This document shows, one piece after another, positions 1 through 64,000 of a stretch of DNA of 64,000 bases. The stretch spans positions 1-64,000 of the forward strand of contig NZ_BCNX01000008.1 in assembly GCF_001571405.1 (NCBI RefSeq). Reading direction: 5' to 3'. Within the stretch, counting starts at the first letter, position 1; each line of letters begins with the position of its first letter. The stretch is from Methanoculleus thermophilus. Its GTDB lineage: Archaea > Halobacteriota > Methanomicrobia > Methanomicrobiales > Methanoculleaceae. Both the position numbers and the translations under genes were made by a program. Under the pieces are notes generated by a model. That model was not told the origin of the DNA, searched no databases, and saw nothing but the letters and a program-made list of their open reading frames with translations.

Positions 1-217
1 GGGCGCCGACGATGGTCTTTGCGATGTAGGCCTCCTCGTTGTAGGCGGGCATCGCAACGAGGGTCCGGACGGCACGCCGAACCCCCACAAGAGCATCGAC
101 GAGGAGGGGTGCGTCGTCGTCTTCGAGGGGAGAACGGGGGGGAGAAGAGACCGCCGGCTCGGCGGGGGAGGGGCTCTCCCGGGGGGAGAGGGGCTGGGAG
201 TTGGTGGTCGAGTGCAT
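1..217 (-). CDS. Glycosyltransferase family 2, N-terminal fragment (runs off the window)
   Basis: The reverse strand is open from an ATG at 217 to the window edge, giving 72 residues. A hydrophilic, Pro/Ser-rich stretch of about 50 residues is followed by TLVAMPAYNEEAYIAKTIVG. That is the first beta-strand and PAYNEE nucleotide-sugar binding motif that opens GT-A family 2 enzymes such as dolichyl-phosphate mannose or glucose synthases. The acceptor and sugar cannot be told because the DxD motif and C-terminus lie outside the window. The ATG at 217 is the first in frame. An internal ATG (the M of MPAYNEE) would cut into the first strand, so the upstream start is preferred, although the long disordered N-terminus is unusual. 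Confidence 0.75.
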   Translation of the reverse strand, partial: MHSTTNSQPLSPRESPSPAEPAVSSPPRSPLEDDDAPLLVDALVGVRRAVRTLVAMPAYNEEAYIAKTIVGA

Positions 218-927
218 GGTATGCCGGGAAGCTCAGGGTTGGTGAAGAGCCCCGGAGAGGGGTCGGATGCGCCGGGAACGGGAAGACGGCCGCGCCCCGG
301 GGCGAAGGTGTCTATACGTAAAGTATTGGAAATTGGATTTAAAAATGTGCCGAAATATGACCGACGCGATCATCATGGATTATTTAAAAATTGCCCGCGA
401 GAGGGGTAGCAGGCCCGGTGTGGGCCCGGGTTGCTGGAGAGGAGAGGCGCAAGATAAAATATATAAATTTTTCTAAATTAATACCCCTCCCGGAAAGTAG
501 TTTAAATAGATATAAGTGTTTAAGAGCAGCCCGATACATAAACAGGAGCCTCTCTGGAACTAAAGTCCATTGACCATTAATTCTTCGAAAATACCGCATT
601 TGGATGACATCATGCGCGTATTTTCAGAGGAGAGGATCCACCGGCACCCCGGTCCCGGGAGAGAGGGATCGTGCGATGATTTGAGGAAATTTCGCCGGGA
701 TCCGGCATGCGCGCCTGGATATCAAACCGCTTTTGAAACCCAGCAAAATATTCCCTTTGTAGCACCACTGCTCTCTCACAGGGCAAGGAATTTCCGGCGA
801 GAGAGAGGGATCCGCCCGGTGCCGCGGCGCACGGGACCCCCCGGGGAAGGCTCCGTCTCACCCGAAGGGCAGGGTCTCCCTGCTGCCGACCCGGGTGCAC
901 GGAGCAGTTTCAGGCCGGAGATGACCG
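218..927. other. Intergenic region without a supported gene
   Basis: About 700 bases separate the partial glycosyltransferase from the end of the beta-propeller gene. The stretch around 440-545 is much more AT-rich than its surroundings and holds TATA-like sequence (AAAATATATAAATTTT near 456). Open frames here have no recognisable motif and overlap each other on both strands. It may hold the glycosyltransferase promoter or an untranslated RNA. No tRNA or rRNA is seen. Confidence 0.5.
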
Positions 928-2583
928 CTACCGGATCTCCCCGGCGAGCCGGAGGTATGCCGCCTCGAGCGCCTCGATCTCCTCCTCCGCCGGATCATCG
1001 GGGCCGTAGGCGAGCCGGTCGGCGTCCACAAAGAACCGGGCAAGGTCCTCGCGGAAGGCAGGACAGGCCGCCAGGGCGTCCGCGGTCCGGAGGACGCGCG
1101 CCCCGGTCCGCTCCCGGATGAGGGCGAACATCTCGCGGGAGAGGATCCTCGCGGCCTCCCGCAGCCTTCCCTCAATAATCGAGGCCCGCCAGGGCGCCGA
1201 AGGATCGACCTCGACCGCGGGGAGGGGCCCTATCTCAGTCGTCGCGGCAGTGGGCACCTCATCATCGGGCGGGAGGGGCTCATCCTCGGTCTTGACGACG
1301 ACAGCGGGCTCCTCTTTTGCGGTCGGCACCGGGGCGGTCCGCCGGCGCTGCCGGTAGAAGTACCCCGCACCGGAGAGCACCCCGCAGGCAAGGATCCCGG
1401 CGGCCAGGAGCGGAAGATCAATGATCCCGGCGGGAAGTTGGGCGGTCGCGTTCGTCGGGGTAGAAGTTGCAGTAGGAGTGGTGGTGGAGGTCGGAGTGGA
1501 AGTAGCGGTGGGAGTCGCGGTAGAAGTCACGGTAGGTGTCGCAGCAGGAGCCGCCGCCATCATCGGGACCCCGGCCACCTCACGCGACGTGGCCGCGACC
1601 CCCACCTTCCCGTCCGGGGTGAGGGCGACGTGGTTGACGGGACCTGAGAGGGCGCAGGTGCCGATCACCCCTCCGGCGCCGTCAAAGAGGTAGGCCTGCT
1701 TGCCCATCGAGCCGGCGAGGAGGAGGGAGCCGTCCGATGAGAAGGCGAGGTCCCGGATCCAGTCCCCGGCCGAGAACGTCCAGACCGCCTCACCCTCCCG
1801 GTCAAGACAGGTGAGAGTGCCGTCCTGCGTCCCGAACGCTACACGCGATCCATCGCCAGAGATCGCAAGCGACGTCACCGGGCGGTGACACCGGTACGTC
1901 CAGAGGACCTTCCCCGCCCGGTCGAAGAGCCGGACGTTCGCATCCGAGCCGGCGGCGACCTCGTTGCCGCTCGCCGAGACCGCGACCGAAGTCGCACCCT
2001 CGAGAACGTCCGCGTGGGACCAGACCTTCCGCCCGGTCCCCGTGTAGTAAAAGACGCCGCGGCTGGAGGCGACCGCGGCATACTCGCCCTTCTCGGAGAC
2101 GGCGACGCTCCGGATCTCGGAGAAGGCCGCGGCCCCGTCACCGGGTTTGCCCCGGGTATCGGCCGTGGCGCGGAGTTTGCCGTCGCCGTTGTAGAAGTAC
2201 ACCTTCCCGAACCGATCCGCCACCACAATGCACTTCCCGTCCGCGGAGACGCCGAGTCTCGTGCAGGCGCTCGCGAGTTCCTGCCGCCAGACCAGGGCCC
2301 CGTCCCGGTCAACCAGGGTGAGGAGCTGGCCGTTCGCTATCACGATCCGCCCTGCGTCCGCAGAGCAGGCGGCATGCGCCCCCACCCACTGCTGCCAGAG
2401 GGGGGTGCCGTTGCCGGCGAGGAGACAGACCCGCTCCCCCCCGGCCAGGACATAGGACCCGTCCCGGGAGAGCGAGAGATCGGTGATCCCGGACGGCATG
2501 GAGTGTGTCCAGAGGGCGGCCCCTGCCTGGACGCCGGTGGCGAGAAGGAGGCAGGCCACGAGGATAACAGTCGCGCATCGCAT
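928..2583 (-). CDS. Exported, membrane-anchored beta-propeller protein with cytoplasmic DUF4129-like tail
   Basis: 551 residues. A Sec signal peptide (about residues 1-20) is followed by seven or so repeats of the WD40/PQQ type, for example SLSRDGSYVLAGG, SVSADGKCIVVAD-like and AFSSDGSLLLAGS motifs, up to about residue 340. A Thr/Pro-rich linker (about 350-390), a single membrane span (about 392-412, ending in an RQRRR stop-transfer) and an acidic linker follow. The last 90 residues form a helical domain ending FFVDADRLAYG. That domain resembles the C-terminus of the divergently transcribed 3018-4595 product, so both probably feed the same cytosolic partner, perhaps the MoxR/DUF58 system next door. 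The function of the propeller is unknown; ligand or surface sensing is an inference. Confidence 0.75.
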   Translation of the reverse strand: MRCATVILVACLLLATGVQAGAALWTHSMPSGITDLSLSRDGSYVLAGGERVCLLAGNGTPLWQQWVGAHAACSADAGRIVIANGQLLTLVDRDGALVWRQELASACTRLGVSADGKCIVVADRFGKVYFYNGDGKLRATADTRGKPGDGAAAFSEIRSVAVSEKGEYAAVASSRGVFYYTGTGRKVWSHADVLEGATSVAVSASGNEVAAGSDANVRLFDRAGKVLWTYRCHRPVTSLAISGDGSRVAFGTQDGTLTCLDREGEAVWTFSAGDWIRDLAFSSDGSLLLAGSMGKQAYLFDGAGGVIGTCALSGPVNHVALTPDGKVGVAATSREVAGVPMMAAAPAATPTVTSTATPTATSTPTSTTTPTATSTPTNATAQLPAGIIDLPLLAAGILACGVLSGAGYFYRQRRRTAPVPTAKEEPAVVVKTEDEPLPPDDEVPTAATTEIGPLPAVEVDPSAPWRASIIEGRLREAARILSREMFALIRERTGARVLRTADALAACPAFREDLARFFVDADRLAYGPDDPAEEEIEALEAAYLRLAGEIR

Positions 2584-2704
2584 TCGTTTGAATATTTCAG
2601 GCGGTTACCATAAGCATTCCGTTTGGAGAAGGGATAAAGACCCGGACGAGCACCACGGCCACCAGGAAGCGCCACTTTTTGCAGCCGGGGCCGGACACGG
2701 AAGA

Positions 2705-2725
2705 GATAATTTCAATAGAATTATC
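2705..2725. promoter_or_regulatory. Perfect 7-bp dyad upstream of the MoxR cluster
   Basis: GATAATT, 7 nt, AATTATC forms a perfect inverted repeat 27 bases before the ATG at 2752, in the gap between two divergent transcription units. It sits where the core promoter of the plus-strand operon should be and is a plausible operator. Only the symmetry is observed; no regulator is identified. Confidence 0.4.
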
Positions 2726-2751
2726 ATTTACAGAGCCGAAAAGTTCTCTGG

Positions 2752-3021
2752 ATGGCAGGTAGTGCGAAGAAATACTATGCCCTCGCCGCGCTCGTAGCCT
2801 GGCTCATCATCGTCGCCTTCTTCATGATCATGAACCGCACCCTCGACCTCGAGGTCTACTTCGTCCTTGCCCTCATCGGGCTCCTGATCATTGCGGTCCT
2901 GATCGACAGCGCCTTCTCGCGGCCGCGCTACATGCGCTACATCGGCTACCTCATCGCCGCCGGGGTCGCCATCTTCGCCTACATCGTCGCAGAAAAAATC
3001 CTGGAGATTCTCGCCTCATGA
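2752..3021 (+). CDS. Small integral membrane protein, first gene of the MoxR/DUF58 operon
   Basis: 89 residues with three predicted membrane spans (about residues 9-28, 34-53 and 64-86) and very short loops. It has no recognisable domain. Its stop overlaps the start of the next gene (ATGATGA), so it is translationally coupled to the Ig-like protein, and it opens a co-directional run of seven genes. It may be a membrane partner of the MoxR/DUF58 chaperone system; this is inferred from position only. Confidence 0.75.
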   Translation: MAGSAKKYYALAALVAWLIIVAFFMIMNRTLDLEVYFVLALIGLLIIAVLIDSAFSRPRYMRYIGYLIAAGVAIFAYIVAEKILEILAS

Positions 3022-4595
3022 TGAACCGCCGGGCCTCGTACGTCATCCTCGCGGCGGCAACCGTCCTGGTCATCGCCCTCCTCGCAGCGGAGGCGGCCGA
3101 CCCGGTCCTCTATACCGCCGAGAACATCACGACCGGGGCCCACGCCGACCCGAAGACGATCGACGGCCAGAAAAACAACGCCGCGGCCGTCGTCCCCCTG
3201 ATGGACGAACTCCTCGACCAGACCGGGACCCTTACTCTCACGATCAAACTCAGGGACTACGAGAGCGCCGAGCGGGATCTTGCCCGGTACTCCGAACTCA
3301 CATCCCAGTTCGACCGGCTCGTCATCACCCTGGACGCTTCAGAGACCGAACTCGGCGAATTCCAGCGGAACAACAGAAAGAACCTTGAAGCGCTGGACTC
3401 CCTCCTAAACGACACCCGGCGGTTCGACCACCTCCAGCGGCTCGAGATCCAGGTCCAGGACGGCGACCAGCGCAGGGCAATCGCCTACGAGGGGGAGGCA
3501 CTCCGACAGAAGATGCAGAAGACCTACTCAGCCTACGCAAGCCGGGAGAGCGTGATGACCGGGATCGGCGAGAGGTACAGCCTGAACACCACCCCCTACC
3601 GGGAGAGCGTCGGCCACTTCTCCGAGATCGTCGATGCCGCGGACGACTGGCACAGGGCGACCGCCCCGCAGCAGTCCCCGCTCGGGATCACGGTCACCCC
3701 GGCCGAGGGGCGCTACGGCGAGACCATCCGGATCGCCGGGCGCTACGCCGGGGGCACACCGGGCACCCCCGTCGAGATCTACATCGACAGCCGGGCCGCC
3801 GGGACCGCCACCCTCAATGCGGACGGCACCTACGCCTGGCCCTACCGGATCGACCGGGTCGCCGCAGGCCCGCACCTCGTTTACGCCGCCGCCGACGCCG
3901 TCTATTCCGGGGTCGAGTCGTTCCAGGCCCTCCCCGACGAGACCGCGATCTCCCTCGCCGTCGCCGGGGCGAGCGGGACGACCGTCACCTGCACCGGAAA
4001 CCTCACAACGATAGAAGGCCTCCCGGTCGCGGGCGCCCCGGTCTCGATCCGGGTCGACGGCGAGACCCTCGTCGACACCGAGACCGGGGAAGACGGCACC
4101 TACGAGCAGGTGATCGCCCTCCCCGCCGGGGAGCACACCCTCCGGGCCGAGTTCCACGGCGGGGGGTTCCCCCTGAACGCCTCGGAGAGCGAGACCGCCA
4201 CGATCGTCGTCCGGGGCGAGGGGCTCCCTCTCATCCCGTTCGTAGCCGCCCTCGCGGCCGCGGCCGGGACCGCGTGGTACCTCCGGCGGCGCGAGACGCC
4301 TGAGGCGGCCCCCATACCGCAGCCGTCTCAGGCGATCGTCCATCAGCCGCCACCGAAGGTCGAGATCGCGGATCTTGCGCCCCGCGAGGCTGCGACCGTC
4401 CTCTTTGGCGCACTCCGTGACCGGCTCGGCATCAAAAAGACCAAGACCCCGCGGGACTGCGCCCGGATAGCCCCCGATTACGCCTGGTTCTTCGAGCGCT
4501 ACGAGCAGATCCGCTATGGGGGAGAAGAGCCGACGAAAGAGGAGATCAGGAGGATGAAAGACGTAATCCTCGGGGGTGACGAGGCTGCAGCGTGA
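3018..4595 (+). CDS. Exported Ig-like repeat protein with C-terminal membrane span and DUF4129-like domain
   Basis: 525 residues. An N-terminal signal or anchor (about 5-25) is followed by a helical, coiled-coil-prone region (about 60-200) and two Ig/Big-like beta domains (about 220-300 and 305-390). These have the usual GxxGxPV and DGTYxW/DGTYEQ signatures of extracellular structural modules. A membrane span (about 400-418, ending LRRRE) and an 80-residue cytosolic tail close the protein. The tail ends FFERYEQIRYGGEEPTKEE and matches the C-terminus of the divergent propeller protein. Such topology is common among substrates or partners of MoxR-DUF58 systems. The gene overlaps both neighbours. 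Confidence 0.75.
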   Translation: MMNRRASYVILAAATVLVIALLAAEAADPVLYTAENITTGAHADPKTIDGQKNNAAAVVPLMDELLDQTGTLTLTIKLRDYESAERDLARYSELTSQFDRLVITLDASETELGEFQRNNRKNLEALDSLLNDTRRFDHLQRLEIQVQDGDQRRAIAYEGEALRQKMQKTYSAYASRESVMTGIGERYSLNTTPYRESVGHFSEIVDAADDWHRATAPQQSPLGITVTPAEGRYGETIRIAGRYAGGTPGTPVEIYIDSRAAGTATLNADGTYAWPYRIDRVAAGPHLVYAAADAVYSGVESFQALPDETAISLAVAGASGTTVTCTGNLTTIEGLPVAGAPVSIRVDGETLVDTETGEDGTYEQVIALPAGEHTLRAEFHGGGFPLNASESETATIVVRGEGLPLIPFVAALAAAAGTAWYLRRRETPEAAPIPQPSQAIVHQPPPKVEIADLAPREAATVLFGALRDRLGIKKTKTPRDCARIAPDYAWFFERYEQIRYGGEEPTKEEIRRMKDVILGGDEAAA

Positions 4596-5397
4596 GGCCT
4601 GGGCGGTCCTCATCATCCTCCTCATCGCCGCCGGCGTCGCCTACGTCCACGCCACCACCACCACCGAGGAGTACAGCCGCTACAACATCGGCTGGAACGG
4701 CACCTCGAACCTCGCCGGAGAGACCGTCCGCGACTTCGCGGATCTCGACCCCGGTGCGACGCTTCTCATCCTCGCACCCGAGGGGGAGTTTTCAACCGAA
4801 GAGGTCGCGGACCTCCGGGCGTTCCTCGACTCCGGCGGGCGGGTCCTCATCGCCGACGAAGAAGGAGGCGCAAACCAGCTCCTCGCCGACCTCGGGAGCA
4901 CAATAAGGGTCCGGCCGGGAAACCTGGCAAGCCTTGACCGGAGCTACGCCGACCCCGGGCTCTTTCTCGGGCACGTCGTCGGGAATGCAAGCCATGTTGC
5001 CGGGGTCAAGACCGTCCTCTTAAACCACCCCGCGGCGGTCGAGGGGGGCGAGCCCCTCATCGAGACCTCGGTCCTCACCTGGGACGACCTTGACGGCGAC
5101 GGCCGGGTGAGCGGCTCCGAGACCTTCGCACGCAGGGTAGTCTCCGCATACGAGGGAAACCTCACCGTCCTCGGGGACCCAAGCCTCTTCATCAACGCGA
5201 TGCTTGCAGAAAACCCCACGTTCATCCAGAATCTCCAGCCGCTCCAGATCGACGGCAGGCACAGCAGGACCGGGACCGAAAACCCGGTCATCAACATAAC
5301 CCAATGGATCCGGGAGACACCGCCGGCCACGGCAGCTCTCGCCGCCCTGGTCATCCTGCCGGTGGCTTACCGGTTCGGGAGGAAGGAAGATGAGTAA
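4576..5397 (+). CDS. DUF4350-type membrane-anchored protein
   Basis: 273 residues. A membrane span at about 8-26 leads into an extracytoplasmic alpha/beta domain with PGATLLILAPEGEFS and LDSGGRVLIADEEG. This is the DUF4350 fold (a glutamine-amidotransferase-like Rossmann core without an evident catalytic Cys), and a second span near the C-terminus (about 247-265) ends in a short basic tail. DUF4350 proteins usually sit between DUF4129 and MoxR genes, as here. The start is a GTG inside the end of the previous gene (20-nt overlap); no ATG start fits the N-terminal span better. Confidence 0.75.
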   Translation: MTRLQREAWAVLIILLIAAGVAYVHATTTTEEYSRYNIGWNGTSNLAGETVRDFADLDPGATLLILAPEGEFSTEEVADLRAFLDSGGRVLIADEEGGANQLLADLGSTIRVRPGNLASLDRSYADPGLFLGHVVGNASHVAGVKTVLLNHPAAVEGGEPLIETSVLTWDDLDGDGRVSGSETFARRVVSAYEGNLTVLGDPSLFINAMLAENPTFIQNLQPLQIDGRHSRTGTENPVINITQWIRETPPATAALAALVILPVAYRFGRKEDE

Positions 5398-6364
5398 CGA
5401 GACCCTCACCGAGCGCATACAACAGATTGCCAACGCCTACGAAGAGATCCGGCTGACGGCCCAGCAGGTCGTCGTTGCGAACCAGCACCTTATTGAAGAG
5501 ATCTTCATCAGCATGATCAGCGGCGGCCACCTCCTCATCGAGGGGGTCCCGGGGACCGCAAAGACCACGGTCTGCAAGATCATCGCCCGTCTCATCGACT
5601 ACGAGTTCCGGCGCGTCCAGGGAGCCGTCGATATCCAGCCGGCGGACATCATCGGGGTCCGGGTCTACGATCAGAAGAAGAATGAATTCGTCCTCCAGAA
5701 AGGCCCGATCTTTGCAAACTTCCTGATGGTCGACGAGATCAATCGCTTAACCCCCAGGACCCAGAGCGCGCTTCTCGAGGCGATGAGCGAGCACCAGGTG
5801 ACGATCGACGGGATCACCCACCCGCTCGCCGACCCCTACTTCGTCATCGCCACCCAGAACCCCTTCAACGCCGAAGGGACCTTCCCGCTCATCGAGGCCC
5901 AGCGCGACCGGTTCATGTTCAGCAGCACCCTCACGCACCTTGACGGCGAAAACGAACTCGAGATCCTCCGGCGGGAGCGGGCCGGAGAGCTGGACTGGGG
6001 GCTCTACCGGGACCGGATCACCCCGATCATCGGTCCTGCCGACGTAAAGGCCATGGCCGCGGCCGTCCGGGAGGTCAGGGTCGACGATGTGGTCCTCGCC
6101 TACATGCGCGACCTCGTGCTTGCCACGCGGTCCCACGGGGACATCCGGCTCGGCGCGAGTTCGCGTGCCTCGATCGCCTTCCTCCGGGGCTCGATGGCCC
6201 GGGCGGCTCTCTACGGCCGGACCTACGTCATCCCCGACGACGTCCGGTCCCTGGCCGTCCCGGTGCTCGCTCATCGCCTCAGCCTCACCCGGGAGGCGAC
6301 GATCACCGGGATCACCACTGAATCGGTCATCAACGAGATCCTCGATACAGTCGAGGTGCCCTGA
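5390..6364 (+). CDS. MoxR-family AAA+ ATPase
   Basis: 324 residues, typical MoxR length. The Walker A motif is GVPGTAKTT (about residues 53-61) and the Walker B is LMVDEINRL (about 112-120). The Walker B is followed by the MoxR-specific segment TPRTQSALLEAMSEHQVTIDG, then ATQNPF (sensor 1) and a C-terminal lid with the YVIPDDVRSLA motif. MoxR ATPases act as cytosolic chaperones that mature or activate partner proteins, usually together with the DUF58 protein encoded directly downstream. A good GGAGGAAGGAAG precedes the ATG, which overlaps the preceding stop. Confidence 0.95.
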   Translation: MSNETLTERIQQIANAYEEIRLTAQQVVVANQHLIEEIFISMISGGHLLIEGVPGTAKTTVCKIIARLIDYEFRRVQGAVDIQPADIIGVRVYDQKKNEFVLQKGPIFANFLMVDEINRLTPRTQSALLEAMSEHQVTIDGITHPLADPYFVIATQNPFNAEGTFPLIEAQRDRFMFSSTLTHLDGENELEILRRERAGELDWGLYRDRITPIIGPADVKAMAAAVREVRVDDVVLAYMRDLVLATRSHGDIRLGASSRASIAFLRGSMARAALYGRTYVIPDDVRSLAVPVLAHRLSLTREATITGITTESVINEILDTVEVP

Positions 6365-6366
6365 GA

Positions 6367-7611
6367 ATGCTCCGGCCGACCCGGACGACCGGGGGGATCG
6401 CCGCCCTCGCGATCGCTCTTGCCGTCATCGCCCTCCCGCTGCAGGTCCCGGCCGCGAGCCTAGCTGCCGGGTCTCTCGCCCTCTTCCTCCTCTGGCGGGG
6501 CTGGCGGTTCGAGCAGGATCTTTCGGCCGTCGCCGCCTCCGTTGCAGTCGAGCGCACGGTCGACCGGACGATCCTCCGGCAGGGAGCGGCCGCGACCGTC
6601 CGGGTTCGGGTCGACCTCGCCGTCCCGGCGGGGTTCTCGGTCCGGGTGCGCGACATCCCCCCGGCGGTCGCGTCGGGCGAGGCCCCGCTCGTGCTCCCGG
6701 GAGCGACCGCGACCTATACCGTCCGGCCCATGGCCCCGGGGGAGACGGCGTTCGGCGGCGTCGTCATCGAGGCGAGCGACGCCTTCTTTGCCCGGGACCT
6801 CGTCTTTCGGCGTTTTGCCGAGCCGCAGATCCGGGTCTACCCCGCCGGGAGAGCCGGGAGCAACGGGGGAAGAGGTGCCGGGAACGGGGACGGCGAGGTC
6901 GACCGGCGGACCTCCCTTGCCGGCCAGGGCATCCGCGGGTTCCGGCCCTACCGCCAGGGCGACGACCCCCGGCAGGTGGACTGGAAGGTCACGGCACGAC
7001 GCGGCACCCTGTATGTCCGTGAACCGACCGGGCTTGAGGGCGGAGCGCCCCTCATCGCCGTCGATCTCCCGGCGCACGAGAGCGACCCGGAGACCTTCGC
7101 CCGGTTCTCGATGGCCGTCTCGGGCGCCGTCGAGGGCGCGATCAACTCCCGCGACGGCTGCTCGCTCCTGGTCGTTGCAAACGGAGAGGTCGTCCGGTTC
7201 CTCCCCCAGACACAGGATATCCGCGAAGCCCTCGCGGTCCTCGGCGGACTTGCCCCTCACGAGCCGGGCGCCCCCCTCTACCGCTCGCCGGGACCCGCCG
7301 TCCTTGCCGTCCGGGCAAGAGCCGCCCGGAGGGGAGGAAGAGAAGAAGAGACTGCCTATCGGGAGCGGCTCGGCCGGATCCTCTCGTGCAGTGCTGAATT
7401 GAGCCCGGCACCCTTCGCCGCGGCGGTCCGGGCCGCCCTTGCCCGGACAGACGCCGATGAGGTCCGGCTCTACTCCCTCCTTCTACCGGGGGATAATAGC
7501 CACCTCGTCCAGGTCGTCCATGAGGCGAAGGTCCGGGGGATGCGGGTCGTCCTCCAGGCACCCGCCGGCGCCGGGACGATCCCCGGGGTCGATGCCGTGG
7601 AGGTGCTCTGA
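6367..7611 (+). CDS. DUF58 domain protein
   Basis: 414 residues. Two closely spaced N-terminal spans (about 12-45) are followed by a beta-rich region and the DUF58 signature: RGFRPYRQGDDPRQVDWKVT at about 194-213, then a vWA-like fold (LIAVDLPAHE, SLLVVAN). The family partners MoxR ATPases. It starts 2 nt after moxR and overlaps the next gene by one base. A lengthened acidic/basic insert near residues 320-335 (RARAARRGGREEE) looks like a linker. Confidence 0.9.
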   Translation: MLRPTRTTGGIAALAIALAVIALPLQVPAASLAAGSLALFLLWRGWRFEQDLSAVAASVAVERTVDRTILRQGAAATVRVRVDLAVPAGFSVRVRDIPPAVASGEAPLVLPGATATYTVRPMAPGETAFGGVVIEASDAFFARDLVFRRFAEPQIRVYPAGRAGSNGGRGAGNGDGEVDRRTSLAGQGIRGFRPYRQGDDPRQVDWKVTARRGTLYVREPTGLEGGAPLIAVDLPAHESDPETFARFSMAVSGAVEGAINSRDGCSLLVVANGEVVRFLPQTQDIREALAVLGGLAPHEPGAPLYRSPGPAVLAVRARAARRGGREEETAYRERLGRILSCSAELSPAPFAAAVRAALARTDADEVRLYSLLLPGDNSHLVQVVHEAKVRGMRVVLQAPAGAGTIPGVDAVEVL

Positions 7612-7904
7612 TGGAGTACGACCGGCGGTTCCTCCTCCTCTGTGCGGGCGAGGTCCTGGTCGTTGCGGTCGGAAACATCGCCGCCGCGCTCGTCCTGCAG
7701 GTGATCGTCCTTGCCGCGTTCCTCGAGGACCGGCGGGGCTACCCGGTCTTTGCGGCGGCCGCGGCCGTCTTTGCCGCGCTCATCGCGGCGAGCGGCACGG
7801 TCTACCTTCCCCTCATCGCCCTTGCGGCCGCCCTCGGCTGCGGGTATCTCGCCCTCGCCCTCCGCGACTACCGGCTCGTCCGCCGGGCGGGAGGTGGCGC
7901 ATGA
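7611..7904 (+). CDS. Small integral membrane protein
   Basis: 97 residues and almost wholly hydrophobic, with three membrane spans (about 8-32, 42-60 and 62-80) and a short basic C-terminus (DYRLVRRAGG). The start overlaps the DUF58 stop (TGATG) and the stop overlaps the next ATG, so it is coupled on both sides. No domain is recognised. Confidence 0.75.
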   Translation: MEYDRRFLLLCAGEVLVVAVGNIAAALVLQVIVLAAFLEDRRGYPVFAAAAAVFAALIAASGTVYLPLIALAAALGCGYLALALRDYRLVRRAGGGA

Positions 7905-8692
7905 ACCAGAACAACCCCTACCTGGGTGCCTTCCTCCTCATCCTCGCTGCAGCCGGCCTCCTCACCTTCGCGGCCGCAACCGGGCGGGGGGACATCACCA
8001 CCGCAACCCTCGTCCTCGCGGGTGCCGGGTGCTTCACCGCGGGGGTCTTTCTCCTCGCGCTCTACAAGGGCGAGCCGATCGACCCTGCGATAACCGCGCT
8101 CCTCCCCGCCCAGGGGACGATCAACATCGCCACCCTCTGCGCCGACCTCGGGCTCCAGAGCGACGCCTGGTTCATCCCCAAAGACGGAACCGTCGTCGAG
8201 GTCATCCCGGTCGCCGGAACCCTCCCGAACCTCCCCGACGACGACTACTCCTACATCACCAGGGACGGAGAGTGCGCCGTAAGAATCCCCCCGACCTGCG
8301 CCCCGCTCCTTGCACGGTTAAAGGAGAAGCACGCCCTCGAGATCCCCGATGACGAGAAAGCGCTCCTTGCGTGCATCACCGAGGTCTGCGACGACCTCCT
8401 CGAGATCGCCGCAAAGACCGAGGCCGTCCGGGACGGCGAGAACCTCGTCGTCACCCTCGCCGGCTACCGGCTCATCCCCGGCTGCCGGACGATCAGGGCG
8501 GCCTCCCCGAAGTGCTGCACCATGGTCGGCTGCCCGGTCTGCAGCCTGCTTGCGGCGATCACCGCACTCGGGACCGGAACTCCGGTAAAGATCGAGCACT
8601 CGGCCGTCGACGAAAAAAGAGGGACGCTCCGGGTAATCCTCAGGCCGGCCGGACCTGCAGCCAGAGGTGCAGGTCCCGGTAGCTCGCGTTGA
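7901..8692 (+). CDS. Membrane-anchored protein with C-terminal cysteine cluster
   Basis: 263 residues from the ATG at 7901, which overlaps the previous stop as ATGA and is preceded by GGAGGTGG. Two N-terminal spans (about 8-26 and 34-52) are followed by a soluble domain rich in strands. The C-terminal part holds the cluster CRTIRAASPKCCTMVGCPVC (about residues 195-214), a possible metal or Fe-S ligand set. It ends the MoxR operon; its last 53 bases overlap the convergent DUF1616 gene. Function unknown. Confidence 0.75.
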   Translation: MNQNNPYLGAFLLILAAAGLLTFAAATGRGDITTATLVLAGAGCFTAGVFLLALYKGEPIDPAITALLPAQGTINIATLCADLGLQSDAWFIPKDGTVVEVIPVAGTLPNLPDDDYSYITRDGECAVRIPPTCAPLLARLKEKHALEIPDDEKALLACITEVCDDLLEIAAKTEAVRDGENLVVTLAGYRLIPGCRTIRAASPKCCTMVGCPVCSLLAAITALGTGTPVKIEHSAVDEKRGTLRVILRPAGPAARGAGPGSSR

Positions 8693-9611
8693 TCCGGTCC
8701 TGCCCGGCAACACCCGGGCCCGGGACCGTCTCGTTGAAGAGCAGGAACTGGAGCCTATTGTATTCAGCCGACGGGACCGAGAACTCCCAGGGTAACTCGC
8801 GGGTCTCGTTATGCGAAAGCGTCACCGTGAACTGGTCGATCGGGAGCACGGCGTGGATCGTCGAGGTATTCGTCGTCGGATCGAATGTCTGGTTGAGGAG
8901 GATGGCCTCGACGGTGTAGGTGACGTCGCGGTACTCGTGGTTCCCGACGCCGATGATGAGTGACTGATTTACGTCGACCCGGGGGGCGGTCGGGTAGTCT
9001 GCGGCCTTCCCCCCGGGCCCGAGGATATAGAACTCGGTGAAGTGTTCACCCTCTTTCGGCACGGCGATGACGTAGGCGGTCGTTATGAGCGCCAGAGCGA
9101 TCGCCACGACAAGAAACGCGGAGAGCCCGCGGTCGAGCCGGGAGGCCTCAGGATCGAAGAGCTCCAGGCGGGCGGCCTCGATCATCTCCCGGGCGGGGAC
9201 CACGAAGCGCTCCTCGGCCGGGAGGAGGAGACGCCGGTACCAGGCCGCCGCCGACATCGCGAGGGTGAAAGCCGTCAGCGAGACGAGGATCGGGTCGAGC
9301 CGGATCCCCCAGGGCGTGTAGTTTAGCCCGAGCCCGATGAGGGGGACGACCGCGATCGAGAGCCCGAACGAGAGGGCAACCCGCTCGATCCCGTCGAGAT
9401 CCCCCTTCGCCGGAAAGAGCGCGGCGATCAGGGCGTAGCCCGGGATGAAGAGGACCATCGCCACGCCAAAGAGGATCCGGAGAGGGCTTGCGTTCAACAC
9501 CGGGAGGTAGACGGAAAGCAGGGTCGCGACCGTGAGGAGAGCAACCGCGATGAGGTCGCCGGGCCGGTACGCGGCGACCTCATCGATCAGTCGTGGATCT
9601 TCGCTATTCAT
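8640..9611 (-). CDS. DUF1616 family membrane protein
   Basis: 323 residues from the ATG at 9611. An upstream in-frame ATG at 9641 would add ten residues and overlap the previous gene; neither start has a clear Shine-Dalgarno. Four N-terminal membrane spans, including the VLFIPGYALIAALFP segment typical of DUF1616, are followed by a short cytosolic stretch, a fifth span (about 165-185) and an extracytoplasmic beta-sandwich with several NxS/T sites and a TVTLSHNETRELPWEF segment. DUF1616 proteins are archaeal envelope proteins often found near S-layer or exopolysaccharide genes. It follows a secreted protein gene by 11 nt and probably shares its transcript. Confidence 0.8.
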   Translation of the reverse strand: MNSEDPRLIDEVAAYRPGDLIAVALLTVATLLSVYLPVLNASPLRILFGVAMVLFIPGYALIAALFPAKGDLDGIERVALSFGLSIAVVPLIGLGLNYTPWGIRLDPILVSLTAFTLAMSAAAWYRRLLLPAEERFVVPAREMIEAARLELFDPEASRLDRGLSAFLVVAIALALITTAYVIAVPKEGEHFTEFYILGPGGKAADYPTAPRVDVNQSLIIGVGNHEYRDVTYTVEAILLNQTFDPTTNTSTIHAVLPIDQFTVTLSHNETRELPWEFSVPSAEYNRLQFLLFNETVPGPGVAGQDRINASYRDLHLWLQVRPA

Positions 9612-9622
9612 GGATTGGCCTG

Positions 9623-10786
9623 TCAACCCCTTCTCAGCCATCCGAACATTAAGATTCCGAATGCGATGACCGGGAGGAGGGGAGAGAACGGGGCCGCGGC
9701 CGGGGTCGTCGCCGCCGGGGCGGCCGTCGTCTCGGTCTCTGCGGACGCAAGAGTGGGCGTCGCGACCGCGGTCTCACCGGCGGGTGTTGCGGCGACGAGG
9801 AGTGCATACGCGCCCGCAGCGGTGATCGTGGTCGTGATCCGGTCGCCCTGGATCTTCGAGGGGACCGGCGTCCAGACGCCGTTCTCGTAGCGTGCGATCG
9901 TCGCGGTTGCGTCGGCCGACGGGAGCGCGAAGGAGAGCGTCACGGCGGGGTCAAACGTCCGCCCCTCCGGGGTCACCGCGTAGGCGGAGCCGGAGAGCGA
10001 CCAGCCGGCGGGGGCGGTGCCCTGGGCGGTGAAGAGTTCGAGCCTGGCGTCTAGAGCGCCGGGGCCGGTCAGCGAGACCTTCCTGTCGGTCGAGGTCACG
10101 GTCGTTGGGGTGGCGGTGGGCTCGGGGATGAAGGGGGCGCCGGGGGAGCCGCCGGGGGAGAGGGGACCGCTGCTACCCGACGAGGGGGAGCCGCCGTTGC
10201 CCGACGGGGAACCAATGGTGATCTTCTGGGAGAGGGCCTGTTGCCCGTCGATCTTGATTGTGACCGTCGCGGTGCCGCTCTCGATTCCCTCGAGGGCAAA
10301 GGAGATTGTGCCGTCGGCACCCTTCTTCTTACCCATTAACTCAAGACTGGCGATGATGTTCCGATCTATGGCCTTTCCCTTGAGGGAGACAAGATCGTAG
10401 GTACCGCCGGGGATGTCATCTGAATGGCTGATCTCGACCACTCCGTTCGTATCGGCGTTTTTGCCCGTGCTAAAAGACATCCCGTCCTTCTGCTCCAGCG
10501 AGACCGTAGTCCATTCCGTACCCTCCGTGTAGACCTCAATCTTTCCCTCGTTGAGGGAGAAAGGAAGAGTGAGATCGCGGGCCCTAAAAGAAAACGCATT
10601 ACCCGGATCCGCATCGAACTCTGCGCTGATACCGAGGGAGAATACGGCATCATCAGGAAGGCCCTTCACGTCCACGGTGACCGTATCCCCTGAATCAATC
10701 TTCGTAGGGGATATATCGATCGTTGCCGCTGTTGCGGCAGGGATCAGAAGAGCGAACAGGATGATAAAGACAGCATGATTGTTCAT
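9623..10786 (-). CDS. Secreted surface protein with C-terminal membrane anchor
   Basis: 387 residues from the ATG at 10786, chosen because it begins a clean signal peptide (MNNHAVFIILFALLIPAATA). A beta-rich region with EIYTEG-type strands leads to a Ser/Gly/Pro linker (about 205-235) and a second domain. The second domain carries TFDPAVTLSFALP and ENGVWTPVPSKI and is shared with the divergent neighbour at 10835. A Thr/Ala-rich stalk and a C-terminal span (PLLPVIAFGILMFGWLRRG) follow. The tail resembles archaeosortase-type sorting signals but lacks a strict PGF. Probably cell-surface. Confidence 0.75.
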   Translation of the reverse strand: MNNHAVFIILFALLIPAATAATIDISPTKIDSGDTVTVDVKGLPDDAVFSLGISAEFDADPGNAFSFRARDLTLPFSLNEGKIEVYTEGTEWTTVSLEQKDGMSFSTGKNADTNGVVEISHSDDIPGGTYDLVSLKGKAIDRNIIASLELMGKKKGADGTISFALEGIESGTATVTIKIDGQQALSQKITIGSPSGNGGSPSSGSSGPLSPGGSPGAPFIPEPTATPTTVTSTDRKVSLTGPGALDARLELFTAQGTAPAGWSLSGSAYAVTPEGRTFDPAVTLSFALPSADATATIARYENGVWTPVPSKIQGDRITTTITAAGAYALLVAATPAGETAVATPTLASAETETTAAPAATTPAAAPFSPLLPVIAFGILMFGWLRRG

Positions 10787-10834
10787 CGAGAAAAACTCCA
10801 ATTCAATTAGATCAGATACAGATGTCTGTTTGAA

Positions 10835-12916
10835 ATGAAAAAATTTATGAAATGGCAAGACCAACTGGGCACCATGAAATTTAAGAAAGGCCTGTTGTTA
10901 CTACTGGGCGCTCTCATAGCCCTGATCTCCATTCCTGCAGCGATAAGCGCTGCAGCCAGTGGTGACGACACCTACATAGAGGTAACCCTAATAGAACCGG
11001 ATAATTACACGTACCGAGACCTGATCGTTAAGAATGTAGAGAACCTCGATCCGCTGGACGGGAACACTCCCGTGGTGAACCTGTCGGATTACGCCTCCTC
11101 CAAAGCTCTCAACCTACCAACCATCGGGAAGCTCGTCCGAAAGTTCGACCCGGCCGAGGGCACCTACAGTCATGATGGAGAGTCGATTGGTGTACGCATC
11201 ACGCCCGCGGAAACAACATCACACAGTCTGCCAGGGGTCTATCAAAACTACCTGGTTTATACCGAACGGACGTTCCCTGACTTCAGTGTGATCGGCAACG
11301 GGACTGCGTATGCCGGCGATTACGGTAACGTACTCTTGATCAAATGCCCAAAGAACAATGGTAAAGAAGCCGCCGGGCTCACCGAGCTCTTTAAGGAGCC
11401 ATTCAAGGAAGGGTATCTCTTCAACACAGAGGGCATACTTTACTTCAGTACCGATGCCAAGAAAGTGGCCGTCTGGCCGGCCGTGATGCCCTACAACACA
11501 AGCAACCTGACCTACACACTGGATAACAATAAAGTCCCTCTCGGGTATTTCTGCCCGAACCTGAGTGCAGTCCAGGCGTTCTCCCCTGGAGGCGGGCAGG
11601 GTGAGTATGCCCCAGAACCCGGCGAGTACCTCATCATGGTGGTGAAGTATGACAGCAACAGCAAGAAGATGCGCATCATCGCCGCCATGCCGGTCCTCAT
11701 CCTCAAGAGCGACACCAAGGTGATCTGGTCGGAAAAGAACCCATACTACCAGGACTCGCAAAAGAGTGTAACCATCAGTTTCAATGAGATGGTAGATAAC
11801 ATCTCCTACGCCCTGGTCAAAAAGGATCCGTCTGACCTGTACTACGACCTCGATATCAATGTCGACACCAGAAAACTCGCAGAGCAGGGTATGGATGTCA
11901 CAAACCTGGACGGACTCATCCCGATCCTGCACGCGATCACGCAGTCGAATAGTTCGATCACCTACACACTGAAGCCCTACGGTCAAGAAGCCACGTTAGA
12001 GAAGTACGGCGGCCTTGTCATCGCCGAAGGCTACGGATGCGCAGGTTACGCCAACAGCAATTCCGTGAAAGTTGCCGCCGCAACCCTCCAGAAACTCAAC
12101 CCCGGCGACTACTATCTCTACGCTCTGGGCATGGACGGCCAGAAAGTCGTTGCCGTCGACCAGATGAACGTCAGCATCGCGGCCGTAGAACCGACGCCCA
12201 CACCCACATATCGCCCCGGCGGTGGCGGCGGTGGCGGCAGCCCGAGCGGCGGCGGCCCGAGCGGCCCCACCGAACCGAGCGGCCCGGTCGCCTACGAGGG
12301 CACCGGTAGCCTCATGACCGACAGCACCGGCATCGTCGTCCAGTCCATCGCGGTCAGCGCCGTAGACGGCGTCGCAACCGTCATCGTCCCGGCGGGGGTT
12401 CAGGCCCTTGACGCCAACGGCAACCCGATTACCGAGGTCGGGATTGAGCCTCTCGCAAGCGATGCAGTCCCGGCAGTCCCGGCCGGTGCCGTCTTCGCGT
12501 TCGCTGGCTACGCCTATGTGGCCAGCCCCGCCGGCGCCACCTTCGACCCCGCAATCACCCTGACCCTGGAGATCCCCGAGGATGTCTGGAACACCCTCGA
12601 TCTTGAGAGCGAACAGCTCTCGGTGAAGTGGTACAACGAGGAGACAGGACTCTGGGAGAACATCCCGACGACCTTCGACCCCGAGACCCGGACCGTGAGG
12701 GCGACGGTGACGCACTTCAGCATCTTCGCGCTCTTCGCCGAGCCGGTGCCGGAGACGACCACCCCGACCGAGACCCCGACCACCACAACCACGACGACAG
12801 CCCCCGGTGGAGAGACACCCACTGAAGGACTGCCGATGACGGTGATCCTCTCGATCTTCGCGGTCGTCGTCATCATCATTGCAGCGGCAGGCTACTTCCT
12901 CCTGAAGAGGAAGTAA
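10835..12916 (+). CDS. DUF3821-type cell-surface protein
   Basis: 693 residues. A signal peptide lies near the N-terminus; an in-frame ATG at 10874 gives the more typical MKFKKGLLLLLGALIALISI start. The N-terminal two thirds look like the DUF3821 surface domains of Methanomicrobiales (EPDNYTYRDLIVKN, then many Tyr/Asn-rich strands, GDYGNVLLIKCPKNNGK). A Gly/Ser/Pro hinge at about 465-490 precedes a domain with TFDPAITLTLEIP and WYNEETGLWENIP, matching the divergent protein at 9623-10786. A Thr-rich stalk and a final span ending FLLKRK anchor it. Likely an S-layer-associated or adhesive protein. Confidence 0.8.
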   Translation: MKKFMKWQDQLGTMKFKKGLLLLLGALIALISIPAAISAAASGDDTYIEVTLIEPDNYTYRDLIVKNVENLDPLDGNTPVVNLSDYASSKALNLPTIGKLVRKFDPAEGTYSHDGESIGVRITPAETTSHSLPGVYQNYLVYTERTFPDFSVIGNGTAYAGDYGNVLLIKCPKNNGKEAAGLTELFKEPFKEGYLFNTEGILYFSTDAKKVAVWPAVMPYNTSNLTYTLDNNKVPLGYFCPNLSAVQAFSPGGGQGEYAPEPGEYLIMVVKYDSNSKKMRIIAAMPVLILKSDTKVIWSEKNPYYQDSQKSVTISFNEMVDNISYALVKKDPSDLYYDLDINVDTRKLAEQGMDVTNLDGLIPILHAITQSNSSITYTLKPYGQEATLEKYGGLVIAEGYGCAGYANSNSVKVAAATLQKLNPGDYYLYALGMDGQKVVAVDQMNVSIAAVEPTPTPTYRPGGGGGGGSPSGGGPSGPTEPSGPVAYEGTGSLMTDSTGIVVQSIAVSAVDGVATVIVPAGVQALDANGNPITEVGIEPLASDAVPAVPAGAVFAFAGYAYVASPAGATFDPAITLTLEIPEDVWNTLDLESEQLSVKWYNEETGLWENIPTTFDPETRTVRATVTHFSIFALFAEPVPETTTPTETPTTTTTTTAPGGETPTEGLPMTVILSIFAVVVIIIAAAGYFLLKRK

Positions 12917-12938
12917 TCCCCACCCGACCTCTTTTTCC

Positions 12939-13862
12939 CTAGGCCAGGAAGGCCAGAAAGGCGAAGTATCCCACAACCAGCACCTGGAAGATGAAGTACC
13001 CTGCGATATTCGCCGTGGCGTAGCGGAGGGAGGGCTCACGGTCCGGGGATCGGTGAAGAAACCCCCACACCGCAATCCCGAGCGGGACGAGCGATGCAAG
13101 CGCCACCGGGCGGAAGTCCACGGGAAAGAACGCCCCCGTCAGGGCAGAGACGACAAGCGCCGCGGTCGCGAGGCTCGCCGCGACAGCAATCAACCCAAAC
13201 CCGAAGACCCGCCCCTTCCGTGCAACAAGGGTCGGCTTTCCCCCCGCGATATCCCCCTCCCGGTCCGGGATCTGGACGCTTATGTTAAAGACGAGCCCGT
13301 GGAGGGCGAGCGGGAGGGCAAACGCAAAGAAGGTAAGATCGAGGGTCCCCGCCGCGACGAAGTAACCCGCGCCCGGCATCAGGAGTCCGAAGGTGATCAT
13401 GTTCGCGACCTCGCCGAGCTTGCGGTAGACGAGCGCGACCGGCGGCGCCGTGTAGAACCAGCCTATCAGGTTCCCGGCGATCCCGAAGACCAGAAAGATG
13501 GCCGGGTAGGTGTAGACGGTCACAAAGGCATAGCCGATCAGGAGCGAGGCCGCCATCAGGGTGACGGCCGCCGCGAGCGCTGCGGGTTTTAAGTGCGGAT
13601 TTTTCGGGAGGACCCCGCTCCCCCCCGATATCGCCGTCGTCTCGACGAACCGGTCGGCATCGGCATCGAAGTAGTCGTTGCTGTAGTGGACCGAGAGGTG
13701 CGCCGCAGCCATCGCCGCGTAGCCAAAGACGAACTGCACCGGGGTGAACCGCGCCCCGAGGAGGAGGGCGAGGAGCGCCCCGGCGGCAAAAGGGATAAAG
13801 CCCGAGATGAGGAAAGGGAACCGGCCGAGCCGGATGAACTCGGCCAGGGCGCGGGTATCCAT
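12939..13862 (-). CDS. UbiA/MenA-family prenyltransferase
   Basis: 307 residues with eight or nine membrane spans. The first Asp-rich motif is NDYFDADADRF (about 63-73) and the second is IPDREGDIAGGKPTL (about 196-210), the Mg-prenyl-diphosphate sites of the family. The motif spacing is closest to MenA-like (1,4-dihydroxy-2-naphthoate prenyltransferase) members, which in methanogens lack an assigned substrate. A TATA-like GGTATATGTATAATT (reverse strand) lies about 26 nt upstream of the ATG, so the mRNA may be leaderless and separately transcribed from argB. Confidence 0.85.
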   Translation of the reverse strand: MDTRALAEFIRLGRFPFLISGFIPFAAGALLALLLGARFTPVQFVFGYAAMAAAHLSVHYSNDYFDADADRFVETTAISGGSGVLPKNPHLKPAALAAAVTLMAASLLIGYAFVTVYTYPAIFLVFGIAGNLIGWFYTAPPVALVYRKLGEVANMITFGLLMPGAGYFVAAGTLDLTFFAFALPLALHGLVFNISVQIPDREGDIAGGKPTLVARKGRVFGFGLIAVAASLATAALVVSALTGAFFPVDFRPVALASLVPLGIAVWGFLHRSPDREPSLRYATANIAGYFIFQVLVVGYFAFLAFLA

Positions 13863-13900
13863 GGGGGGAGAACCGGCGCAGGTATATGTATAATTTTCTA

Positions 13901-14770
13901 TCAGAGCGTGAGCATCGTCCCGACGCCCTCGTCGGTGAAGAGCTCGAGGAGGAGGTTGTGCGGCCGGTTGCCGTTCACGACGTGGGCGCCTTCGACGCCG
14001 TTTTTGACCGCTTTCATGCAGCCCTCGAGCTTCGGGATCATCCCGCCGGAGATCACACCTTCGGCGATCATCCTCTCCGCTTCGGCGAGCGTGAGCCGGT
14101 GGAAGATCTTCGTCCGGTCGGCATCCATCACACCGTCGACATCGGTAAGACTGACCAGTTTGAATGCCTGAAGGGCAATCGCGATCTCCGCGGCCGCAGT
14201 ATCGGCGTTGATATTCAGGCTCTGCCCCTGCCGGTCGATCCCGATCGGGGCCACGACCGGGATGTAGTCCTGAGCGAGGAGGCAGTGGAGCACCTTCGGG
14301 TTGACCTCCTCGATCTCGCCGACCTGGCCGAGATCGACCTCCTCGATGACCTCGCCGACCTTCACCCGCTGCGGCTCCATCTTCCGGGCGATGAGGAGGT
14401 TGCCGTCGTTCCCGGAGATCCCGACAGCACAGGTGCCGCAGTTTGCGATGAGGGAGACGATCCCGTCGTTGATCTTTCCGACGAGGACCATCTGGGCGAT
14501 CTCGAGCGTCTCGGCGTCGGTGATCCGGAGCCCCCCGACGAACTTCGGCTCTTTGCCCATCGCCTGCATCTTCGCCGTGATCTCAGGGCCGCCGCCGTGG
14601 ACCAGGACGACCTTCATCCCGACGTAGCGGAGCAGGACGGCGTCCCGGATCACCGTCTCGAGGATATTCTGGTCGACCATCGCGTGGCCGCCGAGCTTGA
14701 TCACGATAGTCTTGCCGTAAAATTTCTGGATGTAGGGGAGTGCCTCCATCAGCACTTCTTCGCGTTTCAT
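13901..14770 (-). CDS. argB: Acetylglutamate kinase
   Basis: 289 residues, usual length. N-terminal [12 protein letters not shown] and [10 protein letters not shown], then GNDGNLL and SLTDVDGVM segments, and the C-terminal [14 protein letters not shown] are classic for the amino-acid kinase fold of ArgB, which phosphorylates N-acetyl-L-glutamate in arginine biosynthesis. The start overlaps the argJ stop by 4 nt. Last gene of argC-CBS-argJ-argB. Confidence 0.97.
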
Positions 14771-15906
14771 GTCGTGTACTTCCCGTTGATCTCTACGTAT
14801 TTCTCAGTGAGGTCGCATCCCCATGCCGTCGCCGTCCCGTCGCCGGCGGCAAGGTCGAGGTCGAACGTCACGGTATCCCCGCGCATCGCGGCCTTTGCCG
14901 CGACAAGGTCCGCAACGATCTCACCGCGGCGCACGAGCGGGATATCCCCGACGGAGAGCGAGACCGCGTAGGGGTCGAACTCCACGCCGGCCCGTCCGGC
15001 CGCAGCAACCACCCGGCCCCAGTTCGGGTCTTCGCCGTAGATGGCGGTCTTGACAAGCGGAGAGGCGACGACCGTCCTCGCGACGGTGGCGGCGGCCTCC
15101 TCATCGGGGGCCCCGCGGACCGTCACCGTAAGGAGCTTCGTCGCCCCTTCACCGTCGCGGGCGATCTGGACCGCAAGGTCGCGGCAGACGGTCTCGATGG
15201 CCCGCGCAAGTTCGTCGCGATTCACCCTGCCCGCGGCGCCCGTCGCGGTGCAGAGGGCCACATCGTTCGTGCTCGTGTCCCCGTCCACGACGACCCGGTT
15301 GAAGGACCGCCGGGTCGCCTGCCGGAGGATATCCTGGAGGACCGGCGCCTCGACCTCGGCATCGGTGTAGATGAACGCAAGCATCGTCCCCATGTTCGGG
15401 GCGATCATTCCGCTGCCCTTCGTGATCCCGCCGACGGTAAACGACTCCGTCTCGACGAGAGCGTGTTTTGGGAACGTATCGGTCGTCATGATCGCCCGTG
15501 CCGCTGCGGCCTCCGCGTCGGCGCTCCGGGCAAGGAGGGGTGCTACCCGTGAACACTGGTCCCGGATGAGATCGAGATCCAGGTAGCGCCCGATCACCCC
15601 GGTGCTCGCGACGCCGACCGAAGCCGGGTCGAGATTAAGCGCGTCGGCCGCAATTGCGGACATCTCGAGTGCGTCGCGGTAGCCCCGCTCGCCGGTGTAG
15701 GCGTTCGCGCACCCGCTGTTCACGACGACCGCATCGAGCCTGCCGCGGCGGATCCGCTCCATCATCACCTCGACCGGGGCCGCCCGCATCCGATTCGACG
15801 TAAAGACGCCGGCCGCCGTCCCGCTCGCCCGGATCAGGGCAAGCCCAAACTTGCCCTCCTTGATCCCCGCAGCAGTGACGCCCTCAACTGCACAGATACT
15901 CTTCAT
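14767..15906 (-). CDS. argJ: Glutamate N-acetyltransferase (ornithine acetyltransferase)
   Basis: 379 residues. The self-cleavage region is [16 protein letters not shown], whose Thr becomes the nucleophile of the beta chain; [13 protein letters not shown] and [13 protein letters not shown] are family blocks. ArgJ recycles acetyl groups between acetylornithine and glutamate and supports the cyclic arginine pathway, consistent with no argA in the cluster. The gene overlaps the CBS gene and argB by 4 nt on each side. Confidence 0.97.
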
Positions 15907-16388
15907 GACTCTTCCTCCGTAGACTCACCAAGACCCCGGACGATATCCGCCCGGGTGACGATCCCGACCAGTCTGCCGTCGCGGAGCACCGGAAGCCGGG
16001 CTATCCCCTCACGGAGCATCAGGGAAGCAGCATCGGCGATATCCGAGTCCTCGTCGATGGAGACGACCGGGCTGCTCATCACCCTCCGGACCTCCATGCT
16101 CCCGATATCGGTGAGCGCCCGCTTGGTCTTTTCCCAGTTGATGAACTCCCGGACCGGGACCTCGATCACCTCGAGCGGCGAGGGGAGCCAGAGGTCCTCG
16201 GAGAGGTCGCCGACATCGAGGAGCGATATGATATCGGTCTCGGTGACGATCCCCGCCACGCGCTCCCCGTCCATCACGGGGAGCCCGCCGATGTGGTGCT
16301 TCCGGAGCAATCCCGCCGCCTCGCTCACCGGCGAGTCGACCCGGACGGTCACCGGATTCGGGGTCATGACGTCCCTCACCTTCACCAT
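15903..16388 (-). CDS. Two-CBS-domain protein inside the arginine operon
   Basis: 161 residues from the ATG at 16388. This start has a GAGGTGA Shine-Dalgarno that overlaps the argC stop, so the longer in-frame start at 16442 is unlikely. Two CBS domains (about 1-60, DVMTPNPVTV; about 95-155, RVMSSPVVSI) are joined by a 35-residue insert. CBS pairs bind adenosyl ligands and often regulate enzymes or transport; here the position between argC and argJ suggests a role in arginine metabolism. That role is inference. Confidence 0.85.
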   Translation of the reverse strand: MVKVRDVMTPNPVTVRVDSPVSEAAGLLRKHHIGGLPVMDGERVAGIVTETDIISLLDVGDLSEDLWLPSPLEVIEVPVREFINWEKTKRALTDIGSMEVRRVMSSPVVSIDEDSDIADAASLMLREGIARLPVLRDGRLVGIVTRADIVRGLGESTEEES

Positions 16389-16398
16389 CGCGGTCACC

Positions 16399-17385
16399 TC
16401 AAGGCAGCATCCCGGCGACGCGGAGACCGGCGTCTTCCGCAAACCCGCACATCAGGTTCATGTTCTGGATCGCCTGGCCGCTTGCGCCCTTGACCAGGTT
16501 ATCGATCGCCGAGATCGCGACGACCCGGTCGCCCTCGCTCTCGACGGCGACGTCGCAGAAGTTCGTCCCGCGGACGGCCGCAAGGGTGGGTTTCTGGTAG
16601 CGAACGAAGAACTCGTCGGCGTAGAACTTCTTATAGAGCGCTTCGACCTCCTCCTGCTCCATGGGCTCGCGGAGGAGGATATGGGCGGTCGTCAGGATCC
16701 CCCGGTTCACCGGGAGGAGGTGGGGCGTGAAGTAGCACCGGGCGGGCGAGCCGAGCCGGGAGAGCTCCTGCTTCATCTCCGCGAGGTGGCGGTGGGTCGT
16801 CCACTTGTAGGCGCTGAAGTTGTCGCCGACGTTGGGGTAGTGGGTCGTCGCGGAGGGGGAGTTCCCCGCGCCCGAGACCCCGGTCTTTGAGTCGTAGATG
16901 ATGGTGTGGGCGAGTTTTGCCAGCGGCGCGGCGGCCAGTGTCGCGCCGGTCGGGAAGCAGCCCGGGTTTGCGACGAAGGAGGCGCCCCGGATCTCGTCGC
17001 GGTGGAGCTCGGGGATCCCGTAGGGGGCCTTGAAGTAGGCTGTGTGGGGCACGCCGTAGGTCTTCTCGTAGATATCCTTCGCGAGCCGATAATCGGCCGA
17101 GAGGTCGACGGTCTTGATCCCCCGCTCCGCAAGCGTCCCGGCCACCTTCATCGCCGCCGTGTGCGGGACGGCGAGGAAGACGAAGTCGGCGTCAATATCG
17201 CTCGCGTCGATATTTTGAAAGACGAGATCGGTCAGCCCCCGGAGGTGGGGGTGGACCGAGGCGACGGGGGTGCCGTCGAGCTTGCGCGACGTCGCCGCGA
17301 CGACCTCCGCGGACGGGTGGTGCAGCAGGAGCCGCATCAGCTCACCGCCGGTGTATCCGGATGCACCGATAATCGCAATTTCCAT
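16399..17385 (-). CDS. argC: N-acetyl-gamma-glutamyl-phosphate reductase
   Basis: 328 residues. N-terminal [18 protein letters not shown] is the NADP-binding motif, the catalytic Cys is in NPGCFPTGA (about 134-142), and [11 protein letters not shown] and [11 protein letters not shown] are conserved ArgC blocks. It reduces acetylglutamyl phosphate to the semialdehyde in arginine biosynthesis. First gene of the arg unit; a TATA-like TTGTATAAAAG lies close upstream, so the transcript probably has a very short leader. Confidence 0.97.
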
Positions 17386-17410
17386 AAGAGAGGGTGTCTT
17401 TTATACAATC

Positions 17411-18316
17411 TTAAGGCTTTGTGGTGCAGCGCTCGTAGAGCCGGGCGGCCACGGACTCGATCACGTCCCGTCCCTCAAGCCCTTCAAGGAGGTCCGGCGG
17501 AAGAGCGGATCTCCCGTAGGTTGCGCCCGCGTAGGCCCCGCAGATGAGGGCGATGGTATCGGTGTTCCCCCCGACGTGTGCGGCGGTCGTGAGGAGGGTC
17601 GCAACATCGCGGATCCGGGTCATCAGGAAGAAGGCAAGCGGAACGGTCTGATAGACGGTGACGTCGTTTCCGATCACCGAAAGAGCGCTCTCGAGACTGA
17701 TCCCCTCGTTTGCGAGGTGGACGGCGGCGCGAACTCTGCTGCCGAGGGTGGCGTCCTCGAGGGCGGCATGCTTCTCGGCAAGGGCGAGAGCGTTCGGGTG
17801 GCCGCGGACGGCGTGGTGGACGAGCAGCGCGACGGTGATCGCCCCTGCGTGGGCTGCCGGGTGGGTGTGGGTAACGCTGCAGGCCTGGACCACCCGTTCG
17901 GTGACGTCGACCGGTTCGTTGTAGAGGAGACCGAACGGGATCGCGATGCTGATGCACCCGGAGGTGTTCGAGGAGACCCCGGAGGGTTTGCCGCCGGAGA
18001 GGAGGAGGTGACGGCACGCGGCGTCAACGGCTCCGTCGGGGAACCGGAGTTCATCGTTCATGTACATCCGGGCAAGGGCGGCCGCATAGGCGTTCTCCGA
18101 GTAGGTGCCGTCGGCGAGCATCTCCGCCACAAGGAGCATCATCTGGGTGTCGTCGGTGAACTGCCCGGGTCTCAGCCCGGCGTTCGGGTGTCCCCGCCAC
18201 GCCCGGCGGTAGCCGTCGTGGATGCGCAAAAGATCGGGGGGCGTGCTCTCCCGCGCCATGCCGAGCGCATCCCCGATGGCGGCGCCGAGGAGGCAGCCCT
18301 TGAACTGGTCGAGCAT
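17411..18316 (-). CDS. ADP-ribosylglycohydrolase family protein
   Basis: 301 residues from the ATG at 18316, giving the family's usual opening FKGCLLGAAIGDALGMA; an ATG ten codons earlier is also possible. Metal-binding motifs DDTQMMLLVAE (about 55-65) and GGNTDTIALICGAYAGA (near 255) fit the DraG/ARH dinuclear Mg enzymes that remove ADP-ribose from proteins or related nucleosides. No DraT or nitrogenase gene is nearby, so the substrate is open. Confidence 0.9.
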   Translation of the reverse strand: MLDQFKGCLLGAAIGDALGMARESTPPDLLRIHDGYRRAWRGHPNAGLRPGQFTDDTQMMLLVAEMLADGTYSENAYAAALARMYMNDELRFPDGAVDAACRHLLLSGGKPSGVSSNTSGCISIAIPFGLLYNEPVDVTERVVQACSVTHTHPAAHAGAITVALLVHHAVRGHPNALALAEKHAALEDATLGSRVRAAVHLANEGISLESALSVIGNDVTVYQTVPLAFFLMTRIRDVATLLTTAAHVGGNTDTIALICGAYAGATYGRSALPPDLLEGLEGRDVIESVAARLYERCTTKP

Positions 18317-18459
18317 TTGAGTAGTATCTCTTGTAGGGCTGCTCATAAGGGTTGTTATTCAGGCGGCGGAGGCAAAGGGCCACGGGGGGTAAATACGGGT
18401 GAATTTAGCCCTACAAAGAGGGTGAGAGGGCAGGCGCCCCCGGCGAACAGGTGTCTGCC

Positions 18460-18563
18460 GTGGCGGGGTGGTGCGCGCGGGCGAGCCTGTGCGATTGTGC
18501 AGCAGAACGATGAGATCATCGCCCTCATGTGGCGGGGTGGTGCGCGCGGGCGAGCCTGTGCGA
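18460..18563. repeat. 35-bp direct repeat, two copies 69 bp apart
   Basis: An identical 35-base sequence beginning GTGGCGGGGTGGTGCGC occurs at 18460-18494 and 18529-18563 with a 34-base unique stretch between. The second copy ends 2 bases before the stop codon of a RelE-like fragment. Only two copies are seen and there are no cas genes, so it is described as a direct repeat and not called CRISPR. Confidence 0.8.
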
Positions 18564-18565
18564 AG

Positions 18566-18622
18566 TCAGTTGTTTCGGTACAGGATGACCCGGTACCTCC
18601 CCACACGGTAGGGGTGCGGGTC
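18566..18622 (-). pseudogene. RelE/ParE-type toxin remnant (C-terminal end only)
   Basis: In the frame opening within the antitoxin's last codons the strand encodes DPHPYRVGRYRVILYRNN and a stop. This is the final beta-hairpin of RelE/ParE toxins (consensus like DPHP...R..GdYRViY). The first 60-70 residues of a normal toxin are missing, so the toxin gene has an internal deletion or is a scar. It sits exactly where the toxin should follow the antitoxin. Confidence 0.5.
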
Positions 18623-18857
18623 ATTCAAGGCCCGGTTCCTCTGCGATCTCCTCAAGCGGACGGCAGCGTCCGGCCCGAATATCTGCGATATCTTCTTCGA
18701 TCCGCCGAAGCGTCTCTTTGAAGAGCGGCTCCGGGTCACAGGCCATCTCCAGAAGACGGCTCAGCACCTCGTCGTAGGTCTCCCGGGGGTAGATCTTTTT
18801 ACGGCGTCCGGACGGGTTTTGTCTCCGGTCAACGCAGCGAAACGGCGGTAACGGCAA
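18621..18857 (-). CDS. Antitoxin-like protein, probably 5'-damaged
   Basis: 78 residues. Residues 18-78 (KKIYPRETYDEVLSRLLE, then an acidic helix ending RPLEEIAEEPGLE) resemble the small archaeal antitoxins paired with RelE or VapC toxins. The first 17 residues (MPLPPFRCVDRRQNPSG) do not look like the ribbon or strand that normally precedes KIYPRETY. An ETKPVRTP-like stretch in another frame suggests that the true N-terminus was lost or frameshifted. Likely a decayed locus; see the toxin remnant downstream. Confidence 0.5.
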   Translation of the reverse strand: MPLPPFRCVDRRQNPSGRRKKIYPRETYDEVLSRLLEMACDPEPLFKETLRRIEEDIADIRAGRCRPLEEIAEEPGLE

Positions 18858-19756
18858 CCTGTTCCACCCATTCAGGGAGGTGTTCTACCCTTTCGACGGA
18901 TATTACCGTCCCGTTGGGCGTATCGACGATTACTCTGTAGTTCTCCCAGCCGGTGGTGTTGACGGAGCTCTTCCAGCCGAGAGTATCTCCACCGGCATCA
19001 GTAACGACGGTAACCACCCAATAGGCCTCGATACTCTCCCGTGCTGCAGGACCGATCTTTGGCGCCGCCTGCCGGAGGGGGGAAGACTGATGTATGCTAC
19101 CGATTCTCCCGTCTCGTTGAAGACGCCGCCAAGATGTAACCTCCCTCGATCAGGTCCCGGACTTCGCTGTCGCTTTGCAGTATCCGGGTCATCCGGTCAT
19201 ACCCGGAGACCCGATCGATCCCGCCGTGTGCAGTTTCGTCGTCACAGGGAGTAAAGAGTAGTACATTGATCAAGCTCTTTATGAGGGCTGCAACAGGGTT
19301 ACTGATAATCTCCAGAGTGCCCCAGGTACCGGTAGCCAGGGGCCAGGACTTAGAGATGACGTCACGCTCGTCGTAACCGTTGCCCGCCGGAACCGGGCTG
19401 AAGTACACGGGATCGGTCATGACCACGTCAACGGCAGGGCCGGACGGCTGCCCCGAGACCGTCGCAGACGGAATTTCGGGGAACGTCAACGTCACGTTCT
19501 CATCGAGCAGGATCATGCCGGGGTACTGCCGTGCGACCTCCTCAGTGATCGAAGCCCTCTCTGGGGTTTCAATGGGTGGATTGTACATCGACATATCCCG
19601 GGGCCCGACCCACTCGTCGAAGGTATCGAGCCAGTTCGTGGTGCCCCCGGTGGAGGGCGCCGGAGCGGCGGCGGAACCCGCCGGGAAGAGGAGGACCAAT
19701 ATAATGAGTATCTTGACTGTCCGCATACCCGGTCTCTTGGATTGATTTTGCATCAA
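18829..19756 (-). pseudogene. Exported protein gene broken by two apparent frameshifts
   Basis: A 219-codon frame (19756-19097) starts with a signal peptide (KILIILVLLFPAGSAAA) and ends abruptly after EGGYI. In the next frame the strand continues as LGGVFNETGESVAYISLPP, and in the third as APKIGPAARESIEAYW, then TTGWENYRVIVDTPNGTV to a stop at 18829. Each junction (near 19131 and 19055) is a -1 shift; with both repaired the product is about 309 residues. The second junction lies next to a run of C/G. Either a decaying gene or assembly errors. The function is not recognised. Third gene of the operon behind promoter cassette 1. Confidence 0.55.
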
Positions 19757-19778
19757 ATATCAGCCTCCTCCCCCGGCA

Positions 19779-20882
19779 TCAGTACTTCATGTACATCCCG
19801 AGCACCGCCGACCCGCCATCGGACGTCGGGATGAGGGCGACAACCCTGCTGTATTCGTCCAGCCGCTGCGTCGACGTCCATGACGCGGCTCCGTCCTCAT
19901 CGAACCTCTCCACCCGGAGGAGGGCGCCGCCGTAGTCGTTCTCGGCAAGCACCGCCGAGATGTAGCCACCATCAGGGGTCCAGGTCACGGGAGCGGAGGT
20001 ATTGATCGTGCTCTGCTGTAGAATGCTCCCGTCCTCGCCAAGCGAGACCTCTAGAACCCCCACCGGCTCCGCACCCGTGACCCCGGCGAGCAGTGAGTAG
20101 CCGCCGTCCGGGTCCTTTCGGGCCGCCGCGAGGAGATACTGCTCTCCAGGATCGCCCTGAACCGTCGTGTTCCAGACAGGTATGCCCCGGTCGTCGAACT
20201 TCGCCGCTGTGATGGCTCCGGTGACCTCTGCAGCCTCTCCGGCGACGAGGACCCCTCCCGCCGGATCCGGGACGATGATCAGGAGGGAAATTGGGCTCAC
20301 ATCCCCGACCGGCTCCTGCCAGGTGAGACTGCCGTCAGCCTCGATCCTTGCAACACGGTCGCCCCCGACCGCGATCCAGCCGCCAGAGGCTAACGGCGCG
20401 ACCGCCCAGTACTCCCCTGCCGCGGCAAGGTCCGTGCGGTGCCGTTCGCTCCCATTGCCGTCCGCAAGGACAACAAGACCGCGGGAGGCCGCGACGGCAA
20501 ACCCTCCTGTATTGGAAGGCGCGATTCCCGTCCCGCGGTGGTCGTCCGGCGACGGGTAGGTCGTATCCCACACTCCCCTTCCCTCCCGGTCAAGGAGGAT
20601 AACCCGCGGCGTCGGGTGGAACTCGCCTATATCCGAGACCGACCCGGCGATCGCGTAGCCGTCAGGAACCTCGATGAGGGAGAACGCTTCGTCGAACTTC
20701 CCGCTGTCGATGACGGTGAACCACTCCCGGTCCCCGGCATCGTCAAGTTTCAGCACCCAGACGTCCCCCTCCAGCGTTCGGTGGCCCGCCGTCATCGGCC
20801 GGTCGAGGCACCCGGCGGCGAGGGTCAGGAGGATAAGGGCCGTAGCCGCCGCGAGGGTCCAGAACCTCCCGGTCTGTCTCAT
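19779..20882 (-). CDS. Exported lipoprotein with beta-propeller repeats
   Basis: 367 residues from the ATG at 20882. The signal peptide ends in the lipobox-like LTLAAGC, so the Cys may carry a lipid. The rest repeats a pattern of about 50 residues (DAFSLIEVPDGYAIAGSVSD, APSNTGGFAVAASRG, DPDGGYSLLAGVTG, IPTSDGGSAVLGMY) typical of archaeal surface beta-propellers related to PQQ/WD40 folds. It starts 4 nt after the small membrane gene and is followed 22 nt later by another exported-protein gene. Ligand unknown. Confidence 0.75.
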   Translation of the reverse strand: MRQTGRFWTLAAATALILLTLAAGCLDRPMTAGHRTLEGDVWVLKLDDAGDREWFTVIDSGKFDEAFSLIEVPDGYAIAGSVSDIGEFHPTPRVILLDREGRGVWDTTYPSPDDHRGTGIAPSNTGGFAVAASRGLVVLADGNGSERHRTDLAAAGEYWAVAPLASGGWIAVGGDRVARIEADGSLTWQEPVGDVSPISLLIIVPDPAGGVLVAGEAAEVTGAITAAKFDDRGIPVWNTTVQGDPGEQYLLAAARKDPDGGYSLLAGVTGAEPVGVLEVSLGEDGSILQQSTINTSAPVTWTPDGGYISAVLAENDYGGALLRVERFDEDGAASWTSTQRLDEYSRVVALIPTSDGGSAVLGMYMKY

Positions 20883-20886
20883 CGCT

Positions 20887-21210
20887 TCACCTCTCCGTTG
20901 CACTTTTACCCTTCCCGCGGGACCTCCGGATGAGATAGTAGCCCAGCACGAGCACGATCACGGCTCCAAAACCGCACCCAAGGAGCATAGGGTTATAGAA
21001 GATACTGAACGCACTCCCGGATCCCTGATACCTCGTCGTATCTGCGGGTTCTCCAAGCACGATCTCTTGCCCCTCCCCCGCCGGAGATGCACACACTATA
21101 CCGCTGCCGGCCAGGATGAAGAGCAGCAGGGCGATGAAGATCAGCCCTTTCCAGCCGGTGTCGTTCAAGAATCGTTTTCCCCCATCGGTCTTCACCTCGG
21201 CATATCCCAC
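20887..21210 (-). CDS. Small two-span membrane protein, first gene behind promoter cassette 1
   Basis: About 107 residues. Two membrane spans (one in GWKGLIFIALLLFILAGSG, one in LLGCGFGAVIVLVLGYYLI) flank an extracytoplasmic loop; the tail is basic (RRSRGKGKSATER). The frame is open to a TTG at 21231, but that lies upstream of the transcription start expected 25-27 nt after the TATA box. A GTG at 21210 or 21195 is therefore more likely; no Shine-Dalgarno decides between them. Confidence 0.6.
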   Translation of the reverse strand: MGYAEVKTDGGKRFLNDTGWKGLIFIALLLFILAGSGIVCASPAGEGQEIVLGEPADTTRYQGSGSAFSIFYNPMLLGCGFGAVIVLVLGYYLIRRSRGKGKSATER

Positions 21211-21228
21211 GATGCGCGCGGGAGGGGT

Positions 21229-21275
21229 CAACGTTTCTCTATATACCTTTTATCTGACACGCATCTACACATCAG
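21229..21275 (-). promoter_or_regulatory. Shared promoter cassette, copy 1
   Basis: Sense strand: ATGTGTAGA, 6 nt, TCAGATAAA, AGG, TATATA, 4 nt, AACGTTGA. It has the same blocks and spacing as ten other copies in this window and drives the 114-aa/propeller/exported-protein operon. It is the farthest member, 12 kb from the next copy. Confidence 0.75.
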
Positions 21276-21442
21276 GTTCTTCTGATCGGTGCCAGACCAA
21301 AAAAAAGCCCCCGATGGGCCGGAAACCCGGGCCGCGCCGAACGGTAGAGGAAGGAGTCCGCACCGGCAAGCGATGAACCACTCCCAGCCGGGATGAGCAC
21401 GCTCCACCACTGCCGGCCGGGGAGGGCAGGGGGCCGGCGCCC

Positions 21443-21850
21443 TCAGGAGAGGCCGTGTTCACGGAAGAAGTCGGTGTAGCGCTTGTCCGAACCCTTGATA
21501 TGGTTCGCCACCCAGTCGCGGAGGAAACTCATGACCTGGATAGAGAGGCCGAGTTTACCCTCATCGAATCCCTTCTTGAACTCGCCGACCTTCGCGACGA
21601 AGGCCTGGTGCTCGCTTCGGTGCGCGTCAAACTCGGCGTAGCCGAACTTCTGCATATACTTCTCCTCGGTCGAGAAGTGATACTCCGTGTAGGCGGCGAG
21701 ATCTGTGAGCACTTTCCCAAGAACATCCTTCCCGCGCTTGTCGCGCATCGCGTCGTGAAGGTCGTTGATGAGCGATACGAGTTTCTGGTGCTGGTCATCG
21801 ATCTCTCGAACGCCCACGGAGAGATCGTCTGTCCATTTCATGAATGCCAT
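21443..21850 (-). CDS. Bacteriohemerythrin
   Basis: 135 residues from the ATG at 21850 (MAFMKW). Iron ligands of the hemerythrin four-helix bundle are visible: IDDQHQKL, YTEYHFSTEE, SEHQAFV and VANHIKGSDKRY. These proteins bind O2 reversibly through a di-iron site and may protect or deliver oxygen; in a strict anaerobe, oxygen scavenging is the usual suggestion. Single gene, divergent from the AEC permease. Confidence 0.95.
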   Translation of the reverse strand: MAFMKWTDDLSVGVREIDDQHQKLVSLINDLHDAMRDKRGKDVLGKVLTDLAAYTEYHFSTEEKYMQKFGYAEFDAHRSEHQAFVAKVGEFKKGFDEGKLGLSIQVMSFLRDWVANHIKGSDKRYTDFFREHGLS

Positions 21851-22128
21851 AAGCAGGAATAGGATCTCCTTCCGTATAAATTGTTCGCTATATTCCGAAC
21901 AGAAATGGAACAGATCCGCAAAAGATGGAACTGCACCCATGCCGATCTCGCCGTGACAGCGGAGATCGCGTGAATGCCATTAACGGATTTCCGCAGGATG
22001 ACATCCTTCCCTGCCGTCCTCGCCGCTCCTTGACCTGGTCCGGCAGTCCATGTTCCGCGGGGTTCAAGAGGCAGAACCGTAAAGGCAAAGCAGCACCCAC
22101 ACCTGATGAAGAGACCGGGTGCAGCGAG

Positions 22129-23061
22129 ATGAACGGTGCGATCACGGATTTCCTGATAGTTGCGGACCAGATCTTCATCCTGGTCCTCCTGATTGCCGCC
22201 GGCTACGTCGCCGTCGCGACAAAGATCGTCGACCCCCGGGCCACCCGGGGGCTCTCGGGGCTCCTCGTCAACATCACCATCCCGGCCCTGATCATCGCCT
22301 CGATGCAGGTGCCCTTCACCCCCGAACGCCTCGTCGACGCCGAGACCCTGGTTCTCGCGACCGGAGCGCTCTATATCTTCTCGTTCGGACTCGCCTGGGC
22401 GGTCTCGAAGGCCATGCGGGTCACGGCCGCGGAGGAGGGAGTCCTCCAGTTCGCGATAGTCTTCGGGAACGTCGGGTTCATGGGGTTCCCGGTCTCTCTC
22501 ACGCTCTTTGGGCAGGATTCGCTCTTTTACGTCGCGATATTCAATCTGGTCTTCAACATCCTCGTCTTCTCGGTCGGGATCGCGATGCTGACCGGGGGAA
22601 GGGGAAAGGGGTTCGACCCGAAACTGCTCTTAAACCCCGGGATCGCGGCCTCCCTCCTCGGGCTTGCCCTCTTCCTCGGTTCGATCGAGATCCCGAGCCC
22701 CTTCATCGACTCGATCGACCTCCTCGGAGGGGTGACGACGCCCCTAGCCATGATCATCGTCGGGGCGATGCTCGCGACCTTCCCGGCCCGGGAGATGGTC
22801 GGGAGCTGGCGGATCTGGACCGCGAGCGCCATCCTCCTCCTCGGGATCCCGGCGGCCTACTTCTACCTCCTCGCCCCGATCTTTGCCGACCCCTACATCA
22901 ACGGAATCATGATCACGATGGCCGCGATGCCCGCCGCCGCAAACACCGTCATCTTCGCCGAGCAGTACGGCGCCGACTCCCGGCTTGCATCGCAGATCGT
23001 CTTCGTCTCGACGATCGGCTCGCTCCTCACGATCCCACTGATCGCGACGGTGATGCTGTAA
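22129..23061 (+). CDS. AEC-family (auxin efflux carrier) permease
   Basis: 310 residues from the ATG at 22129; upstream in-frame sequence is not membrane-like. About ten spans in two halves with the family breaks LVNITIPALIIASMQ (first half) and AAMPAAANTVIFAEQYG (second half). AEC carriers export organic anions such as malate or malonate, or auxin-like acids; the substrate is not predictable here. It stands alone on the plus strand. Confidence 0.85.
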   Translation: MNGAITDFLIVADQIFILVLLIAAGYVAVATKIVDPRATRGLSGLLVNITIPALIIASMQVPFTPERLVDAETLVLATGALYIFSFGLAWAVSKAMRVTAAEEGVLQFAIVFGNVGFMGFPVSLTLFGQDSLFYVAIFNLVFNILVFSVGIAMLTGGRGKGFDPKLLLNPGIAASLLGLALFLGSIEIPSPFIDSIDLLGGVTTPLAMIIVGAMLATFPAREMVGSWRIWTASAILLLGIPAAYFYLLAPIFADPYINGIMITMAAMPAAANTVIFAEQYGADSRLASQIVFVSTIGSLLTIPLIATVML

Positions 23062-23065
23062 GAGC

Positions 23066-23223
23066 CTACTCCGCCCCGGTCCGACCTGCGACGTCGGCCG
23101 CGACCAGGACCAGCGCCACCCCGCGACGATGACGAGTACGAGGACCCACTGGTAGGCGAGAGCCGCATACAGGCCTGCCGCGATGCCGACGGCGAGCAGC
23201 GCGGCGAGGTATTTGCGTTCCAT
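23066..23223 (-). pseudogene. Small two-span membrane protein with a one-base frameshift
   Basis: From the ATG at 23223 the strand reads MERKYLAALLAVGIAAGLYA then AYQWVLVLVIVAG, and then goes out of frame antisense to the AEC gene. Adding one G in the GCGGGG run near 23117 restores VALVLVAADVAGRTGAE and a stop at 23066, five bases after the AEC stop. The repaired product is 52 residues with two spans. A G-run undercall or a real mutation would look the same. Confidence 0.5.
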
Positions 23224-23261
23224 GTTAACAACGAGGACGGCCTGGAGAGAGATGTCTTCTG

Positions 23262-23513
23262 TCACGCCTCTCTGCACTTCCGGGCGACGTTCCTGCATAC
23301 GCCATAGAGGCGCCGGACAACGAGGAGCACCAGGCCGATGATGCAGAATACAACGAGCACGAGGAATACGAGACCGATAGACTGGGCAAAGAGCATGAGG
23401 AGAGGTTCGATCGCCGGGTGGAGCACCCAGATAGGGTCGTAGAAGAGCAAGAGGAGGAGCATCGCAACGAAGAGTCCCGTTAAGAGTGTGTCCATCGATA
23501 TCTTTCGCTGCAT
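23262..23513 (-). CDS. Small membrane protein
   Basis: 83 residues with two long hydrophobic helices (LLTGLFVAMLLLLLFYDPIW; IGLVFLVLVVFCIIGLVLLV) and a basic tail (VRRLYGVCRNVARKCREA). A TATA box (TTATATAA) 20-25 nt upstream suggests a nearly leaderless transcript from the first ATG; an internal ATG at 23495 is an alternative. It lies directly upstream of the frameshifted small membrane gene and is probably co-transcribed. Confidence 0.6.
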   Translation of the reverse strand: MQRKISMDTLLTGLFVAMLLLLLFYDPIWVLHPAIEPLLMLFAQSIGLVFLVLVVFCIIGLVLLVVRRLYGVCRNVARKCREA

Positions 23514-23552
23514 GCTTCTTCCACCCCTTATATAAGATTCAGCCTCCGTTCA

Positions 23553-23774
23553 ATGATGGCCGACGTGAGCAAAAACCTCCCCGGAGAGTATGTTCGGATC
23601 ATCGAAGATGTGTTCGTAATTTCGAACAGGGACTATGTTAACCTGCCGGTGCGGCCCAAGGGAGGACATGTAGAAAAGATGCTCTCGCGGTGTGGTGATT
23701 GCGCCACCGACCAGAACCCTGCCGCCGGGGGGCCGTCCAAAATCCTGGACAAGTCTCCAAAAAATTGGACATAG
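23553..23774 (+). CDS. Doubtful short open frame
   Basis: 73 codons reading NLPGEYVRIIEDVFVISN then DYVNLPVRPKGG. It lies between two minus-strand genes and partly resembles a real N-terminus, but no Shine-Dalgarno or homology is recognised and the second half degenerates. It is listed because no other feature explains 23514-23792. Confidence 0.2.
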   Translation: MMADVSKNLPGEYVRIIEDVFVISNRDYVNLPVRPKGGHVEKMLSRCGDCATDQNPAAGGPSKILDKSPKNWT

Positions 23775-23792
23775 GGAAACCCCGATGGGCCC

Positions 23793-24914
23793 TCACCCCC
23801 GGAGCGCCCGCATGAACCGCTCCCGGATCTCGGCCGGGGCAAGCGGGATATTTCCGACCGGCGCGTTCCCGGGTGCGAGGACCGCGTGGATGAAAGTCGG
23901 TCCCCGGCCCCGGCTCTCCCAGGCATCCTTGAGTTCTTCTTCGTCCTGCACCTTGCACGTCCGCCGGATCCCGGCGGCACGGGCGAGGAGCTCCATGTCC
24001 ACGAGGCCGGAGGCCGGGGTGGGCTGGTTTCCTGTGCTCCCGAAGGCCCCGTTGTCCAGGCAGACGATCGTGAGGTTCTCCGGCGCCTCAGCCGCCACCA
24101 CCGGGAGGGCGGCGGTCCCGAGCAGGCTCCCGTCCCCGTCGAGGACGACGACCTCCCGGTCGGTCCCGACGGCAAGCCCGAGCCCTATCGGGGTCGCCTG
24201 GGTGTAGCTCCCGAGCATGTAGAAGTTCAGGTCCCGGTCGCGAGCCGCGTAGAGCTCTTTAGAGGGGACGCCGATGTTTGCAACGACCGCCTCGTCGTTG
24301 AGAACGCCCGCAATCACCCTGATTGCGTCGTAGCGCCTCATCACCGGCTCGCGGAACGTCCGCCGGTACTCGAGCGCCGACTCGCGGGCCCGTGGCGGGG
24401 GCGGCTGCTTTAACGGGCAGGCCTCGTCCGCCCCCTCCCAGAACGAGGGGAGGATCAGCCCCACGTGCGGGCGCATGTTATCGTACGCATCGCAGACGAC
24501 CTCGTCGATCAACCCCTCGTCCTCGGGATCGCGGATGACCGTATACGGGATGCCGAGCGCCTCAAGCACCTCCGGGACCGCCCTGTTGAACGGCACCTGG
24601 GCCGGGATCGCCTCCCGGTAGACCCCCCGCCAGCTCGCGAGGATCGGGAGGGGGAGGCCGAAGGTGACGGTGAGGGACATGATGGCGTTCAGGGAGTTCC
24701 CGAGCCCCGAACTCTGCATATGAAGCACCGGCCGCCGTCCGGCCATCGCAAGCCCGGCCGAGATCCCGACGCCGTCCTCCTCCCGGGTGAGATTGACCGC
24801 ATGGAACCGCTCAGGGATCAGGGCGCAGAGGTCCTGCGTCCGGTCGCAGGGGAGGCTCGCCACAATATCGACCCCGAGGGCCGCAAGCCTGTCGAGGACG
24901 CAGCCCTCACGCAC
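23793..24914 (-). CDS. comDE: Sulfopyruvate decarboxylase, fused alpha and beta subunits
   Basis: 373 residues from a GTG at 24914 that overlaps the cysteate synthase stop by 8 nt. The longer frame to 25055 is antisense-like and rejected. The N-terminal half is the ComD pyrimidine-binding part (LPCDRTQDLCALIPE, NLTREEDGVGISAGLAMAG). The C-terminal half is ComE with the TPP motif GDGSLLGTAALPV ending near CLDN. It decarboxylates 3-sulfopyruvate to sulfoacetaldehyde in coenzyme M biosynthesis. The fused form is usual in Methanomicrobiales and Methanosarcinales. Last gene of the six-gene operon. Confidence 0.95.
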   Translation of the reverse strand: MREGCVLDRLAALGVDIVASLPCDRTQDLCALIPERFHAVNLTREEDGVGISAGLAMAGRRPVLHMQSSGLGNSLNAIMSLTVTFGLPLPILASWRGVYREAIPAQVPFNRAVPEVLEALGIPYTVIRDPEDEGLIDEVVCDAYDNMRPHVGLILPSFWEGADEACPLKQPPPPRARESALEYRRTFREPVMRRYDAIRVIAGVLNDEAVVANIGVPSKELYAARDRDLNFYMLGSYTQATPIGLGLAVGTDREVVVLDGDGSLLGTAALPVVAAEAPENLTIVCLDNGAFGSTGNQPTPASGLVDMELLARAAGIRRTCKVQDEEELKDAWESRGRGPTFIHAVLAPGNAPVGNIPLAPAEIRERFMRALRG

Positions 24915-26199
24915 GGATGGCCACCCCCTGCCCGGCGAGCCAGGAGGTGATACCGTCCCGGACGTCCCCCGCGACGGCCTCGCCGGCCCCGACCCGGAGG
25001 TAGGGCTCGACCGGGTAGCGATCGAGGTCTTCTGCCGCACGTTGATACCCCCCACCGGTCACGTTCAGGAGGATATGCTCACCCGGTTCGACGAACCCTT
25101 CCTCCGCCGCCCGGAGAAGCGATGCGACCGCGACCGCGGCGGCCGGGTCGAGGTCGATCTCCTCCGTCGCCTCAAAGAGCCGAGCAGCACTCCGGGCCTC
25201 GTCGTTAGAGACCGCATACATCCTCCCGCCGGAGGCCGCGAGGGCATCGTAGACCCCGCCGCGGACCCCCCAGGGCGGGTGGCGGTTCGTGAGCACGCCG
25301 GCAAAGACCCGCTCGATCGAGGCCTCGGCGTCGGGCATATCCTCCTCGGGGACGATCTCCCGCCTCCCTGCCTCCCAGGCCCGGACCATCGGGACGAAGG
25401 GGAGGTTCTGGGAGAGGTGGAGAGCCGGGAGGCGAGTGCCAAACCGCCCGTCGGCGATGAGCCGGTCGGCGGCCTCCCATGCGGCGATCCCCCCCGTCCC
25501 GCTCCCGACCGCCTGGAAGTAGGCGTCGGGGAGCCTCCCGGCAAAGAGCGTCCCATCGAGGACCACCGTCCCCATCCCGTCCCGGCGGGCGACGTTCTTT
25601 GCCCCGCCCTCCGGGACGACCCCCGGGATAGAGCAGACATCCCGCCCGAAGGCGATCGAGTCCGAGTAGTCCCCGTCCACCGTGATGAGGCAGACGTTTG
25701 GGGACGGTGCCGTCGTCCAGAGCCGGTCGGCGGCGGAGGAGGGGACCACCACGACTACCGGCGCCCCGGTCAGGGCCGAGACCTGGCAGAAGGCCCGGCC
25801 GGTGTTCCCCGCAGAAGAGATCTGGAGGACCCCGGCCCCCTTCTCCCGGAGGCGGAGCACCGTCGGCTGGGCCTCGAGCTCCTTGAAGGAGCAGGTCTCC
25901 ATCCGCCCGCCCCGCTCGGGCCAGTAGCCCGAGAAGGTGATGGTGAGGTTTGAGAGACCGAGCTCCCGGGCAAGCCCGGTGCTAGCGTAGGAGACCGGGC
26001 CCGCGTCGATCCGGAGGTGGCCCTCGATGGGGAGCCATGACGAGTAGCGAAAGACACCGGGGAGATCCCGGAGGACGAGCCGGGGTTCCCGGTAAATTGT
26101 TCGGAGAAGGGCGTTGCACCCAGAGGGGCAGTCGAGGGTGTAGCGGTCCGGGAAGGGGCGGCCGCATCCAGGACAGTGGAGGAGGTATTTCTCCCTCAC
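24907..26199 (-). CDS. Cysteate synthase (threonine-synthase-like PLP enzyme)
   Basis: 430 residues. An N-terminal zinc-ribbon-like CPGCGRPF...CPSGC is followed by the PLP lysine region METCSFKELEAQPTV and SSAGNTGRAF, the phosphate-binding loop of fold-type II enzymes. The overall layout matches the methanogen cysteate synthase that converts O-phosphoserine and sulfite to cysteate. The adjacent comDE supports that role over threonine synthase, since cysteate leads to sulfopyruvate and coenzyme M. It overlaps marker 16 by 4 nt. Confidence 0.88.
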   Translation of the reverse strand: MREKYLLHCPGCGRPFPDRYTLDCPSGCNALLRTIYREPRLVLRDLPGVFRYSSWLPIEGHLRIDAGPVSYASTGLARELGLSNLTITFSGYWPERGGRMETCSFKELEAQPTVLRLREKGAGVLQISSAGNTGRAFCQVSALTGAPVVVVVPSSAADRLWTTAPSPNVCLITVDGDYSDSIAFGRDVCSIPGVVPEGGAKNVARRDGMGTVVLDGTLFAGRLPDAYFQAVGSGTGGIAAWEAADRLIADGRFGTRLPALHLSQNLPFVPMVRAWEAGRREIVPEEDMPDAEASIERVFAGVLTNRHPPWGVRGGVYDALAASGGRMYAVSNDEARSAARLFEATEEIDLDPAAAVAVASLLRAAEEGFVEPGEHILLNVTGGGYQRAAEDLDRYPVEPYLRVGAGEAVAGDVRDGITSWLAGQGVAIRA

Positions 26200-27434
26200 C
26201 GCCCCCCGCCTCCGGTGAAGGTGAACCGGCCGTCAAGGATCATCTCCTTTATATCCTGACAGAGGCCCTCGGCGAGCGTCCGGCTGGACTGGCGGAGCGT
26301 GATCGGGACGCGCCTTCCTCGGACCCGGAGCGAGCCTTCATCGCCCTCGAGGGCGTTGTTCGGGCAGGCAAGACAGGCGAGGCAGGCAAGGCAGCGATCG
26401 CGGTCGATCCCGGTCTCGCGGTCGAACGCGCCCGTCGGGCAGATCGCGGCCGCAACGCAGGCCGAGCAATCCTCGCACCACTCCGGATGGTAGGTCACCT
26501 CCCACCCGGCCCCCTGCCAGATATCGGCGTAGGTCGTCTCATCGAAGACCTTGCGGGTGTTGATATCGGCAATCGGGAGCGGGATCTCCTCGTCGAGGAC
26601 CCGGAGGGCCTCGACCTGCCGGTCGTCGAGGACCGGGATCGCAAAACCGAGGCTCGTGATGCACTCGGGCCCCGCGGAGGTCTTAAACCCGCCCATGTAG
26701 CGCGGCTGCATCCCGACCATATCGGCGATGGCCGTGAGGTTGGGGCGGGCCGCGCTGCTCCGGGTCCCCTCCCCGGTCACGATCCCGGCCGAGCCGTTCA
26801 GGAAGACCGGCGACCCGTCACGGATGGCGAGCCTCGCCGGGTCGTTCTGGAGGGGATTGATCTCGCCGCACCCAGAGATCGATACTTCCCGGTAAGGCCC
26901 TTCGAGCCCGGTAACCGAAAAGATCGTCCTCACCCGGGTCGGCTGGGTGTTGAGGTACGCAGTGTAGTTCTTGTAAGCGCTCCGCGTCGTGAAGATCCGG
27001 GCGTAGGGGAAGTCGTCGAGGGTCACTTTCGTCTCGATCGAGCGATCGGCGGCCTCCACCAGCACCTCGATCTCGCGCCCCTCGACGATATCGCGAAAGA
27101 GGTGCCCGCCCCCGTAGTCAGGCCCGGCGTGGGCGGTCCCGGAGACGATCAGGTCAAGCAGCCCCAGCCGCTCATTCGGGCAGGGGCCGGGCATGCAGGG
27201 GACGCCGTTTAACCAGACCCGTTCCGCCCGCTCGAACGTCCCGGGCTCGGCCACCGGGATAGAGAGGATCGCCGCGGTCCCCGACATCACCCCGCACGTC
27301 CCGGTGGTGACGACGTCGACGTCGGCGGCCGTGATCTCCGCGCCCTCGCGGACGAGGCGTTTGAATTCCGCGGCGGTGTAGACGACCGCCGAACCGTTCC
27401 GGATCTTCTCATCGATATCTGCTATACTCTTCAT
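26196..27434 (-). CDS. Methanogenesis marker 16 protein (DUF39 with C-terminal ferredoxin domain)
   Basis: 412 residues. The DUF39 region (SIADIDEKIRNGSAVVYTA, TTGTCGVMSGTAA, GVPCMPGPCPNERLG) belongs to the family that includes the homocysteine-forming sulfur-transfer proteins of methanogens. It is followed by a two-cluster ferredoxin segment (WCEDCSACVAAAICPTGA; RCLACLACLACPNN) at about 318-364. Family members are restricted mostly to methanogens. The context with sulfonate and CoM synthesis suggests sulfur incorporation; the exact reaction of the fused form is not known to me. Confidence 0.88.
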   Translation of the reverse strand: MKSIADIDEKIRNGSAVVYTAAEFKRLVREGAEITAADVDVVTTGTCGVMSGTAAILSIPVAEPGTFERAERVWLNGVPCMPGPCPNERLGLLDLIVSGTAHAGPDYGGGHLFRDIVEGREIEVLVEAADRSIETKVTLDDFPYARIFTTRSAYKNYTAYLNTQPTRVRTIFSVTGLEGPYREVSISGCGEINPLQNDPARLAIRDGSPVFLNGSAGIVTGEGTRSSAARPNLTAIADMVGMQPRYMGGFKTSAGPECITSLGFAIPVLDDRQVEALRVLDEEIPLPIADINTRKVFDETTYADIWQGAGWEVTYHPEWCEDCSACVAAAICPTGAFDRETGIDRDRCLACLACLACPNNALEGDEGSLRVRGRRVPITLRQSSRTLAEGLCQDIKEMILDGRFTFTGGGGR

Positions 27435-28051
27435 AACAATCGAATATCCTCCACCCGCACATGGAGACCCGAGGACTGTGCGAGAATCATGTTCACGACA
27501 CCCGTGTGCGTAAGGTTCATCATGCAGAATCCGGGCAGGAACCGTTGCCGCATCCCGAGGACCGGTTCGCGCCGCACCGGCCGGGCAATCCCCTCGAAAC
27601 CAACGATGTGATATGCCTCGATCTCCTTAAACTCTCTGTCCCGCGAGAACTCCGGGCCGACGACGAGACAGGTGAGAAGACCGGTCACCGGATTTGCGTG
27701 AAGGACCGAGAGAACGTGCTGGACCGGGCAGCCCGCACCGGTCGGCCTCCCGACGACGATATCGCCGGCCGCAATCCCCCACCTCTCCACGAGGTCCGGG
27801 CGGAAGGGGAGGACGATCTTTCGGGCCGAGACCTCGCCGGGGAGGGGATCGAGGATGAAGTCGTACTCCCCGCCGAGGGCGTCCCGGCCGGAGTAGCGTG
27901 CCTCGCCCTCGAACCGGGGGGAGAGGGGCCCGGAGGGGCAAAAGATGCAGTCCTGGAGTTCCCGCTCCCCCCGCCGGACCCGCTCGAGGAATGCCTGGCA
28001 GGTCGGGGCGCCGCAGGCCCCGCAGTCTTTTTCGGGCGGTTGCCATGCCAC
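27431..28051 (-). CDS. 4Fe-4S domain protein co-operonic with marker 16
   Basis: 206 residues from a GTG at 28051, preceded by a GGGGGG run and 4 nt after the GTPase stop; a longer frame to 28162 only reads antisense to the GTPase. Residues 10-40 carry CGACGAPTCQAF and CIFC, the Fe4S4 domain seen in CODH/RnfB-type proteins. The remainder (PFRPDLVERWGIAAGDIVVG, MNLTHTGVVNMIL) is a conserved but unassigned beta-rich domain. The neighbouring ABC ATPase and GTPase suggest a metallocluster assembly or activation module. Confidence 0.8.
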   Translation of the reverse strand: MAWQPPEKDCGACGAPTCQAFLERVRRGERELQDCIFCPSGPLSPRFEGEARYSGRDALGGEYDFILDPLPGEVSARKIVLPFRPDLVERWGIAAGDIVVGRPTGAGCPVQHVLSVLHANPVTGLLTCLVVGPEFSRDREFKEIEAYHIVGFEGIARPVRREPVLGMRQRFLPGFCMMNLTHTGVVNMILAQSSGLHVRVEDIRLL

Positions 28052-28055
28052 GGGG

Positions 28056-28763
28056 CTAGTCCCCCCGGAAGAGGTAGTCGGCGCCCTCCATCCTCCGGAC
28101 GACCCCGAAGTGGTGCTGCCAGCCGATCTCGGTCTTTCCGATGCAGACGGTGCAGACCCCAAGCGGCGGCACCCCCCGGAGGGTGATCGCCTCCGGGTCG
28201 GTGATCGGCGGATAGTCCTCGATCGCCCGGAGGAGGTAGCGCATCCCGGTCCCCTGGACGGCGTTCGTCTCGACGATATCTAGATCCGGGTTCACCTCGC
28301 GGATCTGCTCCCGGAAGACCTCCTTCTCGGCCTGGGAGACAAGGTCGATCCGGGTCACGACCGCGATATCGGCGAGCGCAAGCATTGGGGCCATCTTGAG
28401 GGGCGTGTTCGTCCCCGAGACCGCAGAGAGGACGACGACCCCGAGCCCCTGCGTCGTGTAGGGAGAGCACCGGAGGCAGAGCCCGGCGCTCTCGACCAGG
28501 AGGAGGTCGGCGCTCTCCTCTTCGGCCCAGGCAATGGCGTCCCGCATCACCATCACCCCGGCGTGGTCCGGGCAGAGGTCGCCGGAGCAGATGCTCCGTG
28601 CCGGGATCCCGAACTCGGCAGCGAGTTCTTCGTCCTCGAACGCCCGGACGACGTCGATCTTGAGGTAGGCGATCCGGTGCCGGTCCTGGAGCGAGCGGAT
28701 GGTCTGGCGCACGACGGCGGTCTTCCCGGCCGAGGGCGGGCCGGCGACGATAACAAGCCTCAT
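28056..28763 (-). CDS. HypB/CooC-like P-loop GTPase
   Basis: 235 residues. Walker A VAGPPSAGKTAVV (about 5-17), switch region ICSGDLCPDHAGVM, VESAGLCLRCSP, and the NKxD-like TRIDL with Asp at about 143. The SIMIBI layout resembles HypB and urease or cobalamin metallochaperones, with several Cys residues (CSGDLC, CLRC, CTVC) that could bind metal. It overlaps the ABC ATPase gene by 4 nt, so the two are made together. Confidence 0.82.
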   Translation of the reverse strand: MRLVIVAGPPSAGKTAVVRQTIRSLQDRHRIAYLKIDVVRAFEDEELAAEFGIPARSICSGDLCPDHAGVMVMRDAIAWAEEESADLLLVESAGLCLRCSPYTTQGLGVVVLSAVSGTNTPLKMAPMLALADIAVVTRIDLVSQAEKEVFREQIREVNPDLDIVETNAVQGTGMRYLLRAIEDYPPITDPEAITLRGVPPLGVCTVCIGKTEIGWQHHFGVVRRMEGADYLFRGD

Positions 28764-29539
28764 ACTCCGATCGACTCCGTGATCAGGTTGCCAGCCCGGA
28801 TCTCCTCCCGCATCCGGCGGAGGATGTCGTCGAGGCGGCGGGCCTCCCGGAGGGCGGCGATCTCTCTCCCGTCAGGCTCGATGATCCGGTCGACCGCCCC
28901 GTCCCGCATCACGATCCGTCGGGCGGAGAGGAGGGAGACCAGGGGGTCGTGGGTGACGAAGACGACCGCTTTCCCCGCATCCCGGAGAACCTCGATCACC
29001 CGCTCCTTGAAGATCCCGGCGTTCTCGACCTCGTCGAGGAGGATGATCGGCGCCGCTGCAATCATGACGGCGTCCGCCACCAGGAGCGAGCGGGTCTGTC
29101 CCCCGGAGAGCGCGGTCATCCGGGCGTCGGGGAGGATCGGCTCGCCCGTGAATTCGTTGGCAAGGGCGATCGTCCGGTCAATGATCCCGTCGTCCTCCAT
29201 CTTCCGGGACCGGACATGCATCGAAAGAAACTCTGCGACCGCCAGATCTGCAAGGCACCGGGTGTTCTGGGTGATCAGGGCGACGGGCTTGTGCGCCGGG
29301 TCGCGGACGAACTCTTCTGGAGGGTAAGCGCCGTTGACGAGGACCGTCCGGCCCGTCGCGGTGTCGCCGCGGGCGAAGACCTCGATATCGTTGATGAGGG
29401 CACTCTTTCCCGAGCCGGTGGGGCCGACGATCGAGATCGTATCCCCGGGCCGGATGGTGATCGCCTCGAACCGTTCCGGTTCGCCGCTCCGGCTCCGGCC
29501 CGGGAGGATCGTGACTTCCCGGATGGATGATGAGACCAT
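28760..29539 (-). CDS. Soluble ABC-type ATPase, first gene of the CoM/marker-16 operon
   Basis: 259 residues with a full set of ABC motifs: Walker A VGPTGSGKSAL, Q-loop ITQNTRC, signature ALSGGQTRSLLVADA, Walker B IILLDEVENAG and the switch His in VFVTHDPL. No membrane partner is encoded, so it is probably a soluble mechanochemical ATPase, in the manner of the McrA-activating AtwA, and not a transporter. Divergent from the XRE regulator across a 102-nt gap. Confidence 0.85.
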   Translation of the reverse strand: MVSSSIREVTILPGRSRSGEPERFEAITIRPGDTISIVGPTGSGKSALINDIEVFARGDTATGRTVLVNGAYPPEEFVRDPAHKPVALITQNTRCLADLAVAEFLSMHVRSRKMEDDGIIDRTIALANEFTGEPILPDARMTALSGGQTRSLLVADAVMIAAAPIILLDEVENAGIFKERVIEVLRDAGKAVVFVTHDPLVSLLSARRIVMRDGAVDRIIEPDGREIAALREARRLDDILRRMREEIRAGNLITESIGV

Positions 29540-29590
29540 ATGTGAGCATCGTCATGGACATTCATAACTGTTTTTCTTTATTCCCAGAAC

Positions 29591-29621
29591 ATTAACCATA
29601 ATAGGAAAATATTATCTTAAT
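29591..29621. promoter_or_regulatory. Operator-like dyad between the XRE regulator and the CoM operon
   Basis: ATTAACCATAATA, 6 nt, TATTATCTTAAT is an inverted repeat with one bulged base. It is embedded in AT-rich sequence and includes the probable TATA of the regulator gene (AAATATTA, about 30 nt before its ATG). The position between divergent units suits autoregulation and control of the operon by the adjacent XRE protein. Confidence 0.5.
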
Positions 29622-29641
29622 GATGATACAATAGTAGATAA

Positions 29642-30127
29642 ATGCTCTCGAGAAAGATCTTTGAGACCGATTTTGCCGAGGCACTGTTGGAGGAACTCGC
29701 CCGGCAGGATATGAGCATCCGCGACCTCGCGGAGCGGGCCGGGATCCCGCCTGCGACACTCTACAAGCTCACGTCGGGCCGGGCTGACCCGCGCCTCTCG
29801 ACCGTCCGGAGGATAGTGAACGTCCTCGAACCGCGGGAGAAGTCGTTCATCGCGGTCATCGCGGCCCGGTTCCTGCTCGACGAACTCGACAACCGCCACC
29901 TCACCATCGACGGGAAGGAGTACCTCATCCGGGGCTACGCGGCGGACTCCCTTGAGGAGTGCATCATCGCCGCGGTCCGGGCCGACAAGGACGGGGCGCT
30001 CGGGATCATCTGTGCACCCATCCTCGCCCCGATTGTGGAAAAGATCGTCGACTGCCCGATCGCGATCATCAAGCCGCAGCAGCAGACGCTGATCGAGGCG
30101 ATCGAGACGATAGCAAAGAGGATTTAG
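29642..30127 (+). CDS. XRE-family transcriptional regulator with a C-terminal sensor-like domain
   Basis: 161 residues. The helix-turn-helix is at about 23-50 (SIRDLAERAGIPPATLYKLT). The C-terminal half (YAADSLEECIIAAVRADKDG, ICAPILAPIVEKIVDCPIAI) is a small alpha/beta domain that may bind a ligand. Such proteins are frequent in methanogens. The short leader and the dyad upstream suggest autoregulation; divergence from the marker-16/CoM operon suggests that operon as a target. Confidence 0.85.
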   Translation: MLSRKIFETDFAEALLEELARQDMSIRDLAERAGIPPATLYKLTSGRADPRLSTVRRIVNVLEPREKSFIAVIAARFLLDELDNRHLTIDGKEYLIRGYAADSLEECIIAAVRADKDGALGIICAPILAPIVEKIVDCPIAIIKPQQQTLIEAIETIAKRI

Positions 30128-30305
30128 GGGAGCCGGGGGGCACGGATCTCGCCGTCAGCCCCACGGCAAAGGTGGCGTCCTCTTTCGCCGCCTGTGTGAG
30201 TTTCGGCAGGAACAAGGTTCTCGCGGCGGTCACCGGGAGGAGGAGGCGCTCGATGGCCTCGGTGATGTCGCTACAGAGGAGGCGGATGTCCGATCGTTTT
30301 GGCAT
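30069..30305 (-). pseudogene. HEPN (DUF86-type) toxin remnant
   Basis: The frame starts MPKRSDIRLLCSDITEAIERLL, the normal N-terminal helix of DUF86/HEPN toxins. It then departs from the family after about 22 residues and runs antisense into the regulator gene. The RxxxxH catalytic motif is absent. It overlaps the MNT antitoxin gene end as in intact MNT-HEPN pairs, so this is a truncated toxin. Confidence 0.55.
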
Positions 30306-30591
30306 AGGCTACCTCGGCGGCTACCCGCTCACGGACAAGCGGTTTCAGTGCGTCGGGCGTCACCAGGTCGACGGGAGCGCCGAGGCGGAGCGAGAGGTAT
30401 TCCTCGAGTTCGATGAAGGTGAAGAAACCGACCGGCCGGGAGAACTCAACAAGGATATCGATATCGCTTGCCTCGGTCTGCTCGCCGCGTGCGACCGCTC
30501 CGTTGATACCGATCCGGCTGACCGAGAACCGCGTAAAGAGTTCGCCTTTGAGCCGTTGCAGAGTCGTGAAGACTTCTTCCCGGGACTGCAT
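30271..30591 (-). CDS. MNT-type nucleotidyltransferase antitoxin
   Basis: 106 residues from the ATG at 30591 (MQSREEVFTTLQRL). The minimal nucleotidyltransferase motif is GAVARGEQTEASDIDILVEF: Gly-x-x-ALA-Arg-Gly with two catalytic Asp residues in DID. The usual GS is GA here, which may reduce activity. Its HEPN partner is truncated, so it is an orphan antitoxin. Confidence 0.8.
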   Translation of the reverse strand: MQSREEVFTTLQRLKGELFTRFSVSRIGINGAVARGEQTEASDIDILVEFSRPVGFFTFIELEEYLSLRLGAPVDLVTPDALKPLVRERVAAEVAYAKTIGHPPPL

Positions 30592-30705
30592 GGATACCGG
30601 TATTCTGTCGGAGAGGTAGTAATGAATTGCTGCAGGGAGAGGCACCGACCGGCCGGAGCCCGCCCGAGCTCTGATTTCCGCAAAAAGGGTGTTATCCTTT
30701 GTTGT

Positions 30706-30879
30706 TCAAGTAGGTGATCTGGAGATCGATATGGACCAGTGCTTGATCCTCCGGGCTATCTGCTCCTGTTGGATTACGACAACTTTCGTGCCGGGCCAGA
30801 AGACCGCAAAACCCGCCGCCAGTGCCGTGACTGCGGCGGTGAGGAGGAGCGCCGGGACTACTGAACTTCCCTCTGTCAT
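30706..30879 (-). CDS. Small single-span membrane protein
   Basis: 57 residues from the ATG at 30879, one base after the stop of the PGF-CTERM protein gene. One span (VVPALLLTAAVTALAAGFAV) precedes a basic, probably cytosolic tail. Last gene of the operon behind promoter cassette 2. Unknown function. Confidence 0.55.
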   Translation of the reverse strand: MTEGSSVVPALLLTAAVTALAAGFAVFWPGTKVVVIQQEQIARRIKHWSISISRSPT

Positions 30880-30880
30880 C

Positions 30881-31993
30881 TCACCATCTCTTCCGGCCGA
30901 TGAGAAGCAACAGCGCCCCCACAAGCGAGAGGACCCCGAGCGCGGGACCGAACCCCGGGACCGTCCGGCTCGACGACTCCAGTTCCAGGTTGAGGGTGTT
31001 CGTCAGGCTCTCGAAGATGAATTCCTCCCGGAGGGTGGAGTAGCCCTCCTTCTCGACCGTGACCGTCTGCCAGTAGCCGAGGGTGTCTACCAGGTAGCGG
31101 CCGTCTTCTCCCGTTACGTTCGTCGCCGCAATGGGTTTGTCGTCGAGCGTAAACACCGACTCGAACCGCACCAGCGCACCGGGGACCGGGTTGCCGCCGG
31201 CATCCGTCACCCTGCCCGAGACCGCGATCGACGGCGGCGGCGGGATGCCGATGCGGATGGTCAGGTTCACACTCTTCTCGGCCCGGCGCCCGTAGTTGTC
31301 CCATGCCGTGACGGTGATCGTGTTCTCCCCGGTCAAGACCGGTACCGAGCAGGCGAACTCTGTCCCGTTCCCGCACGAGACCTCCCCCGCTCCGCTCCGG
31401 ACAACCACGCTCCGGACACCTGCAGGGGCATGGACCTCCCCGACGACGGCGACGTGAGGCGGCACGACGTCGATCCAGGCTACGCCGCCCTCATGCAGGG
31501 AGGTGATCTCGATGGCGATCGGGTCTTCGACGGGCTTCGGGCTCTCGTCGATGACGGTGAGGATGGGCGGCTCCCCGGCCGTGCCGAAGACGAAGGTCGC
31601 GTTGTCGTGGTGGTAGGACCGGGAACCGCTCGGAACCTGGTTCACCCAGGTGCAGGGCTTCTCGACGCCCGCGGGGGTGGGGATCTTCGTGGAACGTTCG
31701 TCGCTGATGGAGAAGAGGTGGTTGCCGCCGCTATCGAAGATCAACGTCGTTCTGTCGGCCGTATGGACGACGATCGAGCCGAACGGTATCCCGAAGGCTC
31801 CCTCCGCGGTAACCCCGGGCTCCGGCTGAAGGCTCAGCTCGCCGGAGATGGCGATCGTCTCGATCGACTCGTTCACCCATAAATCGGGGACCGGGTATCG
31901 GTCGGGGTCGAACCCTGTATCTGCGCTCGCTGCCGGGATTGTCGCGAGCAGCACCGCGAGGAGGAGTGCCGCCGGCCGGATCACTCCTCTCAT
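30881..31993 (-). CDS. Surface protein with Ig-like and carboxypeptidase-regulatory-like domains and PGF-CTERM tail
   Basis: 370 residues. A signal peptide (about 1-24) is followed by a beta-rich region, an Ig-like domain (VAVVGEVHAPAGVRSVVVRS; ENTITVTAWDNYGRRAEKSV) and a carboxypeptidase-regulatory fold (SGRVTDAGGNPVPGALVRFE; VTGEDGRYLVDTLGYW). The C-terminus VPGFGPALGVLSLVGALLLL ending in IGRKRW is a PGF-CTERM signal, so archaeosortase A processing and lipid attachment are expected. It overlaps its upstream gene by 4 nt. Confidence 0.82.
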   Translation of the reverse strand: MRGVIRPAALLLAVLLATIPAASADTGFDPDRYPVPDLWVNESIETIAISGELSLQPEPGVTAEGAFGIPFGSIVVHTADRTTLIFDSGGNHLFSISDERSTKIPTPAGVEKPCTWVNQVPSGSRSYHHDNATFVFGTAGEPPILTVIDESPKPVEDPIAIEITSLHEGGVAWIDVVPPHVAVVGEVHAPAGVRSVVVRSGAGEVSCGNGTEFACSVPVLTGENTITVTAWDNYGRRAEKSVNLTIRIGIPPPPSIAVSGRVTDAGGNPVPGALVRFESVFTLDDKPIAATNVTGEDGRYLVDTLGYWQTVTVEKEGYSTLREEFIFESLTNTLNLELESSSRTVPGFGPALGVLSLVGALLLLIGRKRW

Positions 31994-32898
31994 GCCTCAT
32001 CCTCCAGCGCGTCTCTTTCGGCGGAAACGTACTCGACGTACGGCTCCGAAGCACCGTCCCGGACCGCGGTCCCAGAGAATGCATAAACCGGTCGGACCGT
32101 ATCCTGCACGACACCGCGGGGCTCCATCCAGTAGCCGAGCGAGATATTCTCGATTGTGACACGGTCATAGGCCGCACTTCCCGAAGGGCCGACGGTCCGT
32201 GATGCGAGGAGGTCGGCGTACGCCTCCTCCGGCGATCTAACGGCGACACTGCCCTCCGGTTCCACCTCCCGCCAGGTCTTCACGAGCCCGACGACATCGC
32301 CGCCGTCGCCCAGGATCACCGCAAACTCATCGCCGTAGACCGGCAGCCCGTCGAGCGACCGGCCGAACCGGACGGCAACGGTAACGTCGTACGACGCTTC
32401 AGGTTCATCGCCGCCTGAACTCCAGACCTCGTGCCTCTGGTTCACGGCGATCTCCACGACCCGGGCGTCCGGTGACGCCATCCCGGTCTTTGCGAGGAAG
32501 GCACGCGCGATCTCCTCCGCCTCCGCATCTGCCGGGAGATCCGGCTGCCGGGTCACCTCGGCCGGCAGCTCACGGTCGGGGATATGGTAAGCCACGGCGC
32601 CGGAGTGCGCATACACCGAGAGCCACTCCTCCGGGTCCTTTGAGGTGTCGACGAGGCGAAACTCCCTGGATTTCTCGCTCAACTCTCCCGAGAGCCCGAA
32701 CCGCCCGGCAATCCCCCGGACCTCCTCCCCCGTGACGGTGGCGGGGACGGCCCGGTAGAGCGTGCAGGAGTTCGGCGTCTCCGGGAACTCAGCGGCGAGA
32801 GAGAATTTATCCGCATCCGCGCTCAGCGGATTGAGAATCAGTATGCAGCCGACCGCAATCGCCAGGACGAATGCGCCGACCACGAGGTTACTCTTCAT
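31990..32898 (-). CDS. Exported two-domain protein, PepSY/YycH-like
   Basis: 302 residues with an N-terminal anchor (VVGAFVLAIAVGCILILNPL) and no C-terminal span. Repeats such as EEIARAFLAKTGM and SYDVTVAVRFGRSLDGLPVY have the helix-plus-sheet pattern of PepSY or YycH-type extracytoplasmic inhibitor modules. Overlaps both operon neighbours by 4 nt. Possibly a protease inhibitor or binding partner of the upstream gene product; this is a guess from fold type. Confidence 0.65.
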   Translation of the reverse strand: MKSNLVVGAFVLAIAVGCILILNPLSADADKFSLAAEFPETPNSCTLYRAVPATVTGEEVRGIAGRFGLSGELSEKSREFRLVDTSKDPEEWLSVYAHSGAVAYHIPDRELPAEVTRQPDLPADAEAEEIARAFLAKTGMASPDARVVEIAVNQRHEVWSSGGDEPEASYDVTVAVRFGRSLDGLPVYGDEFAVILGDGGDVVGLVKTWREVEPEGSVAVRSPEEAYADLLASRTVGPSGSAAYDRVTIENISLGYWMEPRGVVQDTVRPVYAFSGTAVRDGASEPYVEYVSAERDALEDEA

Positions 32899-33539
32899 AA
32901 CCCCGGTCCTGCAGTGGAGTAGTACCCGGGCGGCGGCGTAACCGGCCCTTGGTCCACCAGGACAGGGCCCTGCTGCTCGACATCCCGCGAACCGTATATG
33001 ATATGCAACGGGGACGCCGAGCCCTCGGCACGCGCCCGGGGCTCAATCCCGCTGATCCAGAACGTCTCCCCACCAAACGTCACGCTCCCGATAAGGCCCT
33101 TCTCCGAGGTCGTCAGGAGGACGTCGCTTCCCTCGACGCCGGGAATCGTCCCTTCGTAGGAGTCGATGCCGTCGTCGATCTGCTCGAAGGTCATCCTCTC
33201 CAGACCGGCCCGATACTCCGTGCCGCGGATCCGGAGCGGGAGTGCTCCCTCCCGCACCTGGCTGTTGACGGCAGCATGGTCGAACGTCACGATATCGTAC
33301 CGGGTGATGCCCTTCGGGATCTGCAGTTCCTCCGGCGCCGAAATCCCGGCGGCCGCAAGATCGGAGAGCGATGCGGCGTCTGCGACGATAACGGTCATCC
33401 CATCGCCGACGACCAGGACCGGGCCGCTCTCGTCCTCGGCCGGAGACCCGGATCCTTGGGCGCCTGCACCCAGCGCGATTGCCACTGCAACGATCAGGCA
33501 TGCCAGGAGAGCGATACCTCCGATATGGGTTTGATTCAT
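32895..33539 (-). CDS. Exported protein resembling a metalloprotease propeptide, without a catalytic domain
   Basis: 214 residues with a signal peptide (IGGIALLACLIVAVAIALGA). The central part (LPLRIRGTEYRAGLERMTF; YEGTIPGVEGSDVLLTTSEK; GSVTFGGETFWI) has the repeating strand pattern of the prodomains that precede M12-type zincins. It ends 50 residues later in a Gly/Pro/Val-rich tail with no HExxH. GAGGAGA precedes the ATG. First gene of the four-gene operon behind promoter cassette 2, 45 nt leader. Confidence 0.7.
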   Translation of the reverse strand: MNQTHIGGIALLACLIVAVAIALGAGAQGSGSPAEDESGPVLVVGDGMTVIVADAASLSDLAAAGISAPEELQIPKGITRYDIVTFDHAAVNSQVREGALPLRIRGTEYRAGLERMTFEQIDDGIDSYEGTIPGVEGSDVLLTTSEKGLIGSVTFGGETFWISGIEPRARAEGSASPLHIIYGSRDVEQQGPVLVDQGPVTPPPGYYSTAGPGL

Positions 33540-33598
33540 GATGTCTCCTCAAGGTGATGGGCGACCTCCAGTGATCGCGGCATCCACACGGGAGAGGT

Positions 33599-33645
33599 CA
33601 ACGTTCCCCTATAAACGATTTCTGTGGCAATCATCTACACATCGG
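33599..33645 (-). promoter_or_regulatory. Shared promoter cassette, copy 2
   Basis: Sense: ATGTGTAGA, 6 nt, CCACAGAAA, TCG, TTTATA, 4 nt, AACGTTGA. Transcribes the operon 33539 to 30706; expected start near 33590. Confidence 0.8.
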
Positions 33646-34066
33646 ACCTTTCCGATCGATTCTGGACCAGGATTAAGCCGTTACGGGCCGGAAACCGGGG
33701 GCGCGCCCGGTCTCGGAGGATGAGCATTACGTTGCCGAGCGCGATCCCGGCGATCTACGAGTCGGCCCCGATCAACTCCGGGGTGGCTGCAGTAATCCCC
33801 GACGAGCCGACTTCGGGCACTGCTATGTCGCGGTTGGTGTGACGGGGGGCAACCCTGGGCGCTTCACCGCCGGGCGTAGTCGATGCGGATTGTGCGGCAG
33901 AAGGCATGATGGGATCTCGCTTGTAGTTCTTCGCGATTGAGGCCACCGTCTCCTCCTCCGGATCCACAAACACCCGGAGATGAGGACAAAAAGAGGATTG
34001 TCTCCACCGCGACCATCCTGCCGGTGCCGGGCCTGAGCACCGCCTCTCTGGGGCGTTCTGATTCGG
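33646..34066. other. Intergenic stretch without a supported gene
   Basis: Some 420 bases between promoter copy 2 and the end of the PD40 propeller gene. Short minus-strand frames (for example FVDPEEETVASIAKNYKRDP near 33960) look protein-like over about 30 residues but switch frame, so a gene remnant is possible. None can be assigned. Confidence 0.35.
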
Positions 34067-35269
34067 TCACAACTGCCTCCCGGCCCGCAGTGCAAGCGCA
34101 CAGATAGAAAGCGCCGCAACAGCAGAGAGTATCCCGAAACCCGGCGCGGCAACGGCCGGGTCGTCCAGAACCACCACATAAATATCATCTCCATCGCTCA
34201 CCGCAATCGTCTGCCCGTCGGGCGACCACTGGTGCATCCGAAAGTCGTACCCCGGAGCAAGAGGTTGCAGATCCGATCCTCCATCGTCCATCACCCAGAC
34301 CGACGACGGGGGACGGGACGCCGAATAGAACGCGATTTTTTCCCCGTCCGGGGACCAGATCGGTGTGCTGTCGATGTTTTCCGAGGTCAGACGGCGCATG
34401 TTGCTTCCGTCGGCGTTCACGATCCGGACTCCAAACGAGACGTTGTCAGAGGCGGGGTCGTGAGTCAGCGCGGCATAGAGGATTTTGCGCCCGTCGGGAG
34501 ACCAGGAGAACTGCAGGACATCTTCCCCGTCGGGAGTTATCTGCAACCCGCCCGACCCATCGACGTTCATCACCCGGATCACAGCTGTGCCGGAGGCCCG
34601 GGAGAGGTAGGCGATCCTGTCGCCCTCCGGATGCCACCGGGGCATCAGGGCATCGCCCGAGGAAGTAAGCCCCCGTCCTCCGCTGCCATCCGAGTTCACG
34701 ACCCAGATGTCGGCCTCTCTACGGATCTCTGAAAGATTGATATTCATCGAAGCACGACCGCCATGCTCATCGGCAGTTGCCTCCCTGATATCCGCGCCTC
34801 CGAAGAGGCACGACGTATACGCGATCATCCTGCCGTCCGGGCTCCACTCCGCCTCGTAGCCCCGCGGCCCATGCAGCCAGGGGACGACGTTTGTCCCGTT
34901 GGTCACCTGCACCGGACCGGTTCCGTCGGCGTTCATCACCCAGAGGTCGTATGAGCCCGATCTGTCGGATATAAATAAGATCTCCTTTCCGTCGGGGGAC
35001 CAGGGGTTCGTGACGAAGAAGTCCCGCGACCCGGCCGGGGTCAGGTCCGTCCCGGCGGTCCCGTCGGCGGCCATCACCCGGATGGTCATATCCCCGGTGC
35101 CGGGGTCGAACGAGATGTACGCGATCCGCTCTCCGTCGGGAGACCAGAAGGGAAATCCGTCCAACTCGGGGGTATCGGTGAGCTGGAGGAACTCGGCCGC
35201 GGCTGCGGCTCCCGGGAAGAGGAGGAGGCAGATTGTGAACGGGATGATGCATAGCCTTTTGCAGTTCAT
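34067..35269 (-). CDS. Secreted TolB-like PD40 beta-propeller with PGF-type tail
   Basis: 400 residues. A signal peptide (LCIIPFTICLLLFPGAAAA) is followed by six or more TolB/PD40 repeats: FPFWSPDGERIAYISFD, NPWSPDGKEILFISD, EAEWSPDGRMIAYTSC, PRWHPEGDRIAYLS, FSWSPDGRKILYAA and PIWSPDGEKIAFYS. The end, APGFGILSAVAALSICALAL, is PGF-CTERM-like. Surface-exposed protein of unknown ligand. It starts 11 nt after the Cys-rich gene and closes the operon behind promoter cassette 3. Confidence 0.85.
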   Translation of the reverse strand: MNCKRLCIIPFTICLLLFPGAAAAAEFLQLTDTPELDGFPFWSPDGERIAYISFDPGTGDMTIRVMAADGTAGTDLTPAGSRDFFVTNPWSPDGKEILFISDRSGSYDLWVMNADGTGPVQVTNGTNVVPWLHGPRGYEAEWSPDGRMIAYTSCLFGGADIREATADEHGGRASMNINLSEIRREADIWVVNSDGSGGRGLTSSGDALMPRWHPEGDRIAYLSRASGTAVIRVMNVDGSGGLQITPDGEDVLQFSWSPDGRKILYAALTHDPASDNVSFGVRIVNADGSNMRRLTSENIDSTPIWSPDGEKIAFYSASRPPSSVWVMDDGGSDLQPLAPGYDFRMHQWSPDGQTIAVSDGDDIYVVVLDDPAVAAPGFGILSAVAALSICALALRAGRQL

Positions 35270-35280
35270 GCTCTATGCCT

Positions 35281-35694
35281 TCAGGGGGTGGTTACACAGG
35301 AACACGTAGCCTCCTCGGTCAGTATCGGCACAGCGCTGGCACAGTAGCACTTGGCCTGGGTCGTAACCTCGACCGTGTAGGAGGGGGGAGGAGACGGAGA
35401 CGAAACGATTAGGTTTGCCGAGCCCGCCTGTATTGAGGTGCCGGGATAACGATACTCATGCCGTCTAAACTGACCGTCCCAGCTGGCCTTCGCGATCACC
35501 GTCAGGTCGCAGCTGTAGCCCGGCCCGGGACACTCTTTCTCATGGAACGTGAAGCAACCGTTTGCAGACCATTCCACCGCAATGTATCGCGCACCGTCCG
35601 TCCTTTGATACAATTTTGCGGAGATTATTTTTGCCGATGCGTTATATTTGAACGTCTGGACGGGACCACATGAACCAAGGAGTTGATCCGCCAT
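35281..35694 (-). CDS. Small Cys-rich protein of unknown function
   Basis: 137 residues from an ATG with a good GGAGG 7 nt upstream. There is no signal peptide and no span. The central part carries Cys residues (GCFTFHEKECPGPGYSCDL) and the C-terminus ends in CYCASAVPILTEEATCSCVT, suggesting disulfides or metal binding. Starts 2 nt after the 77-codon frame. Not recognised. Confidence 0.6.
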   Translation of the reverse strand: MADQLLGSCGPVQTFKYNASAKIISAKLYQRTDGARYIAVEWSANGCFTFHEKECPGPGYSCDLTVIAKASWDGQFRRHEYRYPGTSIQAGSANLIVSSPSPPPSYTVEVTTQAKCYCASAVPILTEEATCSCVTTP

Positions 35695-35696
35695 AG

Positions 35697-35930
35697 TCAG
35701 TCCCTCCGCAGGAGAACCGAGTCTTCGATCCCCTTACATCTACACTGCGGCAAATTTTGATCCAGCCGTCTCGACGAGACCCGACCGCGAAGAATATCTC
35801 GATCAACGGCGTCAGGCCCCCTGCTCTTGCCAATTCTTTCACACCCTGCCGTCCGGGTTCGCATGCTCACATGCCCGAGAATTGCATCAGGGCCACCAGG
35901 GAATGCTCTCGTTTTGATGTTTCGGTGCAT
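35697..35930 (-). CDS. Short frame behind structured leader D, possibly frameshifted
   Basis: 77 codons with GGAGGAAAGCAA directly before the ATG and a stop 2 nt before the next gene, so translation is likely. The N-terminus MHRNIKTRAF matches the MNGKVRTRAF of the short gene at 44825-44929. After this point the product is basic and unlike a signal peptide, whereas the +1 frame reads SLVALMQFSGM. A frameshift early in the gene is therefore possible. Confidence 0.4.
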   Translation of the reverse strand: MHRNIKTRAFPGGPDAILGHVSMRTRTAGCERIGKSRGPDAVDRDILRGRVSSRRLDQNLPQCRCKGIEDSVLLRRD

Positions 35931-35933
35931 TTG

Positions 35934-36040
35934 CTTTCCTCCATCGTATTACCCGGAGGCAGACGGAGCATACATCCTCTTTGCCTCCGGGCGTGTGGGG
36001 CTCTATCATCCGGACGTGTGGGGCTCTATCATCCGGGCGT
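35934..36040 (-). ncRNA. Structured leader D (candidate translational switch)
   Basis: On the sense strand CCCGGAGGCA (35991-35982) and TGCCTCCGGG (35961-35952) form a perfect 10-bp stem with a 20-nt loop. The CCTCC of its 3' arm could instead pair with the GGAGG Shine-Dalgarno 12 nt further on. The block before the stem (CGGATGATAGAGCCCC) matches leaders A-C. Lies between promoter copy 3 and the first ORF. Confidence 0.6.
35992..36037. repeat. Tandem 23-bp duplication in leader D
   Basis: Two adjacent 23-base units (each beginning CGTGTGGGGCTCTATCATCC) differ only in the last base. They duplicate the segment just before the leader stem. Confidence 0.85.
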
Positions 36041-36105
36041 CAACCGTGGATGGGGGGACCCCACGCATCACAGGATACTAATTCCAGTATCCACGATGGA
36101 GACGT

Positions 36106-36153
36106 CAACGCTCCTGTATAAACAATTTCTGTGACGCGTATCTACACGTCGGG
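36106..36153 (-). promoter_or_regulatory. Shared promoter cassette, copy 3
   Basis: Sense: ACGTGTAGA, 6 nt, TCACAGAAA, TTG, TTTATA, 4 nt, AGCGTTGA. Transcribes leader D and the operon 35930-34067. Confidence 0.8.
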
Positions 36154-36269
36154 CCTGCCGGATTGAATCTAACTGGGAAAACGCCACACCAAGCCGCGAA
36201 CCAACGCCGCGCAGAGTGACCCGGGGCAAGTGCCATGCCGCCGGGGTCTCATCGCATGGTAGAACTCCT

Positions 36270-36730
36270 TCACGGCCACGCTGTCACAACCAGGTAGTAT
36301 GCCCCTTCGTACTCCAGGTGTGGGTAGACCCATGTCTCCCGGCCGGGGCCGTAGGCGTCCTGGAGCGCCCTGCTCTCCGCGTAGGAGACGTTGGTTCCCC
36401 CGATGACACGCTGGCTCCGATCTCCCCACTCCCACGCCGAAGGGTTGCGCTCCTTACCACGGATGACCGCATCGAGCGCCGGATGCTGCTCGAAGTCCTG
36501 CTCGGTCAGGGGGACGACCACGTTCTCTCCTGGTGTCGTCTGCTCCATGACGTAGAGCATCGGCTGTTCCCCAGAACTCTCGTGAGCGTAGAGGGTGAGG
36601 GCGTCGGCGAGCATGAGGCCGAGCGCGACCGCGACGATGCCGGCAAGACCGCAGGTGACGATTATCCCCGCCGTTTTGAGCCGGTTGCCGGGTTTATGAC
36701 CTTCTTCAATTCCTGCACCTCTTCAAGCAT
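36270..36730 (-). pseudogene. Membrane-anchored paralogue of the upstream gene, with a frameshift
   Basis: An ATG one base after the upstream stop reads MLEEVQELKKVINPATG and then hits a stop. The next frame supplies the missing span (LKTAGIIVTCGLAGIVAVAL) and continues to 36270. One base is missing near 36680. The C-terminal domain (PLTEQDFEQHPALDAVIRG; VYPHLEYEGAYYLVV) is clearly paralogous to the 36732-37133 product, so the repaired protein would be a tandem duplicate of about 153 residues. Confidence 0.6.
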
Positions 36731-36731
36731 C

Positions 36732-37133
36732 CTAATGGATCAGAACACGGGTAGCATAGTATACTCCGTCGTACTCGAGGATCGGCGCATTCGCCGTATA
36801 CACACCAAACGACTCGGTGAGCGCGAGGCATTCGGCCCCCGTCATCGGGACCGGCGTGGATGCCGGCACGTTGGGGTTGCTGCCGGCCTCCCGGATCGCG
36901 GTGGCAAGAACCGGGTGCTGCTGCAGGTCCCGGTCGGTCAGACGGATGACGGATGCGTTCTGCAGACCCTCTTCCCCGACCACCTCCACAACCAACATTT
37001 GCGGCGGACCGTCGACTCCCGTGATCAGGGTGACGAAGGTCGTAACTCCGAACATGACCGCCGCGACGAGGAGGACGACGCCGATGAACGCAACGATTCC
37101 TATGATGATCAGGCGCTTTTTGTCAGGTTCCAT
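36732..37133 (-). CDS. Single-span membrane protein, family with 'QHPxLxxAIR' domain
   Basis: 133 residues from the ATG at 37133 (GGGAGGAGATTGC upstream). An in-frame ATG at 37178 would add MCGICPACVNMGGDC but lies before the Shine-Dalgarno. One N-terminal span (IIIGIVAFIGVVLLVAAVMF) is followed by an extracytoplasmic domain with RLTDRDLQQHPVLATAIREA and PILEYDGVYYATR. First gene behind promoter copy 4; the next gene is its paralogue. Unknown function. Confidence 0.7.
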   Translation of the reverse strand: MEPDKKRLIIIGIVAFIGVVLLVAAVMFGVTTFVTLITGVDGPPQMLVVEVVGEEGLQNASVIRLTDRDLQQHPVLATAIREAGSNPNVPASTPVPMTGAECLALTESFGVYTANAPILEYDGVYYATRVLIH

Positions 37134-37213
37134 GCAATCTCCTCCCATATTGACGCAGGCCGGACAGATCCCGCACATCGGGGCACCGATTCCGGCAGCT
37201 ATCGGTGAGAGCT

Positions 37214-37260
37214 CGACGTCCCTCTATAAACGATTTCTGTCACGATCATCTACACGTCGG
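37214..37260 (-). promoter_or_regulatory. Shared promoter cassette, copy 4
   Basis: Sense: ACGTGTAGA, 6 nt, TGACAGAAA, TCG, TTTATA, 4 nt, GACGTCGA. Drives the paralogous pair 37133-36270. Confidence 0.8.
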
Positions 37261-37340
37261 GCCGCCTCAAGCCTGTTTGCTCCCGGCGCAAGGCGCGGCG
37301 GGCGAAACGAGGGTATGAAGGGATGATAAAAGAGGGGTGT

Positions 37341-39722
37341 TCAGAGGTTGTGCGCGGGGACGCACCGGTTCTTCCCCGCATACGGCACGACCGGGCCGTG
37401 GAGTTCAATCCCGAGCGCCTCCCGGAGGACGTCCTCGATCGTCTCCACGGTCACGAACGTAAGATCGCTGCGGACATCCTCGGGGACGTCCTCGAGATCC
37501 CGCTCGTTCTCCCGCGGGAGGATGACCGTCTTGATCCCGGCCCGGTGGGCCGCAAGGACCTTCTCCTTGATCCCGCCGACGGGGAGCACCGCGCCGGAGA
37601 GGGTCACCTCGCCGGTCATCGCGAGCGTCGGGTCGACGGCTCTCCCGGTCACGAGGGAGGCGAGGGCCGTCAGGATGGTCACCCCCGCCGACGGCCCGTC
37701 CTTCGGGGTCGCCCCCGCCGGGACGTGGATGTGGATGTCGCTTGCGAAGAAGTCGAACCCTGTCGTGATGGTCGCGAGCCGTGAGCGGATCAGGCTGAGC
37801 GCAATCTGGGCCGACTCCTTCATCACGTCGCCGAGCTGCCCCGTCAGCGTCAGTTTCCCTTTGCCGGGCATGAACGTCCCCTCGATGAAGAGGATGTCCC
37901 CGCCGACCGGCGTCCAGGCCAGGCCCGTGACGACGCCGGGCGGGTTCTCCTTCCTCGCCATGTCCGGCCGGACGGTCTCCCGGCCGAGGATCTCGGGGAG
38001 CATATCGGCCGTCACGACGACCGGGAGATCGACGCCTCCCGAGACGACCTTCGCCGAGACGTACCGGGCAATCCGGGCAAGCTCCTTTTTGAGCGTCCGG
38101 ACACCCGCTTCCCGGGTGTAGCGGTCGATGATCGCCGCGATGGCCCCGTCCTCGATCCGGAGATGATCCGCGGTCAGGCCGTGCTCCTCGAGGGTCTCCG
38201 GGATGAGATGCTCCTTTGCAATCGCAAACTTCTCTTTCTTCGTGTAGCCCGAGATCTCGATGACCTCCATCCGGTCGAGGAGCGGCGCCGGGATCGTCGA
38301 GAGACTGTTTGCGGTCGCGATGAAGAAGACGTTCGAGAGATCGTAGGGGACCTCCAGGTAGTGGTCCGAGAACGTGCTGTTCTGCTCGGGATCGAGGACC
38401 TCGAGCAGAGCGCTTGCCGGATCGCCGGAGTAGGAGACGGCGAGCTTGTCGACCTCGTCGAGGACGAAGACCGGGTTCAGCGTCCCGGCACGCTTCATCC
38501 CCTGGATGATCCGGCCGGGGAGCGACCCGACGTAGGTCCGCCGGTGCCCGCGGATCTCCGCCTCGTCCTTGACGCCGCCGAGGCTGATCCGGACGTACTT
38601 CCGGCCCAGCGCGTCCGCGATGCTCCGCCCGAGGCTCGTCTTCCCCGTCCCGGGCGGGCCCACGAGGAGGAGGATCGAGCCCTGCTTCTCCTCCTTGAGC
38701 TTCATGACCGCGAGGTGCTGGATGATCCGCTCCTTAACCTTCTCAAGGCCGTAGTGGTTGCTCTCGAGCACCCGGCGGGCCTCCTCGATATCGATGCTCT
38801 TCTTCTCGACCGTCCAGGGGAGATCGAGCAGGAGGTCGAGGTAGTTCCGGATCCCCTGGCTCTCGTGGTGCTGGCTCCCGCCCGACTCGAGTTTCCTCAG
38901 TTCGGCAAGAGCCTTCTTGCGGACCTCCTCGGGCATCGTCGAGCGCTCGATCCGCTCCCGGTAGCCTTCCTCGCCGGACGAGCCGTCGCCCCCGTTGAGT
39001 TCCTCCTGGATCACCCGGAGCTGCTCGCGGAGCATCGCTTCGCGGTTCGCTTTTCCGATCTTCTCGGAGGCCTTTCTCGCCACCTCGATCCGGAGGTTGA
39101 TGCTCTCGCTGAGGTCCACCAGGAGCCGGAGGAAGGCCGTATAGCGCTCCCTGACGGAGACGGTCTCGAGGAGAGACTGCTTCGCGGCAACCTCCACCGG
39201 CATGAAGGGCACGACGAACGCCATGATCTGGTCGACGGACCCCATCCTGTCGACGGGCCGGGTGAACTGCTCGGAGCCCTGGAAGTTGGCGCTGATGTCG
39301 TGGACGGCTGCTTTGATCTCTGCGAGCATCTTTTCTCGGGTCTCCTCGTCGATATCCATGATGTCCGGGAGGGGTTCGAAGGCGGCGTAGAACTGCCCGT
39401 CCCTCTCCGAGACGGCCACGGCCTTCACCCGGCGGACCGCCCGGGCAAAGACCAGGTAGCCGTCGTCCGCAGGCTGGGCGTGCGTGACCATGAGGAGGTT
39501 GCCGGTCGTGTACAGCCCCTCGGCCGGGATCTCTGCAGGCGGGGTGCCGCCCTTGACGGTCAGGCCGACGGCGGAGGCCGATCCGTCGCTCTTCATGGCG
39601 GCGATCAGCAGCTCGCCCAGGGCCGTATCGACCTGGAACTTCGTCCGCGTCTCCGGGTAGACCACGGTCTCGAAGAGCGGTATGACAATCGTCTCGTTGC
39701 TGTCAGCGTGTGGTGAGTGCAT
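37341..39722 (-). CDS. lon: ATP-dependent protease Lon, bacterial-type LonA
   Basis: 793 residues from the ATG at 39722, which has GGAG 5 nt upstream. The N-terminal substrate-binding domain is about 1-205, with Walker A VGPPGTGKTSLGRSI (about 355), Walker B VFVLDEVDKL and the catalytic Ser/Lys dyad in PKDGPSAGV and GGIKEKVLAAHRAGIK. No membrane span is present, so this is the soluble bacterial LonA and not the membrane-bound archaeal LonB. That suggests old transfer from bacteria, as known in other methanogens. An operator-like site shared with the upstream marR gene precedes it. Confidence 0.97.
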   Translation of the reverse strand: MHSPHADSNETIVIPLFETVVYPETRTKFQVDTALGELLIAAMKSDGSASAVGLTVKGGTPPAEIPAEGLYTTGNLLMVTHAQPADDGYLVFARAVRRVKAVAVSERDGQFYAAFEPLPDIMDIDEETREKMLAEIKAAVHDISANFQGSEQFTRPVDRMGSVDQIMAFVVPFMPVEVAAKQSLLETVSVRERYTAFLRLLVDLSESINLRIEVARKASEKIGKANREAMLREQLRVIQEELNGGDGSSGEEGYRERIERSTMPEEVRKKALAELRKLESGGSQHHESQGIRNYLDLLLDLPWTVEKKSIDIEEARRVLESNHYGLEKVKERIIQHLAVMKLKEEKQGSILLLVGPPGTGKTSLGRSIADALGRKYVRISLGGVKDEAEIRGHRRTYVGSLPGRIIQGMKRAGTLNPVFVLDEVDKLAVSYSGDPASALLEVLDPEQNSTFSDHYLEVPYDLSNVFFIATANSLSTIPAPLLDRMEVIEISGYTKKEKFAIAKEHLIPETLEEHGLTADHLRIEDGAIAAIIDRYTREAGVRTLKKELARIARYVSAKVVSGGVDLPVVVTADMLPEILGRETVRPDMARKENPPGVVTGLAWTPVGGDILFIEGTFMPGKGKLTLTGQLGDVMKESAQIALSLIRSRLATITTGFDFFASDIHIHVPAGATPKDGPSAGVTILTALASLVTGRAVDPTLAMTGEVTLSGAVLPVGGIKEKVLAAHRAGIKTVILPRENERDLEDVPEDVRSDLTFVTVETIEDVLREALGIELHGPVVPYAGKNRCVPAHNL

Positions 39723-39736
39723 GGTGACTCCAATCA

Positions 39737-39761
39737 TTTAGTTTGAATTTACCTAACAATT
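39737..39761. promoter_or_regulatory. Operator-like site at lon, matching the marR upstream site
   Basis: TTAGTTTG, 2 nt, TT, 1 nt, ACCTAAC occurs here and at 40209-40229 in the same arrangement (plus strand). It lies between a TATA-like GTAATTTTTTG and the lon start, so a bound repressor would block initiation. Confidence 0.6.
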
Positions 39762-39776
39762 CGTCCGGGCAAAAAA

Positions 39777-40196
39777 TTACCTGACCTTCCGGAGGATCTC
39801 GATCAAGAGATCCACCTCGTTCTCATCGAGTGCCTGCACAATCCTCTCGATCATACGATGGAGCGCATTCTGCTCGGCGTTTGCTATCATCCGCCCCTTC
39901 TCGGTCAGGCGGATGTAGGCCATCCTCCCGTCATCGGGGCACTTCTGCCGATAGGCGCACTCCATCCGGACGAACCTATCGACCATCTCCGTGACGGTGG
40001 GTTTCGAGTTGTTGGTGATCTCGGCGAGTTTGCTGAACGTCAGGTCGTGATGCTTCTCGATGACTTTCAGGTAGGCGATCTGTTTTGCCGTCAGATTGTT
40101 GAGCCCGCATTCGGCGGCGATCTCGCGGGTGCATTCGTTCTTGATAGCGATCAGGCGATCAAAGACCTCGAAGAGATGCTCAACTCTCGCCGTCAT
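39777..40196 (-). CDS. MarR-family transcriptional regulator
   Basis: 139 residues with the winged-helix core at about 30-100 (LTFSKLAEITNNSKPTVTEM; wing: CPDDGRMAYIRLTEKG). MarR proteins are usually dimeric repressors released by small ligands. The palindrome GGTTAG/CTAACC just upstream of its own start and a matching site upstream of lon point to autoregulation and control of lon. Confidence 0.9.
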   Translation of the reverse strand: MTARVEHLFEVFDRLIAIKNECTREIAAECGLNNLTAKQIAYLKVIEKHHDLTFSKLAEITNNSKPTVTEMVDRFVRMECAYRQKCPDDGRMAYIRLTEKGRMIANAEQNALHRMIERIVQALDENEVDLLIEILRKVR

Positions 40197-40207
40197 GGTT
40201 GATGCAA

Positions 40208-40232
40208 GTTAGTTTGGTTAGACCTAACCTTA
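40208..40232. promoter_or_regulatory. MarR operator-like palindrome upstream of marR
   Basis: GGTTAG, 2 nt, CTAACC is a perfect palindrome within GTTAGTTTGGTTAGACCTAA. It covers the stretch from the TATA-like TTTAAGG to the expected transcription start of marR. Confidence 0.65.
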
Positions 40233-40274
40233 AAGGTTGTGATCGGGGGAGGGTGCACTCTGGAAGCATACGTC

Positions 40275-40967
40275 TCAGTTGATGAGGGTGTTCCCCTCCA
40301 GGGGGCGGAAGGGTTCGCGAGAACTGTCTCGGTGATAGATCCTTGGTTCTACGGGGATGATCCCGGTCTTTCCCGGCGGGATCCGCTCCATGATCGAGAT
40401 GTGGTAGTCGGGCCTCCCCTCGCCGGATATGGTGAAGTTGATGCTGACCAGGATGGGCTCAGGATCGTCCGATACGGGGCGGAGCGAATCCGGGACGATG
40501 ATGTATGGAGAGGCATTCCCCGCTTTCGAGAGGCGTGAGAGTCCCGGCACAAACCCGCTCGCCGCTATCTCCTCACGCGAGACCTCTCTTAAGAAACCCC
40601 CTGAGTGAGCGGCGGAGACATCCGTGAGATCCGCACCGGGGAGACGCAGTCCAAGCATCTCCCCATTCTCTGTCCTAACCGGGAGAGTCGTACAGTTGTC
40701 AGAGGTCATCCACCGGAGGTCCTCTCCGGAAAAGACCGGTGAACCGCCGACTGCAGGGAGGGGAACGACAAACTCCGTGATCGGATCTCCCCGGTAGCCG
40801 GACAGCCCGGTAACGGAGACGGCGTATGAGTAATCCCAGGAATGCTCCGACATCATCCGGGTCTGATGATAGTGGACGAGAATGTTTCCGCCGATGGCGA
40901 CAATCGCGATGGCGAGAAGCGAGACAACAACGACTTTGGCGAGAAAGGAAATTATCGAGGGAGCCAT
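40275..40967 (-). CDS. Membrane-anchored protein, paralogous family member 1
   Basis: 230 residues with an N-terminal span (VVVVSLLAIAIVAIGGNILV) and an extracytoplasmic beta domain. The landmarks YAVSVTGLSGYRGDPITEF, PVFSGEDLRWM, ADLTDVSAAHSG and SIMERIPPGKTGIIPVEPR recur in the 41043 and 42100 products. Follows its paralogue by 75 nt, behind promoter copy 5. Unknown function, probably cell envelope. Confidence 0.7.
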   Translation of the reverse strand: MAPSIISFLAKVVVVSLLAIAIVAIGGNILVHYHQTRMMSEHSWDYSYAVSVTGLSGYRGDPITEFVVPLPAVGGSPVFSGEDLRWMTSDNCTTLPVRTENGEMLGLRLPGADLTDVSAAHSGGFLREVSREEIAASGFVPGLSRLSKAGNASPYIIVPDSLRPVSDDPEPILVSINFTISGEGRPDYHISIMERIPPGKTGIIPVEPRIYHRDSSREPFRPLEGNTLIN

Positions 40968-41042
40968 CTTCCATTCACTTCCTGATCCGCAGGACTGCGG
41001 CGCTCACGATCCACCATGAGATTCTCCGCACGGGACCGTCCA

Positions 41043-41717
41043 TCAAAGGTGGATACCCCCGGGAATGACGTGGTATTCGGCCGGGACCGGGACGAAGCCG
41101 GACTCTGTGCTCGAAACGGCCGTATTCACCGTCGCCGTCCAGGTATCCTCCTCTATCAGGTATTTCATGCCCCCGCCGCCCCGGTACTCGAGGTCAAACG
41201 AGATCGATGTGGCGTTCTCCGGCGGCGAGACGAAGCCGTCGAGGAAGACGACGGTGGTGTAGGTCCCGCCCGAGCTCCGGGCGAACTCGGCGACGCTCAC
41301 GTTGTCCGGGGTCGCGAGGGCCGGTACGAGTAGCCGGGGTTCTTCTTTCGTCTCGAACTCGCCGGTCGGTCTGGAGATATCCTGCGCGTAGTCCTCCGTC
41401 GTCGTGAACGCGATCATCTTCCCGTACGGCGTCTCCCGGATCGCCGTCCTCCACCCGGCGGGCTGGAGAACGCTGGACGACTCGAAGATCACCAGCTCGC
41501 CCTCCGCGTTCGCCGGAACCGGGATCATGACCGTGGCGGTGCCGTTCACGGCGAGATCGGACAGACCGGTGATCTTGATCATGTAGGAGTCGTTCGGCAT
41601 GGTCGTCTCGACGAACGCGGGAAGAAGAAGGAGCAGGAAGATCACCGCGGCGAGGATGGTGACCGCTATCAGCAGGTTCAGTAAGGTTTTTTTGGTATTG
41701 GTACGCTGTTCGCCCAT
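41043..41717 (-). CDS. Membrane-anchored protein, paralogous family member 2
   Basis: 224 residues from the ATG at 41717; a GTG six codons earlier is in frame. N-terminal span LLIAVTILAAVIFLLLLLPA, then the family pattern SYMIKITGLSDLAVNG, ELVIFES, GWRTAIRETPYGKMIAFTTT. First gene behind promoter copy 5; its leader can form a CCGGA-AGG/CCTCCGG stem, a weak version of leaders A-D. Confidence 0.7.
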   Translation of the reverse strand: MGEQRTNTKKTLLNLLIAVTILAAVIFLLLLLPAFVETTMPNDSYMIKITGLSDLAVNGTATVMIPVPANAEGELVIFESSSVLQPAGWRTAIRETPYGKMIAFTTTEDYAQDISRPTGEFETKEEPRLLVPALATPDNVSVAEFARSSGGTYTTVVFLDGFVSPPENATSISFDLEYRGGGGMKYLIEEDTWTATVNTAVSSTESGFVPVPAEYHVIPGGIHL

Positions 41718-41773
41718 CTCCCCACCATCACCCACCGGAGGGGCCCCGCCTTCCGGGATCTATGCATGAGAAG

Positions 41774-41820
41774 TCAACGTCCCCCTATAAACGATTTCTG
41801 TCACGATCCTCTACACGTTG
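41774..41820 (-). promoter_or_regulatory. Shared promoter cassette, copy 5
   Basis: Sense: ACGTGTAGA, 6 nt, TGACAGAAA, TCG, TTTATA, 4 nt, GACGTTGA. Drives 41717-40275. Confidence 0.8.
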
Positions 41821-42099
41821 AGGCATTCTGATCATTTTGCCCCCGGAAATGCGCCTCCGCCGATCCGGGAGACTCGCTGTCCCGGCCGATGGAAAACTTG
41901 CGCTGTCAAGCGAACAGCCGGCATCAGGGGCAAAGGCTACCAGAAATAAACGATTCTGGCATTCTCCGGATTCACGCACGCTCATGCCTCTTCAAGGGCT
42001 CAAGAAGATTTCCGGTTGCGGGACCTGGGCATCCGGAAAAGGGATTTGAAAGCCCACCGGCGGTCCCTGAACGCAAATTTGCTTTTCACTTCGCATGCA
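41821..42099. other. Intergenic spacer, nothing recognised
   Basis: Between the end of the third paralogue and promoter copy 5. Plus-strand frames here lack Shine-Dalgarno sequences, domains and neighbours in the same direction. Confidence 0.4.
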
Positions 42100-42807
42100 T
42101 TAGAACTCGCTTATCGGAACCCAATTTCCACCACCCTCGTACCTCGCAGCATGAACGTTTACCGGGATCGCTCCGCGAATGTCAGGAGGAACATGCTCCA
42201 GAATACTCACCCGGAACGTATCTCCCGATATAGAATGATGGATTCCCTCAGATACGGTTAACTCCAGGCTAACGGCAACATCTGTTGCATTCGCATTCAG
42301 AGGCACAAGATCCTTCGGGAGGAAGAGGACCGATGTGTATCCGGACCCATCCTGCGTGCTGGAATTCCATCCTGCAGAGGAGTTGAGACCGTCACGCATG
42401 AGCGGGGAGAGAGACTCATTCTGAGGGTCTGTCAGCCTTAGCTCACCGGGATCAAAATTTTTGAAAAATTCTGCGTGGACATCAGTAAGATTCGTACCGA
42501 CCGATTGAAAAGCAAGCATTTTGCCATAGGGGGTTACGACAATCACCGATTTCCAGTTGCCGAATTGCCTGTACTGGAGTTCTTCTTCCGAAAAAACCAG
42601 CTCCCCGTCCCTCATAGGCATCGGCACGATAATATCGGTGACCGGTTCGTCGATATAGTTGGAAAGGCCGCCTATTGTGACCGTATATCTGTAATAGCCC
42701 GGGTTTGAGTTAATCCAGGCAACTCCGAACAGGGTAAGGAAGAACATAAGAATGACGGTAACTGCAGCCGCCAAAAATAGAATTTTGAGTTTAGTTAAGG
42801 ATGCCAT
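42100..42807 (-). CDS. Membrane-anchored protein, paralogous family member 3
   Basis: 235 residues. N-terminal span ILFLAAAVTVILMFFLTLFG; the family landmarks YYRYTVTIGGLSNYIDEPV, ELVFSEEELQY, TPYGKMLAFQSVGTNLTDV and SILEHVPPDIRGAIPVN align with the 40275 and 41043 proteins. GGAG precedes the ATG. It lies behind leader B and a degenerate promoter, downstream of the protease operon. Confidence 0.7.
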   Translation of the reverse strand: MASLTKLKILFLAAAVTVILMFFLTLFGVAWINSNPGYYRYTVTIGGLSNYIDEPVTDIIVPMPMRDGELVFSEEELQYRQFGNWKSVIVVTPYGKMLAFQSVGTNLTDVHAEFFKNFDPGELRLTDPQNESLSPLMRDGLNSSAGWNSSTQDGSGYTSVLFLPKDLVPLNANATDVAVSLELTVSEGIHHSISGDTFRVSILEHVPPDIRGAIPVNVHAARYEGGGNWVPISEF

Positions 42808-42867
42808 CGTGTCTGTGCTCCATGGGTCGATTCAGGGACGGGTAACATAGTACTTCCTTCAGTCTCT

Positions 42868-42945
42868 TTCTTCGGAGGCAGGAGAGGCATTCCTTCAAAC
42901 ATGGGAAGAGCACACGTTCCCATTGCCTCCGGGCATGCGGGATGT
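42868..42945 (-). ncRNA. Structured leader B (candidate translational switch)
   Basis: Sense: TCCCGCATGCCCGGAGGC leads to a 45-nt loop and GCCTCCG; arms are 42931-42925 and 42879-42873. Inside the loop ATGGGAA/TTCCCAT can form a 7-bp hairpin. Block order and spacing match leader A although much of the loop differs. Unlike A, C and D it lacks a nearby GGAGG, so the switch half may be degenerate. Confidence 0.5.
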
Positions 42946-43123
42946 TCACCCGGACGTTTGGCAAACCGGCGGGGTGAACTTCCGCACCGGTGCAGACGAC
43001 GCCCGCGGTACCCACGATTGTCCACTTGGACATTTCAAGATAAACCGTTTATGGGACAAACACCATTTTGAAGCCTACCTCTATAGGAAAAAACAGGCTG
43101 CGGCCCTGGGGATTGTGACCTCC

Positions 43124-43672
43124 TCAAGTTGCACCGCATAGACGCATCCACCTTGAGAGATCCGTTTGAGAATCAAGGATCAGCTCCGGCGGAGAGATGA
43201 ATACCGTGAACTTCACCGGGATATCCTCAATTCCCATCTCCCTTGCCCGCTCATCAAGCATCGTATACACTGCCTCTATCGAAGAAACATTCTTTGGCGG
43301 AGGCGGGCCGTTCCAGATACTCACCCGGAGATACCCGTCAATGTCGTAGCCGAAACCGATGAGAGAGCCGTTGGGATAGAGGTAGCGTTCCCGTATCTGA
43401 TCTCCCATGGCGGCGGTGAAGTACTCCAGGTTTGCGCCCTTCCCGCCCTTCGAGATGGGGAGCCCTCCGAGCGTGACGATGACGGGCTCCCTCTTGTTCA
43501 GGCTGGCTTTGAGGTGACCTATGTCCGGGTCGGTGAAGACTGGTTGAAGCTGTCCGGATACCCCGGCAGATGTTGCCGACCTCTGATCCCGGAAGTCTTC
43601 AAAGAGGTACACTCCTGTAGAGAGGCTAAATACAAGGACGAAAAATAAAATTGGGGCTGAAAATTTACTCAT
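43124..43672 (-). CDS. Anchored protein homologous to the prodomain of the adjacent protease
   Basis: 182 residues with an N-terminal span (APILFFVLVFSLSTGVYLF). Residues 50-165 align with the N-terminal domain of the S1-type protease just upstream: YLYPNGSLIGFGYDIDGYLR against YLYPDGPIIGFGYDIEGYVG, and AVYTMLDERAREMGIEDIPV against EIYTMLSEEAKKSGVGDIPI. No protease domain follows. Starts 12 nt after the protease gene. Likely an inhibitor or chaperone of the protease. Confidence 0.72.
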   Translation of the reverse strand: MSKFSAPILFFVLVFSLSTGVYLFEDFRDQRSATSAGVSGQLQPVFTDPDIGHLKASLNKREPVIVTLGGLPISKGGKGANLEYFTAAMGDQIRERYLYPNGSLIGFGYDIDGYLRVSIWNGPPPPKNVSSIEAVYTMLDERAREMGIEDIPVKFTVFISPPELILDSQTDLSRWMRLCGAT

Positions 43673-43684
43673 GTCTATGCATCC

Positions 43685-44815
43685 TCAACCTGTTAGCGGA
43701 AGAACGCCTAGTGCTGCCTGCACACCTGATACCGGTGAAAAGTACTCTTCACCGTTGAAATTTCCAGAGTGTATCCCTACAACAATTCTGTCATGATCAG
43801 GTTCAACATGGTAAACTGGTGCTCCACTATCCCCGTTTGCGGCACTATAAGAAACAAAGTACTGATCGTATAAATATTTCTTTGTATCGCCGTTAAATAC
43901 AATATCCTTCCTTATGGTTGCTCCTGATGTTGTGCCCGTAGTAATTCCTGATTTGTAAACGGGCAACCCTATTCCACAGTCAGTATAGTAACCTTTCACG
44001 GTTTGTTGTACCCCTCCACTACCATAGATTTTTGCCGCAACATTACTGTAGGGAACCCAAGCTGCATCTGCATATGAACTCTGACTTGGCCAATGGGTAT
44101 CAGCAGCCACTGTACCAACGGCATTTGACGCACTTACACTTGGCTGGTATATTGTTTCCCCGACACCGTCAGAACAGTGTCCAGCAATGACATAGCCAAG
44201 GGTTCCAGCAGCGTTTCGCGCAGCCCAACCAATTGTTGCGGTTCCTGTTGAACTGCCTAAGACTGCCTGCATCTGCACCCCCCCAATCACGGGACGGAAC
44301 CTGTCACTTGCGCTGTGAAGTACTAGACTGTCAGGATCGACAGATCTAACCTTGATGGGAATATCTCCGACTCCCGATTTTTTTGCTTCTTCACTCAGCA
44401 TTGTGTATATCTCGTTCACTGCAATATCAGTTTTATCCTCAGAATATCCCTCCACAACACCGATTCCGACATACCCCTCAATGTCATACCCAAAACCGAT
44501 GATGGGACCATCCGGGTAAAGGTAGGGTTTTACGGAGTCGAACATGTCGCTTGTGAGGTTATCTAGGAAATTATACCATGTACGTCGATGCTGTGTATCT
44601 TTGAATTCCGGTAGAGTGCCGCGTATATCAATGACGCTTTCTTTTGATTTGAGGTACTCAACGGCTGCGGTGTACTCGTCACTTGTAAGTTCTGCACGTT
44701 CAACAGTCATGCTACACTCATCCGCAACTGGGTTCGCAGAAGCAAATCCCAGACAAACCGATACCGTCAGCATGAGTATAACAAACGCTGACAGAAATTG
44801 CTGTTTTCTCTCCAT
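43685..44815 (-). CDS. Secreted chymotrypsin-fold (S1, streptogrisin-like) serine protease
   Basis: 376 residues: signal peptide (LSAFVILMLTVSVCLGFASA), an N-terminal prodomain (about 30-165) and a protease domain. The catalytic triad is visible as VIAGHCSDG (His), SYADAAWVPYS (Asp) and AANGDSGAPVY (Ser). S1 proteases of the alpha-lytic/streptogrisin kind are made with a folding prodomain, which fits. Unusual in methanogens; secreted or surface proteolysis is expected. Second gene behind promoter copy 6 and leader A. Confidence 0.85.
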   Translation of the reverse strand: MERKQQFLSAFVILMLTVSVCLGFASANPVADECSMTVERAELTSDEYTAAVEYLKSKESVIDIRGTLPEFKDTQHRRTWYNFLDNLTSDMFDSVKPYLYPDGPIIGFGYDIEGYVGIGVVEGYSEDKTDIAVNEIYTMLSEEAKKSGVGDIPIKVRSVDPDSLVLHSASDRFRPVIGGVQMQAVLGSSTGTATIGWAARNAAGTLGYVIAGHCSDGVGETIYQPSVSASNAVGTVAADTHWPSQSSYADAAWVPYSNVAAKIYGSGGVQQTVKGYYTDCGIGLPVYKSGITTGTTSGATIRKDIVFNGDTKKYLYDQYFVSYSAANGDSGAPVYHVEPDHDRIVVGIHSGNFNGEEYFSPVSGVQAALGVLPLTG

Positions 44816-44824
44816 TTCTTCACC

Positions 44825-44929
44825 TCAATCAGGATTGGCATCCATAGCCACCGCCGGCACCACACCCACACTCACAAACAACAGCGCCAGGAGCAGGGAG
44901 AATGCCCGCGTTCTGACTTTTCCATTCAT
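44825..44929 (-). CDS. Short exported peptide gene behind leader A
   Basis: 34 residues with a strong GGAGGAAAGAGC before the ATG. MNGKVRTRAFSLLLALLFVS then VGVVPAVAM is a complete signal peptide, leaving only a few residues (DANPD). It may be a leader or coupling peptide for the protease gene 9 nt downstream, or a secreted micropeptide. Confidence 0.55.
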   Translation of the reverse strand: MNGKVRTRAFSLLLALLFVSVGVVPAVAMDANPD

Positions 44930-45035
44930 GCTCTTTCCTCCGATAATTTTCCGGAGGCGAGCGAGGCATACTTTCAAGTACACAAGGCACGTACACTCTT
45001 TTGCCTCCGGGCATGCGGGACGTTCACCCATCCGA
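44930..45035 (-). ncRNA. Structured leader A (candidate translational switch)
   Basis: Sense: TCCCGCATGCCCGGAGGC, a 44-nt loop, then GCCTCCGG (arms 45010-45003 and 44958-44951; 8 bp). The same CCTCCG can pair with CGGAGG 9 nt downstream, which is the Shine-Dalgarno of the short gene. The two hairpins are mutually exclusive. Confidence 0.65.
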
Positions 45036-45102
45036 TTCGCTCTTGGCCGGGTGGACCCCCCGCGCTTCGGGATACCGGCTCCGGTACCCACGTGTGAGAA
45101 AT

Positions 45103-45150
45103 CAACGTTCTTCTATAAACGATTTCTGTCGATCCTCTCTACACGTTGAG
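45103..45150 (-). promoter_or_regulatory. Shared promoter cassette, copy 6
   Basis: Sense: ACGTGTAGA, 6 nt, CGACAGAAA, TCG, TTTATA, 4 nt, AACGTTGA. Drives leader A and the protease operon. Confidence 0.8.
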
Positions 45151-45382
45151 ATAGTTGGATCTATTTTGCTTCCGAAAACATCCCACAGTCGACCGGGAAC
45201 TCGCACTGTGCCGACCGAAAATAAACCCACGCGGCAAAGGAAAAATCGATTCGGATATCGTATCCACGTCACAGACACCCATTTTGCAAGAAGGCCCGGC
45301 ACCAGCGCTCACCCTGCGCGACAGGCTCTCTCCGCCATTGTTCGACACCGATTCCCGGGCGGCCAGTCTGCCCCGGACCGAG

Positions 45383-45420
45383 GAACGTGTAGAGAGGTTT
45401 GAGAGAAAACTTAAGTGAAG
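45383..45420 (+). promoter_or_regulatory. Shared promoter cassette, copy 7 (weaker)
   Basis: ACGTGTAGA, 6 nt, TGAGAGAAA, ACT, then TAAGTG in the TATA position; the downstream AACGTTGA block is missing. Drives 45445 and probably the membrane regulator gene. Confidence 0.65.
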
Positions 45421-45444
45421 GTATTTGAGAAGTTCCCCGGTGGT

Positions 45445-45882
45445 ATGATGACATACAACCGCATCTTTGCACTGGTGCTTGCACTGGTCCTGATGGCGCC
45501 GCCGGCTTTTGCCGGGAGCAGCGAATGTGGTGTGAACACCGCTTCGGAAGAGGAGAACCCGGCAGGCGACGCCGGAATTCGCGCCATTTACCTCATAGAG
45601 CAGGGAGAGACAAACCATCACAGCGCGTATGTGCCTCCAGGGAGCTCAACGCTGTTTGTGAATCTAAACTGGTTTATCCCCCAGCAGTCGTTGACGCTGA
45701 AGATCATCTCGCCGAGCGGAAGCACCTACGCCTACTATCACGATACCGATCTAGATGGTGATAAAAACGCACAGATCCGCACATCGATCTCCTCTCCGGA
45801 GGCTGGAACATGGCGATTCCAGGTTTACGGGGAAACCGTGCGGGATGCCCAGGATTATTCCTTTGAAGCCGCGGCGGAATAA
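45445..45882 (+). CDS. Secreted protein with PPC-like beta-sandwich
   Basis: 145 residues from the ATG at 45445: a signal peptide (IFALVLALVLMAPPAFA), then a domain with LTLKIISPSGSTYAYYHDTD and SPEAGTWRFQVYGETV. These are the strand pattern of pre-peptidase C-terminal (PPC)/P-type domains often joined to secreted proteases. A secreted protease is encoded across the intergenic gap. The regulator gene begins 40 nt downstream. Confidence 0.72.
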   Translation: MMTYNRIFALVLALVLMAPPAFAGSSECGVNTASEEENPAGDAGIRAIYLIEQGETNHHSAYVPPGSSTLFVNLNWFIPQQSLTLKIISPSGSTYAYYHDTDLDGDKNAQIRTSISSPEAGTWRFQVYGETVRDAQDYSFEAAAE

Positions 45883-45922
45883 ATCACATCTTTTTTATGT
45901 TCCCGGGAACCTGATCCTCTTA

Positions 45923-46657
45923 ATGCCGAATCGACCCGTCCTCGCGAGGCTCGCGCTGCTCCTCATCGTGCTCATGTTACTATTTACCCCGGGGAGCGCT
46001 GCTGGCACTGGACCGAGCGAACGGGAGTTTCCGGAGATGATACCAGACGATCCGATCCCTGAGTACATCTGGAACATACCGCTGAAGTTAGTCCTGCTCG
46101 ACTTCGTCTTCATGAACGCCCCCTTGCTCCTCCTCCCGGTGCAGTTCCTCATATCGGTGTTCGCATGGCTCTGCCTCGGCCACAGGAGGATCTCCCGGAA
46201 GAACGCTCTCGAACACGACACCCGTCGTGCGGCGTACCTCTGCATCCGGGAGAACCCCGGGATCAACCACGCTTCCCTCTCACACAGGCTTGGGATTAAC
46301 ATTGGAACGCTCCGGTACCACCTTGCAACCCTCTGCGAGACCGGACAGATAGTAACTGAGCGCGATCACGGGCAGTTGCGGTACCATGCGAACGGCAGGG
46401 CGGCCCGTGAAGGAGAGGGCTATCCCATCAACGGGACACGGAGAGAGATCCTCGATCTCATCACGCAGAATCCAGGGATAGCGCGAAAAGATGTCGCATC
46501 CGCGCTCGGGATCTCCGGTGCATCGGTGGCCTGGCATACGGGGCTGCTCATCCGGGACGGTGCTGTATGGAGCGAGAGAGACGGAAGGATGGTGCGGTAT
46601 TTCCTCCGCCGGGATGTTCAATCCCGGCAAAACAGAGGCGCAGACGCAACCGGTTAG
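45923..46657 (+). CDS. Membrane-anchored regulator with two winged-helix domains
   Basis: 244 residues from the ATG at 45923. A signal-like span (LALLLIVLMLLFTPGSAAG), a short outside loop and a second span (VLLDFVFMNAPLLLLPVQFL into FAWLCLG) precede two tandem winged helices: ENPGINHASLSHRLGINIGT and QNPGIARKDVASALGISGAS. This is the archaeal membrane HTH design, able to sense envelope state and bind DNA. It is the only DNA-binding gene inside the cassette-bearing region, which makes it a candidate regulator of the shared promoters. Confidence 0.8.
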   Translation: MPNRPVLARLALLLIVLMLLFTPGSAAGTGPSEREFPEMIPDDPIPEYIWNIPLKLVLLDFVFMNAPLLLLPVQFLISVFAWLCLGHRRISRKNALEHDTRRAAYLCIRENPGINHASLSHRLGINIGTLRYHLATLCETGQIVTERDHGQLRYHANGRAAREGEGYPINGTRREILDLITQNPGIARKDVASALGISGASVAWHTGLLIRDGAVWSERDGRMVRYFLRRDVQSRQNRGADATG

Positions 46658-46715
46658 GTCACCCGGGGGCGGTTGGGCCGGAGACGATGAACGAGTCCCG
46701 GTTCTCGACGCTCAC

Positions 46716-47399
46716 CTATCCGTAGGCTACGGACTCGGCCGCTGCGAGATCCTGCCGGGTGAACGCAATAAGAACCTCTTCTGGAGATGGCGGGGATCCC
46801 GGGCTCCGGTGGGGAGTGATCGTGATAGTGTACCAGCGCGCGTCCGGGCCGAACGTCACTTCTCTCACCGGGCGGAATACCCCATCCGAGACCTCATAGA
46901 GCCTCCCCCGGGTCTCATTGTAGTGATCCCCGTACGCGTTCGGGCTCAAAAGAAGTGTCATACCCTGCTCCCGGAAGGGGATATCCTCCAGAGCGATGGC
47001 GTCGACCTCCCGTAAGAGGGCGAGGGGGTGCACCCCCTGCACGGAGTAGGCAAGTTTCTGCGATTTGGCGGATACGATTCCGCCCGGCCCCGCATACGCC
47101 TCGTACGCGTGCTGCTCGCCGTCCTTATCGCCGTAGAAGTAGAGCCATATCACCCGAGCCGCGCCATCCCCGGCGAGATCGACCTCCAGCTTCCGCAGCA
47201 CAGCCGACTCGTTCTCAACGCCGGTGCTCTCGACGGCGATCTCCCAGAGGTCCAGGATGGCCGGATGGTATGCCGGGGACTCAAGATGGGTGATATTCTC
47301 GATGCGGGTGACGTCCGGGGCCTCCGGTAAGATGAAGAAGTGCATGCAGGCGTAGACAGCTATTACTCCGACGATAACGGCAAGGATCGGTCGTCTCAT
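46716..47399 (-). CDS. Single-span membrane-anchored protein of unknown function
   Basis: 227 residues: an N-terminal span (ILAVIVGVIAVYACMHFFIL), then an extracytoplasmic domain with ARVIWLYFYGDKDGEQHAYE, YSVQGVHPLALLREVDAIAL and ARWYTITITPH. Composition and topology match the other envelope proteins here, but no promoter cassette is found upstream; it lies between two plus-strand units. Not recognised. Confidence 0.65.
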   Translation of the reverse strand: MRRPILAVIVGVIAVYACMHFFILPEAPDVTRIENITHLESPAYHPAILDLWEIAVESTGVENESAVLRKLEVDLAGDGAARVIWLYFYGDKDGEQHAYEAYAGPGGIVSAKSQKLAYSVQGVHPLALLREVDAIALEDIPFREQGMTLLLSPNAYGDHYNETRGRLYEVSDGVFRPVREVTFGPDARWYTITITPHRSPGSPPSPEEVLIAFTRQDLAAAESVAYG

Positions 47400-47536
47400 G
47401 GTAGTTCCGGGCCGATGGAACCGGCGTGGTTAAAGTCAGTATGGGACCGGCCGGGCTTGAAGTTTCCGAAAAGTGACCGGTCCGGAGTATCGTTGGTTTA
47501 CCACGGCCACTGGTCGAATTCACTCCCCTCACGCCC

Positions 47537-47580
47537 CGACGTGTAGAGGAATGTGAGAGAAAAGGTATATGGAGTAACGA
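47537..47580 (+). promoter_or_regulatory. Shared promoter cassette, copy 8
   Basis: ACGTGTAGA, 6 nt, TGAGAGAAA, AGG, TATATG, 4 nt, AACGATCC. It precedes the ABC-2 permease by a leader of about 165 nt that holds no convincing ORF. Confidence 0.72.
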
Positions 47581-47770
47581 TCCAGTCTCAAGACGGCAAC
47601 ACCCGTGGAAGTGCATCTGAGTAACCCTTGCCTGTTCCGGGCGGCGGAAAAACCTCGGTTGTCACTTAAGGGGCGATACCGTGTATAATCGCGGGCCTGC
47701 GGTACTCTTGCGACCACGGACGGAGAACGAGCATGGAGATAGAAGCATATACACTGACCGGTGATAACAC

Positions 47771-48739
47771 ATGACGGCGGAACGGGTCTTCACCGTGGCC
47801 CAAAAAGAGTTCACTGACCAGATAACGGGCTGGCGGTTTCTGGTGATCCTCGCCCTCTTCCTCGCCATCGCCCTGGTGGGGACGTACAGCGGGGTCGTGA
47901 GCTACGAGAGAGAACTGGATAGATACTCGGAGCAATTGGCCGCGATGGATAACCAGAATGACGGACCGGCCGGGATGATGCCCGCAAAACCGCCAGTTGA
48001 GGGCGTTTACTCCTCAATGTTCCTCACGCTGATCTCCTACGGGGGGCTCCTTGCCATCGCCGTCGGGTCCGGCCTGGTCTCCGGGGAGAAGGAGTCCCGG
48101 TCGCTCAAAAGCCTGCTCTCCCACCCGGTCTACCGCGACGAGGTCATCAACGGCAAGGCGCTCGGGGGCGTCGCGCTGCTCGCCCTCGTCGTCGGGAGCG
48201 TGCTCGCTATCTCCACCGCGCTCCTCCTTGTCTTCTCGATCGTGCCCGCCGCCGGCGATCTCTGGATGATCCTGACCTATGCGGGCGTCATCCTCCTCTT
48301 CCTCGTCACGTTCTTCTCCATCGCGCTCGCCCTCTCCACCCTCTGCCGGGAGAGCGGCAGCGCCCTGCTCCTCTCGGTGGTCGTCTTCATCCTCCTCGTC
48401 TTCCTGTTCCCCTACGCCACCACGCATATCGGCATGGCGCTCATGATGGAGGAGCCCGACCCGACGGCATACGGCGGGGACATCTCGTCGGAAGAATTCC
48501 AGGCAGCGTTCACGGCATATTACGGGCAATTCGACCTGATCCAGAGCATCGGAAACCTCGCATCACCGCAGATGGCGACCAACGCCCTCATCCAGGGGAT
48601 CGCCAACGCCCCGACATCGGGGGCGACCCTTGAGGATACGCTCGGCGAGATATGGTCGAGCGTGGTGGCGCTGATCCTCTACCCCACCGTCTTCTTCGCC
48701 GTCGCGTACACGCGGTTCATGCGGATGGACATCCGGTGA
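47771..48739 (+). CDS. ABC-2 type (NosY-like) permease without a nearby ATPase
   Basis: 322 residues with six spans. VFTVAQKEFTDQITGWRFLV at the N-terminus and SGEKESRSLKSLLSHPVYRD (about 100-119), the coupling-helix region of NosY/ABC-2 permeases, are visible. The normal partner ATPase gene is absent on either side, so it works with a distant ATPase. Driven by promoter copy 8. Possible roles are export or membrane protein handling. Confidence 0.85.
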   Translation: MTAERVFTVAQKEFTDQITGWRFLVILALFLAIALVGTYSGVVSYERELDRYSEQLAAMDNQNDGPAGMMPAKPPVEGVYSSMFLTLISYGGLLAIAVGSGLVSGEKESRSLKSLLSHPVYRDEVINGKALGGVALLALVVGSVLAISTALLLVFSIVPAAGDLWMILTYAGVILLFLVTFFSIALALSTLCRESGSALLLSVVVFILLVFLFPYATTHIGMALMMEEPDPTAYGGDISSEEFQAAFTAYYGQFDLIQSIGNLASPQMATNALIQGIANAPTSGATLEDTLGEIWSSVVALILYPTVFFAVAYTRFMRMDIR

Positions 48740-48861
48740 CCACGCCCGGGAGGGAGCGGGACCGAGTATGGAGCCCCGGCACTCCCGGTGCCAGCCGGGA
48801 CCCTCTCCGGTTCCGTGGGCCGTGCAGGATGTATCCAGCCTTCCGCTTTCCGAAGAAGACA

Positions 48862-48906
48862 GCGAACATGTAGAGAGAAGTGAGAGAAAAGGTAAATATT
48901 CCAACG
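48862..48906 (+). promoter_or_regulatory. Shared promoter cassette, copy 9
   Basis: ACATGTAGA, 6 nt, TGAGAGAAA, AGG, TAAATA, 4 nt, AACGTAGA. Drives leader C and 49087. Confidence 0.7.
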
Positions 48907-48980
48907 TAGAGGTAGCAGTGCGGATGCCGGCATCAGGCATTCGCATAAGTCGCGGGGCCACACATCCGCGGTTCACGACA

Positions 48981-49080
48981 GGATGATGCACCCCGCATGC
49001 CCGGAGGCGAAAAGAAGGTTATTATTACCTCTACTTATAGGTACGTCCTTTCCCCCTCCGGCACCGTAACAAGGAGGAAG
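48981..49080 (+). ncRNA. Structured leader C (candidate translational switch)
   Basis: CCCCGCATGCCCGGAGGC begins the element; CCGGAGG (49001-49007) pairs with CCTCCGG (49055-49061) across a 47-nt loop. CCTCC can alternatively pair with the GGAGG Shine-Dalgarno 13 nt downstream (AAGGAGGAAGC). Inside the loop ACCTCTA/TATAGGT can form a further hairpin. Confidence 0.65.
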
Positions 49081-49086
49081 CAGAAG

Positions 49087-49593
49087 ATGAAAACAAGAAA
49101 CGGATCTATCACGGCCTGGGCGGTACTGGCACTGGTTGTACTGGCTTCCGTCGGTGCGGTTTCCGCAGCCCAGGCTCAAAGTCAGGAGAGCATTGAAGTC
49201 GGAACCGAGGATACCGGCGACATCGGAATTCTGGCCGTAGAAGAACTGGGAGTCATGTATACAGACGGCGACGCCGATACGGCAAGCGTGACGACGTACG
49301 GACCCATAACCGTTCCGCCCGGGTACAACACCTTCAAAGCGAAGTACTACAACTCCAATGACGAAGACAACGACGGGCAGGGAGCACTCTACCGTCTGAC
49401 GGTCTACGATGCTCAGGGTATGGCGCACACTAAACAAATAAAGGTGGACTGGGCGACCAGCGGGACAATCGAAGTGAGTTTTGATTCGCGGGGCACTGGT
49501 GATGCCTACTACGAACTCTGGTGCGAGACGCACGATTGGCTCGACACAACGAAAGCAACGGACATAGGCACCGGGGACCTCGACTATGTCTGA
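49087..49593 (+). CDS. Secreted protein, first of a paralogous pair
   Basis: 168 residues from the ATG at 49087 (AAGGAGGAAGCAGAAG upstream); a longer in-frame start lies inside the leader stem and is rejected. Signal peptide AWAVLALVVLASVGAVSA; then a beta domain with TTYGPITVPPGYNTFKAKYY and YRLTVYDAQGMAHTKQIKV. The latter matches FTLTVWNPAGVPHSTTREF in the next product. Unknown function. Confidence 0.75.
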   Translation: MKTRNGSITAWAVLALVVLASVGAVSAAQAQSQESIEVGTEDTGDIGILAVEELGVMYTDGDADTASVTTYGPITVPPGYNTFKAKYYNSNDEDNDGQGALYRLTVYDAQGMAHTKQIKVDWATSGTIEVSFDSRGTGDAYYELWCETHDWLDTTKATDIGTGDLDYV

Positions 49594-49597
49594 AGGG

Positions 49598-49629
49598 GGT
49601 GCATCCCCTAGGAATGCACCTATTTTTTG
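49598..49629 (+). terminator. Intrinsic-type terminator hairpin
   Basis: GGTGCAT, 9 nt, ATGCACC forms a perfect 7-bp stem followed by TATTTTTT, immediately after the stop at 49593. The open frame of the next gene extends back into the stem (an ATG at 49614), which argues for a later start for that gene. Confidence 0.7.
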
Positions 49630-49643
49630 AAACGGTGATCCGA

Positions 49644-50135
49644 TTGAGCGAAAAAGTAATGTGCAGCATCATCCTGACGCTGGGCCTTGCCATCCTCCTC
49701 GGGTACGGGCTCGTATCGTATGCCGCGGAGGACATCGTCGTGAACGCCACCACCTCCGGCGGCAAGATCCTCTTTCAGGATAACGACTCCCACGGCGTCT
49801 ATCTCCTCGGCAGGGCCTGGGCTGATTTCGGAAGCAACGCAACGTTCTCAAACGTGACCCCTTCGATCGAGACGGGGACGGGAAGAAGCGTCTTTCTTGT
49901 CACATGCGACAACGCCCGAGGAAATGAACTCAGCAGGACCCGGACGGCCGTCTTCACCCTGACGGTCTGGAACCCTGCAGGGGTGCCCCACAGCACCACC
50001 CGGGAATTCCGGGGGATCTGCTCCGAAACGCTGAGCGTAGATTGCACTCCGTTTGAACCCGGAGAGGGGCGGTTCGAGGTCACAACGACCATCCGCGAGA
50101 GGCAGCTGAACCTCCCGGCGGTCTTCGGCCGCTGA
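49644..50135 (+). CDS. Secreted or anchored protein, second of the paralogous pair
   Basis: About 163 residues. The most plausible start is a TTG at 49644 with GGTGAT just upstream; an ATG at 49659 is the alternative. An N-terminal span (MCSIILTLGLAILLGYGLVS) precedes a beta domain with VNATTSGGKILFQDNDSHGV, FTLTVWNPAGVPHSTTREF and RGICSETLSVDCTPFEPGE. Two Cys in the last block may form a disulfide. It may escape transcription unless the terminator upstream is leaky. Confidence 0.65.
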   Translation: MSEKVMCSIILTLGLAILLGYGLVSYAAEDIVVNATTSGGKILFQDNDSHGVYLLGRAWADFGSNATFSNVTPSIETGTGRSVFLVTCDNARGNELSRTRTAVFTLTVWNPAGVPHSTTREFRGICSETLSVDCTPFEPGEGRFEVTTTIRERQLNLPAVFGR

Positions 50136-50283
50136 TACCCGCGACTTCCAGGCCACCCATTGATAAACAGCGAACTTTGCCCGTCGGGACGAATCGGATG
50201 GCCGTGGGACTATGTGTCCCGGCCCCCACATAGTGTCAGAGCGATAACGGGCACTGGCTGCTCCTCTTCAACCGACTGAGACC

Positions 50284-50330
50284 CGACGTGTAGACAATCA
50301 TGACAGAGAACATTTATAGGGTGACGTTGA
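50284..50330 (+). promoter_or_regulatory. Shared promoter cassette, copy 10
   Basis: ACGTGTAGA, 6 nt, TGACAGAGA, ACA, TTTATA, 4 nt, GACGTTGA. Drives 50409 and 50970. Confidence 0.8.
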
Positions 50331-50408
50331 CCACTCATCGATTAATACCGGAACCCAGGCCCGGCAAACGGCGGGGCGGGTGAGTACCGTCGTCCGGGAG
50401 AAGAGAAC

Positions 50409-50954
50409 ATGTCGACAGAGACGCCCTCAGAAACCACCTTCACCGGCCCCCGCCGGGTCTTTCAGCGCCTCAATGAAAAGTCGTTACGCGACGATCTCGT
50501 ATTCTATTTCGCGATCGTCGCAGTCGCATCGGTTCTCTTCATGGCGTTACCCCTCCTTACGGGAAAGGAGCCGGAGATTGACGGGTTGCACCGGCTCTGG
50601 TTCATCGCGGCAGGCACCCTTATCACCTTCGTGCAGGGCCTGATAGCCGGGGCCGTCACCCTCCTCGCCGTCAGCCTCGTCGAGCACTTCTTCCTGCTCT
50701 TCGTCGACGTCCACCGCGAGTTCGAGCAGACGATGAAGTCGGCGGTCTACGCTCTCGCGCCGCTCATCCTCTTCTCCTGGGCGGTCCTCCTGCAAGTCCC
50801 CTTCGCCGGCCTGCTCCTCCTCGCCTGGTTCTGCCTCTCGACCTACTTCGGCGTATGGATATTCCACGAGAAGTCGAAGGACCGGGCCGTCTTCGTCGCT
50901 CTTGCAACCAGTTTGGTCCTCGCGTACTATCTCCATCGCGCGGTGGGAATCTGA
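50409..50954 (+). CDS. Four-span membrane protein
   Basis: 181 residues. A hydrophilic N-terminus (about 1-28) and spans at about 32-52, 64-90, 108-142 (possibly two) and 158-175 resemble Yip1-type membrane proteins, though the match is weak. EHFFLLFVDVHREFEQTMKS lies between spans 2 and 3. The next gene starts 15 nt later. Confidence 0.65.
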   Translation: MSTETPSETTFTGPRRVFQRLNEKSLRDDLVFYFAIVAVASVLFMALPLLTGKEPEIDGLHRLWFIAAGTLITFVQGLIAGAVTLLAVSLVEHFFLLFVDVHREFEQTMKSAVYALAPLILFSWAVLLQVPFAGLLLLAWFCLSTYFGVWIFHEKSKDRAVFVALATSLVLAYYLHRAVGI

Positions 50955-50969
50955 TAACCGGTGACGGTC

Positions 50970-51170
50970 ATGAACTGCAACCACCTCTCGTTCCTGTGGA
51001 AACTGCTCCTCACCCTTGCCGTAGTCGTCCTCGCGGTCAACTTCTACCAGGACATCATCCTGCACGACCGGCCTGACGCCTTTACCCGGTGGCTGTTTCC
51101 CGTGTTGCTGTTTAGCAGCCTCATCGTGCAGATCGTGAGCAAACGGTGCCAGAAAAAGCAGCCAGACTGA
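50970..51170 (+). CDS. Small two-span membrane protein
   Basis: 66 residues from the ATG at 50970, which follows GGTGACGGTC. Spans at LLLTLAVVVLAVNFYQDI and LFPVLLFSSLIVQIV with a Lys/Arg-rich end. In one transcript with the preceding membrane protein behind promoter copy 10. Unknown function. Confidence 0.6.
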   Translation: MNCNHLSFLWKLLLTLAVVVLAVNFYQDIILHDRPDAFTRWLFPVLLFSSLIVQIVSKRCQKKQPD

Positions 51171-51249
51171 CCGTTCTGCCGTGGAGGAAGATCCGCATCG
51201 AGATATCCCTTCTACTGCTCCTCCGGGAACGAAACGGATTGACGCGCCC

Positions 51250-51297
51250 CGACGTGTAGACGATTGTGACAGAAATCGTTTATACAAGAACGTTGAC
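51250..51297 (+). promoter_or_regulatory. Shared promoter cassette, copy 11
   Basis: ACGTGTAGA, 6 nt, TGACAGAAA, TCG, TTTATA, 4 nt, AACGTTGA; the closest match to the consensus. Expected transcription start near 51307, giving a 46-nt leader to the gene at 51353. Confidence 0.85.
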
Positions 51298-51352
51298 CTC
51301 TCCCGCAGAGTTACAGAACACGGGAGCCGAACCGTGTCGAGAACGGTGCAGT

Positions 51353-51898
51353 ATGTCAGGTAAGGTCGTCGCCTCACTCCCCCGTACCCGATTCTCGCCG
51401 GCCATCCCTCCAATCGTCGCGGTCGTTGCATGCGTGATCTGGGCGGGTACCGCAAGAGCCGTCTCGGGGACAGTCGGGCCGGCGCCGCCGTCCGTCCTTC
51501 CGGTCTTCATCCTCGTAATCGTCACCCTTGCCGTCACGGGGGCCGCGACGCCGCTCCCGCTCATCTCGGGCACCGTTTCAATCCGGAGAGAGCGGCAGGC
51601 AGTCCTTGCCGCCGTTGCAGCCTCGGTTCCGTTCGTCTTCGCCTTGTTGATAAACCCCGACCGGTGGCCGGGCGGCCCCGCTCCCCTGATCGCGGATAGG
51701 GTGCCGGTCGGCGGGTGGCTCCTCGACGGGATCATGGGCGCACTCCCGTTTGCGGTCGACACCACCGCGTATAAACTCGCCTTCTCCGCGCTCACGGACT
51801 TCGGGTTCTATCTCGAGTGCGTCCTCGTAGCGACGGTCCTCTACGCCGCCCTCCGGGTGGTCGCAACCCCTCAGAAGAACGCCAGGTACAGGAAGTAG
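51353..51898 (+). CDS. Four-span membrane protein
   Basis: 181 residues from the ATG at 51353; earlier in-frame codons fall within the promoter. Spans near IVAVVACVIWAGTARAV, VLPVFILVIVTLAVTGA, AVLAAVAASVPFVFALLINP and FYLECVLVATVLYAALRVV. No domain is recognised. Its end overlaps the convergent CcdA-like gene by 28 nt. Confidence 0.65.
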   Translation: MSGKVVASLPRTRFSPAIPPIVAVVACVIWAGTARAVSGTVGPAPPSVLPVFILVIVTLAVTGAATPLPLISGTVSIRRERQAVLAAVAASVPFVFALLINPDRWPGGPAPLIADRVPVGGWLLDGIMGALPFAVDTTAYKLAFSALTDFGFYLECVLVATVLYAALRVVATPQKNARYRK

Positions 51899-52536
51899 AC
51901 CCCGATCAGGACGATCGCGACGCCGACGATCCGGTCGAAGACCTCCCCGCTCATCCTCGCCTTCTCCCGGACCTTCTTTCCGGCCGCGCCCCCGACCGAA
52001 CTGATCACGATGAGGGGGATCGCAAGCCCCACGCCGTAGACGAAGACCGTAAAGAGACCTTCGAGAGCGGTCTGGTAGAGCGCGATGTAGGTCAGGACGA
52101 CGAGGAGCATCGGCGCCCCGCGCCCCACCGTGATCGCCCCAAACGAGAGCCCGAGGACGAACGCGCCGTAGACCGTGTAGGAGGGAGGCGCCCGGAAGCG
52201 GTTGAAGATGCTCCGGATCGGGGGTTTGTAGACGTGGAGGAGTTGCAGCCCCATCAGGATCATCAAAACCCCGCCGATCCCCCATGCCACCGTCTCGTTT
52301 AAGAAGAGGAGGTAGTCGCCGACCAGGCCCGCGGCTGCTCCGAGAGGAAGGAGGACGAGGACGGTCCCAAGCGAGAACGCAACCGTCAGCCGAAGGATCC
52401 CGGCAAGGGAGAGATCCGTCTTTTGGCTCGTCAGGTACCCGATCAGGCCCAGGCAGAGGACGCTGTTGCAGGGGCATATCCCGGCGACGAGGCCGAAGAG
52501 AAAGATCCCGAGGACCGAGGGGTCGAATGAGGCCAC
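51871..52536 (-). CDS. CcdA/DsbD-family membrane thiol-electron carrier
   Basis: 221 residues with six spans. GICPCNSVLCLGLIGYLTSQ in span 1 supplies the Cys-Pro-Cys and further Cys that relay reducing equivalents, and SFGAITVGRGAP in span 4 lacks the second usual Cys. CcdA-like proteins move electrons from cytosolic thioredoxin to the outside; the missing second Cys makes that role uncertain here. Confidence 0.8.
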   Translation of the reverse strand: MASFDPSVLGIFLFGLVAGICPCNSVLCLGLIGYLTSQKTDLSLAGILRLTVAFSLGTVLVLLPLGAAAGLVGDYLLFLNETVAWGIGGVLMILMGLQLLHVYKPPIRSIFNRFRAPPSYTVYGAFVLGLSFGAITVGRGAPMLLVVLTYIALYQTALEGLFTVFVYGVGLAIPLIVISSVGGAAGKKVREKARMSGEVFDRIVGVAIVLIGVYFLYLAFF

Positions 52537-52698
52537 AAGGAGGAATTAGGCCGGGAGCAAGGATATACCCTGCGGTTCCGACCGGCTGTCACCGCGGTTG
52601 CCGGGCGGCAGAAAAAACGGCTGCATCCCTCGCAAAAATCCAAACGGGTATATAGAGAAGTATTTCAGAACAGAGATACTATACCTCTAAACGATCCA

Positions 52699-54480
52699 AT
52701 GGTCCCGTGGGAACCCATATTCGCCGTCGTGCCAGGCCTGATCCTCTTCTTCTACGGGATAGAGAACTTCTCACGGGAGCTCCTCTCCGCCGCGAAAGGG
52801 AGCTTCAGCATCATCCTCGGCAAGATGACCTCGCGGCCGATCCTCGGCGCACTCATCGGCGCCGTCGTCACCGCCCTCGTCCAGTCGAGCGCCGCGACGA
52901 CGATCGTCACCATTGGTCTCGTCAACGCCGGGACGATCTCGTTTGGCCAGAGTCTCGGGATCATCATCGGCTCAAACGTCGGGACGACCATCACCGCCCA
53001 GCTCGTCGCCTTCAAGATGACGGCGTTTGGAGCGGTGCTCATCCCGGTCGGGTTCCTCGTCGGGGCCTATGGCGGGCGCTACAAGATCCTCGGAAAACCT
53101 CTCTTCTACTTTGGTCTCGTCTTCTTCAGCCTCAACCTCATCTCGACATCGCTTGCGCCGTTCCAGAGCGATCCTGAGATCATTGGGTTCATCACGGAGT
53201 TCTCGGCGCTCCCGCTCGCGATCCTGATCGGGTTCCTCTTCACCGCGATGGTCCAGTCGAGCGCCGTAACGACCGGCCTTACCGTCGTCCTCGCCCAGCA
53301 GGGGTTGCTCACCCTCCCCCAGGCGATACCGTTCCTGCTTGGCGCAAACATCGGCTCGACCACGACGGCCCTGCTTGCCTCGAGCAGGATGGGGCTGCAC
53401 TCAAAAAGAGCGGCTGTCGCCCACTTCATCTTCAACTTCGGCGGGGTGCTCATGATCCTGCCCTTCCTTGGACCCTTCACCGAACTCGTGATGGCGATCG
53501 GCGGGACGGAGGCGCAGATGGTGGCAAACGCCCACCTCCTCTTCAACCTGATCACGGCGAGCGTCTTCCTCCTCGGCATCAAGCAGTTCGGACGGCTCGT
53601 CGAGAGGGTGGTGCCTGGAAACGAACCCGAAGTCCTCATGCGGACGCGCTACCTCGAGGACGGGTTGCCGGAGGATACACGAGCGGGGTTTGAATTGATC
53701 CAGATGGAGCTCAAGCACGCCCACGAGGTCACGCTCAACCTCTTCCGGGCGGCGATGACCTACCTTGCCACGGGCAGGGATGCGGACTACCTGATGGTCG
53801 AGCGGCTCAAGAACCTGAACGGTTACCTCGACCGGAGGATCGAGCAGGCCCTCCGGTCGATCTCGACACGACCTCTCTCGGACCGGGAGGCGACCGAGGT
53901 GGTCTACCTTGTCCGGATGTCAAACGAGATCGGGCGGCTTGGATACCTCGGGGCGGATCTCGGGGAGTTCTTCCGGAGAAGCATCGAGAACGGAAACGGT
54001 GCCTCCGCCGCCCAGATCAAGGAGGTCGAGAGCATCTACCGGATCCTTGATGCAAACATCGTCGGGCTCGGGCATATCTTCCCCCGGATCCAGGAGACGA
54101 CCGTCGCGGAGCTTCGCGCCCGGGACATCGAACTCCAGTGCGTCGTCAACGAGCATTACCGCAGGCAGCTTGCAAGCCTCAAGCAGGAGGGTGACTTCGG
54201 AAACAGCCGCTACATCGAGGTCCTCTCGATCATCGAGGCGGCCAACGCCAAGGTGCGGGATCTGCGCAAACTTGCCGAGCGCTACTCCACCGAGGTGGGC
54301 GTGACGCCGCCTGCGTCAATCGGCGTGGACGACCCGCTTCCTCTGACCCAGCCGGTAGCCGGAGACGACAAGCAGGGTCTCCCCGACCTCCCGGTCGAGG
54401 GCAGGGTCCCCGGTGTCCACGTAGAGGACGGGTGTGGCCTGGAGTTTTCCGGGGGTCGCGACCACGATCAGGTTCGATAG
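52699..54480 (+). CDS. Na/Pi cotransporter (NptA-type) with PhoU-like C-terminal domain
   Basis: 593 residues. Two inverted transport repeats carry the signature QSS motifs: VTALVQSSAATTIVTIGLVN and FTAMVQSSAVTTGLTVVLAQ. The region after about 330 is the helical PhoU-like domain. The last 55 residues (PLTQPVAGDDKQGLPDLPVE onward) are translated antisense to the NAD-kinase-like gene, an unusual 165-nt overlap, which suggests loss of the ancestral stop near codon 538. A TATA box (TATATA) lies about 48 nt upstream of the ATG. Confidence 0.88.
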   Translation: MVPWEPIFAVVPGLILFFYGIENFSRELLSAAKGSFSIILGKMTSRPILGALIGAVVTALVQSSAATTIVTIGLVNAGTISFGQSLGIIIGSNVGTTITAQLVAFKMTAFGAVLIPVGFLVGAYGGRYKILGKPLFYFGLVFFSLNLISTSLAPFQSDPEIIGFITEFSALPLAILIGFLFTAMVQSSAVTTGLTVVLAQQGLLTLPQAIPFLLGANIGSTTTALLASSRMGLHSKRAAVAHFIFNFGGVLMILPFLGPFTELVMAIGGTEAQMVANAHLLFNLITASVFLLGIKQFGRLVERVVPGNEPEVLMRTRYLEDGLPEDTRAGFELIQMELKHAHEVTLNLFRAAMTYLATGRDADYLMVERLKNLNGYLDRRIEQALRSISTRPLSDREATEVVYLVRMSNEIGRLGYLGADLGEFFRRSIENGNGASAAQIKEVESIYRILDANIVGLGHIFPRIQETTVAELRARDIELQCVVNEHYRRQLASLKQEGDFGNSRYIEVLSIIEAANAKVRDLRKLAERYSTEVGVTPPASIGVDDPLPLTQPVAGDDKQGLPDLPVEGRVPGVHVEDGCGLEFSGGRDHDQVR

Positions 54481-55419
54481 CCCCGCACGCCGGAGGACTG
54501 CAGGACTGATCTGCTGGTTCCCGCGGCCGAGGACGAAACCCTGGGCGCCGATGGGGCTCACGATGATCTTTGCCCGCGGATAGCGCTCAAGGAGGGCAAA
54601 CAGCGTCCACTCGTCGGCGTTCCGGGCGAGGACCTCACCGTTCCGGACAACGTCGACCCCTAGAAGCGTCGGAGTCAGTCCAAGCCTCTCCATGATCCGG
54701 GCCGTCGTGCTCCCGGCGCCGATGATATAGAGGGTATCAGGGAGCATGATCTCGGCGATGAACGCCGCGATAGCGTCCTTTGCCCGCTCCTCGTCCTGCT
54801 CCTCAAAGACCTGCTTGCCGCCTTGCGTCCGCTCCGGGATGTAAGGTACGCAGGCATACCCGTAGAGCCGGGCCGCGAGCCGGCCCGAGCGGTAGGCCTC
54901 CTCGTCGACGTCCATCACCTCGGAGTCGCGGCAGGGGATCTCGCCCGCCAGGCGGAGAAGCTCGGCCGCGGCCGCCGGGTTGACCGCAAAGACCGCCGAG
55001 TACATCTTCACCCCGGCGGGGATGCCGAGGATCGGGACCGAGCGGCCCACGGCGTCGAAGACGTCCCGGGCCGTCCCGTCCCCGCCGCAGAAGAGGATGA
55101 GGTCGACCCCGGCATCGAGGAACGCCCGGCACGCAGCTTTGGTATCGGCAGCGGTGGTCGGGGATGCAGGGCGGTAGAGGACGGTGAACCGGTCGATCCC
55201 GGCCGCGGCGAGGACGTCCTCGCCCATCGGGGCTGCGGCCGTATACCAGTGGATCTCCTCGCCCCCAAGACGGGAGAGGGCCTCGACGGCCCGGGCGGCA
55301 GCGCGGGGGACGGCCCCGCGGCGGAGGGCCTCTTCAAGTTTCCCGTCCGTCCCGGAAAGCCCCACGGCGCCGCCCATCCCGGCAATGGGGTTGACCAGGA
55401 GACCGATCGCCTTTCTCAT
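54316..55419 (-). CDS. ATP-NAD/AcoX-type kinase
   Basis: 367 residues. LLVNPIAGMGGAVGLSGTDG near the N-terminus and LILFCGGDGTARDVFDAVG (about 108-126) with the GGDGT motif place it in the ATP-NAD/diacylglycerol kinase superfamily; IPAGVKMYSAVFAVNP is typical of the AcoX-related branch. The substrate is unknown. It follows trpA with a 4-nt overlap and ends the trp transcription unit. Confidence 0.8.
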   Translation of the reverse strand: MRKAIGLLVNPIAGMGGAVGLSGTDGKLEEALRRGAVPRAAARAVEALSRLGGEEIHWYTAAAPMGEDVLAAAGIDRFTVLYRPASPTTAADTKAACRAFLDAGVDLILFCGGDGTARDVFDAVGRSVPILGIPAGVKMYSAVFAVNPAAAAELLRLAGEIPCRDSEVMDVDEEAYRSGRLAARLYGYACVPYIPERTQGGKQVFEEQDEERAKDAIAAFIAEIMLPDTLYIIGAGSTTARIMERLGLTPTLLGVDVVRNGEVLARNADEWTLFALLERYPRAKIIVSPIGAQGFVLGRGNQQISPAVLRRAGLSNLIVVATPGKLQATPVLYVDTGDPALDREVGETLLVVSGYRLGQRKRVVHAD

Positions 55420-56252
55420 CCCTCAACCCTTTCCCGCCGGAGGATATCAGGTTCGGGGTCGGGGGCAAACCCGCGCCGGAGCCGGGCGATGACCGTCCGG
55501 AGGGCCGCGTGCATCCCCGCCTCGTCGCCGAGGTGCTCCTCGATCGTCCGGACAAGCGCGCTTCCCACGATAACACCGTCCGCACCGGCGGCCACGACGG
55601 TCCGGACGTGCTCCGGGCGCGAGATCCCGAACCCGACAGCGAGGGGGAGGGCCGTCTTCTCCCGGACCGCACCGACGAGACGGGCGATACCGGGCGAAAG
55701 ACGGTCGCGCTCCCCGGTGACCCCCTCGATCGAGATGATGTAGACGAACCCCGAGGCACCGTAGAGGATCGCACGCTGCCGATCCGGCGAGGTCGTCGGG
55801 GCGACGAGGGCGATCCGGTCGATCCCGTACCGGGCGGCAAACGGCGCGACCTCGTCCGACTCCTCGACGGGAAGGTCGACGACGAGGACGCCGTCCGCAC
55901 CGGCGGCCGCAGCCTCGGCGAAGAACCGGTCGCCCCCCCGGCGGTGGATGATGTTGTAGTAGGTAAAGAGGACGACGGGGAGCGCCGGCGCATACTCCCT
56001 GACCTCCCGGACGAGGGCAAAGGCGGTCTCTGGGGTGGCCCCCGCCCGGAGGGCGCGGACGTGTGCCCGCTCGATCACGGGGCCGTCCGCCACCGGGTCG
56101 GAGTAGGGGATCGCGATCTCGAGGAGGTCAACCCTCGCATCGATCATCGTCTTTGCCACCCGGAATGACGCCTCGATGCCCGGGTCCCCGGCGACGGTAA
56201 ACCCTATGAGGACCGGGCTCTTTTTGGCAAAGAGCGCCTCGATCCGGCTCAT
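55416..56252 (-). CDS. trpA: Tryptophan synthase alpha chain
   Basis: 278 residues from the ATG at 56252, which overlaps trpB as [24 protein letters not shown] and [17 protein letters not shown] carry the catalytic Glu and Asp; [11 protein letters not shown] and [12 protein letters not shown] form the phosphate site. Cleaves indole-3-glycerol phosphate to indole. Confidence 0.97.
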
Positions 56253-57421
56253 GCCGCGCCCCCGCAAAGGTTTGCGACGTCCGCGACGTCCTTGTCGCCC
56301 CTGCCGGAGAGGTTGACGACGATGATACCGTCCTTATCCAGGTCGTCTGCCGCCCGGAGGGCGTAGGCGACCGCATGGGCGGACTCGAGCGCCGGGATGA
56401 TCCCCTCGGTCCGGGAGAGGTAGCGGAAGGCGTGGAGCGCCTCGGCGTCGGTGACCGCCTCGTAGCGGACCCGCCCGGTGTCCTTCAGCATGGCATGCTC
56501 CGGCCCGACGGAAGGGTGATCGAGGCCGGCGGCGACGGAATGCGTCTCAAGAACCTGGCCGTCGCCGTCCTGGAGGAGGTAGGAGAGCGCTCCCTGGAAG
56601 ACCCCGACCGAACCTGCCGTGAGCGAAGCGCTGTGGCGGCCGGACGCAAGCCCCTCGCCGCCGGCCTCGACCCCGACGAGGCGCACGTCGTCGTCGAGGA
56701 ACGGGTGGAAGATGCCGATCGCGTTCGAGCCCCCGCCGACGCAGGCGACGATGGTGTCGGGGAGCCGCCCTTCCCGCTCGAGGATCTGCCGCCGCACCTC
56801 CCTCCCGATGACCGACTGGAAATCGCGGACGATCTGGGGGAAGGGATGCGGGCCGACGCAGGAGCCGAGCAGGTAGTGGGTCTCCCGGAGGTTCTCCACC
56901 CAGTCGCGCATCGCGGCATTGATGGCATCTTTCAGCGTCCGCGTCCCGGAGGCGACCGGAATGATCCGGGCGCCAAGGAGCTCCATCCGGGCGACGTTGA
57001 GCGCCTGGCGCCGGGTGTCCACCTCGCCCATGTAGACCTCGACCGGGAGGCCGAGGACCGCGCCCGCGATCGCCGTCGCGACGCCGTGCTGCCCGGCGCC
57101 GGTCTCGGCGATCAGCCGGCGCTTACCCATGAACTTTGCCATGAGCGCCTGCCCGAGGGTGTTGTTCAACTTGTGCGCACCGCCGTGGAGGAGGTCTTCC
57201 CGCTTCAGATAGACCCGGCAGCCGAGGTCGCGGGAGAGGTTCTCGCAGTAGGTGAGCGGCGTCTCCCGCCCGGCGTACTCGTGGAGGTACCAGGAGAACC
57301 GGCGGGAGAACTCCGGGTCCTGGCGGATCCGCTCGTAGGTCTCCTCGAGTTCGATCAGCGCGCTCATCAGGGTTTCGGGCACGTACTGCCCGCCGTATAC
57401 ACCGTATCGTCCTGCTTTCAT
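56249..57421 (-). CDS. trpB: Tryptophan synthase beta chain (TrpB1)
   Basis: 390 residues from the ATG at 57421 ([20 protein letters not shown]), overlapping trpF by 4 nt. The PLP lysine is in [27 protein letters not shown]-type loop [29 protein letters not shown]. Makes tryptophan from indole and serine together with TrpA. The window also encodes TrpB2. Confidence 0.97.
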
Positions 57422-57996
57422 GGGTCTACCGTCCTGCACGCCTTCACGAACGCCCGCATGAGGCGCTCGTCCTTGACTCCCGGCGCCGCCTCGACGCCCG
57501 AGCAGACGTCGACGGCGTGCGGCCGGACGGAACGGATCGCCTCCGCCACGTTCCCGGGATCAAGCCCTCCCGCGAGGATGACCGGGACCGGGGAGGCGGC
57601 CACACATCGCCGGGCATACTCCAGGTCGAACGCCCGCCCTGTCCCGTGACTGTTATCGACGATCACCGCGTCGCAGTCGCCCCGGAGAGGATCGACGGGA
57701 GCAAGCATCCGGATGACCCGGACCCCGGCGTCCCGGGGGACCGGGAGATCGCCCGGGACCTGGACCGCGTCCGGCCGCAGAGTGAGGATCTTTCGGAGAT
57801 CGTCTGGCCGGTCGGACGAGGTGACCGCCACCGTCGTCGCGAACGGCGAGACCGCCACAAAGATCTCCCGCGCCACGTCCAGACTCACGGATCGCGGCGA
57901 AGGGCTTGCAAGCACCACGCCGATCGCATCGGCCCCGGCCGCCACGGCAAGAAGCGCGTCGTGTACACTGGTCATGCCGCAGATCTTTACGCGAAT
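57418..57996 (-). CDS. trpF: Phosphoribosylanthranilate isomerase, apparent AUU start
   Basis: 192 residues if translation starts at ATT 57994-57996. The N-terminus then reads (M)RVKICGMTS, exactly the family opening with the catalytic Cys. The only in-frame ATG is 105 nt upstream inside trpC and gives a meaningless 35-residue extension. A strong GGAGG stands 8 nt before the [17 protein letters not shown] and [14 protein letters not shown] are conserved blocks. Overlaps trpC by 10 nt and trpB by 4 nt. Confidence 0.9.
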
Positions 57997-58745
57997 ACGA
58001 ACCCCTCCAGCCTTCTGCGCCGGTCCCGCGCCGACATCAGGGCGGAACCGATCAGGAACGCGTCGCAGTGCCGGGAGAGGCGCCGGACGTCGTAGGGCCA
58101 CATGATGCCGCTCTCCGAGACCACGATCCTCCCGACGTCGCGGGCCGCCTGCGCGAGGCGAACGGTCGTCGAGAGGTCGATCGTCATCGTAGAAAGGTCG
58201 CGGTTGTTGATCCCGATGAGGGGTGCGTTCGTGGCGAGGGCCCGCTCCATATCGCTCCGGTCATGGACCTCGACGAGCGGCTCAAGCCCGAGCGCGAGCG
58301 CCCGGTCGACGAACGGGGGGAGGCGATCCCCAAGGAGGCGGGCGATCAGGAGGACGGCGTCGGCGCCGAGCGCCCGGGTCTCGGCGAGCTGGCGTTCGTC
58401 GATGATGAAGTCCTTCCTGAGGATGGGGAGAGAGACCGCACGCCGCACCCGGACGAGGTGGTCGGTGCTCCCCCCAAAGTAGGCGGGCTCGGTCAGGACC
58501 GAGATCCCGGCGGCCCCGGCGGCGGCGAACTCCCGTGCAATCGCCTCGGGGGTGCAGCCGTCGTGGATCCGCCCCCGCGACGGGGAGGCGTACTTCACCT
58601 CGGCGATAATCGCGCGTCTCTCCCGGCAGGCCCGGATGGCGGCCGCAAGGCTCCTGCAGGGCGCCCCCGTACCGCCCCCCGTCCCGAACTCCGGAAGGTC
58701 CAAAAGACGCTCGCGGGTCGATTGGACGATATCGTCGAGAATCAT
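57987..58745 (-). CDS. trpC: Indole-3-glycerol phosphate synthase
   Basis: 252 residues. IIAEVKYASPSRGRI and ISVLTEPAYFGGSTDHL with LPILRKDFIID and GINNRDLSTMTID contain the family's catalytic Lys/Glu/Asn residues. Closes the indole ring in tryptophan synthesis. Overlaps trpD by 4 nt. Confidence 0.97.
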   Translation of the reverse strand: MILDDIVQSTRERLLDLPEFGTGGGTGAPCRSLAAAIRACRERRAIIAEVKYASPSRGRIHDGCTPEAIAREFAAAGAAGISVLTEPAYFGGSTDHLVRVRRAVSLPILRKDFIIDERQLAETRALGADAVLLIARLLGDRLPPFVDRALALGLEPLVEVHDRSDMERALATNAPLIGINNRDLSTMTIDLSTTVRLAQAARDVGRIVVSESGIMWPYDVRRLSRHCDAFLIGSALMSARDRRRRLEGFVFA

Positions 58746-59761
58746 GCCGTCCCTCCTCCGGTCGCCTGGACCAGGCGGTCGAGCCGGTCGAGCGCGGCTC
58801 CCGAGTCGATCGAGACCTCGGCGCGGGCGATCCCGCCCGCAAGGTCGTCGGCCTTCCCGCCGAGGTAGATCGCCGCCCCGGCATTGAGGAGGACGATATC
58901 GCGGGTGGGGCCCTCCTTTCCCGAGAGGACGGAGAGGAGGATCGCGGCGTTCTCCTCCGGCCCGCCGCCCCGGATGGCAGAGATGGGCGAGCGCGGGATC
59001 CCGAACTCCGTGCAGTCGAGCGTATACGTCTCAACCTCGCCGTCCCGCAGCTCCGCAACCGTCGTCGGGCCTGCCGTCGCGATCTCGTCGAGGCCTGCCC
59101 CGTGGACGACCATCGCCCGCTCCGCCCCGAGATCCGCGAGCACCCGGGCGACCGGGAGGGCCAGGCGGGGGTCGTAGACGCCGAGGAGGTGGGCTCTCGC
59201 GCCAGCCGGGTTCGTGAGGGGGCCGAGGAGGTTAAAGACCGTCCGTATCCCGATCTCGCGCCTAACAAGCCGGGCATACTCCATTGCCGGGTGGTATGCC
59301 GGGGCGAAGAGGAACGCGATCCCGGCGGATGCAAGGACGTCCGCCACCTTCTTTGGCGGGATCGCGACGTTGACCCCGAGCGCCTCGAGGACGTCCGCCG
59401 ACCCGCACCGGCTCGAGACCCCGCGGTTCCCGTGCTTCACGACCGGGACGCCCGCCCCGGCCGCGACGAATGCCGCGGCGGTACTGATGTTGAACGTCCC
59501 CGCACCGTCGCCCCCGGTCCCGCAGGTGTCCACCCGCGCCGCCGGACCCGGGAGGGAGACCGGGACCGCGGCCGCCCGCATCGCCCGGGCGAACGCCGCG
59601 ATCTCGGCAACGGTCTCCCCCTTCATCCGGAGCGCCGTCAGGAGACCGCCGATCTGGGCGGGTGTCGCTGCGCCCCGCACGATCTCCCCCATCACCCCTT
59701 CCGCCTCGGCCGGGGAGAGGTCCGCGCCCGAGGAGACCCGGGCGATCGCCTCGCGGATCAT
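58742..59761 (-). CDS. trpD: Anthranilate phosphoribosyltransferase
   Basis: 339 residues. DTCGTGGDGAGTFNISTAAA is the PRPP-binding motif and KHGNRGVSSRCGSADVLEAL the second conserved block; NLLGPLTNPAGA follows. Overlaps trpG and trpC by 4 nt each. Not fused to trpG. Confidence 0.97.
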   Translation of the reverse strand: MIREAIARVSSGADLSPAEAEGVMGEIVRGAATPAQIGGLLTALRMKGETVAEIAAFARAMRAAAVPVSLPGPAARVDTCGTGGDGAGTFNISTAAAFVAAGAGVPVVKHGNRGVSSRCGSADVLEALGVNVAIPPKKVADVLASAGIAFLFAPAYHPAMEYARLVRREIGIRTVFNLLGPLTNPAGARAHLLGVYDPRLALPVARVLADLGAERAMVVHGAGLDEIATAGPTTVAELRDGEVETYTLDCTEFGIPRSPISAIRGGGPEENAAILLSVLSGKEGPTRDIVLLNAGAAIYLGGKADDLAGGIARAEVSIDSGAALDRLDRLVQATGGGTA

Positions 59762-60336
59762 GCCGCACCCCCCGGACCGAAGAGGAAGTTTGCCACCATC
59801 CGGGTTCCCTCGGTGGTGAGGATGCTCTCCGGGTGGAACTGCACCCCCTCGATGGGATACTCCCGGTGCCGGACGCCCATGATCACCCCGTCATTGCTGC
59901 GAGCGGTCACTGCAAGGCAGTCCGGGACGGATGCCGGGTCGATGACGAGCGAGTGGTAGCGGGCCGCGACGAAGGGATCGGGCACACCCGCATAGATCCC
60001 CGCACCGTCGTGCCGGATGATTGACCACTTCCCGTGCATCAGCCGGTCCGCCCGGACGATTCTAGCCCCGAAAGCAAGCCCGATCGCCTGGTGGCCGAGG
60101 CAGACCCCGAGTGTCGGGACAGTCCGGCTAAGGGAGCAGAGGACCTCGCGGTAGAGAACGGAGTCCCGGGGATGCCCCGGGCCGGGCGAGAGGACGATCC
60201 GGTCGAAGGACCCGGACCGGAGCACCTCAAACGGCGTATCGCTCTTTGCCATGACCGGCTCTGCCCCGAGCATCCCGATCTGCTGGCAGAGGTTGAAGGT
60301 GAAACTGTCGTAGCTGTCGATGACGAGCACCCGCAT
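59758..60336 (-). CDS. trpG: Anthranilate synthase component II (glutamine amidotransferase)
   Basis: 192 residues from the ATG at 60336, which overlaps the trpE stop by one base. LVIDSYDSFTFNLCQQIG, LSPGPGHP, the nucleophile Cys in GVCLGHQAIG, and the His/Glu in GVQFHPESI. A longer upstream frame is antisense-like and rejected. Confidence 0.97.
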   Translation of the reverse strand: MRVLVIDSYDSFTFNLCQQIGMLGAEPVMAKSDTPFEVLRSGSFDRIVLSPGPGHPRDSVLYREVLCSLSRTVPTLGVCLGHQAIGLAFGARIVRADRLMHGKWSIIRHDGAGIYAGVPDPFVAARYHSLVIDPASVPDCLAVTARSNDGVIMGVRHREYPIEGVQFHPESILTTEGTRMVANFLFGPGGAA

Positions 60337-61835
60337 CACTCCACCTCCGCGCCGAGCGCCGCAAGCATCGCCCGCCCTTTGTTCTCGGTCTCGGTCCACT
60401 CCCTGCCGGGGTCGGAGTCGGCCACGATCCCGGCCCCCACCTGGACGGACGCGACGCCGTCCCGAACCAGGACCGTCCGGATGGCAATCGCAAAATCCAT
60501 CGACCCGGAGAATCCGATATAGCCGACGGCCCCGGCGTAGAGCCCGCGCCGGGCCTTTTCCGTCTCGGCGATGATCTGCATCGCGCGGATCTTCGGGGCG
60601 CCCGAGACGGTTCCCGCGGGGAAGCAGGAGCGGAGGGCGTCGAACCGGTCGCATCCATCGCGGAGCGAGCCCGTGACCGTCGAGACGATGTGCTGGACGT
60701 GCGAGAACCGCTCGATGCTCATGAAATCCTCCACCGCGACGGTTCCGAAGGCCGAGACCGCCCCGATGTCGTTTCGGGCAAGGTCGACGAGCATGACGTG
60801 CTCCGCCCGCTCCTTCTCGTCGGCGAGGAGATCGGCGGCGAGCCGATCGTCCTCTGCCGCCGTCCGCCCCCGCGGCCGGGTGCCGGCGATCGGGACGGTC
60901 GTCACCCGACCGCCGTCCACCCGGACGAGCATCTCGGGGCTGCTCCCGGCGATCTGGCTGTCCCCAAAGTCCAGGTAGTACATGTAGGGGCTCGGGTTTG
61001 CTTCCCGGAGGCGCCGGTAGACGGAGAACGGATCGCCCTCGACCCGGCAGGCAAGCCGTCGGGAGAGGACAGCCTGGAAGATATCCCCCGCCGCGATATG
61101 CTCCTTTATCCGGAGGACCGCGTCCGAGAACTCGTTCTGTGTCAAGGACGAGATCGGGGCGTCGGCCCGGCACGGCTCGCCCGGAGGCGGCGGAGGGAGA
61201 TCGCGGATCCGGGCAATCTCCTTGGCAACCGCCGTCCGGGCCCGGGCGAGTTCCGATTCCACGTCGGTACCACCGGCAAGAAGCACGTTTGCGATGACCG
61301 CAAGCCGCCCTCTCCTATGATCGAGGGCGAGGCAGTCTTGCGCCAGCACGAACCGGGCGACGGGTTCGTCGATCTCTCCTGCCCGACGTACCGGGTAGAT
61401 GGAGGAGACGAGGTCGTAAGCAAAGTAGCCGGCAAGCCCGCCGGAGAACCCCAAAAGATCAGGATGAGCGACCCTGAATCGGCCCATGAACGCCCGGACG
61501 GCGTCGATGGGGTCGGCGGCCTCGATCCCGGCGGCGATCTCCTGGAACCGTGGGTCCCCGGAGACCGTCAGCGTGCCGTCGGAGGCCACGGAGACGGTCG
61601 CGGCGGGGGCGGTGCAGATGAACGAGTATCTGGCGGTCTTCTCGCTCCCCTCGAGAGACTCGAGCAGGAACCCGGGGCCGTCCCGGAGAGAGGCGTAGAG
61701 GTCGGCCGGTGAAGACGGGGGGATCGGGATCTCCCCGTAGACCGGGACGACGAGGGGCCGGTCGGCCGCGTCAGCCGCGGCAATGGCCTCCTCGTATCCC
61801 GGGATCCTGATCAGTTCCCTTAAAGCAGAGTCCAT
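60336..61835 (-). CDS. trpE: Anthranilate synthase component I
   Basis: 499 residues. SLEGSEKTARYSFIC (the tryptophan feedback site region), IFQAVLSRRLACRVEGDPF, AGTRPRGRTAAED and CFPAGTVSGAPKIRAMQII are chorismate-binding blocks. Starts 10 nt after trpB2 and shares its promoter. Feedback inhibition by tryptophan is expected from the SLEGSE-like motif. Confidence 0.97.
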   Translation of the reverse strand: MDSALRELIRIPGYEEAIAAADAADRPLVVPVYGEIPIPPSSPADLYASLRDGPGFLLESLEGSEKTARYSFICTAPAATVSVASDGTLTVSGDPRFQEIAAGIEAADPIDAVRAFMGRFRVAHPDLLGFSGGLAGYFAYDLVSSIYPVRRAGEIDEPVARFVLAQDCLALDHRRGRLAVIANVLLAGGTDVESELARARTAVAKEIARIRDLPPPPPGEPCRADAPISSLTQNEFSDAVLRIKEHIAAGDIFQAVLSRRLACRVEGDPFSVYRRLREANPSPYMYYLDFGDSQIAGSSPEMLVRVDGGRVTTVPIAGTRPRGRTAAEDDRLAADLLADEKERAEHVMLVDLARNDIGAVSAFGTVAVEDFMSIERFSHVQHIVSTVTGSLRDGCDRFDALRSCFPAGTVSGAPKIRAMQIIAETEKARRGLYAGAVGYIGFSGSMDFAIAIRTVLVRDGVASVQVGAGIVADSDPGREWTETENKGRAMLAALGAEVE

Positions 61836-61845
61836 TCCACCGGCA

Positions 61846-63204
61846 TCACCCCGTCACCGGGAGCCGCGAGAGCGACTCTTTGATCAGCTCCGCCGGGTAC
61901 TCGTAGTCGACGAGGCTCCCGGCAAAGTAGGCCTCGTAGGAGGAGAGGTCGAAGTTGCCGTGCCCGGAGCAGCTAAAGAGGATCGTCTTTGCCTCACCGG
62001 TCTTGCGGCACCTGAGGGCCTCGTCGATCGCGGCCTTCACCGCGTGGGCCGCCTCGGGGGCGACGATGATCCCCTCCGTCCGGGCGAACTGCACGGCGGC
62101 CGAGAAGACGTCGTTCTGGTGGTAGGCGACCGGCCGCACGACTCCGTCCTGGACGAGCCGGGAGACGAGCGGGGACATCCCGTGGTAGCGCAAGCCCCCT
62201 GCATGGATCGAGGGCGGGACGAAGTCGTGGCCGAGGGTGAACATCCGAAGAAGCGGTGTCAGCCCCGCAACGTCCCCGAAGTCGTAGGCGTAGAGCCCCT
62301 TCGTCAGGGACGGGCAGGCGGCGGGCTCGACCGCGACGATCTCTGTCTCGGGGTGCTTCCCGGTCAGTTTGTCGCCCGCAAACGGGAAGGAGAGCCCGGC
62401 AAAGTTGGTGCCGCCGCCGACGCACCCGATCACGACGTCGGGGTAGGCCTCGACGGCCGCAAGCTGCTCCCTCGCCTCCTGGCCGATGACCGTCTGGTGG
62501 AGGCAGACGTGGTTGAGGACGGAGCCGAGCGAGTAGTTGGTGTTCTCGTGGCTTACGGCATCCTCGACCGCTTCGGAGATCGCGATCCCGAGGGAGCCGG
62601 GCGTATCCGGGTCGCGCTCGAGGATCGCCCGGCCAGACTGGGTCCTCGGGGAGGGGCTTGGGATGCACTCGGCCCCGTAGACCTGCATCATAACCTTGCG
62701 GTAGGGCTTCTGCTCGTAGGAGGCCCGGACCATGTAGATGGTGCACTCCATATCAAAGAGGCTCGTTGCAAACGCAAGCGACGATCCCCACTGCCCCGCC
62801 CCGGTCTCGGTCGCGAGCCGCTCGATTCCCGCCTCGCGGTTGTAGTAGGCCTGCGGGATGGCCGAGTTCGGCTTATGCGAGCCCGGGGGGCTGACACCCT
62901 CCCACTTGTAGTAGATCTTTGCCGGGGTCTTTAGGGCCGCCTCGAGCCGCCGCGCCCGATAGAGTGGGCTCGGTCTCCAGAGGGTGAGGATATCGCGGAC
63001 CTCGGTCGGAATATCGATATAGCGCTCCGTGCTCATCTCCTGCCGGATGAGCTCCATCGGGAAGATCTGACGGAGGTCATCAGGGGTCACCGGCTTTCCG
63101 GTGGCCGGGTGAAGAGGCGGGTCCAGGGGCGTGGAGAGATCCGCCTGGATGTTGTACCACCGCTTCGGCATCTCTCCCTCGTCAAGGAGGATCTTCGTCT
63201 GCAT
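61846..63204 (-). CDS. trpB2: Tryptophan synthase beta-like protein TrpB2
   Basis: 452 residues from the ATG at 63204; a TATA box at 63230-63235 puts the transcription start almost at this codon, so the mRNA is probably leaderless and the ATG at 63228 is unlikely. The longer TrpB2 form is shown by [20 protein letters not shown] and the PLP lysine in [18 protein letters not shown]. TrpB2 is often free of TrpA and may use phosphoserine or salvage indole. First gene of the trp operon. Confidence 0.93.
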
Positions 63205-63224
63205 GCCATTCTGGTGTACTCTGA

Positions 63225-63240
63225 ACAAATATATACATTG
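63225..63240 (-). promoter_or_regulatory. trp operon core promoter
   Basis: Sense: CAATGTATATATTTG. The TATA centre (about 63232) is some 28 nt from the trpB2 ATG at 63204. Only the TATA is recognised; no operator is called. Confidence 0.55.
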
Positions 63241-63347
63241 TGGATCTTTTTAGTTCAACAAAGGTCATCGAGTTACCAGGGGGCACGCCCCGCCCCGGAG
63301 CATCTCCGACGAAAAAGAGTATATAATCACCCCGCCACTGGAGAGCG

Positions 63348-63932
63348 ATGTATCTCCTCGCCCATGCCATGGCCGGCGTCCTCATAGGGCTCATCCTCGC
63401 GGCGATCGTCCGAGACCGGCGGGTCGTCCTGCTCGGCGCACTGGGCGGCGTCCTCCCCGACCTGATCGATAAGCCGCTCGGGCATATCATCCTCGCCGAG
63501 ACCGTGGGCTACGGCCGGCTCTACTTCCATGGCCTTACGATCGTCACGCTCATCGCCATCGCCGGCCTCTTCATCTACTACCATCGCCGAAGCATCGGCC
63601 TCCTTGTACTGGCAGCAGGGATGCTGAGCCACCAGATCCTCGATGGGATGTGGCTGCGGCCAGCAGGATGGCTCTGGCCGTTCCTCGGACCGATCCCACT
63701 GCTTCGCACCCCGGATGACTTTTTGTGGGACGCCCTCATGCGGGAACTCTCTCAGCCGAGCGAATGGCTCTTCTTCCTCCTGATCACCGGACTCTTCGCC
63801 TACCTCTACCGGGGGGAACTCAAAGGCGCCCTTGCCCGGCTCTCCGGCCCCACGATCCGCCGGCTGCTCGTGGTCATCTTAGGTCTCGCCATCCTCGCCG
63901 CACTCGCCGTGGGCGGGAGGAACCTCCTCTAA
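63348..63932 (+). CDS. YdjM-like membrane-bound metal-dependent hydrolase (DUF457)
   Basis: 194 residues with four or five spans. YLLAHAMAGVLIGLILAAIV, GALGGVLPDLIDKPLGH, YFHGLT and LSHQILDGMWL carry the His/Asp residues of the family's metal site. Members act on phospholipid or related membrane substrates, though few are characterised. Single plus-strand gene at the window end; 63933-64000 shows nothing further. Confidence 0.85.
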   Translation: MYLLAHAMAGVLIGLILAAIVRDRRVVLLGALGGVLPDLIDKPLGHIILAETVGYGRLYFHGLTIVTLIAIAGLFIYYHRRSIGLLVLAAGMLSHQILDGMWLRPAGWLWPFLGPIPLLRTPDDFLWDALMRELSQPSEWLFFLLITGLFAYLYRGELKGALARLSGPTIRRLLVVILGLAILAALAVGGRNLL

Positions 63933-64000
63933 AGCAGGCCCGTCATCCCGCTCCACCGGGGCCGATTGGTTCGGCGCAAATCCATCCAGGGCGGGAAACC

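Follow-up and report, generated by a model that had tools for sequence, protein, structure and literature searches.

The question raised by this locus is what a promoter-like cassette, repeated eleven times within the window (the whole 64,000-nt stretch of DNA that was analysed), controls and by what means. A sequence-only reading had taken the copies to define a regulon of unrelated small envelope genes under an activator or sigma-like factor. We conclude that the eleven sites are probably the promoters of one regulon, conserved in Methanoculleus and its relatives, for proteins that are exported or inserted in the membrane, served by a putative transcription factor together with a putative RNA switch that would hide the Shine-Dalgarno (SD) sequence.

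Promoter copies in the window and beyond

All eleven copies lay where they had been reported, with fixed spacing, the number quoted for minus-strand copies being the low-coordinate end of the motif. Along the direction of transcription the order is (A/G)AYGTGTAGA, 6 nt, a TGACAGAAA-like block, 3 nt, the TATA hexamer, 4 nt, a AACGTTGA-like block and TCTC; copy 7 does lack the last block, as had been noted, and its TATA is poor too. The conserved TCTC after the AACGTTGA-like block had not been named before. The strict pattern ACGTGTAGA-N6-TGACAGAAA-N3-TWTATA, allowing up to three mismatches, matched 9 times vs. 0.00 expected in 100 shuffles. A matrix built on the eleven copies returned exactly those eleven at a score of at least 25, and no hit when the window was reversed; given that it was trained on these copies, its result has to be judged by the shuffles, the reversed window and other genomes. 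Beside the TATA hexamer of the window promoters lies an A-rich BRE-like tract, with a further block immediately upstream, and the blocks stay conserved at fixed spacing while the surrounding DNA diverges.

Behind all promoter copies except 3 and 6, the first open reading frame (ORF) encodes a signal-peptide or transmembrane protein. On the minus strand, copy 1 (21221-21273) precedes an ORF with a TTG start, a signal peptide and a C-terminal transmembrane segment (20887-21168), copy 2 (33591-33643) an exported ORF (32895-33539) with further ORFs after it, and copy 4 (37206-37258) a membrane ORF (36732-37133). Copy 5 (41767-41819, minus) is followed by a same-strand run of membrane ORFs (41043-41717 and 40275-40967), then genes for a MarR-family protein (39777-40196) and Lon (37341-39737). 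The two exceptions, copies 3 (36098-36150) and 6 (45095-45147), both on the minus strand and both followed by a leader RNA, lead to a broken reading frame and to a truncated 34-codon signal peptide ahead of a secreted protease, respectively. On the plus strand, copy 7 (45384-45436) precedes an exported ORF (45445-45882), copy 8 (47538-47590) an ABC-2 type permease ORF (47771-48739), copy 10 (50285-50337) a Yip1-family membrane ORF (50409-50954) and copy 11 (51251-51303) a membrane ORF (51353-51898), and copy 9 (48865-48917) directly adjoins a leader RNA. The copy 8 site recurs with equal score in four other genomes (G049, G053, G057, and G074).

The 2.2-Mb genome holds about 19 sites at E < 0.02 (about 20 in all), 11 of them in the window and the remainder on contigs 3, 6, 10, and 16. 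Rather than being scattered at random they lie upstream of genes, and these encode exported or membrane proteins; matching sites also stand upstream of orthologues in eight relatives. The promoter system is thus not confined to the window. The term "small envelope genes" proved too narrow, in that the products are exported or membrane proteins but secreted enzymes are included as well. A promoter profile, R2, matched 47 of 232 genomes, taking in nearly all of the genus Methanoculleus and several other families. Taken together, these data support the promoter as a real, dedicated module for exported and membrane proteins, as judged from its conservation.

A structured leader shared across families

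Copies 3, 6, and 9 run into a common folded leader of about 170 nt, which the earlier reading had missed. The other eight window promoters have no leader, which therefore cannot be the whole mechanism. Leader 9 (48918-49086, plus; stems P1, P2, and P3) is the only one in the window that directly precedes an intact gene with its signal peptide in frame, encoding an exported 168-aa protein (49087-49593, plus) whose mature family also includes L147, a leader-associated protein from a different family of the order. Leader 6 (44927-45093, minus) precedes the truncated signal-peptide ORF (44825-44929) and then a streptogrisin-like serine protease gene (43685-44815, minus) with a signal peptide of its own. 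Leader 3 (35928-36096, minus) carries an internal tandem duplication of about 23 nt, and the ORF behind it (35697-35930) loses the signal-peptide frame. An orphan copy at 42846-43017 (minus), with no promoter match and a degenerate 17-codon ORF, is a relic.

Conservation of the leader structure is strongly supported by covariation, as expected of a structured cis-regulatory RNA. In alignments fitted to the structure, a set of 41 leaders spanning several families of the order had a covariation score of 0.338, vs. 0.158 for shuffled and no more than 0.086 for slid alignments, and 28 of the 38 pairs showed changes in both bases; 32 leaders from outside the order gave 0.372 vs. 0.137 and 0.107, respectively. 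P2 and P3 were also recovered by a MAFFT/RNAalifold run that was not fitted to the model. The leaders end at the SD and start codon of coding genes, a position consistent with 5' leaders. Within the order they occur in 86 of the 232 genomes, belonging to six families, and further families elsewhere in the phylum carry them too. Neither the window nor 12 leader loci matched Rfam 15 at gathering score, and at a permissive threshold leader 6 gave nothing above chance level.

Promoter and leader models, run separately, gave adjacent matches in three other families. In the genomes G158, G011, G093, and G085, 19 of 36 promoter hits fell within 50 nt upstream of, or overlapped the start of, a leader hit on the same strand. 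A simple degenerate promoter pattern did scarcely better than shuffles across families, so the cross-family claim rests on this co-location of profile hits. R2 found no promoter in the f5 genome G105, though similar blocks are visible there by eye, and outside the order the DNA upstream of the leader is often of a different promoter type. Where the TATA is clear (most leaders of Methanoculleus/f1, f4, and f5), its distance to P1 varies little (19-22 nt), which is what a transcription start at that point would predict. These observations point to leader and promoter being one old control system, apparently undescribed; a search of the openly available literature found no earlier description.

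A hydrophobic, signal-like N-terminus begins the ORF behind 90 of 97 leaders. Because control ORFs from the same clusters have one in 61% of cases, this enrichment carries less weight than does the sequence that the signal peptides share: behind most leaders one stereotyped signal peptide is joined to varied mature parts, 86 of which fall into 36 families. Product types include proteases, phospholipase C-like enzymes, transglutaminases, and a halocin-like peptide (L070, which scored 20.9 bits against the halocin C8 domain TIGR04449, below the cut-off of 24).

The 3' strand of P3, UGCCUCC, is complementary both to its P3 partner GGAGGCA and to the SD, GGAGG, and nearly all leaders have this anti-SD. 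In leader 9 (plus strand) the P3 5' strand GCCCGGAGGC (48999-49008) can pair with the anti-SD CCCCCTCCGG (49052-49061), and the SD is AAGGAGGAAGC (49071-49081). In leader 6 (minus strand) the corresponding elements are GCCCGGAGGC (45003-45012), CTCGCCTCCGG (44951-44961), and CGGAGGAAAGAGC (44930-44942); here the predicted minimum free energy (MFE) fold joins SD and anti-SD. The anti-SD helix came to 6.9 bp with a leader's own SD vs. 6.2 with swapped SDs, a value reached in 0 of 5000 permutations, in a test that fixes the anti-SD anchors by the P3 alignment and ignores relatedness. Much of this pairing is invariant because the SD is always near GGAGG; the flanking pairs of the helix do covary, modestly. 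The anti-SD covaries with both of its partners, the P3 5' strand and its own SD, but only part of the leaders have the SD hidden in their predicted MFE fold.

How promoter and leader may act

Transcription in archaea relies on TBP and TFB, which leaves no place for a sigma factor. Sigma-like recognition therefore drops out for a Methanoculleus host, and what the upstream block suggests is an activator or else a variant TFB. The MarR-family protein encoded at 39777-40196 would be a candidate, as its gene sits in the run behind copy 5 and has a promoter site upstream in 12 of 18 related loci. Against its being a dedicated regulator that binds the shared block, the leader-bearing families f4 and f5 have no MarR orthologue at E ≤ 1e-12, though R2 finds the promoter in f4, and many f6 genomes carry the MarR gene without the leader. 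We regard this role as highly implausible, and the lack of co-occurrence with promoter or leader rules MarR out as the general regulator. Nearly as improbable is that the copies are mainly debris of recent duplication, a 5' cassette of promoter, leader, and signal peptide having been copied in front of new exported genes with no common regulator or switch needed. Promoter and leader copies are clustered in the genome, the leaders at 42846-43017 and 35928-36096 are relics, and one signal peptide on 36 mature families means that copying or recombination clearly occurred; recent duplication does explain part of the within-genome similarity. Yet the fixed-spacing blocks are kept where the DNA around them has diverged, promoter sites stand upstream of orthologues in other species, and leader pairs are maintained by compensatory changes across families, so that copying accounts for how the cassette spread and not for why it is conserved. 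A mobile or viral origin was rejected: the main promoter pattern was nowhere matched exactly in viral contigs, and phage records had no near match to one 10-kb stretch.

Accepting the promoter regulon, the leader might still be a constitutive structure that stabilizes the mRNA or enhances translation, by protecting the 5' end or spacing the SD, with no switch. It starts where transcription is expected to begin, which in most leaders of Methanoculleus, f4, and f5 is 19-22 nt past the TATA; according to PMC5378194, mRNAs of Methanolobus and Methanosarcina often have long 5' UTRs, which can influence their stability; and fold prediction does not give two clear states in every leader. A purely protective hairpin would, however, have no need of an anti-SD that is present in nearly all leaders and covaries with both P3 partner and SD, and we consider this account unlikely. 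The bolder proposal makes the leader a natural archaeal riboswitch of a new class, or another RNA that senses a signal, which in methanogens at large would gate the translation of exported enzymes and antimicrobial-like proteins, on top of control by a dedicated transcription factor reading the shared promoter. It is put forward tentatively, as a serious possibility that falls short of being probable.

For the regulon as a whole we propose a two-level gate, on transcription and on translation, for the methanogen's exported proteins. A putative DNA-binding factor would recognize GTGTAGA-N6-TGACAG just upstream of the A-rich BRE and TATA, as the conservation of these blocks suggests, and recruit TBP/TFB. 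Some members would then be transcribed with a leader of about 170 nt that folds into P1, P2, and P3, in line with the covariation. Pairing of the anti-SD with its P3 partner GGAGGCA would leave the SD free, and pairing with GGAGG would hide it, so that translation would depend on a signal to which the leader responds. The encoded product is the stereotyped signal peptide with one of many unrelated mature proteins.

Relation to known systems

Little is known of how methanogens control secretion, and descriptions of natural RNA switches from archaea are few. One RNA family that Rfam does not contain, standing before exported enzymes and peptides resembling bacteriocins in two or more groups of methanogens, would offer a handle on enzyme release. 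Among known systems, halocin C8-like peptides and the proteins of archaeal antagonism (PMC12352652) have likely parallels here in L070, which resembles the halocin C8 domain at a score below the cut-off, and in several secreted hydrolases; that work concerns peptidoglycan hydrolases, and a killing activity of the present products would be hypothetical. The long 5' UTRs of Methanosarcina and Methanolobus (PMC5378194) are also long methanogen leaders with proposed post-transcriptional roles, including one predicted to bury the ribosome-binding site of an Hsp20 gene, but in the accessible text they are treated gene by gene and we found no shared conserved leader family described. Translational riboswitches and other SD-sequestering leaders similarly have conserved, covarying stems and, ahead of the start codon, an anti-SD with alternative partners, of the kind proposed here; unlike those known, the present leader occurs in archaea, where few natural riboswitches have been described (crcB being one; PMC2864571), precedes genes for secreted proteins and not metabolic genes, and matches no family in Rfam 15. 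Archaeal BRE/TATA promoters that also carry a site for an upstream activator have the same A-rich BRE beside the TATA and a block immediately upstream, whereas here an unusually long stretch of about 50 nt is conserved, including the region from the TATA to the presumed start, and is common to some 20 promoters.

Promoter sites in the window and in relatives

All eleven of the fixed-spacing promoter copies proposed by the sequence-only reading (copies 1–11, numbered by position) were found in the window, in the order and spacing claimed. The pattern ACGTGTAGA-N6-TGACAGAAA-N3-TWTATA, with up to three mismatches allowed, gave nine matches against 0.00 in 100 shuffles, and the two sites beyond these, copies 1 and 7, were weaker yet in register. 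Scanning of the reversed window with a matrix built from the eleven copies returned no site. A further conserved block, TCTC, lies at the expected transcription start. Approximately 19 sites were recovered at E < 0.02 from the whole Methanoculleus thermophilus genome, and those examined beyond the window likewise stand upstream of genes for exported or membrane proteins or of an ABC-transporter operon.

R2, a model built from the eleven copies on sequence alone, identified sites in nearly every Methanoculleus genome, and sites occur upstream of orthologues in the clusters of relatives; that of the ABC permease scored alike (63.7) in the window and in genomes G049, G053, G057, and G074. Random scatter of matches inside genes, or loss of the blocks upstream of orthologues, had been named as grounds for abandoning the regulon; instead, matches are not scattered but lie upstream of genes, and the blocks are kept upstream of orthologues. 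The existence of the promoter is well supported, and the regulon is real.

A structured leader RNA behind the promoter

Alignment of the sequence downstream of the promoters revealed a structured leader of ∼170 nt, with stems P1, P2, and P3, common to copies 3, 6, and 9 and to three copies on other contigs, whose 3′ end is a Shine-Dalgarno (SD) sequence followed by the start codon. A covariance model of the leader (R1) located nine copies in the genome and many more across the order Methanomicrobiales. With a broader covariance model (R3), 86 of 232 Methanomicrobiales genomes, spread over 20 of 40 genera and six families, proved to carry a leader; sampling of the phylum added leaders from families beyond this order. 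These last leaders are A+T-rich, and their hosts are suggested to be Methanosarcinaceae.

In alignments fitted to the covariance model, 28 of 38 pairs changed on both sides among 41 leaders of the order (covariation score 0.338, vs. 0.158 for shuffled and ≤0.086 for slid partners), and 32 leaders from outside the order scored 0.372 (vs. 0.137 and 0.107, respectively). P2 and P3 were recovered by MAFFT/RNAalifold, run independently of the model fit. The existence of this leader family, which matched no Rfam family and of which no earlier account was found in the literature searched, is well supported. Within the window, an orphan leader copy at 42846–43017 (minus strand), with no promoter match and a degenerate 17-codon ORF, is a relic. 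Another leader, at 35928–36150 (minus strand), contains a ∼23-nt internal tandem duplication (CCGGATGATAGAGCCCCACACG); the ORF behind it has lost its signal-peptide frame after RAF, and a closely similar short ORF is present in relatives G074 and G072.

Promoter and leader were often found as one unit. In four genomes from three other families, searched separately with R2 and R3 and counted by hand, 19 of 36 promoter matches lay ≤50 nt 5′ of a same-strand leader or overlapped its first nucleotides (G158, 9 of 15; G011, 5 of 11; G093, 3 of 6; G085, 2 of 4). Because the TATA-to-P1 distance is 19–22 nt in most leaders with a clear TATA from families f1 (Methanoculleus), f4, and f5, the transcript is expected to begin at P1. 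Beyond the order, GATGATTTGGTCACAAATTAATTATAA is frequent in the DNA preceding the leader and by sequence looks like the same promoter layout; another promoter type is also present. The leaders of three such loci (L174, L175, and L188) are preceded by another conserved stretch, AATGTTAATCAGGCTGATGAA...TCATCGTAATAAATGTATAG, which may be a second promoter type serving the same leader. The gene run behind copy 5 includes MarR and Lon, and in 12 of 18 related loci MarR lies 3′ of a promoter site; as general regulator of the module, MarR was rejected because it is absent from leader-bearing families.

Pairing at the Shine-Dalgarno sequence

The P3 3′ strand (UGCCUCC, the anti-SD) sits just 5′ of the SD (GGAGG) and is complementary both to the SD and to the P3 5′ strand (GGAGGCA). 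With anchors set by P3, the helix formed with a leader's own SD was 6.9 bp vs. 6.2 bp with swapped SDs (0 of 5000 permutations). The anti-SD/SD pair outside the core occurs as CG (51) or TA (6), two inner pairs are also above shuffles, and in one lineage both partners are altered (GUCUCC with GGAGAC). In the predicted minimum-energy structures, the SD is buried in some leaders (e.g., leader 6, behind copy 6) and accessible in others. This pairing supports, short of proof, mutually exclusive SD-hidden and SD-free states; both a switch mechanism and a signal for it are inferred. Leaders generally share a conserved UACUU(G/A)A stretch between the two P3 strands; it may lie within a small hairpin loop and is the best candidate sensing site.

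Products behind the leaders and control of exported proteins

For 90 of 97 leaders, the ORF that follows encodes a hydrophobic N-terminus resembling a signal peptide; as control ORFs from these clusters already reach 61%, what is decisive is that the signal-peptide sequence itself is shared (RALSxLLAxLLVSVxxVPAVSA within the order and IGxLLAAMLLVxMAFVPAVSA beyond it). The mature portions group into 36 families, and product types include M12 metalloprotease, C39-like peptidase, transglutaminase, DUF6345, zinc phospholipase C-like, and halocin C8-like (score slightly below cut-off) proteins. A streptogrisin-like serine protease with its own signal peptide (43685–44815, minus strand) lies 3′ of leader 6.

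Barely more than the stereotyped signal peptide is encoded by a 34-codon ORF at 44825–44929 (minus strand), with this secreted protease immediately 3′. At locus L012 (6279–7040, contig 10 of genome G000), the product behind a leader has a Cys-rich C-terminus that resembles halocin C8 by eye; it had no NCBIfam or Pfam match. Three similar membrane-anchored proteins (40275–40967, 41043–41717, and 42100–42807, minus strand) had no Pfam match. Adjoining the cluster is an ordinary-looking tryptophan biosynthesis run (55416–63204, minus strand), named from the starts of translations only.

The promoter regulon is one layer of a wider control of exported proteins, of which the RNA leader family is the second.

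Follow-up and report, generated by a model that had tools for sequence, protein, structure and literature searches.

A structured 5' leader with two mutually exclusive helices precedes secreted-protein genes of methanogens and probably belongs to an undescribed family of cis-acting RNAs

Introduction

Within a 64,000-nt stretch of the Methanoculleus thermophilus genome (NZ_BCNX01000008.1, positions 1 to 64,000; hereafter the window), four similar leaders stand in front of open reading frames, raising the question of whether they are structured RNAs that govern translation and, if so, of what kind. The window sits on contig C8 of a 2.22 Mb genome. The original prediction, made from sequence alone, was that one arm of a conserved hairpin pairs either with its upstream partner or with the Shine-Dalgarno (SD) sequence, in the layout of a translational riboswitch or thermosensor. 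A 2024 study of M. mazei notes that predicted riboswitches are few in archaea and that validated ones are fewer still (PMC11549558).

Leader copies and anatomy

Leaders A to D were found at the predicted places, with A, B and D on the reverse strand and C on the forward strand (Table 1), each preceded by a TATA box, ending in an SD and start codon, and carrying the arm GCCCGGAGGC. The predicted spacing in three copies was also recovered, CCTCC preceding a GGAGG SD by 11 nt in A, 13 nt in C, and 12 nt in D; the SD of leader B is GAAGG, which accounts for a mismatch in its SD-pairing helix. A blastn search with the whole of leader A returned two strong copies elsewhere in the same genome (E 1e-27 and 2e-26) and weaker ones, so chance matches are excluded for the four window leaders.

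From 5' to 3', the layout comprises a TATA promoter, P1 (in some copies), P2, P3, an A/G-rich linker, the SD, and the start codon; the place of the leader downstream of an archaeal TATA promoter and ahead of a start codon is established. P1, a 5' hairpin whose sequence varies, is seen in copies of the window's class and apparently lies outside the transcript in Methanosarcina. P2 is a long hairpin of three sequence types. P3 is a long hairpin with basal arms CCCGGAGGC and GCCTCCGGG, inner helices, and a conserved UACUU apical loop, which is a candidate ligand site only. The 3' arm of P3 doubles as an anti-SD and, measured start to start, lies 17-19 nt from the SD in 77 of 99 copies. Reading of the sequences showed the P3-SD linkers to be A/G-rich, with no terminator-like U-runs as expected of a transcription attenuator. 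The P2 region of leader D contains a 23-nt tandem duplication (35986-36031, repeat D18), and several head-to-tail GCGGAGGCTCAAAACAGCGTTCGCAAAA units stand just 5' of the leader at L148, upstream of 251, in the P1 region.

Table 1. Coordinates of leaders, their parts, neighbouring ORFs and promoters (window positions unless a contig is named).
Feature	Position	Strand	Basis
Leader A, core P2-P3-SD-ATG	44927..45065	-	CM match 125 bits
Leader A, P3 5' arm GCCCGGAGGC	45003..45012	-
Leader A, P3 3' arm = anti-SD GCCTCCGGA	44950..44958	-	sequence; paired with SD in MFE of A
Leader A, SD GGAGG	44937..44941	-	sequence
Leader A, shared promoter CGTGTAGA..GACAGAAA..GTTTATA and P1 hairpin region	45077..45150	-	repeat family D1; TATA box by reading sequence
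34-aa ORF behind leader A (shared signal peptide only, then stop)	44825..44929	-	translation
Secreted streptogrisin-like serine protease ORF downstream of leader A	43685..44815	-	phmmer to Streptogrisin B, 1.5e-6
Leader B	42846..42987	-	CM match 132 bits
Leader B, P3 arm GCCCGGAGGC	42925-42934	-
Leader B, anti-SD	42873-42879	-
Leader B, SD GAAGG	42856-42860	-
Membrane-anchored protein ORF, separated from leader B by a 17-aa ORF	42100..42807	-
Leader C	48950..49089	+	41 bits with R1 (C outside R1 training set); 67 bits with R2
Leader C, P3 arm GCCCGGAGGC	48999-49008	+
Leader C, anti-SD CCTCC	49055-49059	+
Leader C, SD	49073-49077	+
168-aa secreted protein behind leader C	49087..49593	+
Leader D	35928..36066	-	61 bits with R1 (D outside R1 training set)
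Leader D, P3 arm GCCCGGAGGC	35983-35992	-
Leader D, anti-SD	35951-35960	-
Leader D, SD	35938-35942	-
Broken signal-peptide ORF behind leader D	35697..35930	-	translation
Leader E	C6:283562-283701		extent by model
Leader F	C6:286648-286787		extent by model
Leader H	C10:66143-66280		extent by model
Leader I (3' arm decayed)	C6:223605-223744		extent by model
Shared promoter family	33576-33673, 36083-36180, 37191-37288, 41752-41849, 45080-45177, 50282-50336, 51248-51302

Distribution of the leader

The covariance modelling and genome search proposed with the original prediction were carried out with a model (R1) built from copies A, B, E, F, and H, which recovered both of the window copies left out of it. 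Of the 35 genomes searched within the genus, 31 had R1 matches, with up to 24 copies in one genome, as did 55 of 232 genomes of the class. A broader covariance model, R2, extended this to 61 of the 232 class genomes, representing 18 of 40 class genera, and to 52 of 394 genomes of the phylum, many of them Methanosarcina-like ones of another class. In total, at least 218 copies were read. A plasmid collection gave no leader match.

Covariation of the two helices

The 3' arm of P3 is shared by two mutually exclusive pairings, one with the 5' arm (P3) and one with the SD (P4), as predicted. P4 occurs in many sequence variants, including CCTCC/GGAGG, CCTCG/CGAGG (L195, L196, L214, L229, L232, L235, and L244), CCTCT/AGAGG (L206, L238, and L243), CCTCTT/AAGAGG (L233 and L250), CCTCA/TGAGG (L231), CTCCTAG/CTAGGAG (L198, L199, and L252), CTCCTG/CAGGAG (many copies), and GTCTCC/GGAGAC (L219, L221, and L258). 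When the SD strings were redealt among all copies, the observed P4 pairing was reached in 0 of 2000 swaps, and in 4 of 2000 once identical combinations of anti-SD and SD had been removed; the phylum-wide swap test for P3 likewise gave 0 of 2000. Such swaps leave the relatedness of the copies in, for which a count on a tree is a partial remedy only: at pair 5 of P4, which alone reached a z of 7.3, about 13 compensatory double changes stood against 19 breaks on a tree built without those positions. The hairpins within the loop that the original prediction had called compensating also exist and covary (swap z -4.8).

Over the whole structure, the alignment of 40 divergent copies (A7) showed double changes in 31 of 40 pairs, with 220 cells as compared with 92 in shuffles, a value reached in 0 of 500 shuffles, and the signal collapsed when the partner was slid by one base. 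In a further alignment (A3), double changes were seen in 21 of 40 pairs. In both alignments the signal exceeded every slid version and all, or nearly all, of the shuffles, but the alignments had been fitted to a model, which biases these counts in its favour. Within the genus, swaps gave z values of +1.2 for P3, -1.3 for P4, and -2.3 for P4 in type II; at this level the comparison carries little information since most positions of both helices are nearly invariant, and covariation of P4 is weak. A tree-null G-test on the genus-level alignment yielded no significant pair because leader subtypes dominate that alignment. The duplex-energy swap test for P2 was uninformative, probably owing to runs of G and C.

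The alternative is not preserved without exception. At least 5 bp of P3 and at least 4 of P4 are both possible in 153 of 186 copies, P4 has 4 bp or fewer in about 10% of copies, and some SD changes lack compensation. Another possible general OFF partner for the 5' arm, the first GCCTC (UAUGCCUC), is paired with it in the predicted MFE folds of A and H but was rejected, since the swap test lent no support (z +2) and the motif is not conserved in Methanosarcina-like copies. Taken across the phylum, both helices covary, contradicting the outcome that had been named as counting against the original prediction, and an RNA family with P2, P3, and the alternative helix P4 is established on comparative sequence grounds.

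Predicted energies and temperature

Among 66 copies, the predicted energy of P4 minus that of P3 averaged +2.6 kcal/mol (sd 4.2), P4 being the less stable on average; P3 is the favoured state in most copies, and the two energies are close enough for either state to prevail. At 37 C, the predicted accessibility of the SD spanned 0.04-0.88 (10th to 90th percentile), and among the predicted folds the SD was blocked in A and H and open in E and F. The median accessibility rose modestly, from 0.71 at 37 C to 0.80 at 55 C.

Promoters associated with the leader

The leader had been said to accompany shared promoters, which holds in part. The shared family (ACGTGTAGA..TGACAGAAA..GTTTATA) has many copies in the window, some of them without a leader, which makes promoter and leader separate modules; at least three promoter types precede the leader. 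A winged-helix regulator (HVO_0163-type with HTH_24; window 45755-46657) adjoins the leader genes and is a possible controller of the shared promoters.

Genes behind the leader

An ORF of at least 85 codons lies directly behind 110 of 138 copies. The N-terminus is signal-peptide-like in 107 of these 110 ORFs and in 32 of 33 of a distant set (A6), giving 139 of 143 together; these N-termini are alike, reading MNGKIGMRAFSxLLAVLLVSVxxVPAVSA in the genus and MIANRKIGIGALFAAMLLVGMVFVPAVSG in one Methanosarcina-like genome. Clustering of the 110 mature parts gave 28 groups with no detectable mutual similarity, which establishes the association of the leader with signal-peptide genes whose mature parts are unrelated. 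Cargo scoring above Pfam cut-offs included Peptidase_C39_2, transglutaminase-like, and DUF6345 domains, the distant set contributed matrixin (M10) members, and reprolysin-like and phospholipase-C-like matches fell below cut-offs. The same protein group was found behind differing leader types and promoters. This reassortment of promoter, leader type, and mature protein suggests that the leader and signal peptide form a portable module.

In the window, leader C alone is directly followed by an intact secreted product, a homologue of which also follows a leader at L220. Leader A is followed by the shared signal peptide and a stop, with a streptogrisin-like protease further downstream, and a similar protease stands directly behind the leader at L229. 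The membrane-anchored protein ORF downstream of leader B had no Pfam match. A copy of the protease ORF, 100% identical, was present on contig JAAYAB010000313.1 (L029), filed under a Bacillota MAG, and is likely the result of contamination or misbinning. Cys-rich secreted proteins with a halocin-C8-like layout were observed in methanogens at L276, L281, L089, L090, L208, and L015. TIGR04449 was detected in L090 only and below threshold (20.9 against 24 bits), and no halocin-C8 domain was found in L089 and five further proteins; with the domain match sub-threshold or absent, the label 'halocin-C8-like' derives from architecture and Cys-rich C-termini. PADLOC assigned none of the ten secreted proteins examined to a defence family, and a search of viral contigs found no relative of one cargo protein.

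Relationship to sRNA162 and MM2442

In Methanosarcina-like genomes, matches to RF02792 (sRNA162) run antisense to copies of the leader, sharing about 54-58 nt with its core. None above 78 bits lies on the leader strand, the matches being on the opposite strand with partial overlap. RF02792 matched in only two Methanosarcinaceae-like genera among 16 genomes searched, was above cut-off in g87 genomes (same phylum, outside the class), and matched two control genomes only, one of them Methanosarcina acetivorans; it had no match in the window or in tested related loci of the window's class. In M. mazei, the 5' end of sRNA162 binds in vitro to the initial portion of the MM2442 5' UTR; this UTR is 184 nt long up to the annotated start and shares 65 nt with sRNA162, no RBS was found by the authors, and the reported effect of sRNA162 on the MM2442 transcript is slight (PMC3510493).

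At L276 (1637-1764 and 1767-2540), a TTG start with the SD AAGAGGTG was observed in frame, 42 nt upstream of an internal ATG. The leader is present there, and translation from the TTG would yield a complete signal peptide. A transcript start set 184 nt before the internal ATG would fall about 11 nt upstream of P2 and give an overlap of 65 nt, which fits the published arrangement; L276 is a likely MM2442-type locus and may be the MM2442 locus itself. The absence of a reported RBS may thus reflect a true start at the TTG with its SD.

Comparison with known RNA classes

A cmscan of the leader against Rfam 15 gave nothing at the gathering score. In E-value mode there were sub-threshold matches only, the sole riboswitch being AdoCbl-II (E 0.49), outside the leader core. 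Nowhere in the open literature that was searched is the leader described as a family. With its covarying structure and fixed place between promoter and start codon, it has the features of a structured cis-regulatory RNA. Like translational riboswitches of the anti-SD/anti-anti-SD type, it has mutually exclusive helices of which one hides the SD (on comparative evidence only), a structured domain just upstream, and many copies in one regulon; unlike them, it is archaeal, its regulon consists of diverse secreted proteins and not of a pathway, it has no Rfam match, and its ligand is only hypothetical. RNA thermometers such as ROSE and fourU also hold the SD within a hairpin, whereas the leader has the competing helix P3, GC-rich stems, and little predicted response. 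Autogenous leaders of the ribosomal-protein type are likewise structured 5' UTRs governing access to the start, but the genes controlled here have no common protein product. The MM2442 5' UTR is alike in that, at loci bearing sRNA162, leader and sRNA are on opposite strands and overlap by about 65 nt up to the inferred start, as published (PMC3510493); sRNA162 itself, in contrast, is an antisense RNA and not the leader, which spreads phylogenetically far beyond it.

Alternative explanations

One reading, that the leaders have no RNA function and are only an upstream segment common to the members of a recombining gene family, would account for the reassortment of promoter, leader type, and mature protein and for the several broken ORFs downstream; it is contradicted by covariation in most pairs of the structure that no shuffle reproduced and that collapsed on a slide of one base, and is given almost no credence. 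Part of the original prediction was the naming of the layout as riboswitch or thermosensor. The structured leader and the either-or pairing stand, by covariation, while the names fare less well, since the regulated genes point to no ligand and SD accessibility changes little between 37 and 55 C. A thermosensor is unlikely, and an RNA thermometer acting by melting of P4 is highly improbable: an SD-blocking hairpin does exist, but the predicted rise in median accessibility is small, the stems are long and GC-rich, and classical thermometers have no competing helix.

Two further explanations accept a functional RNA. The leader could be constitutive, P2 and P3 protecting the mRNA or fixing its level of translation with no switching; the predicted preference for P3 in most copies, and a regulon united by secretion and not by one pathway, are in keeping with this, but a purely constitutive hairpin needs no compensatory change in P4, so that this explanation appears rather improbable. 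It could also be mainly a platform for cis-antisense RNAs of the sRNA162 kind, which, by pairing with P2, would determine translation or stability, with the choice between P3 and P4 as the read-out. The antisense RF02792 matches and the in vitro binding of sRNA162 to the MM2442 5' UTR argue for such a role; the confinement of RF02792 to two Methanosarcinaceae-like genera among the 16 genomes searched, the lack of a match in the window or in the tested related loci of its class, and the slight effect on the MM2442 transcript argue against it as a general explanation, which we consider unlikely.

Proposed mechanism and significance

Judged from sequence comparison, the leaders probably form an undescribed family of cis-acting RNAs controlling translation of a secreted-protein regulon in methanogens. 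As compensating mutations support both the fold that hides the SD and the fold that frees it, the leader is probably an on/off switch. Formation of P3 would lock its 3' arm and leave the SD free (ON), and opening of P3 would allow the arm to capture the SD in P4 (OFF). A binder of the UACUU loop, of P2, or of the P3 stem, whether a small molecule or a protein, may set the balance between the two states; in Methanosarcina an antisense RNA could play this part. Leader and signal peptide would move as a module before many differing secreted proteins.

Few classes of cis-regulatory RNA are documented in archaea, and this family spans two methanogen classes. It marks a coherent secreted set comprising metallo-, cysteine-, and serine peptidases, transglutaminase-like proteins, and halocin-C8-like proteins, provides a new frame for sRNA162 and MM2442, and is directly testable in genetically tractable Methanosarcina. 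More tentatively, the leader may represent a hitherto unrecognised archaeal translational switch of two methanogen classes, possibly a new riboswitch class, which would combine with the shared signal peptide into a portable control module for the methanogen secretome, peptidases and bacteriocin-like cargo included; in Methanosarcina, cis-antisense RNAs would add a further layer.
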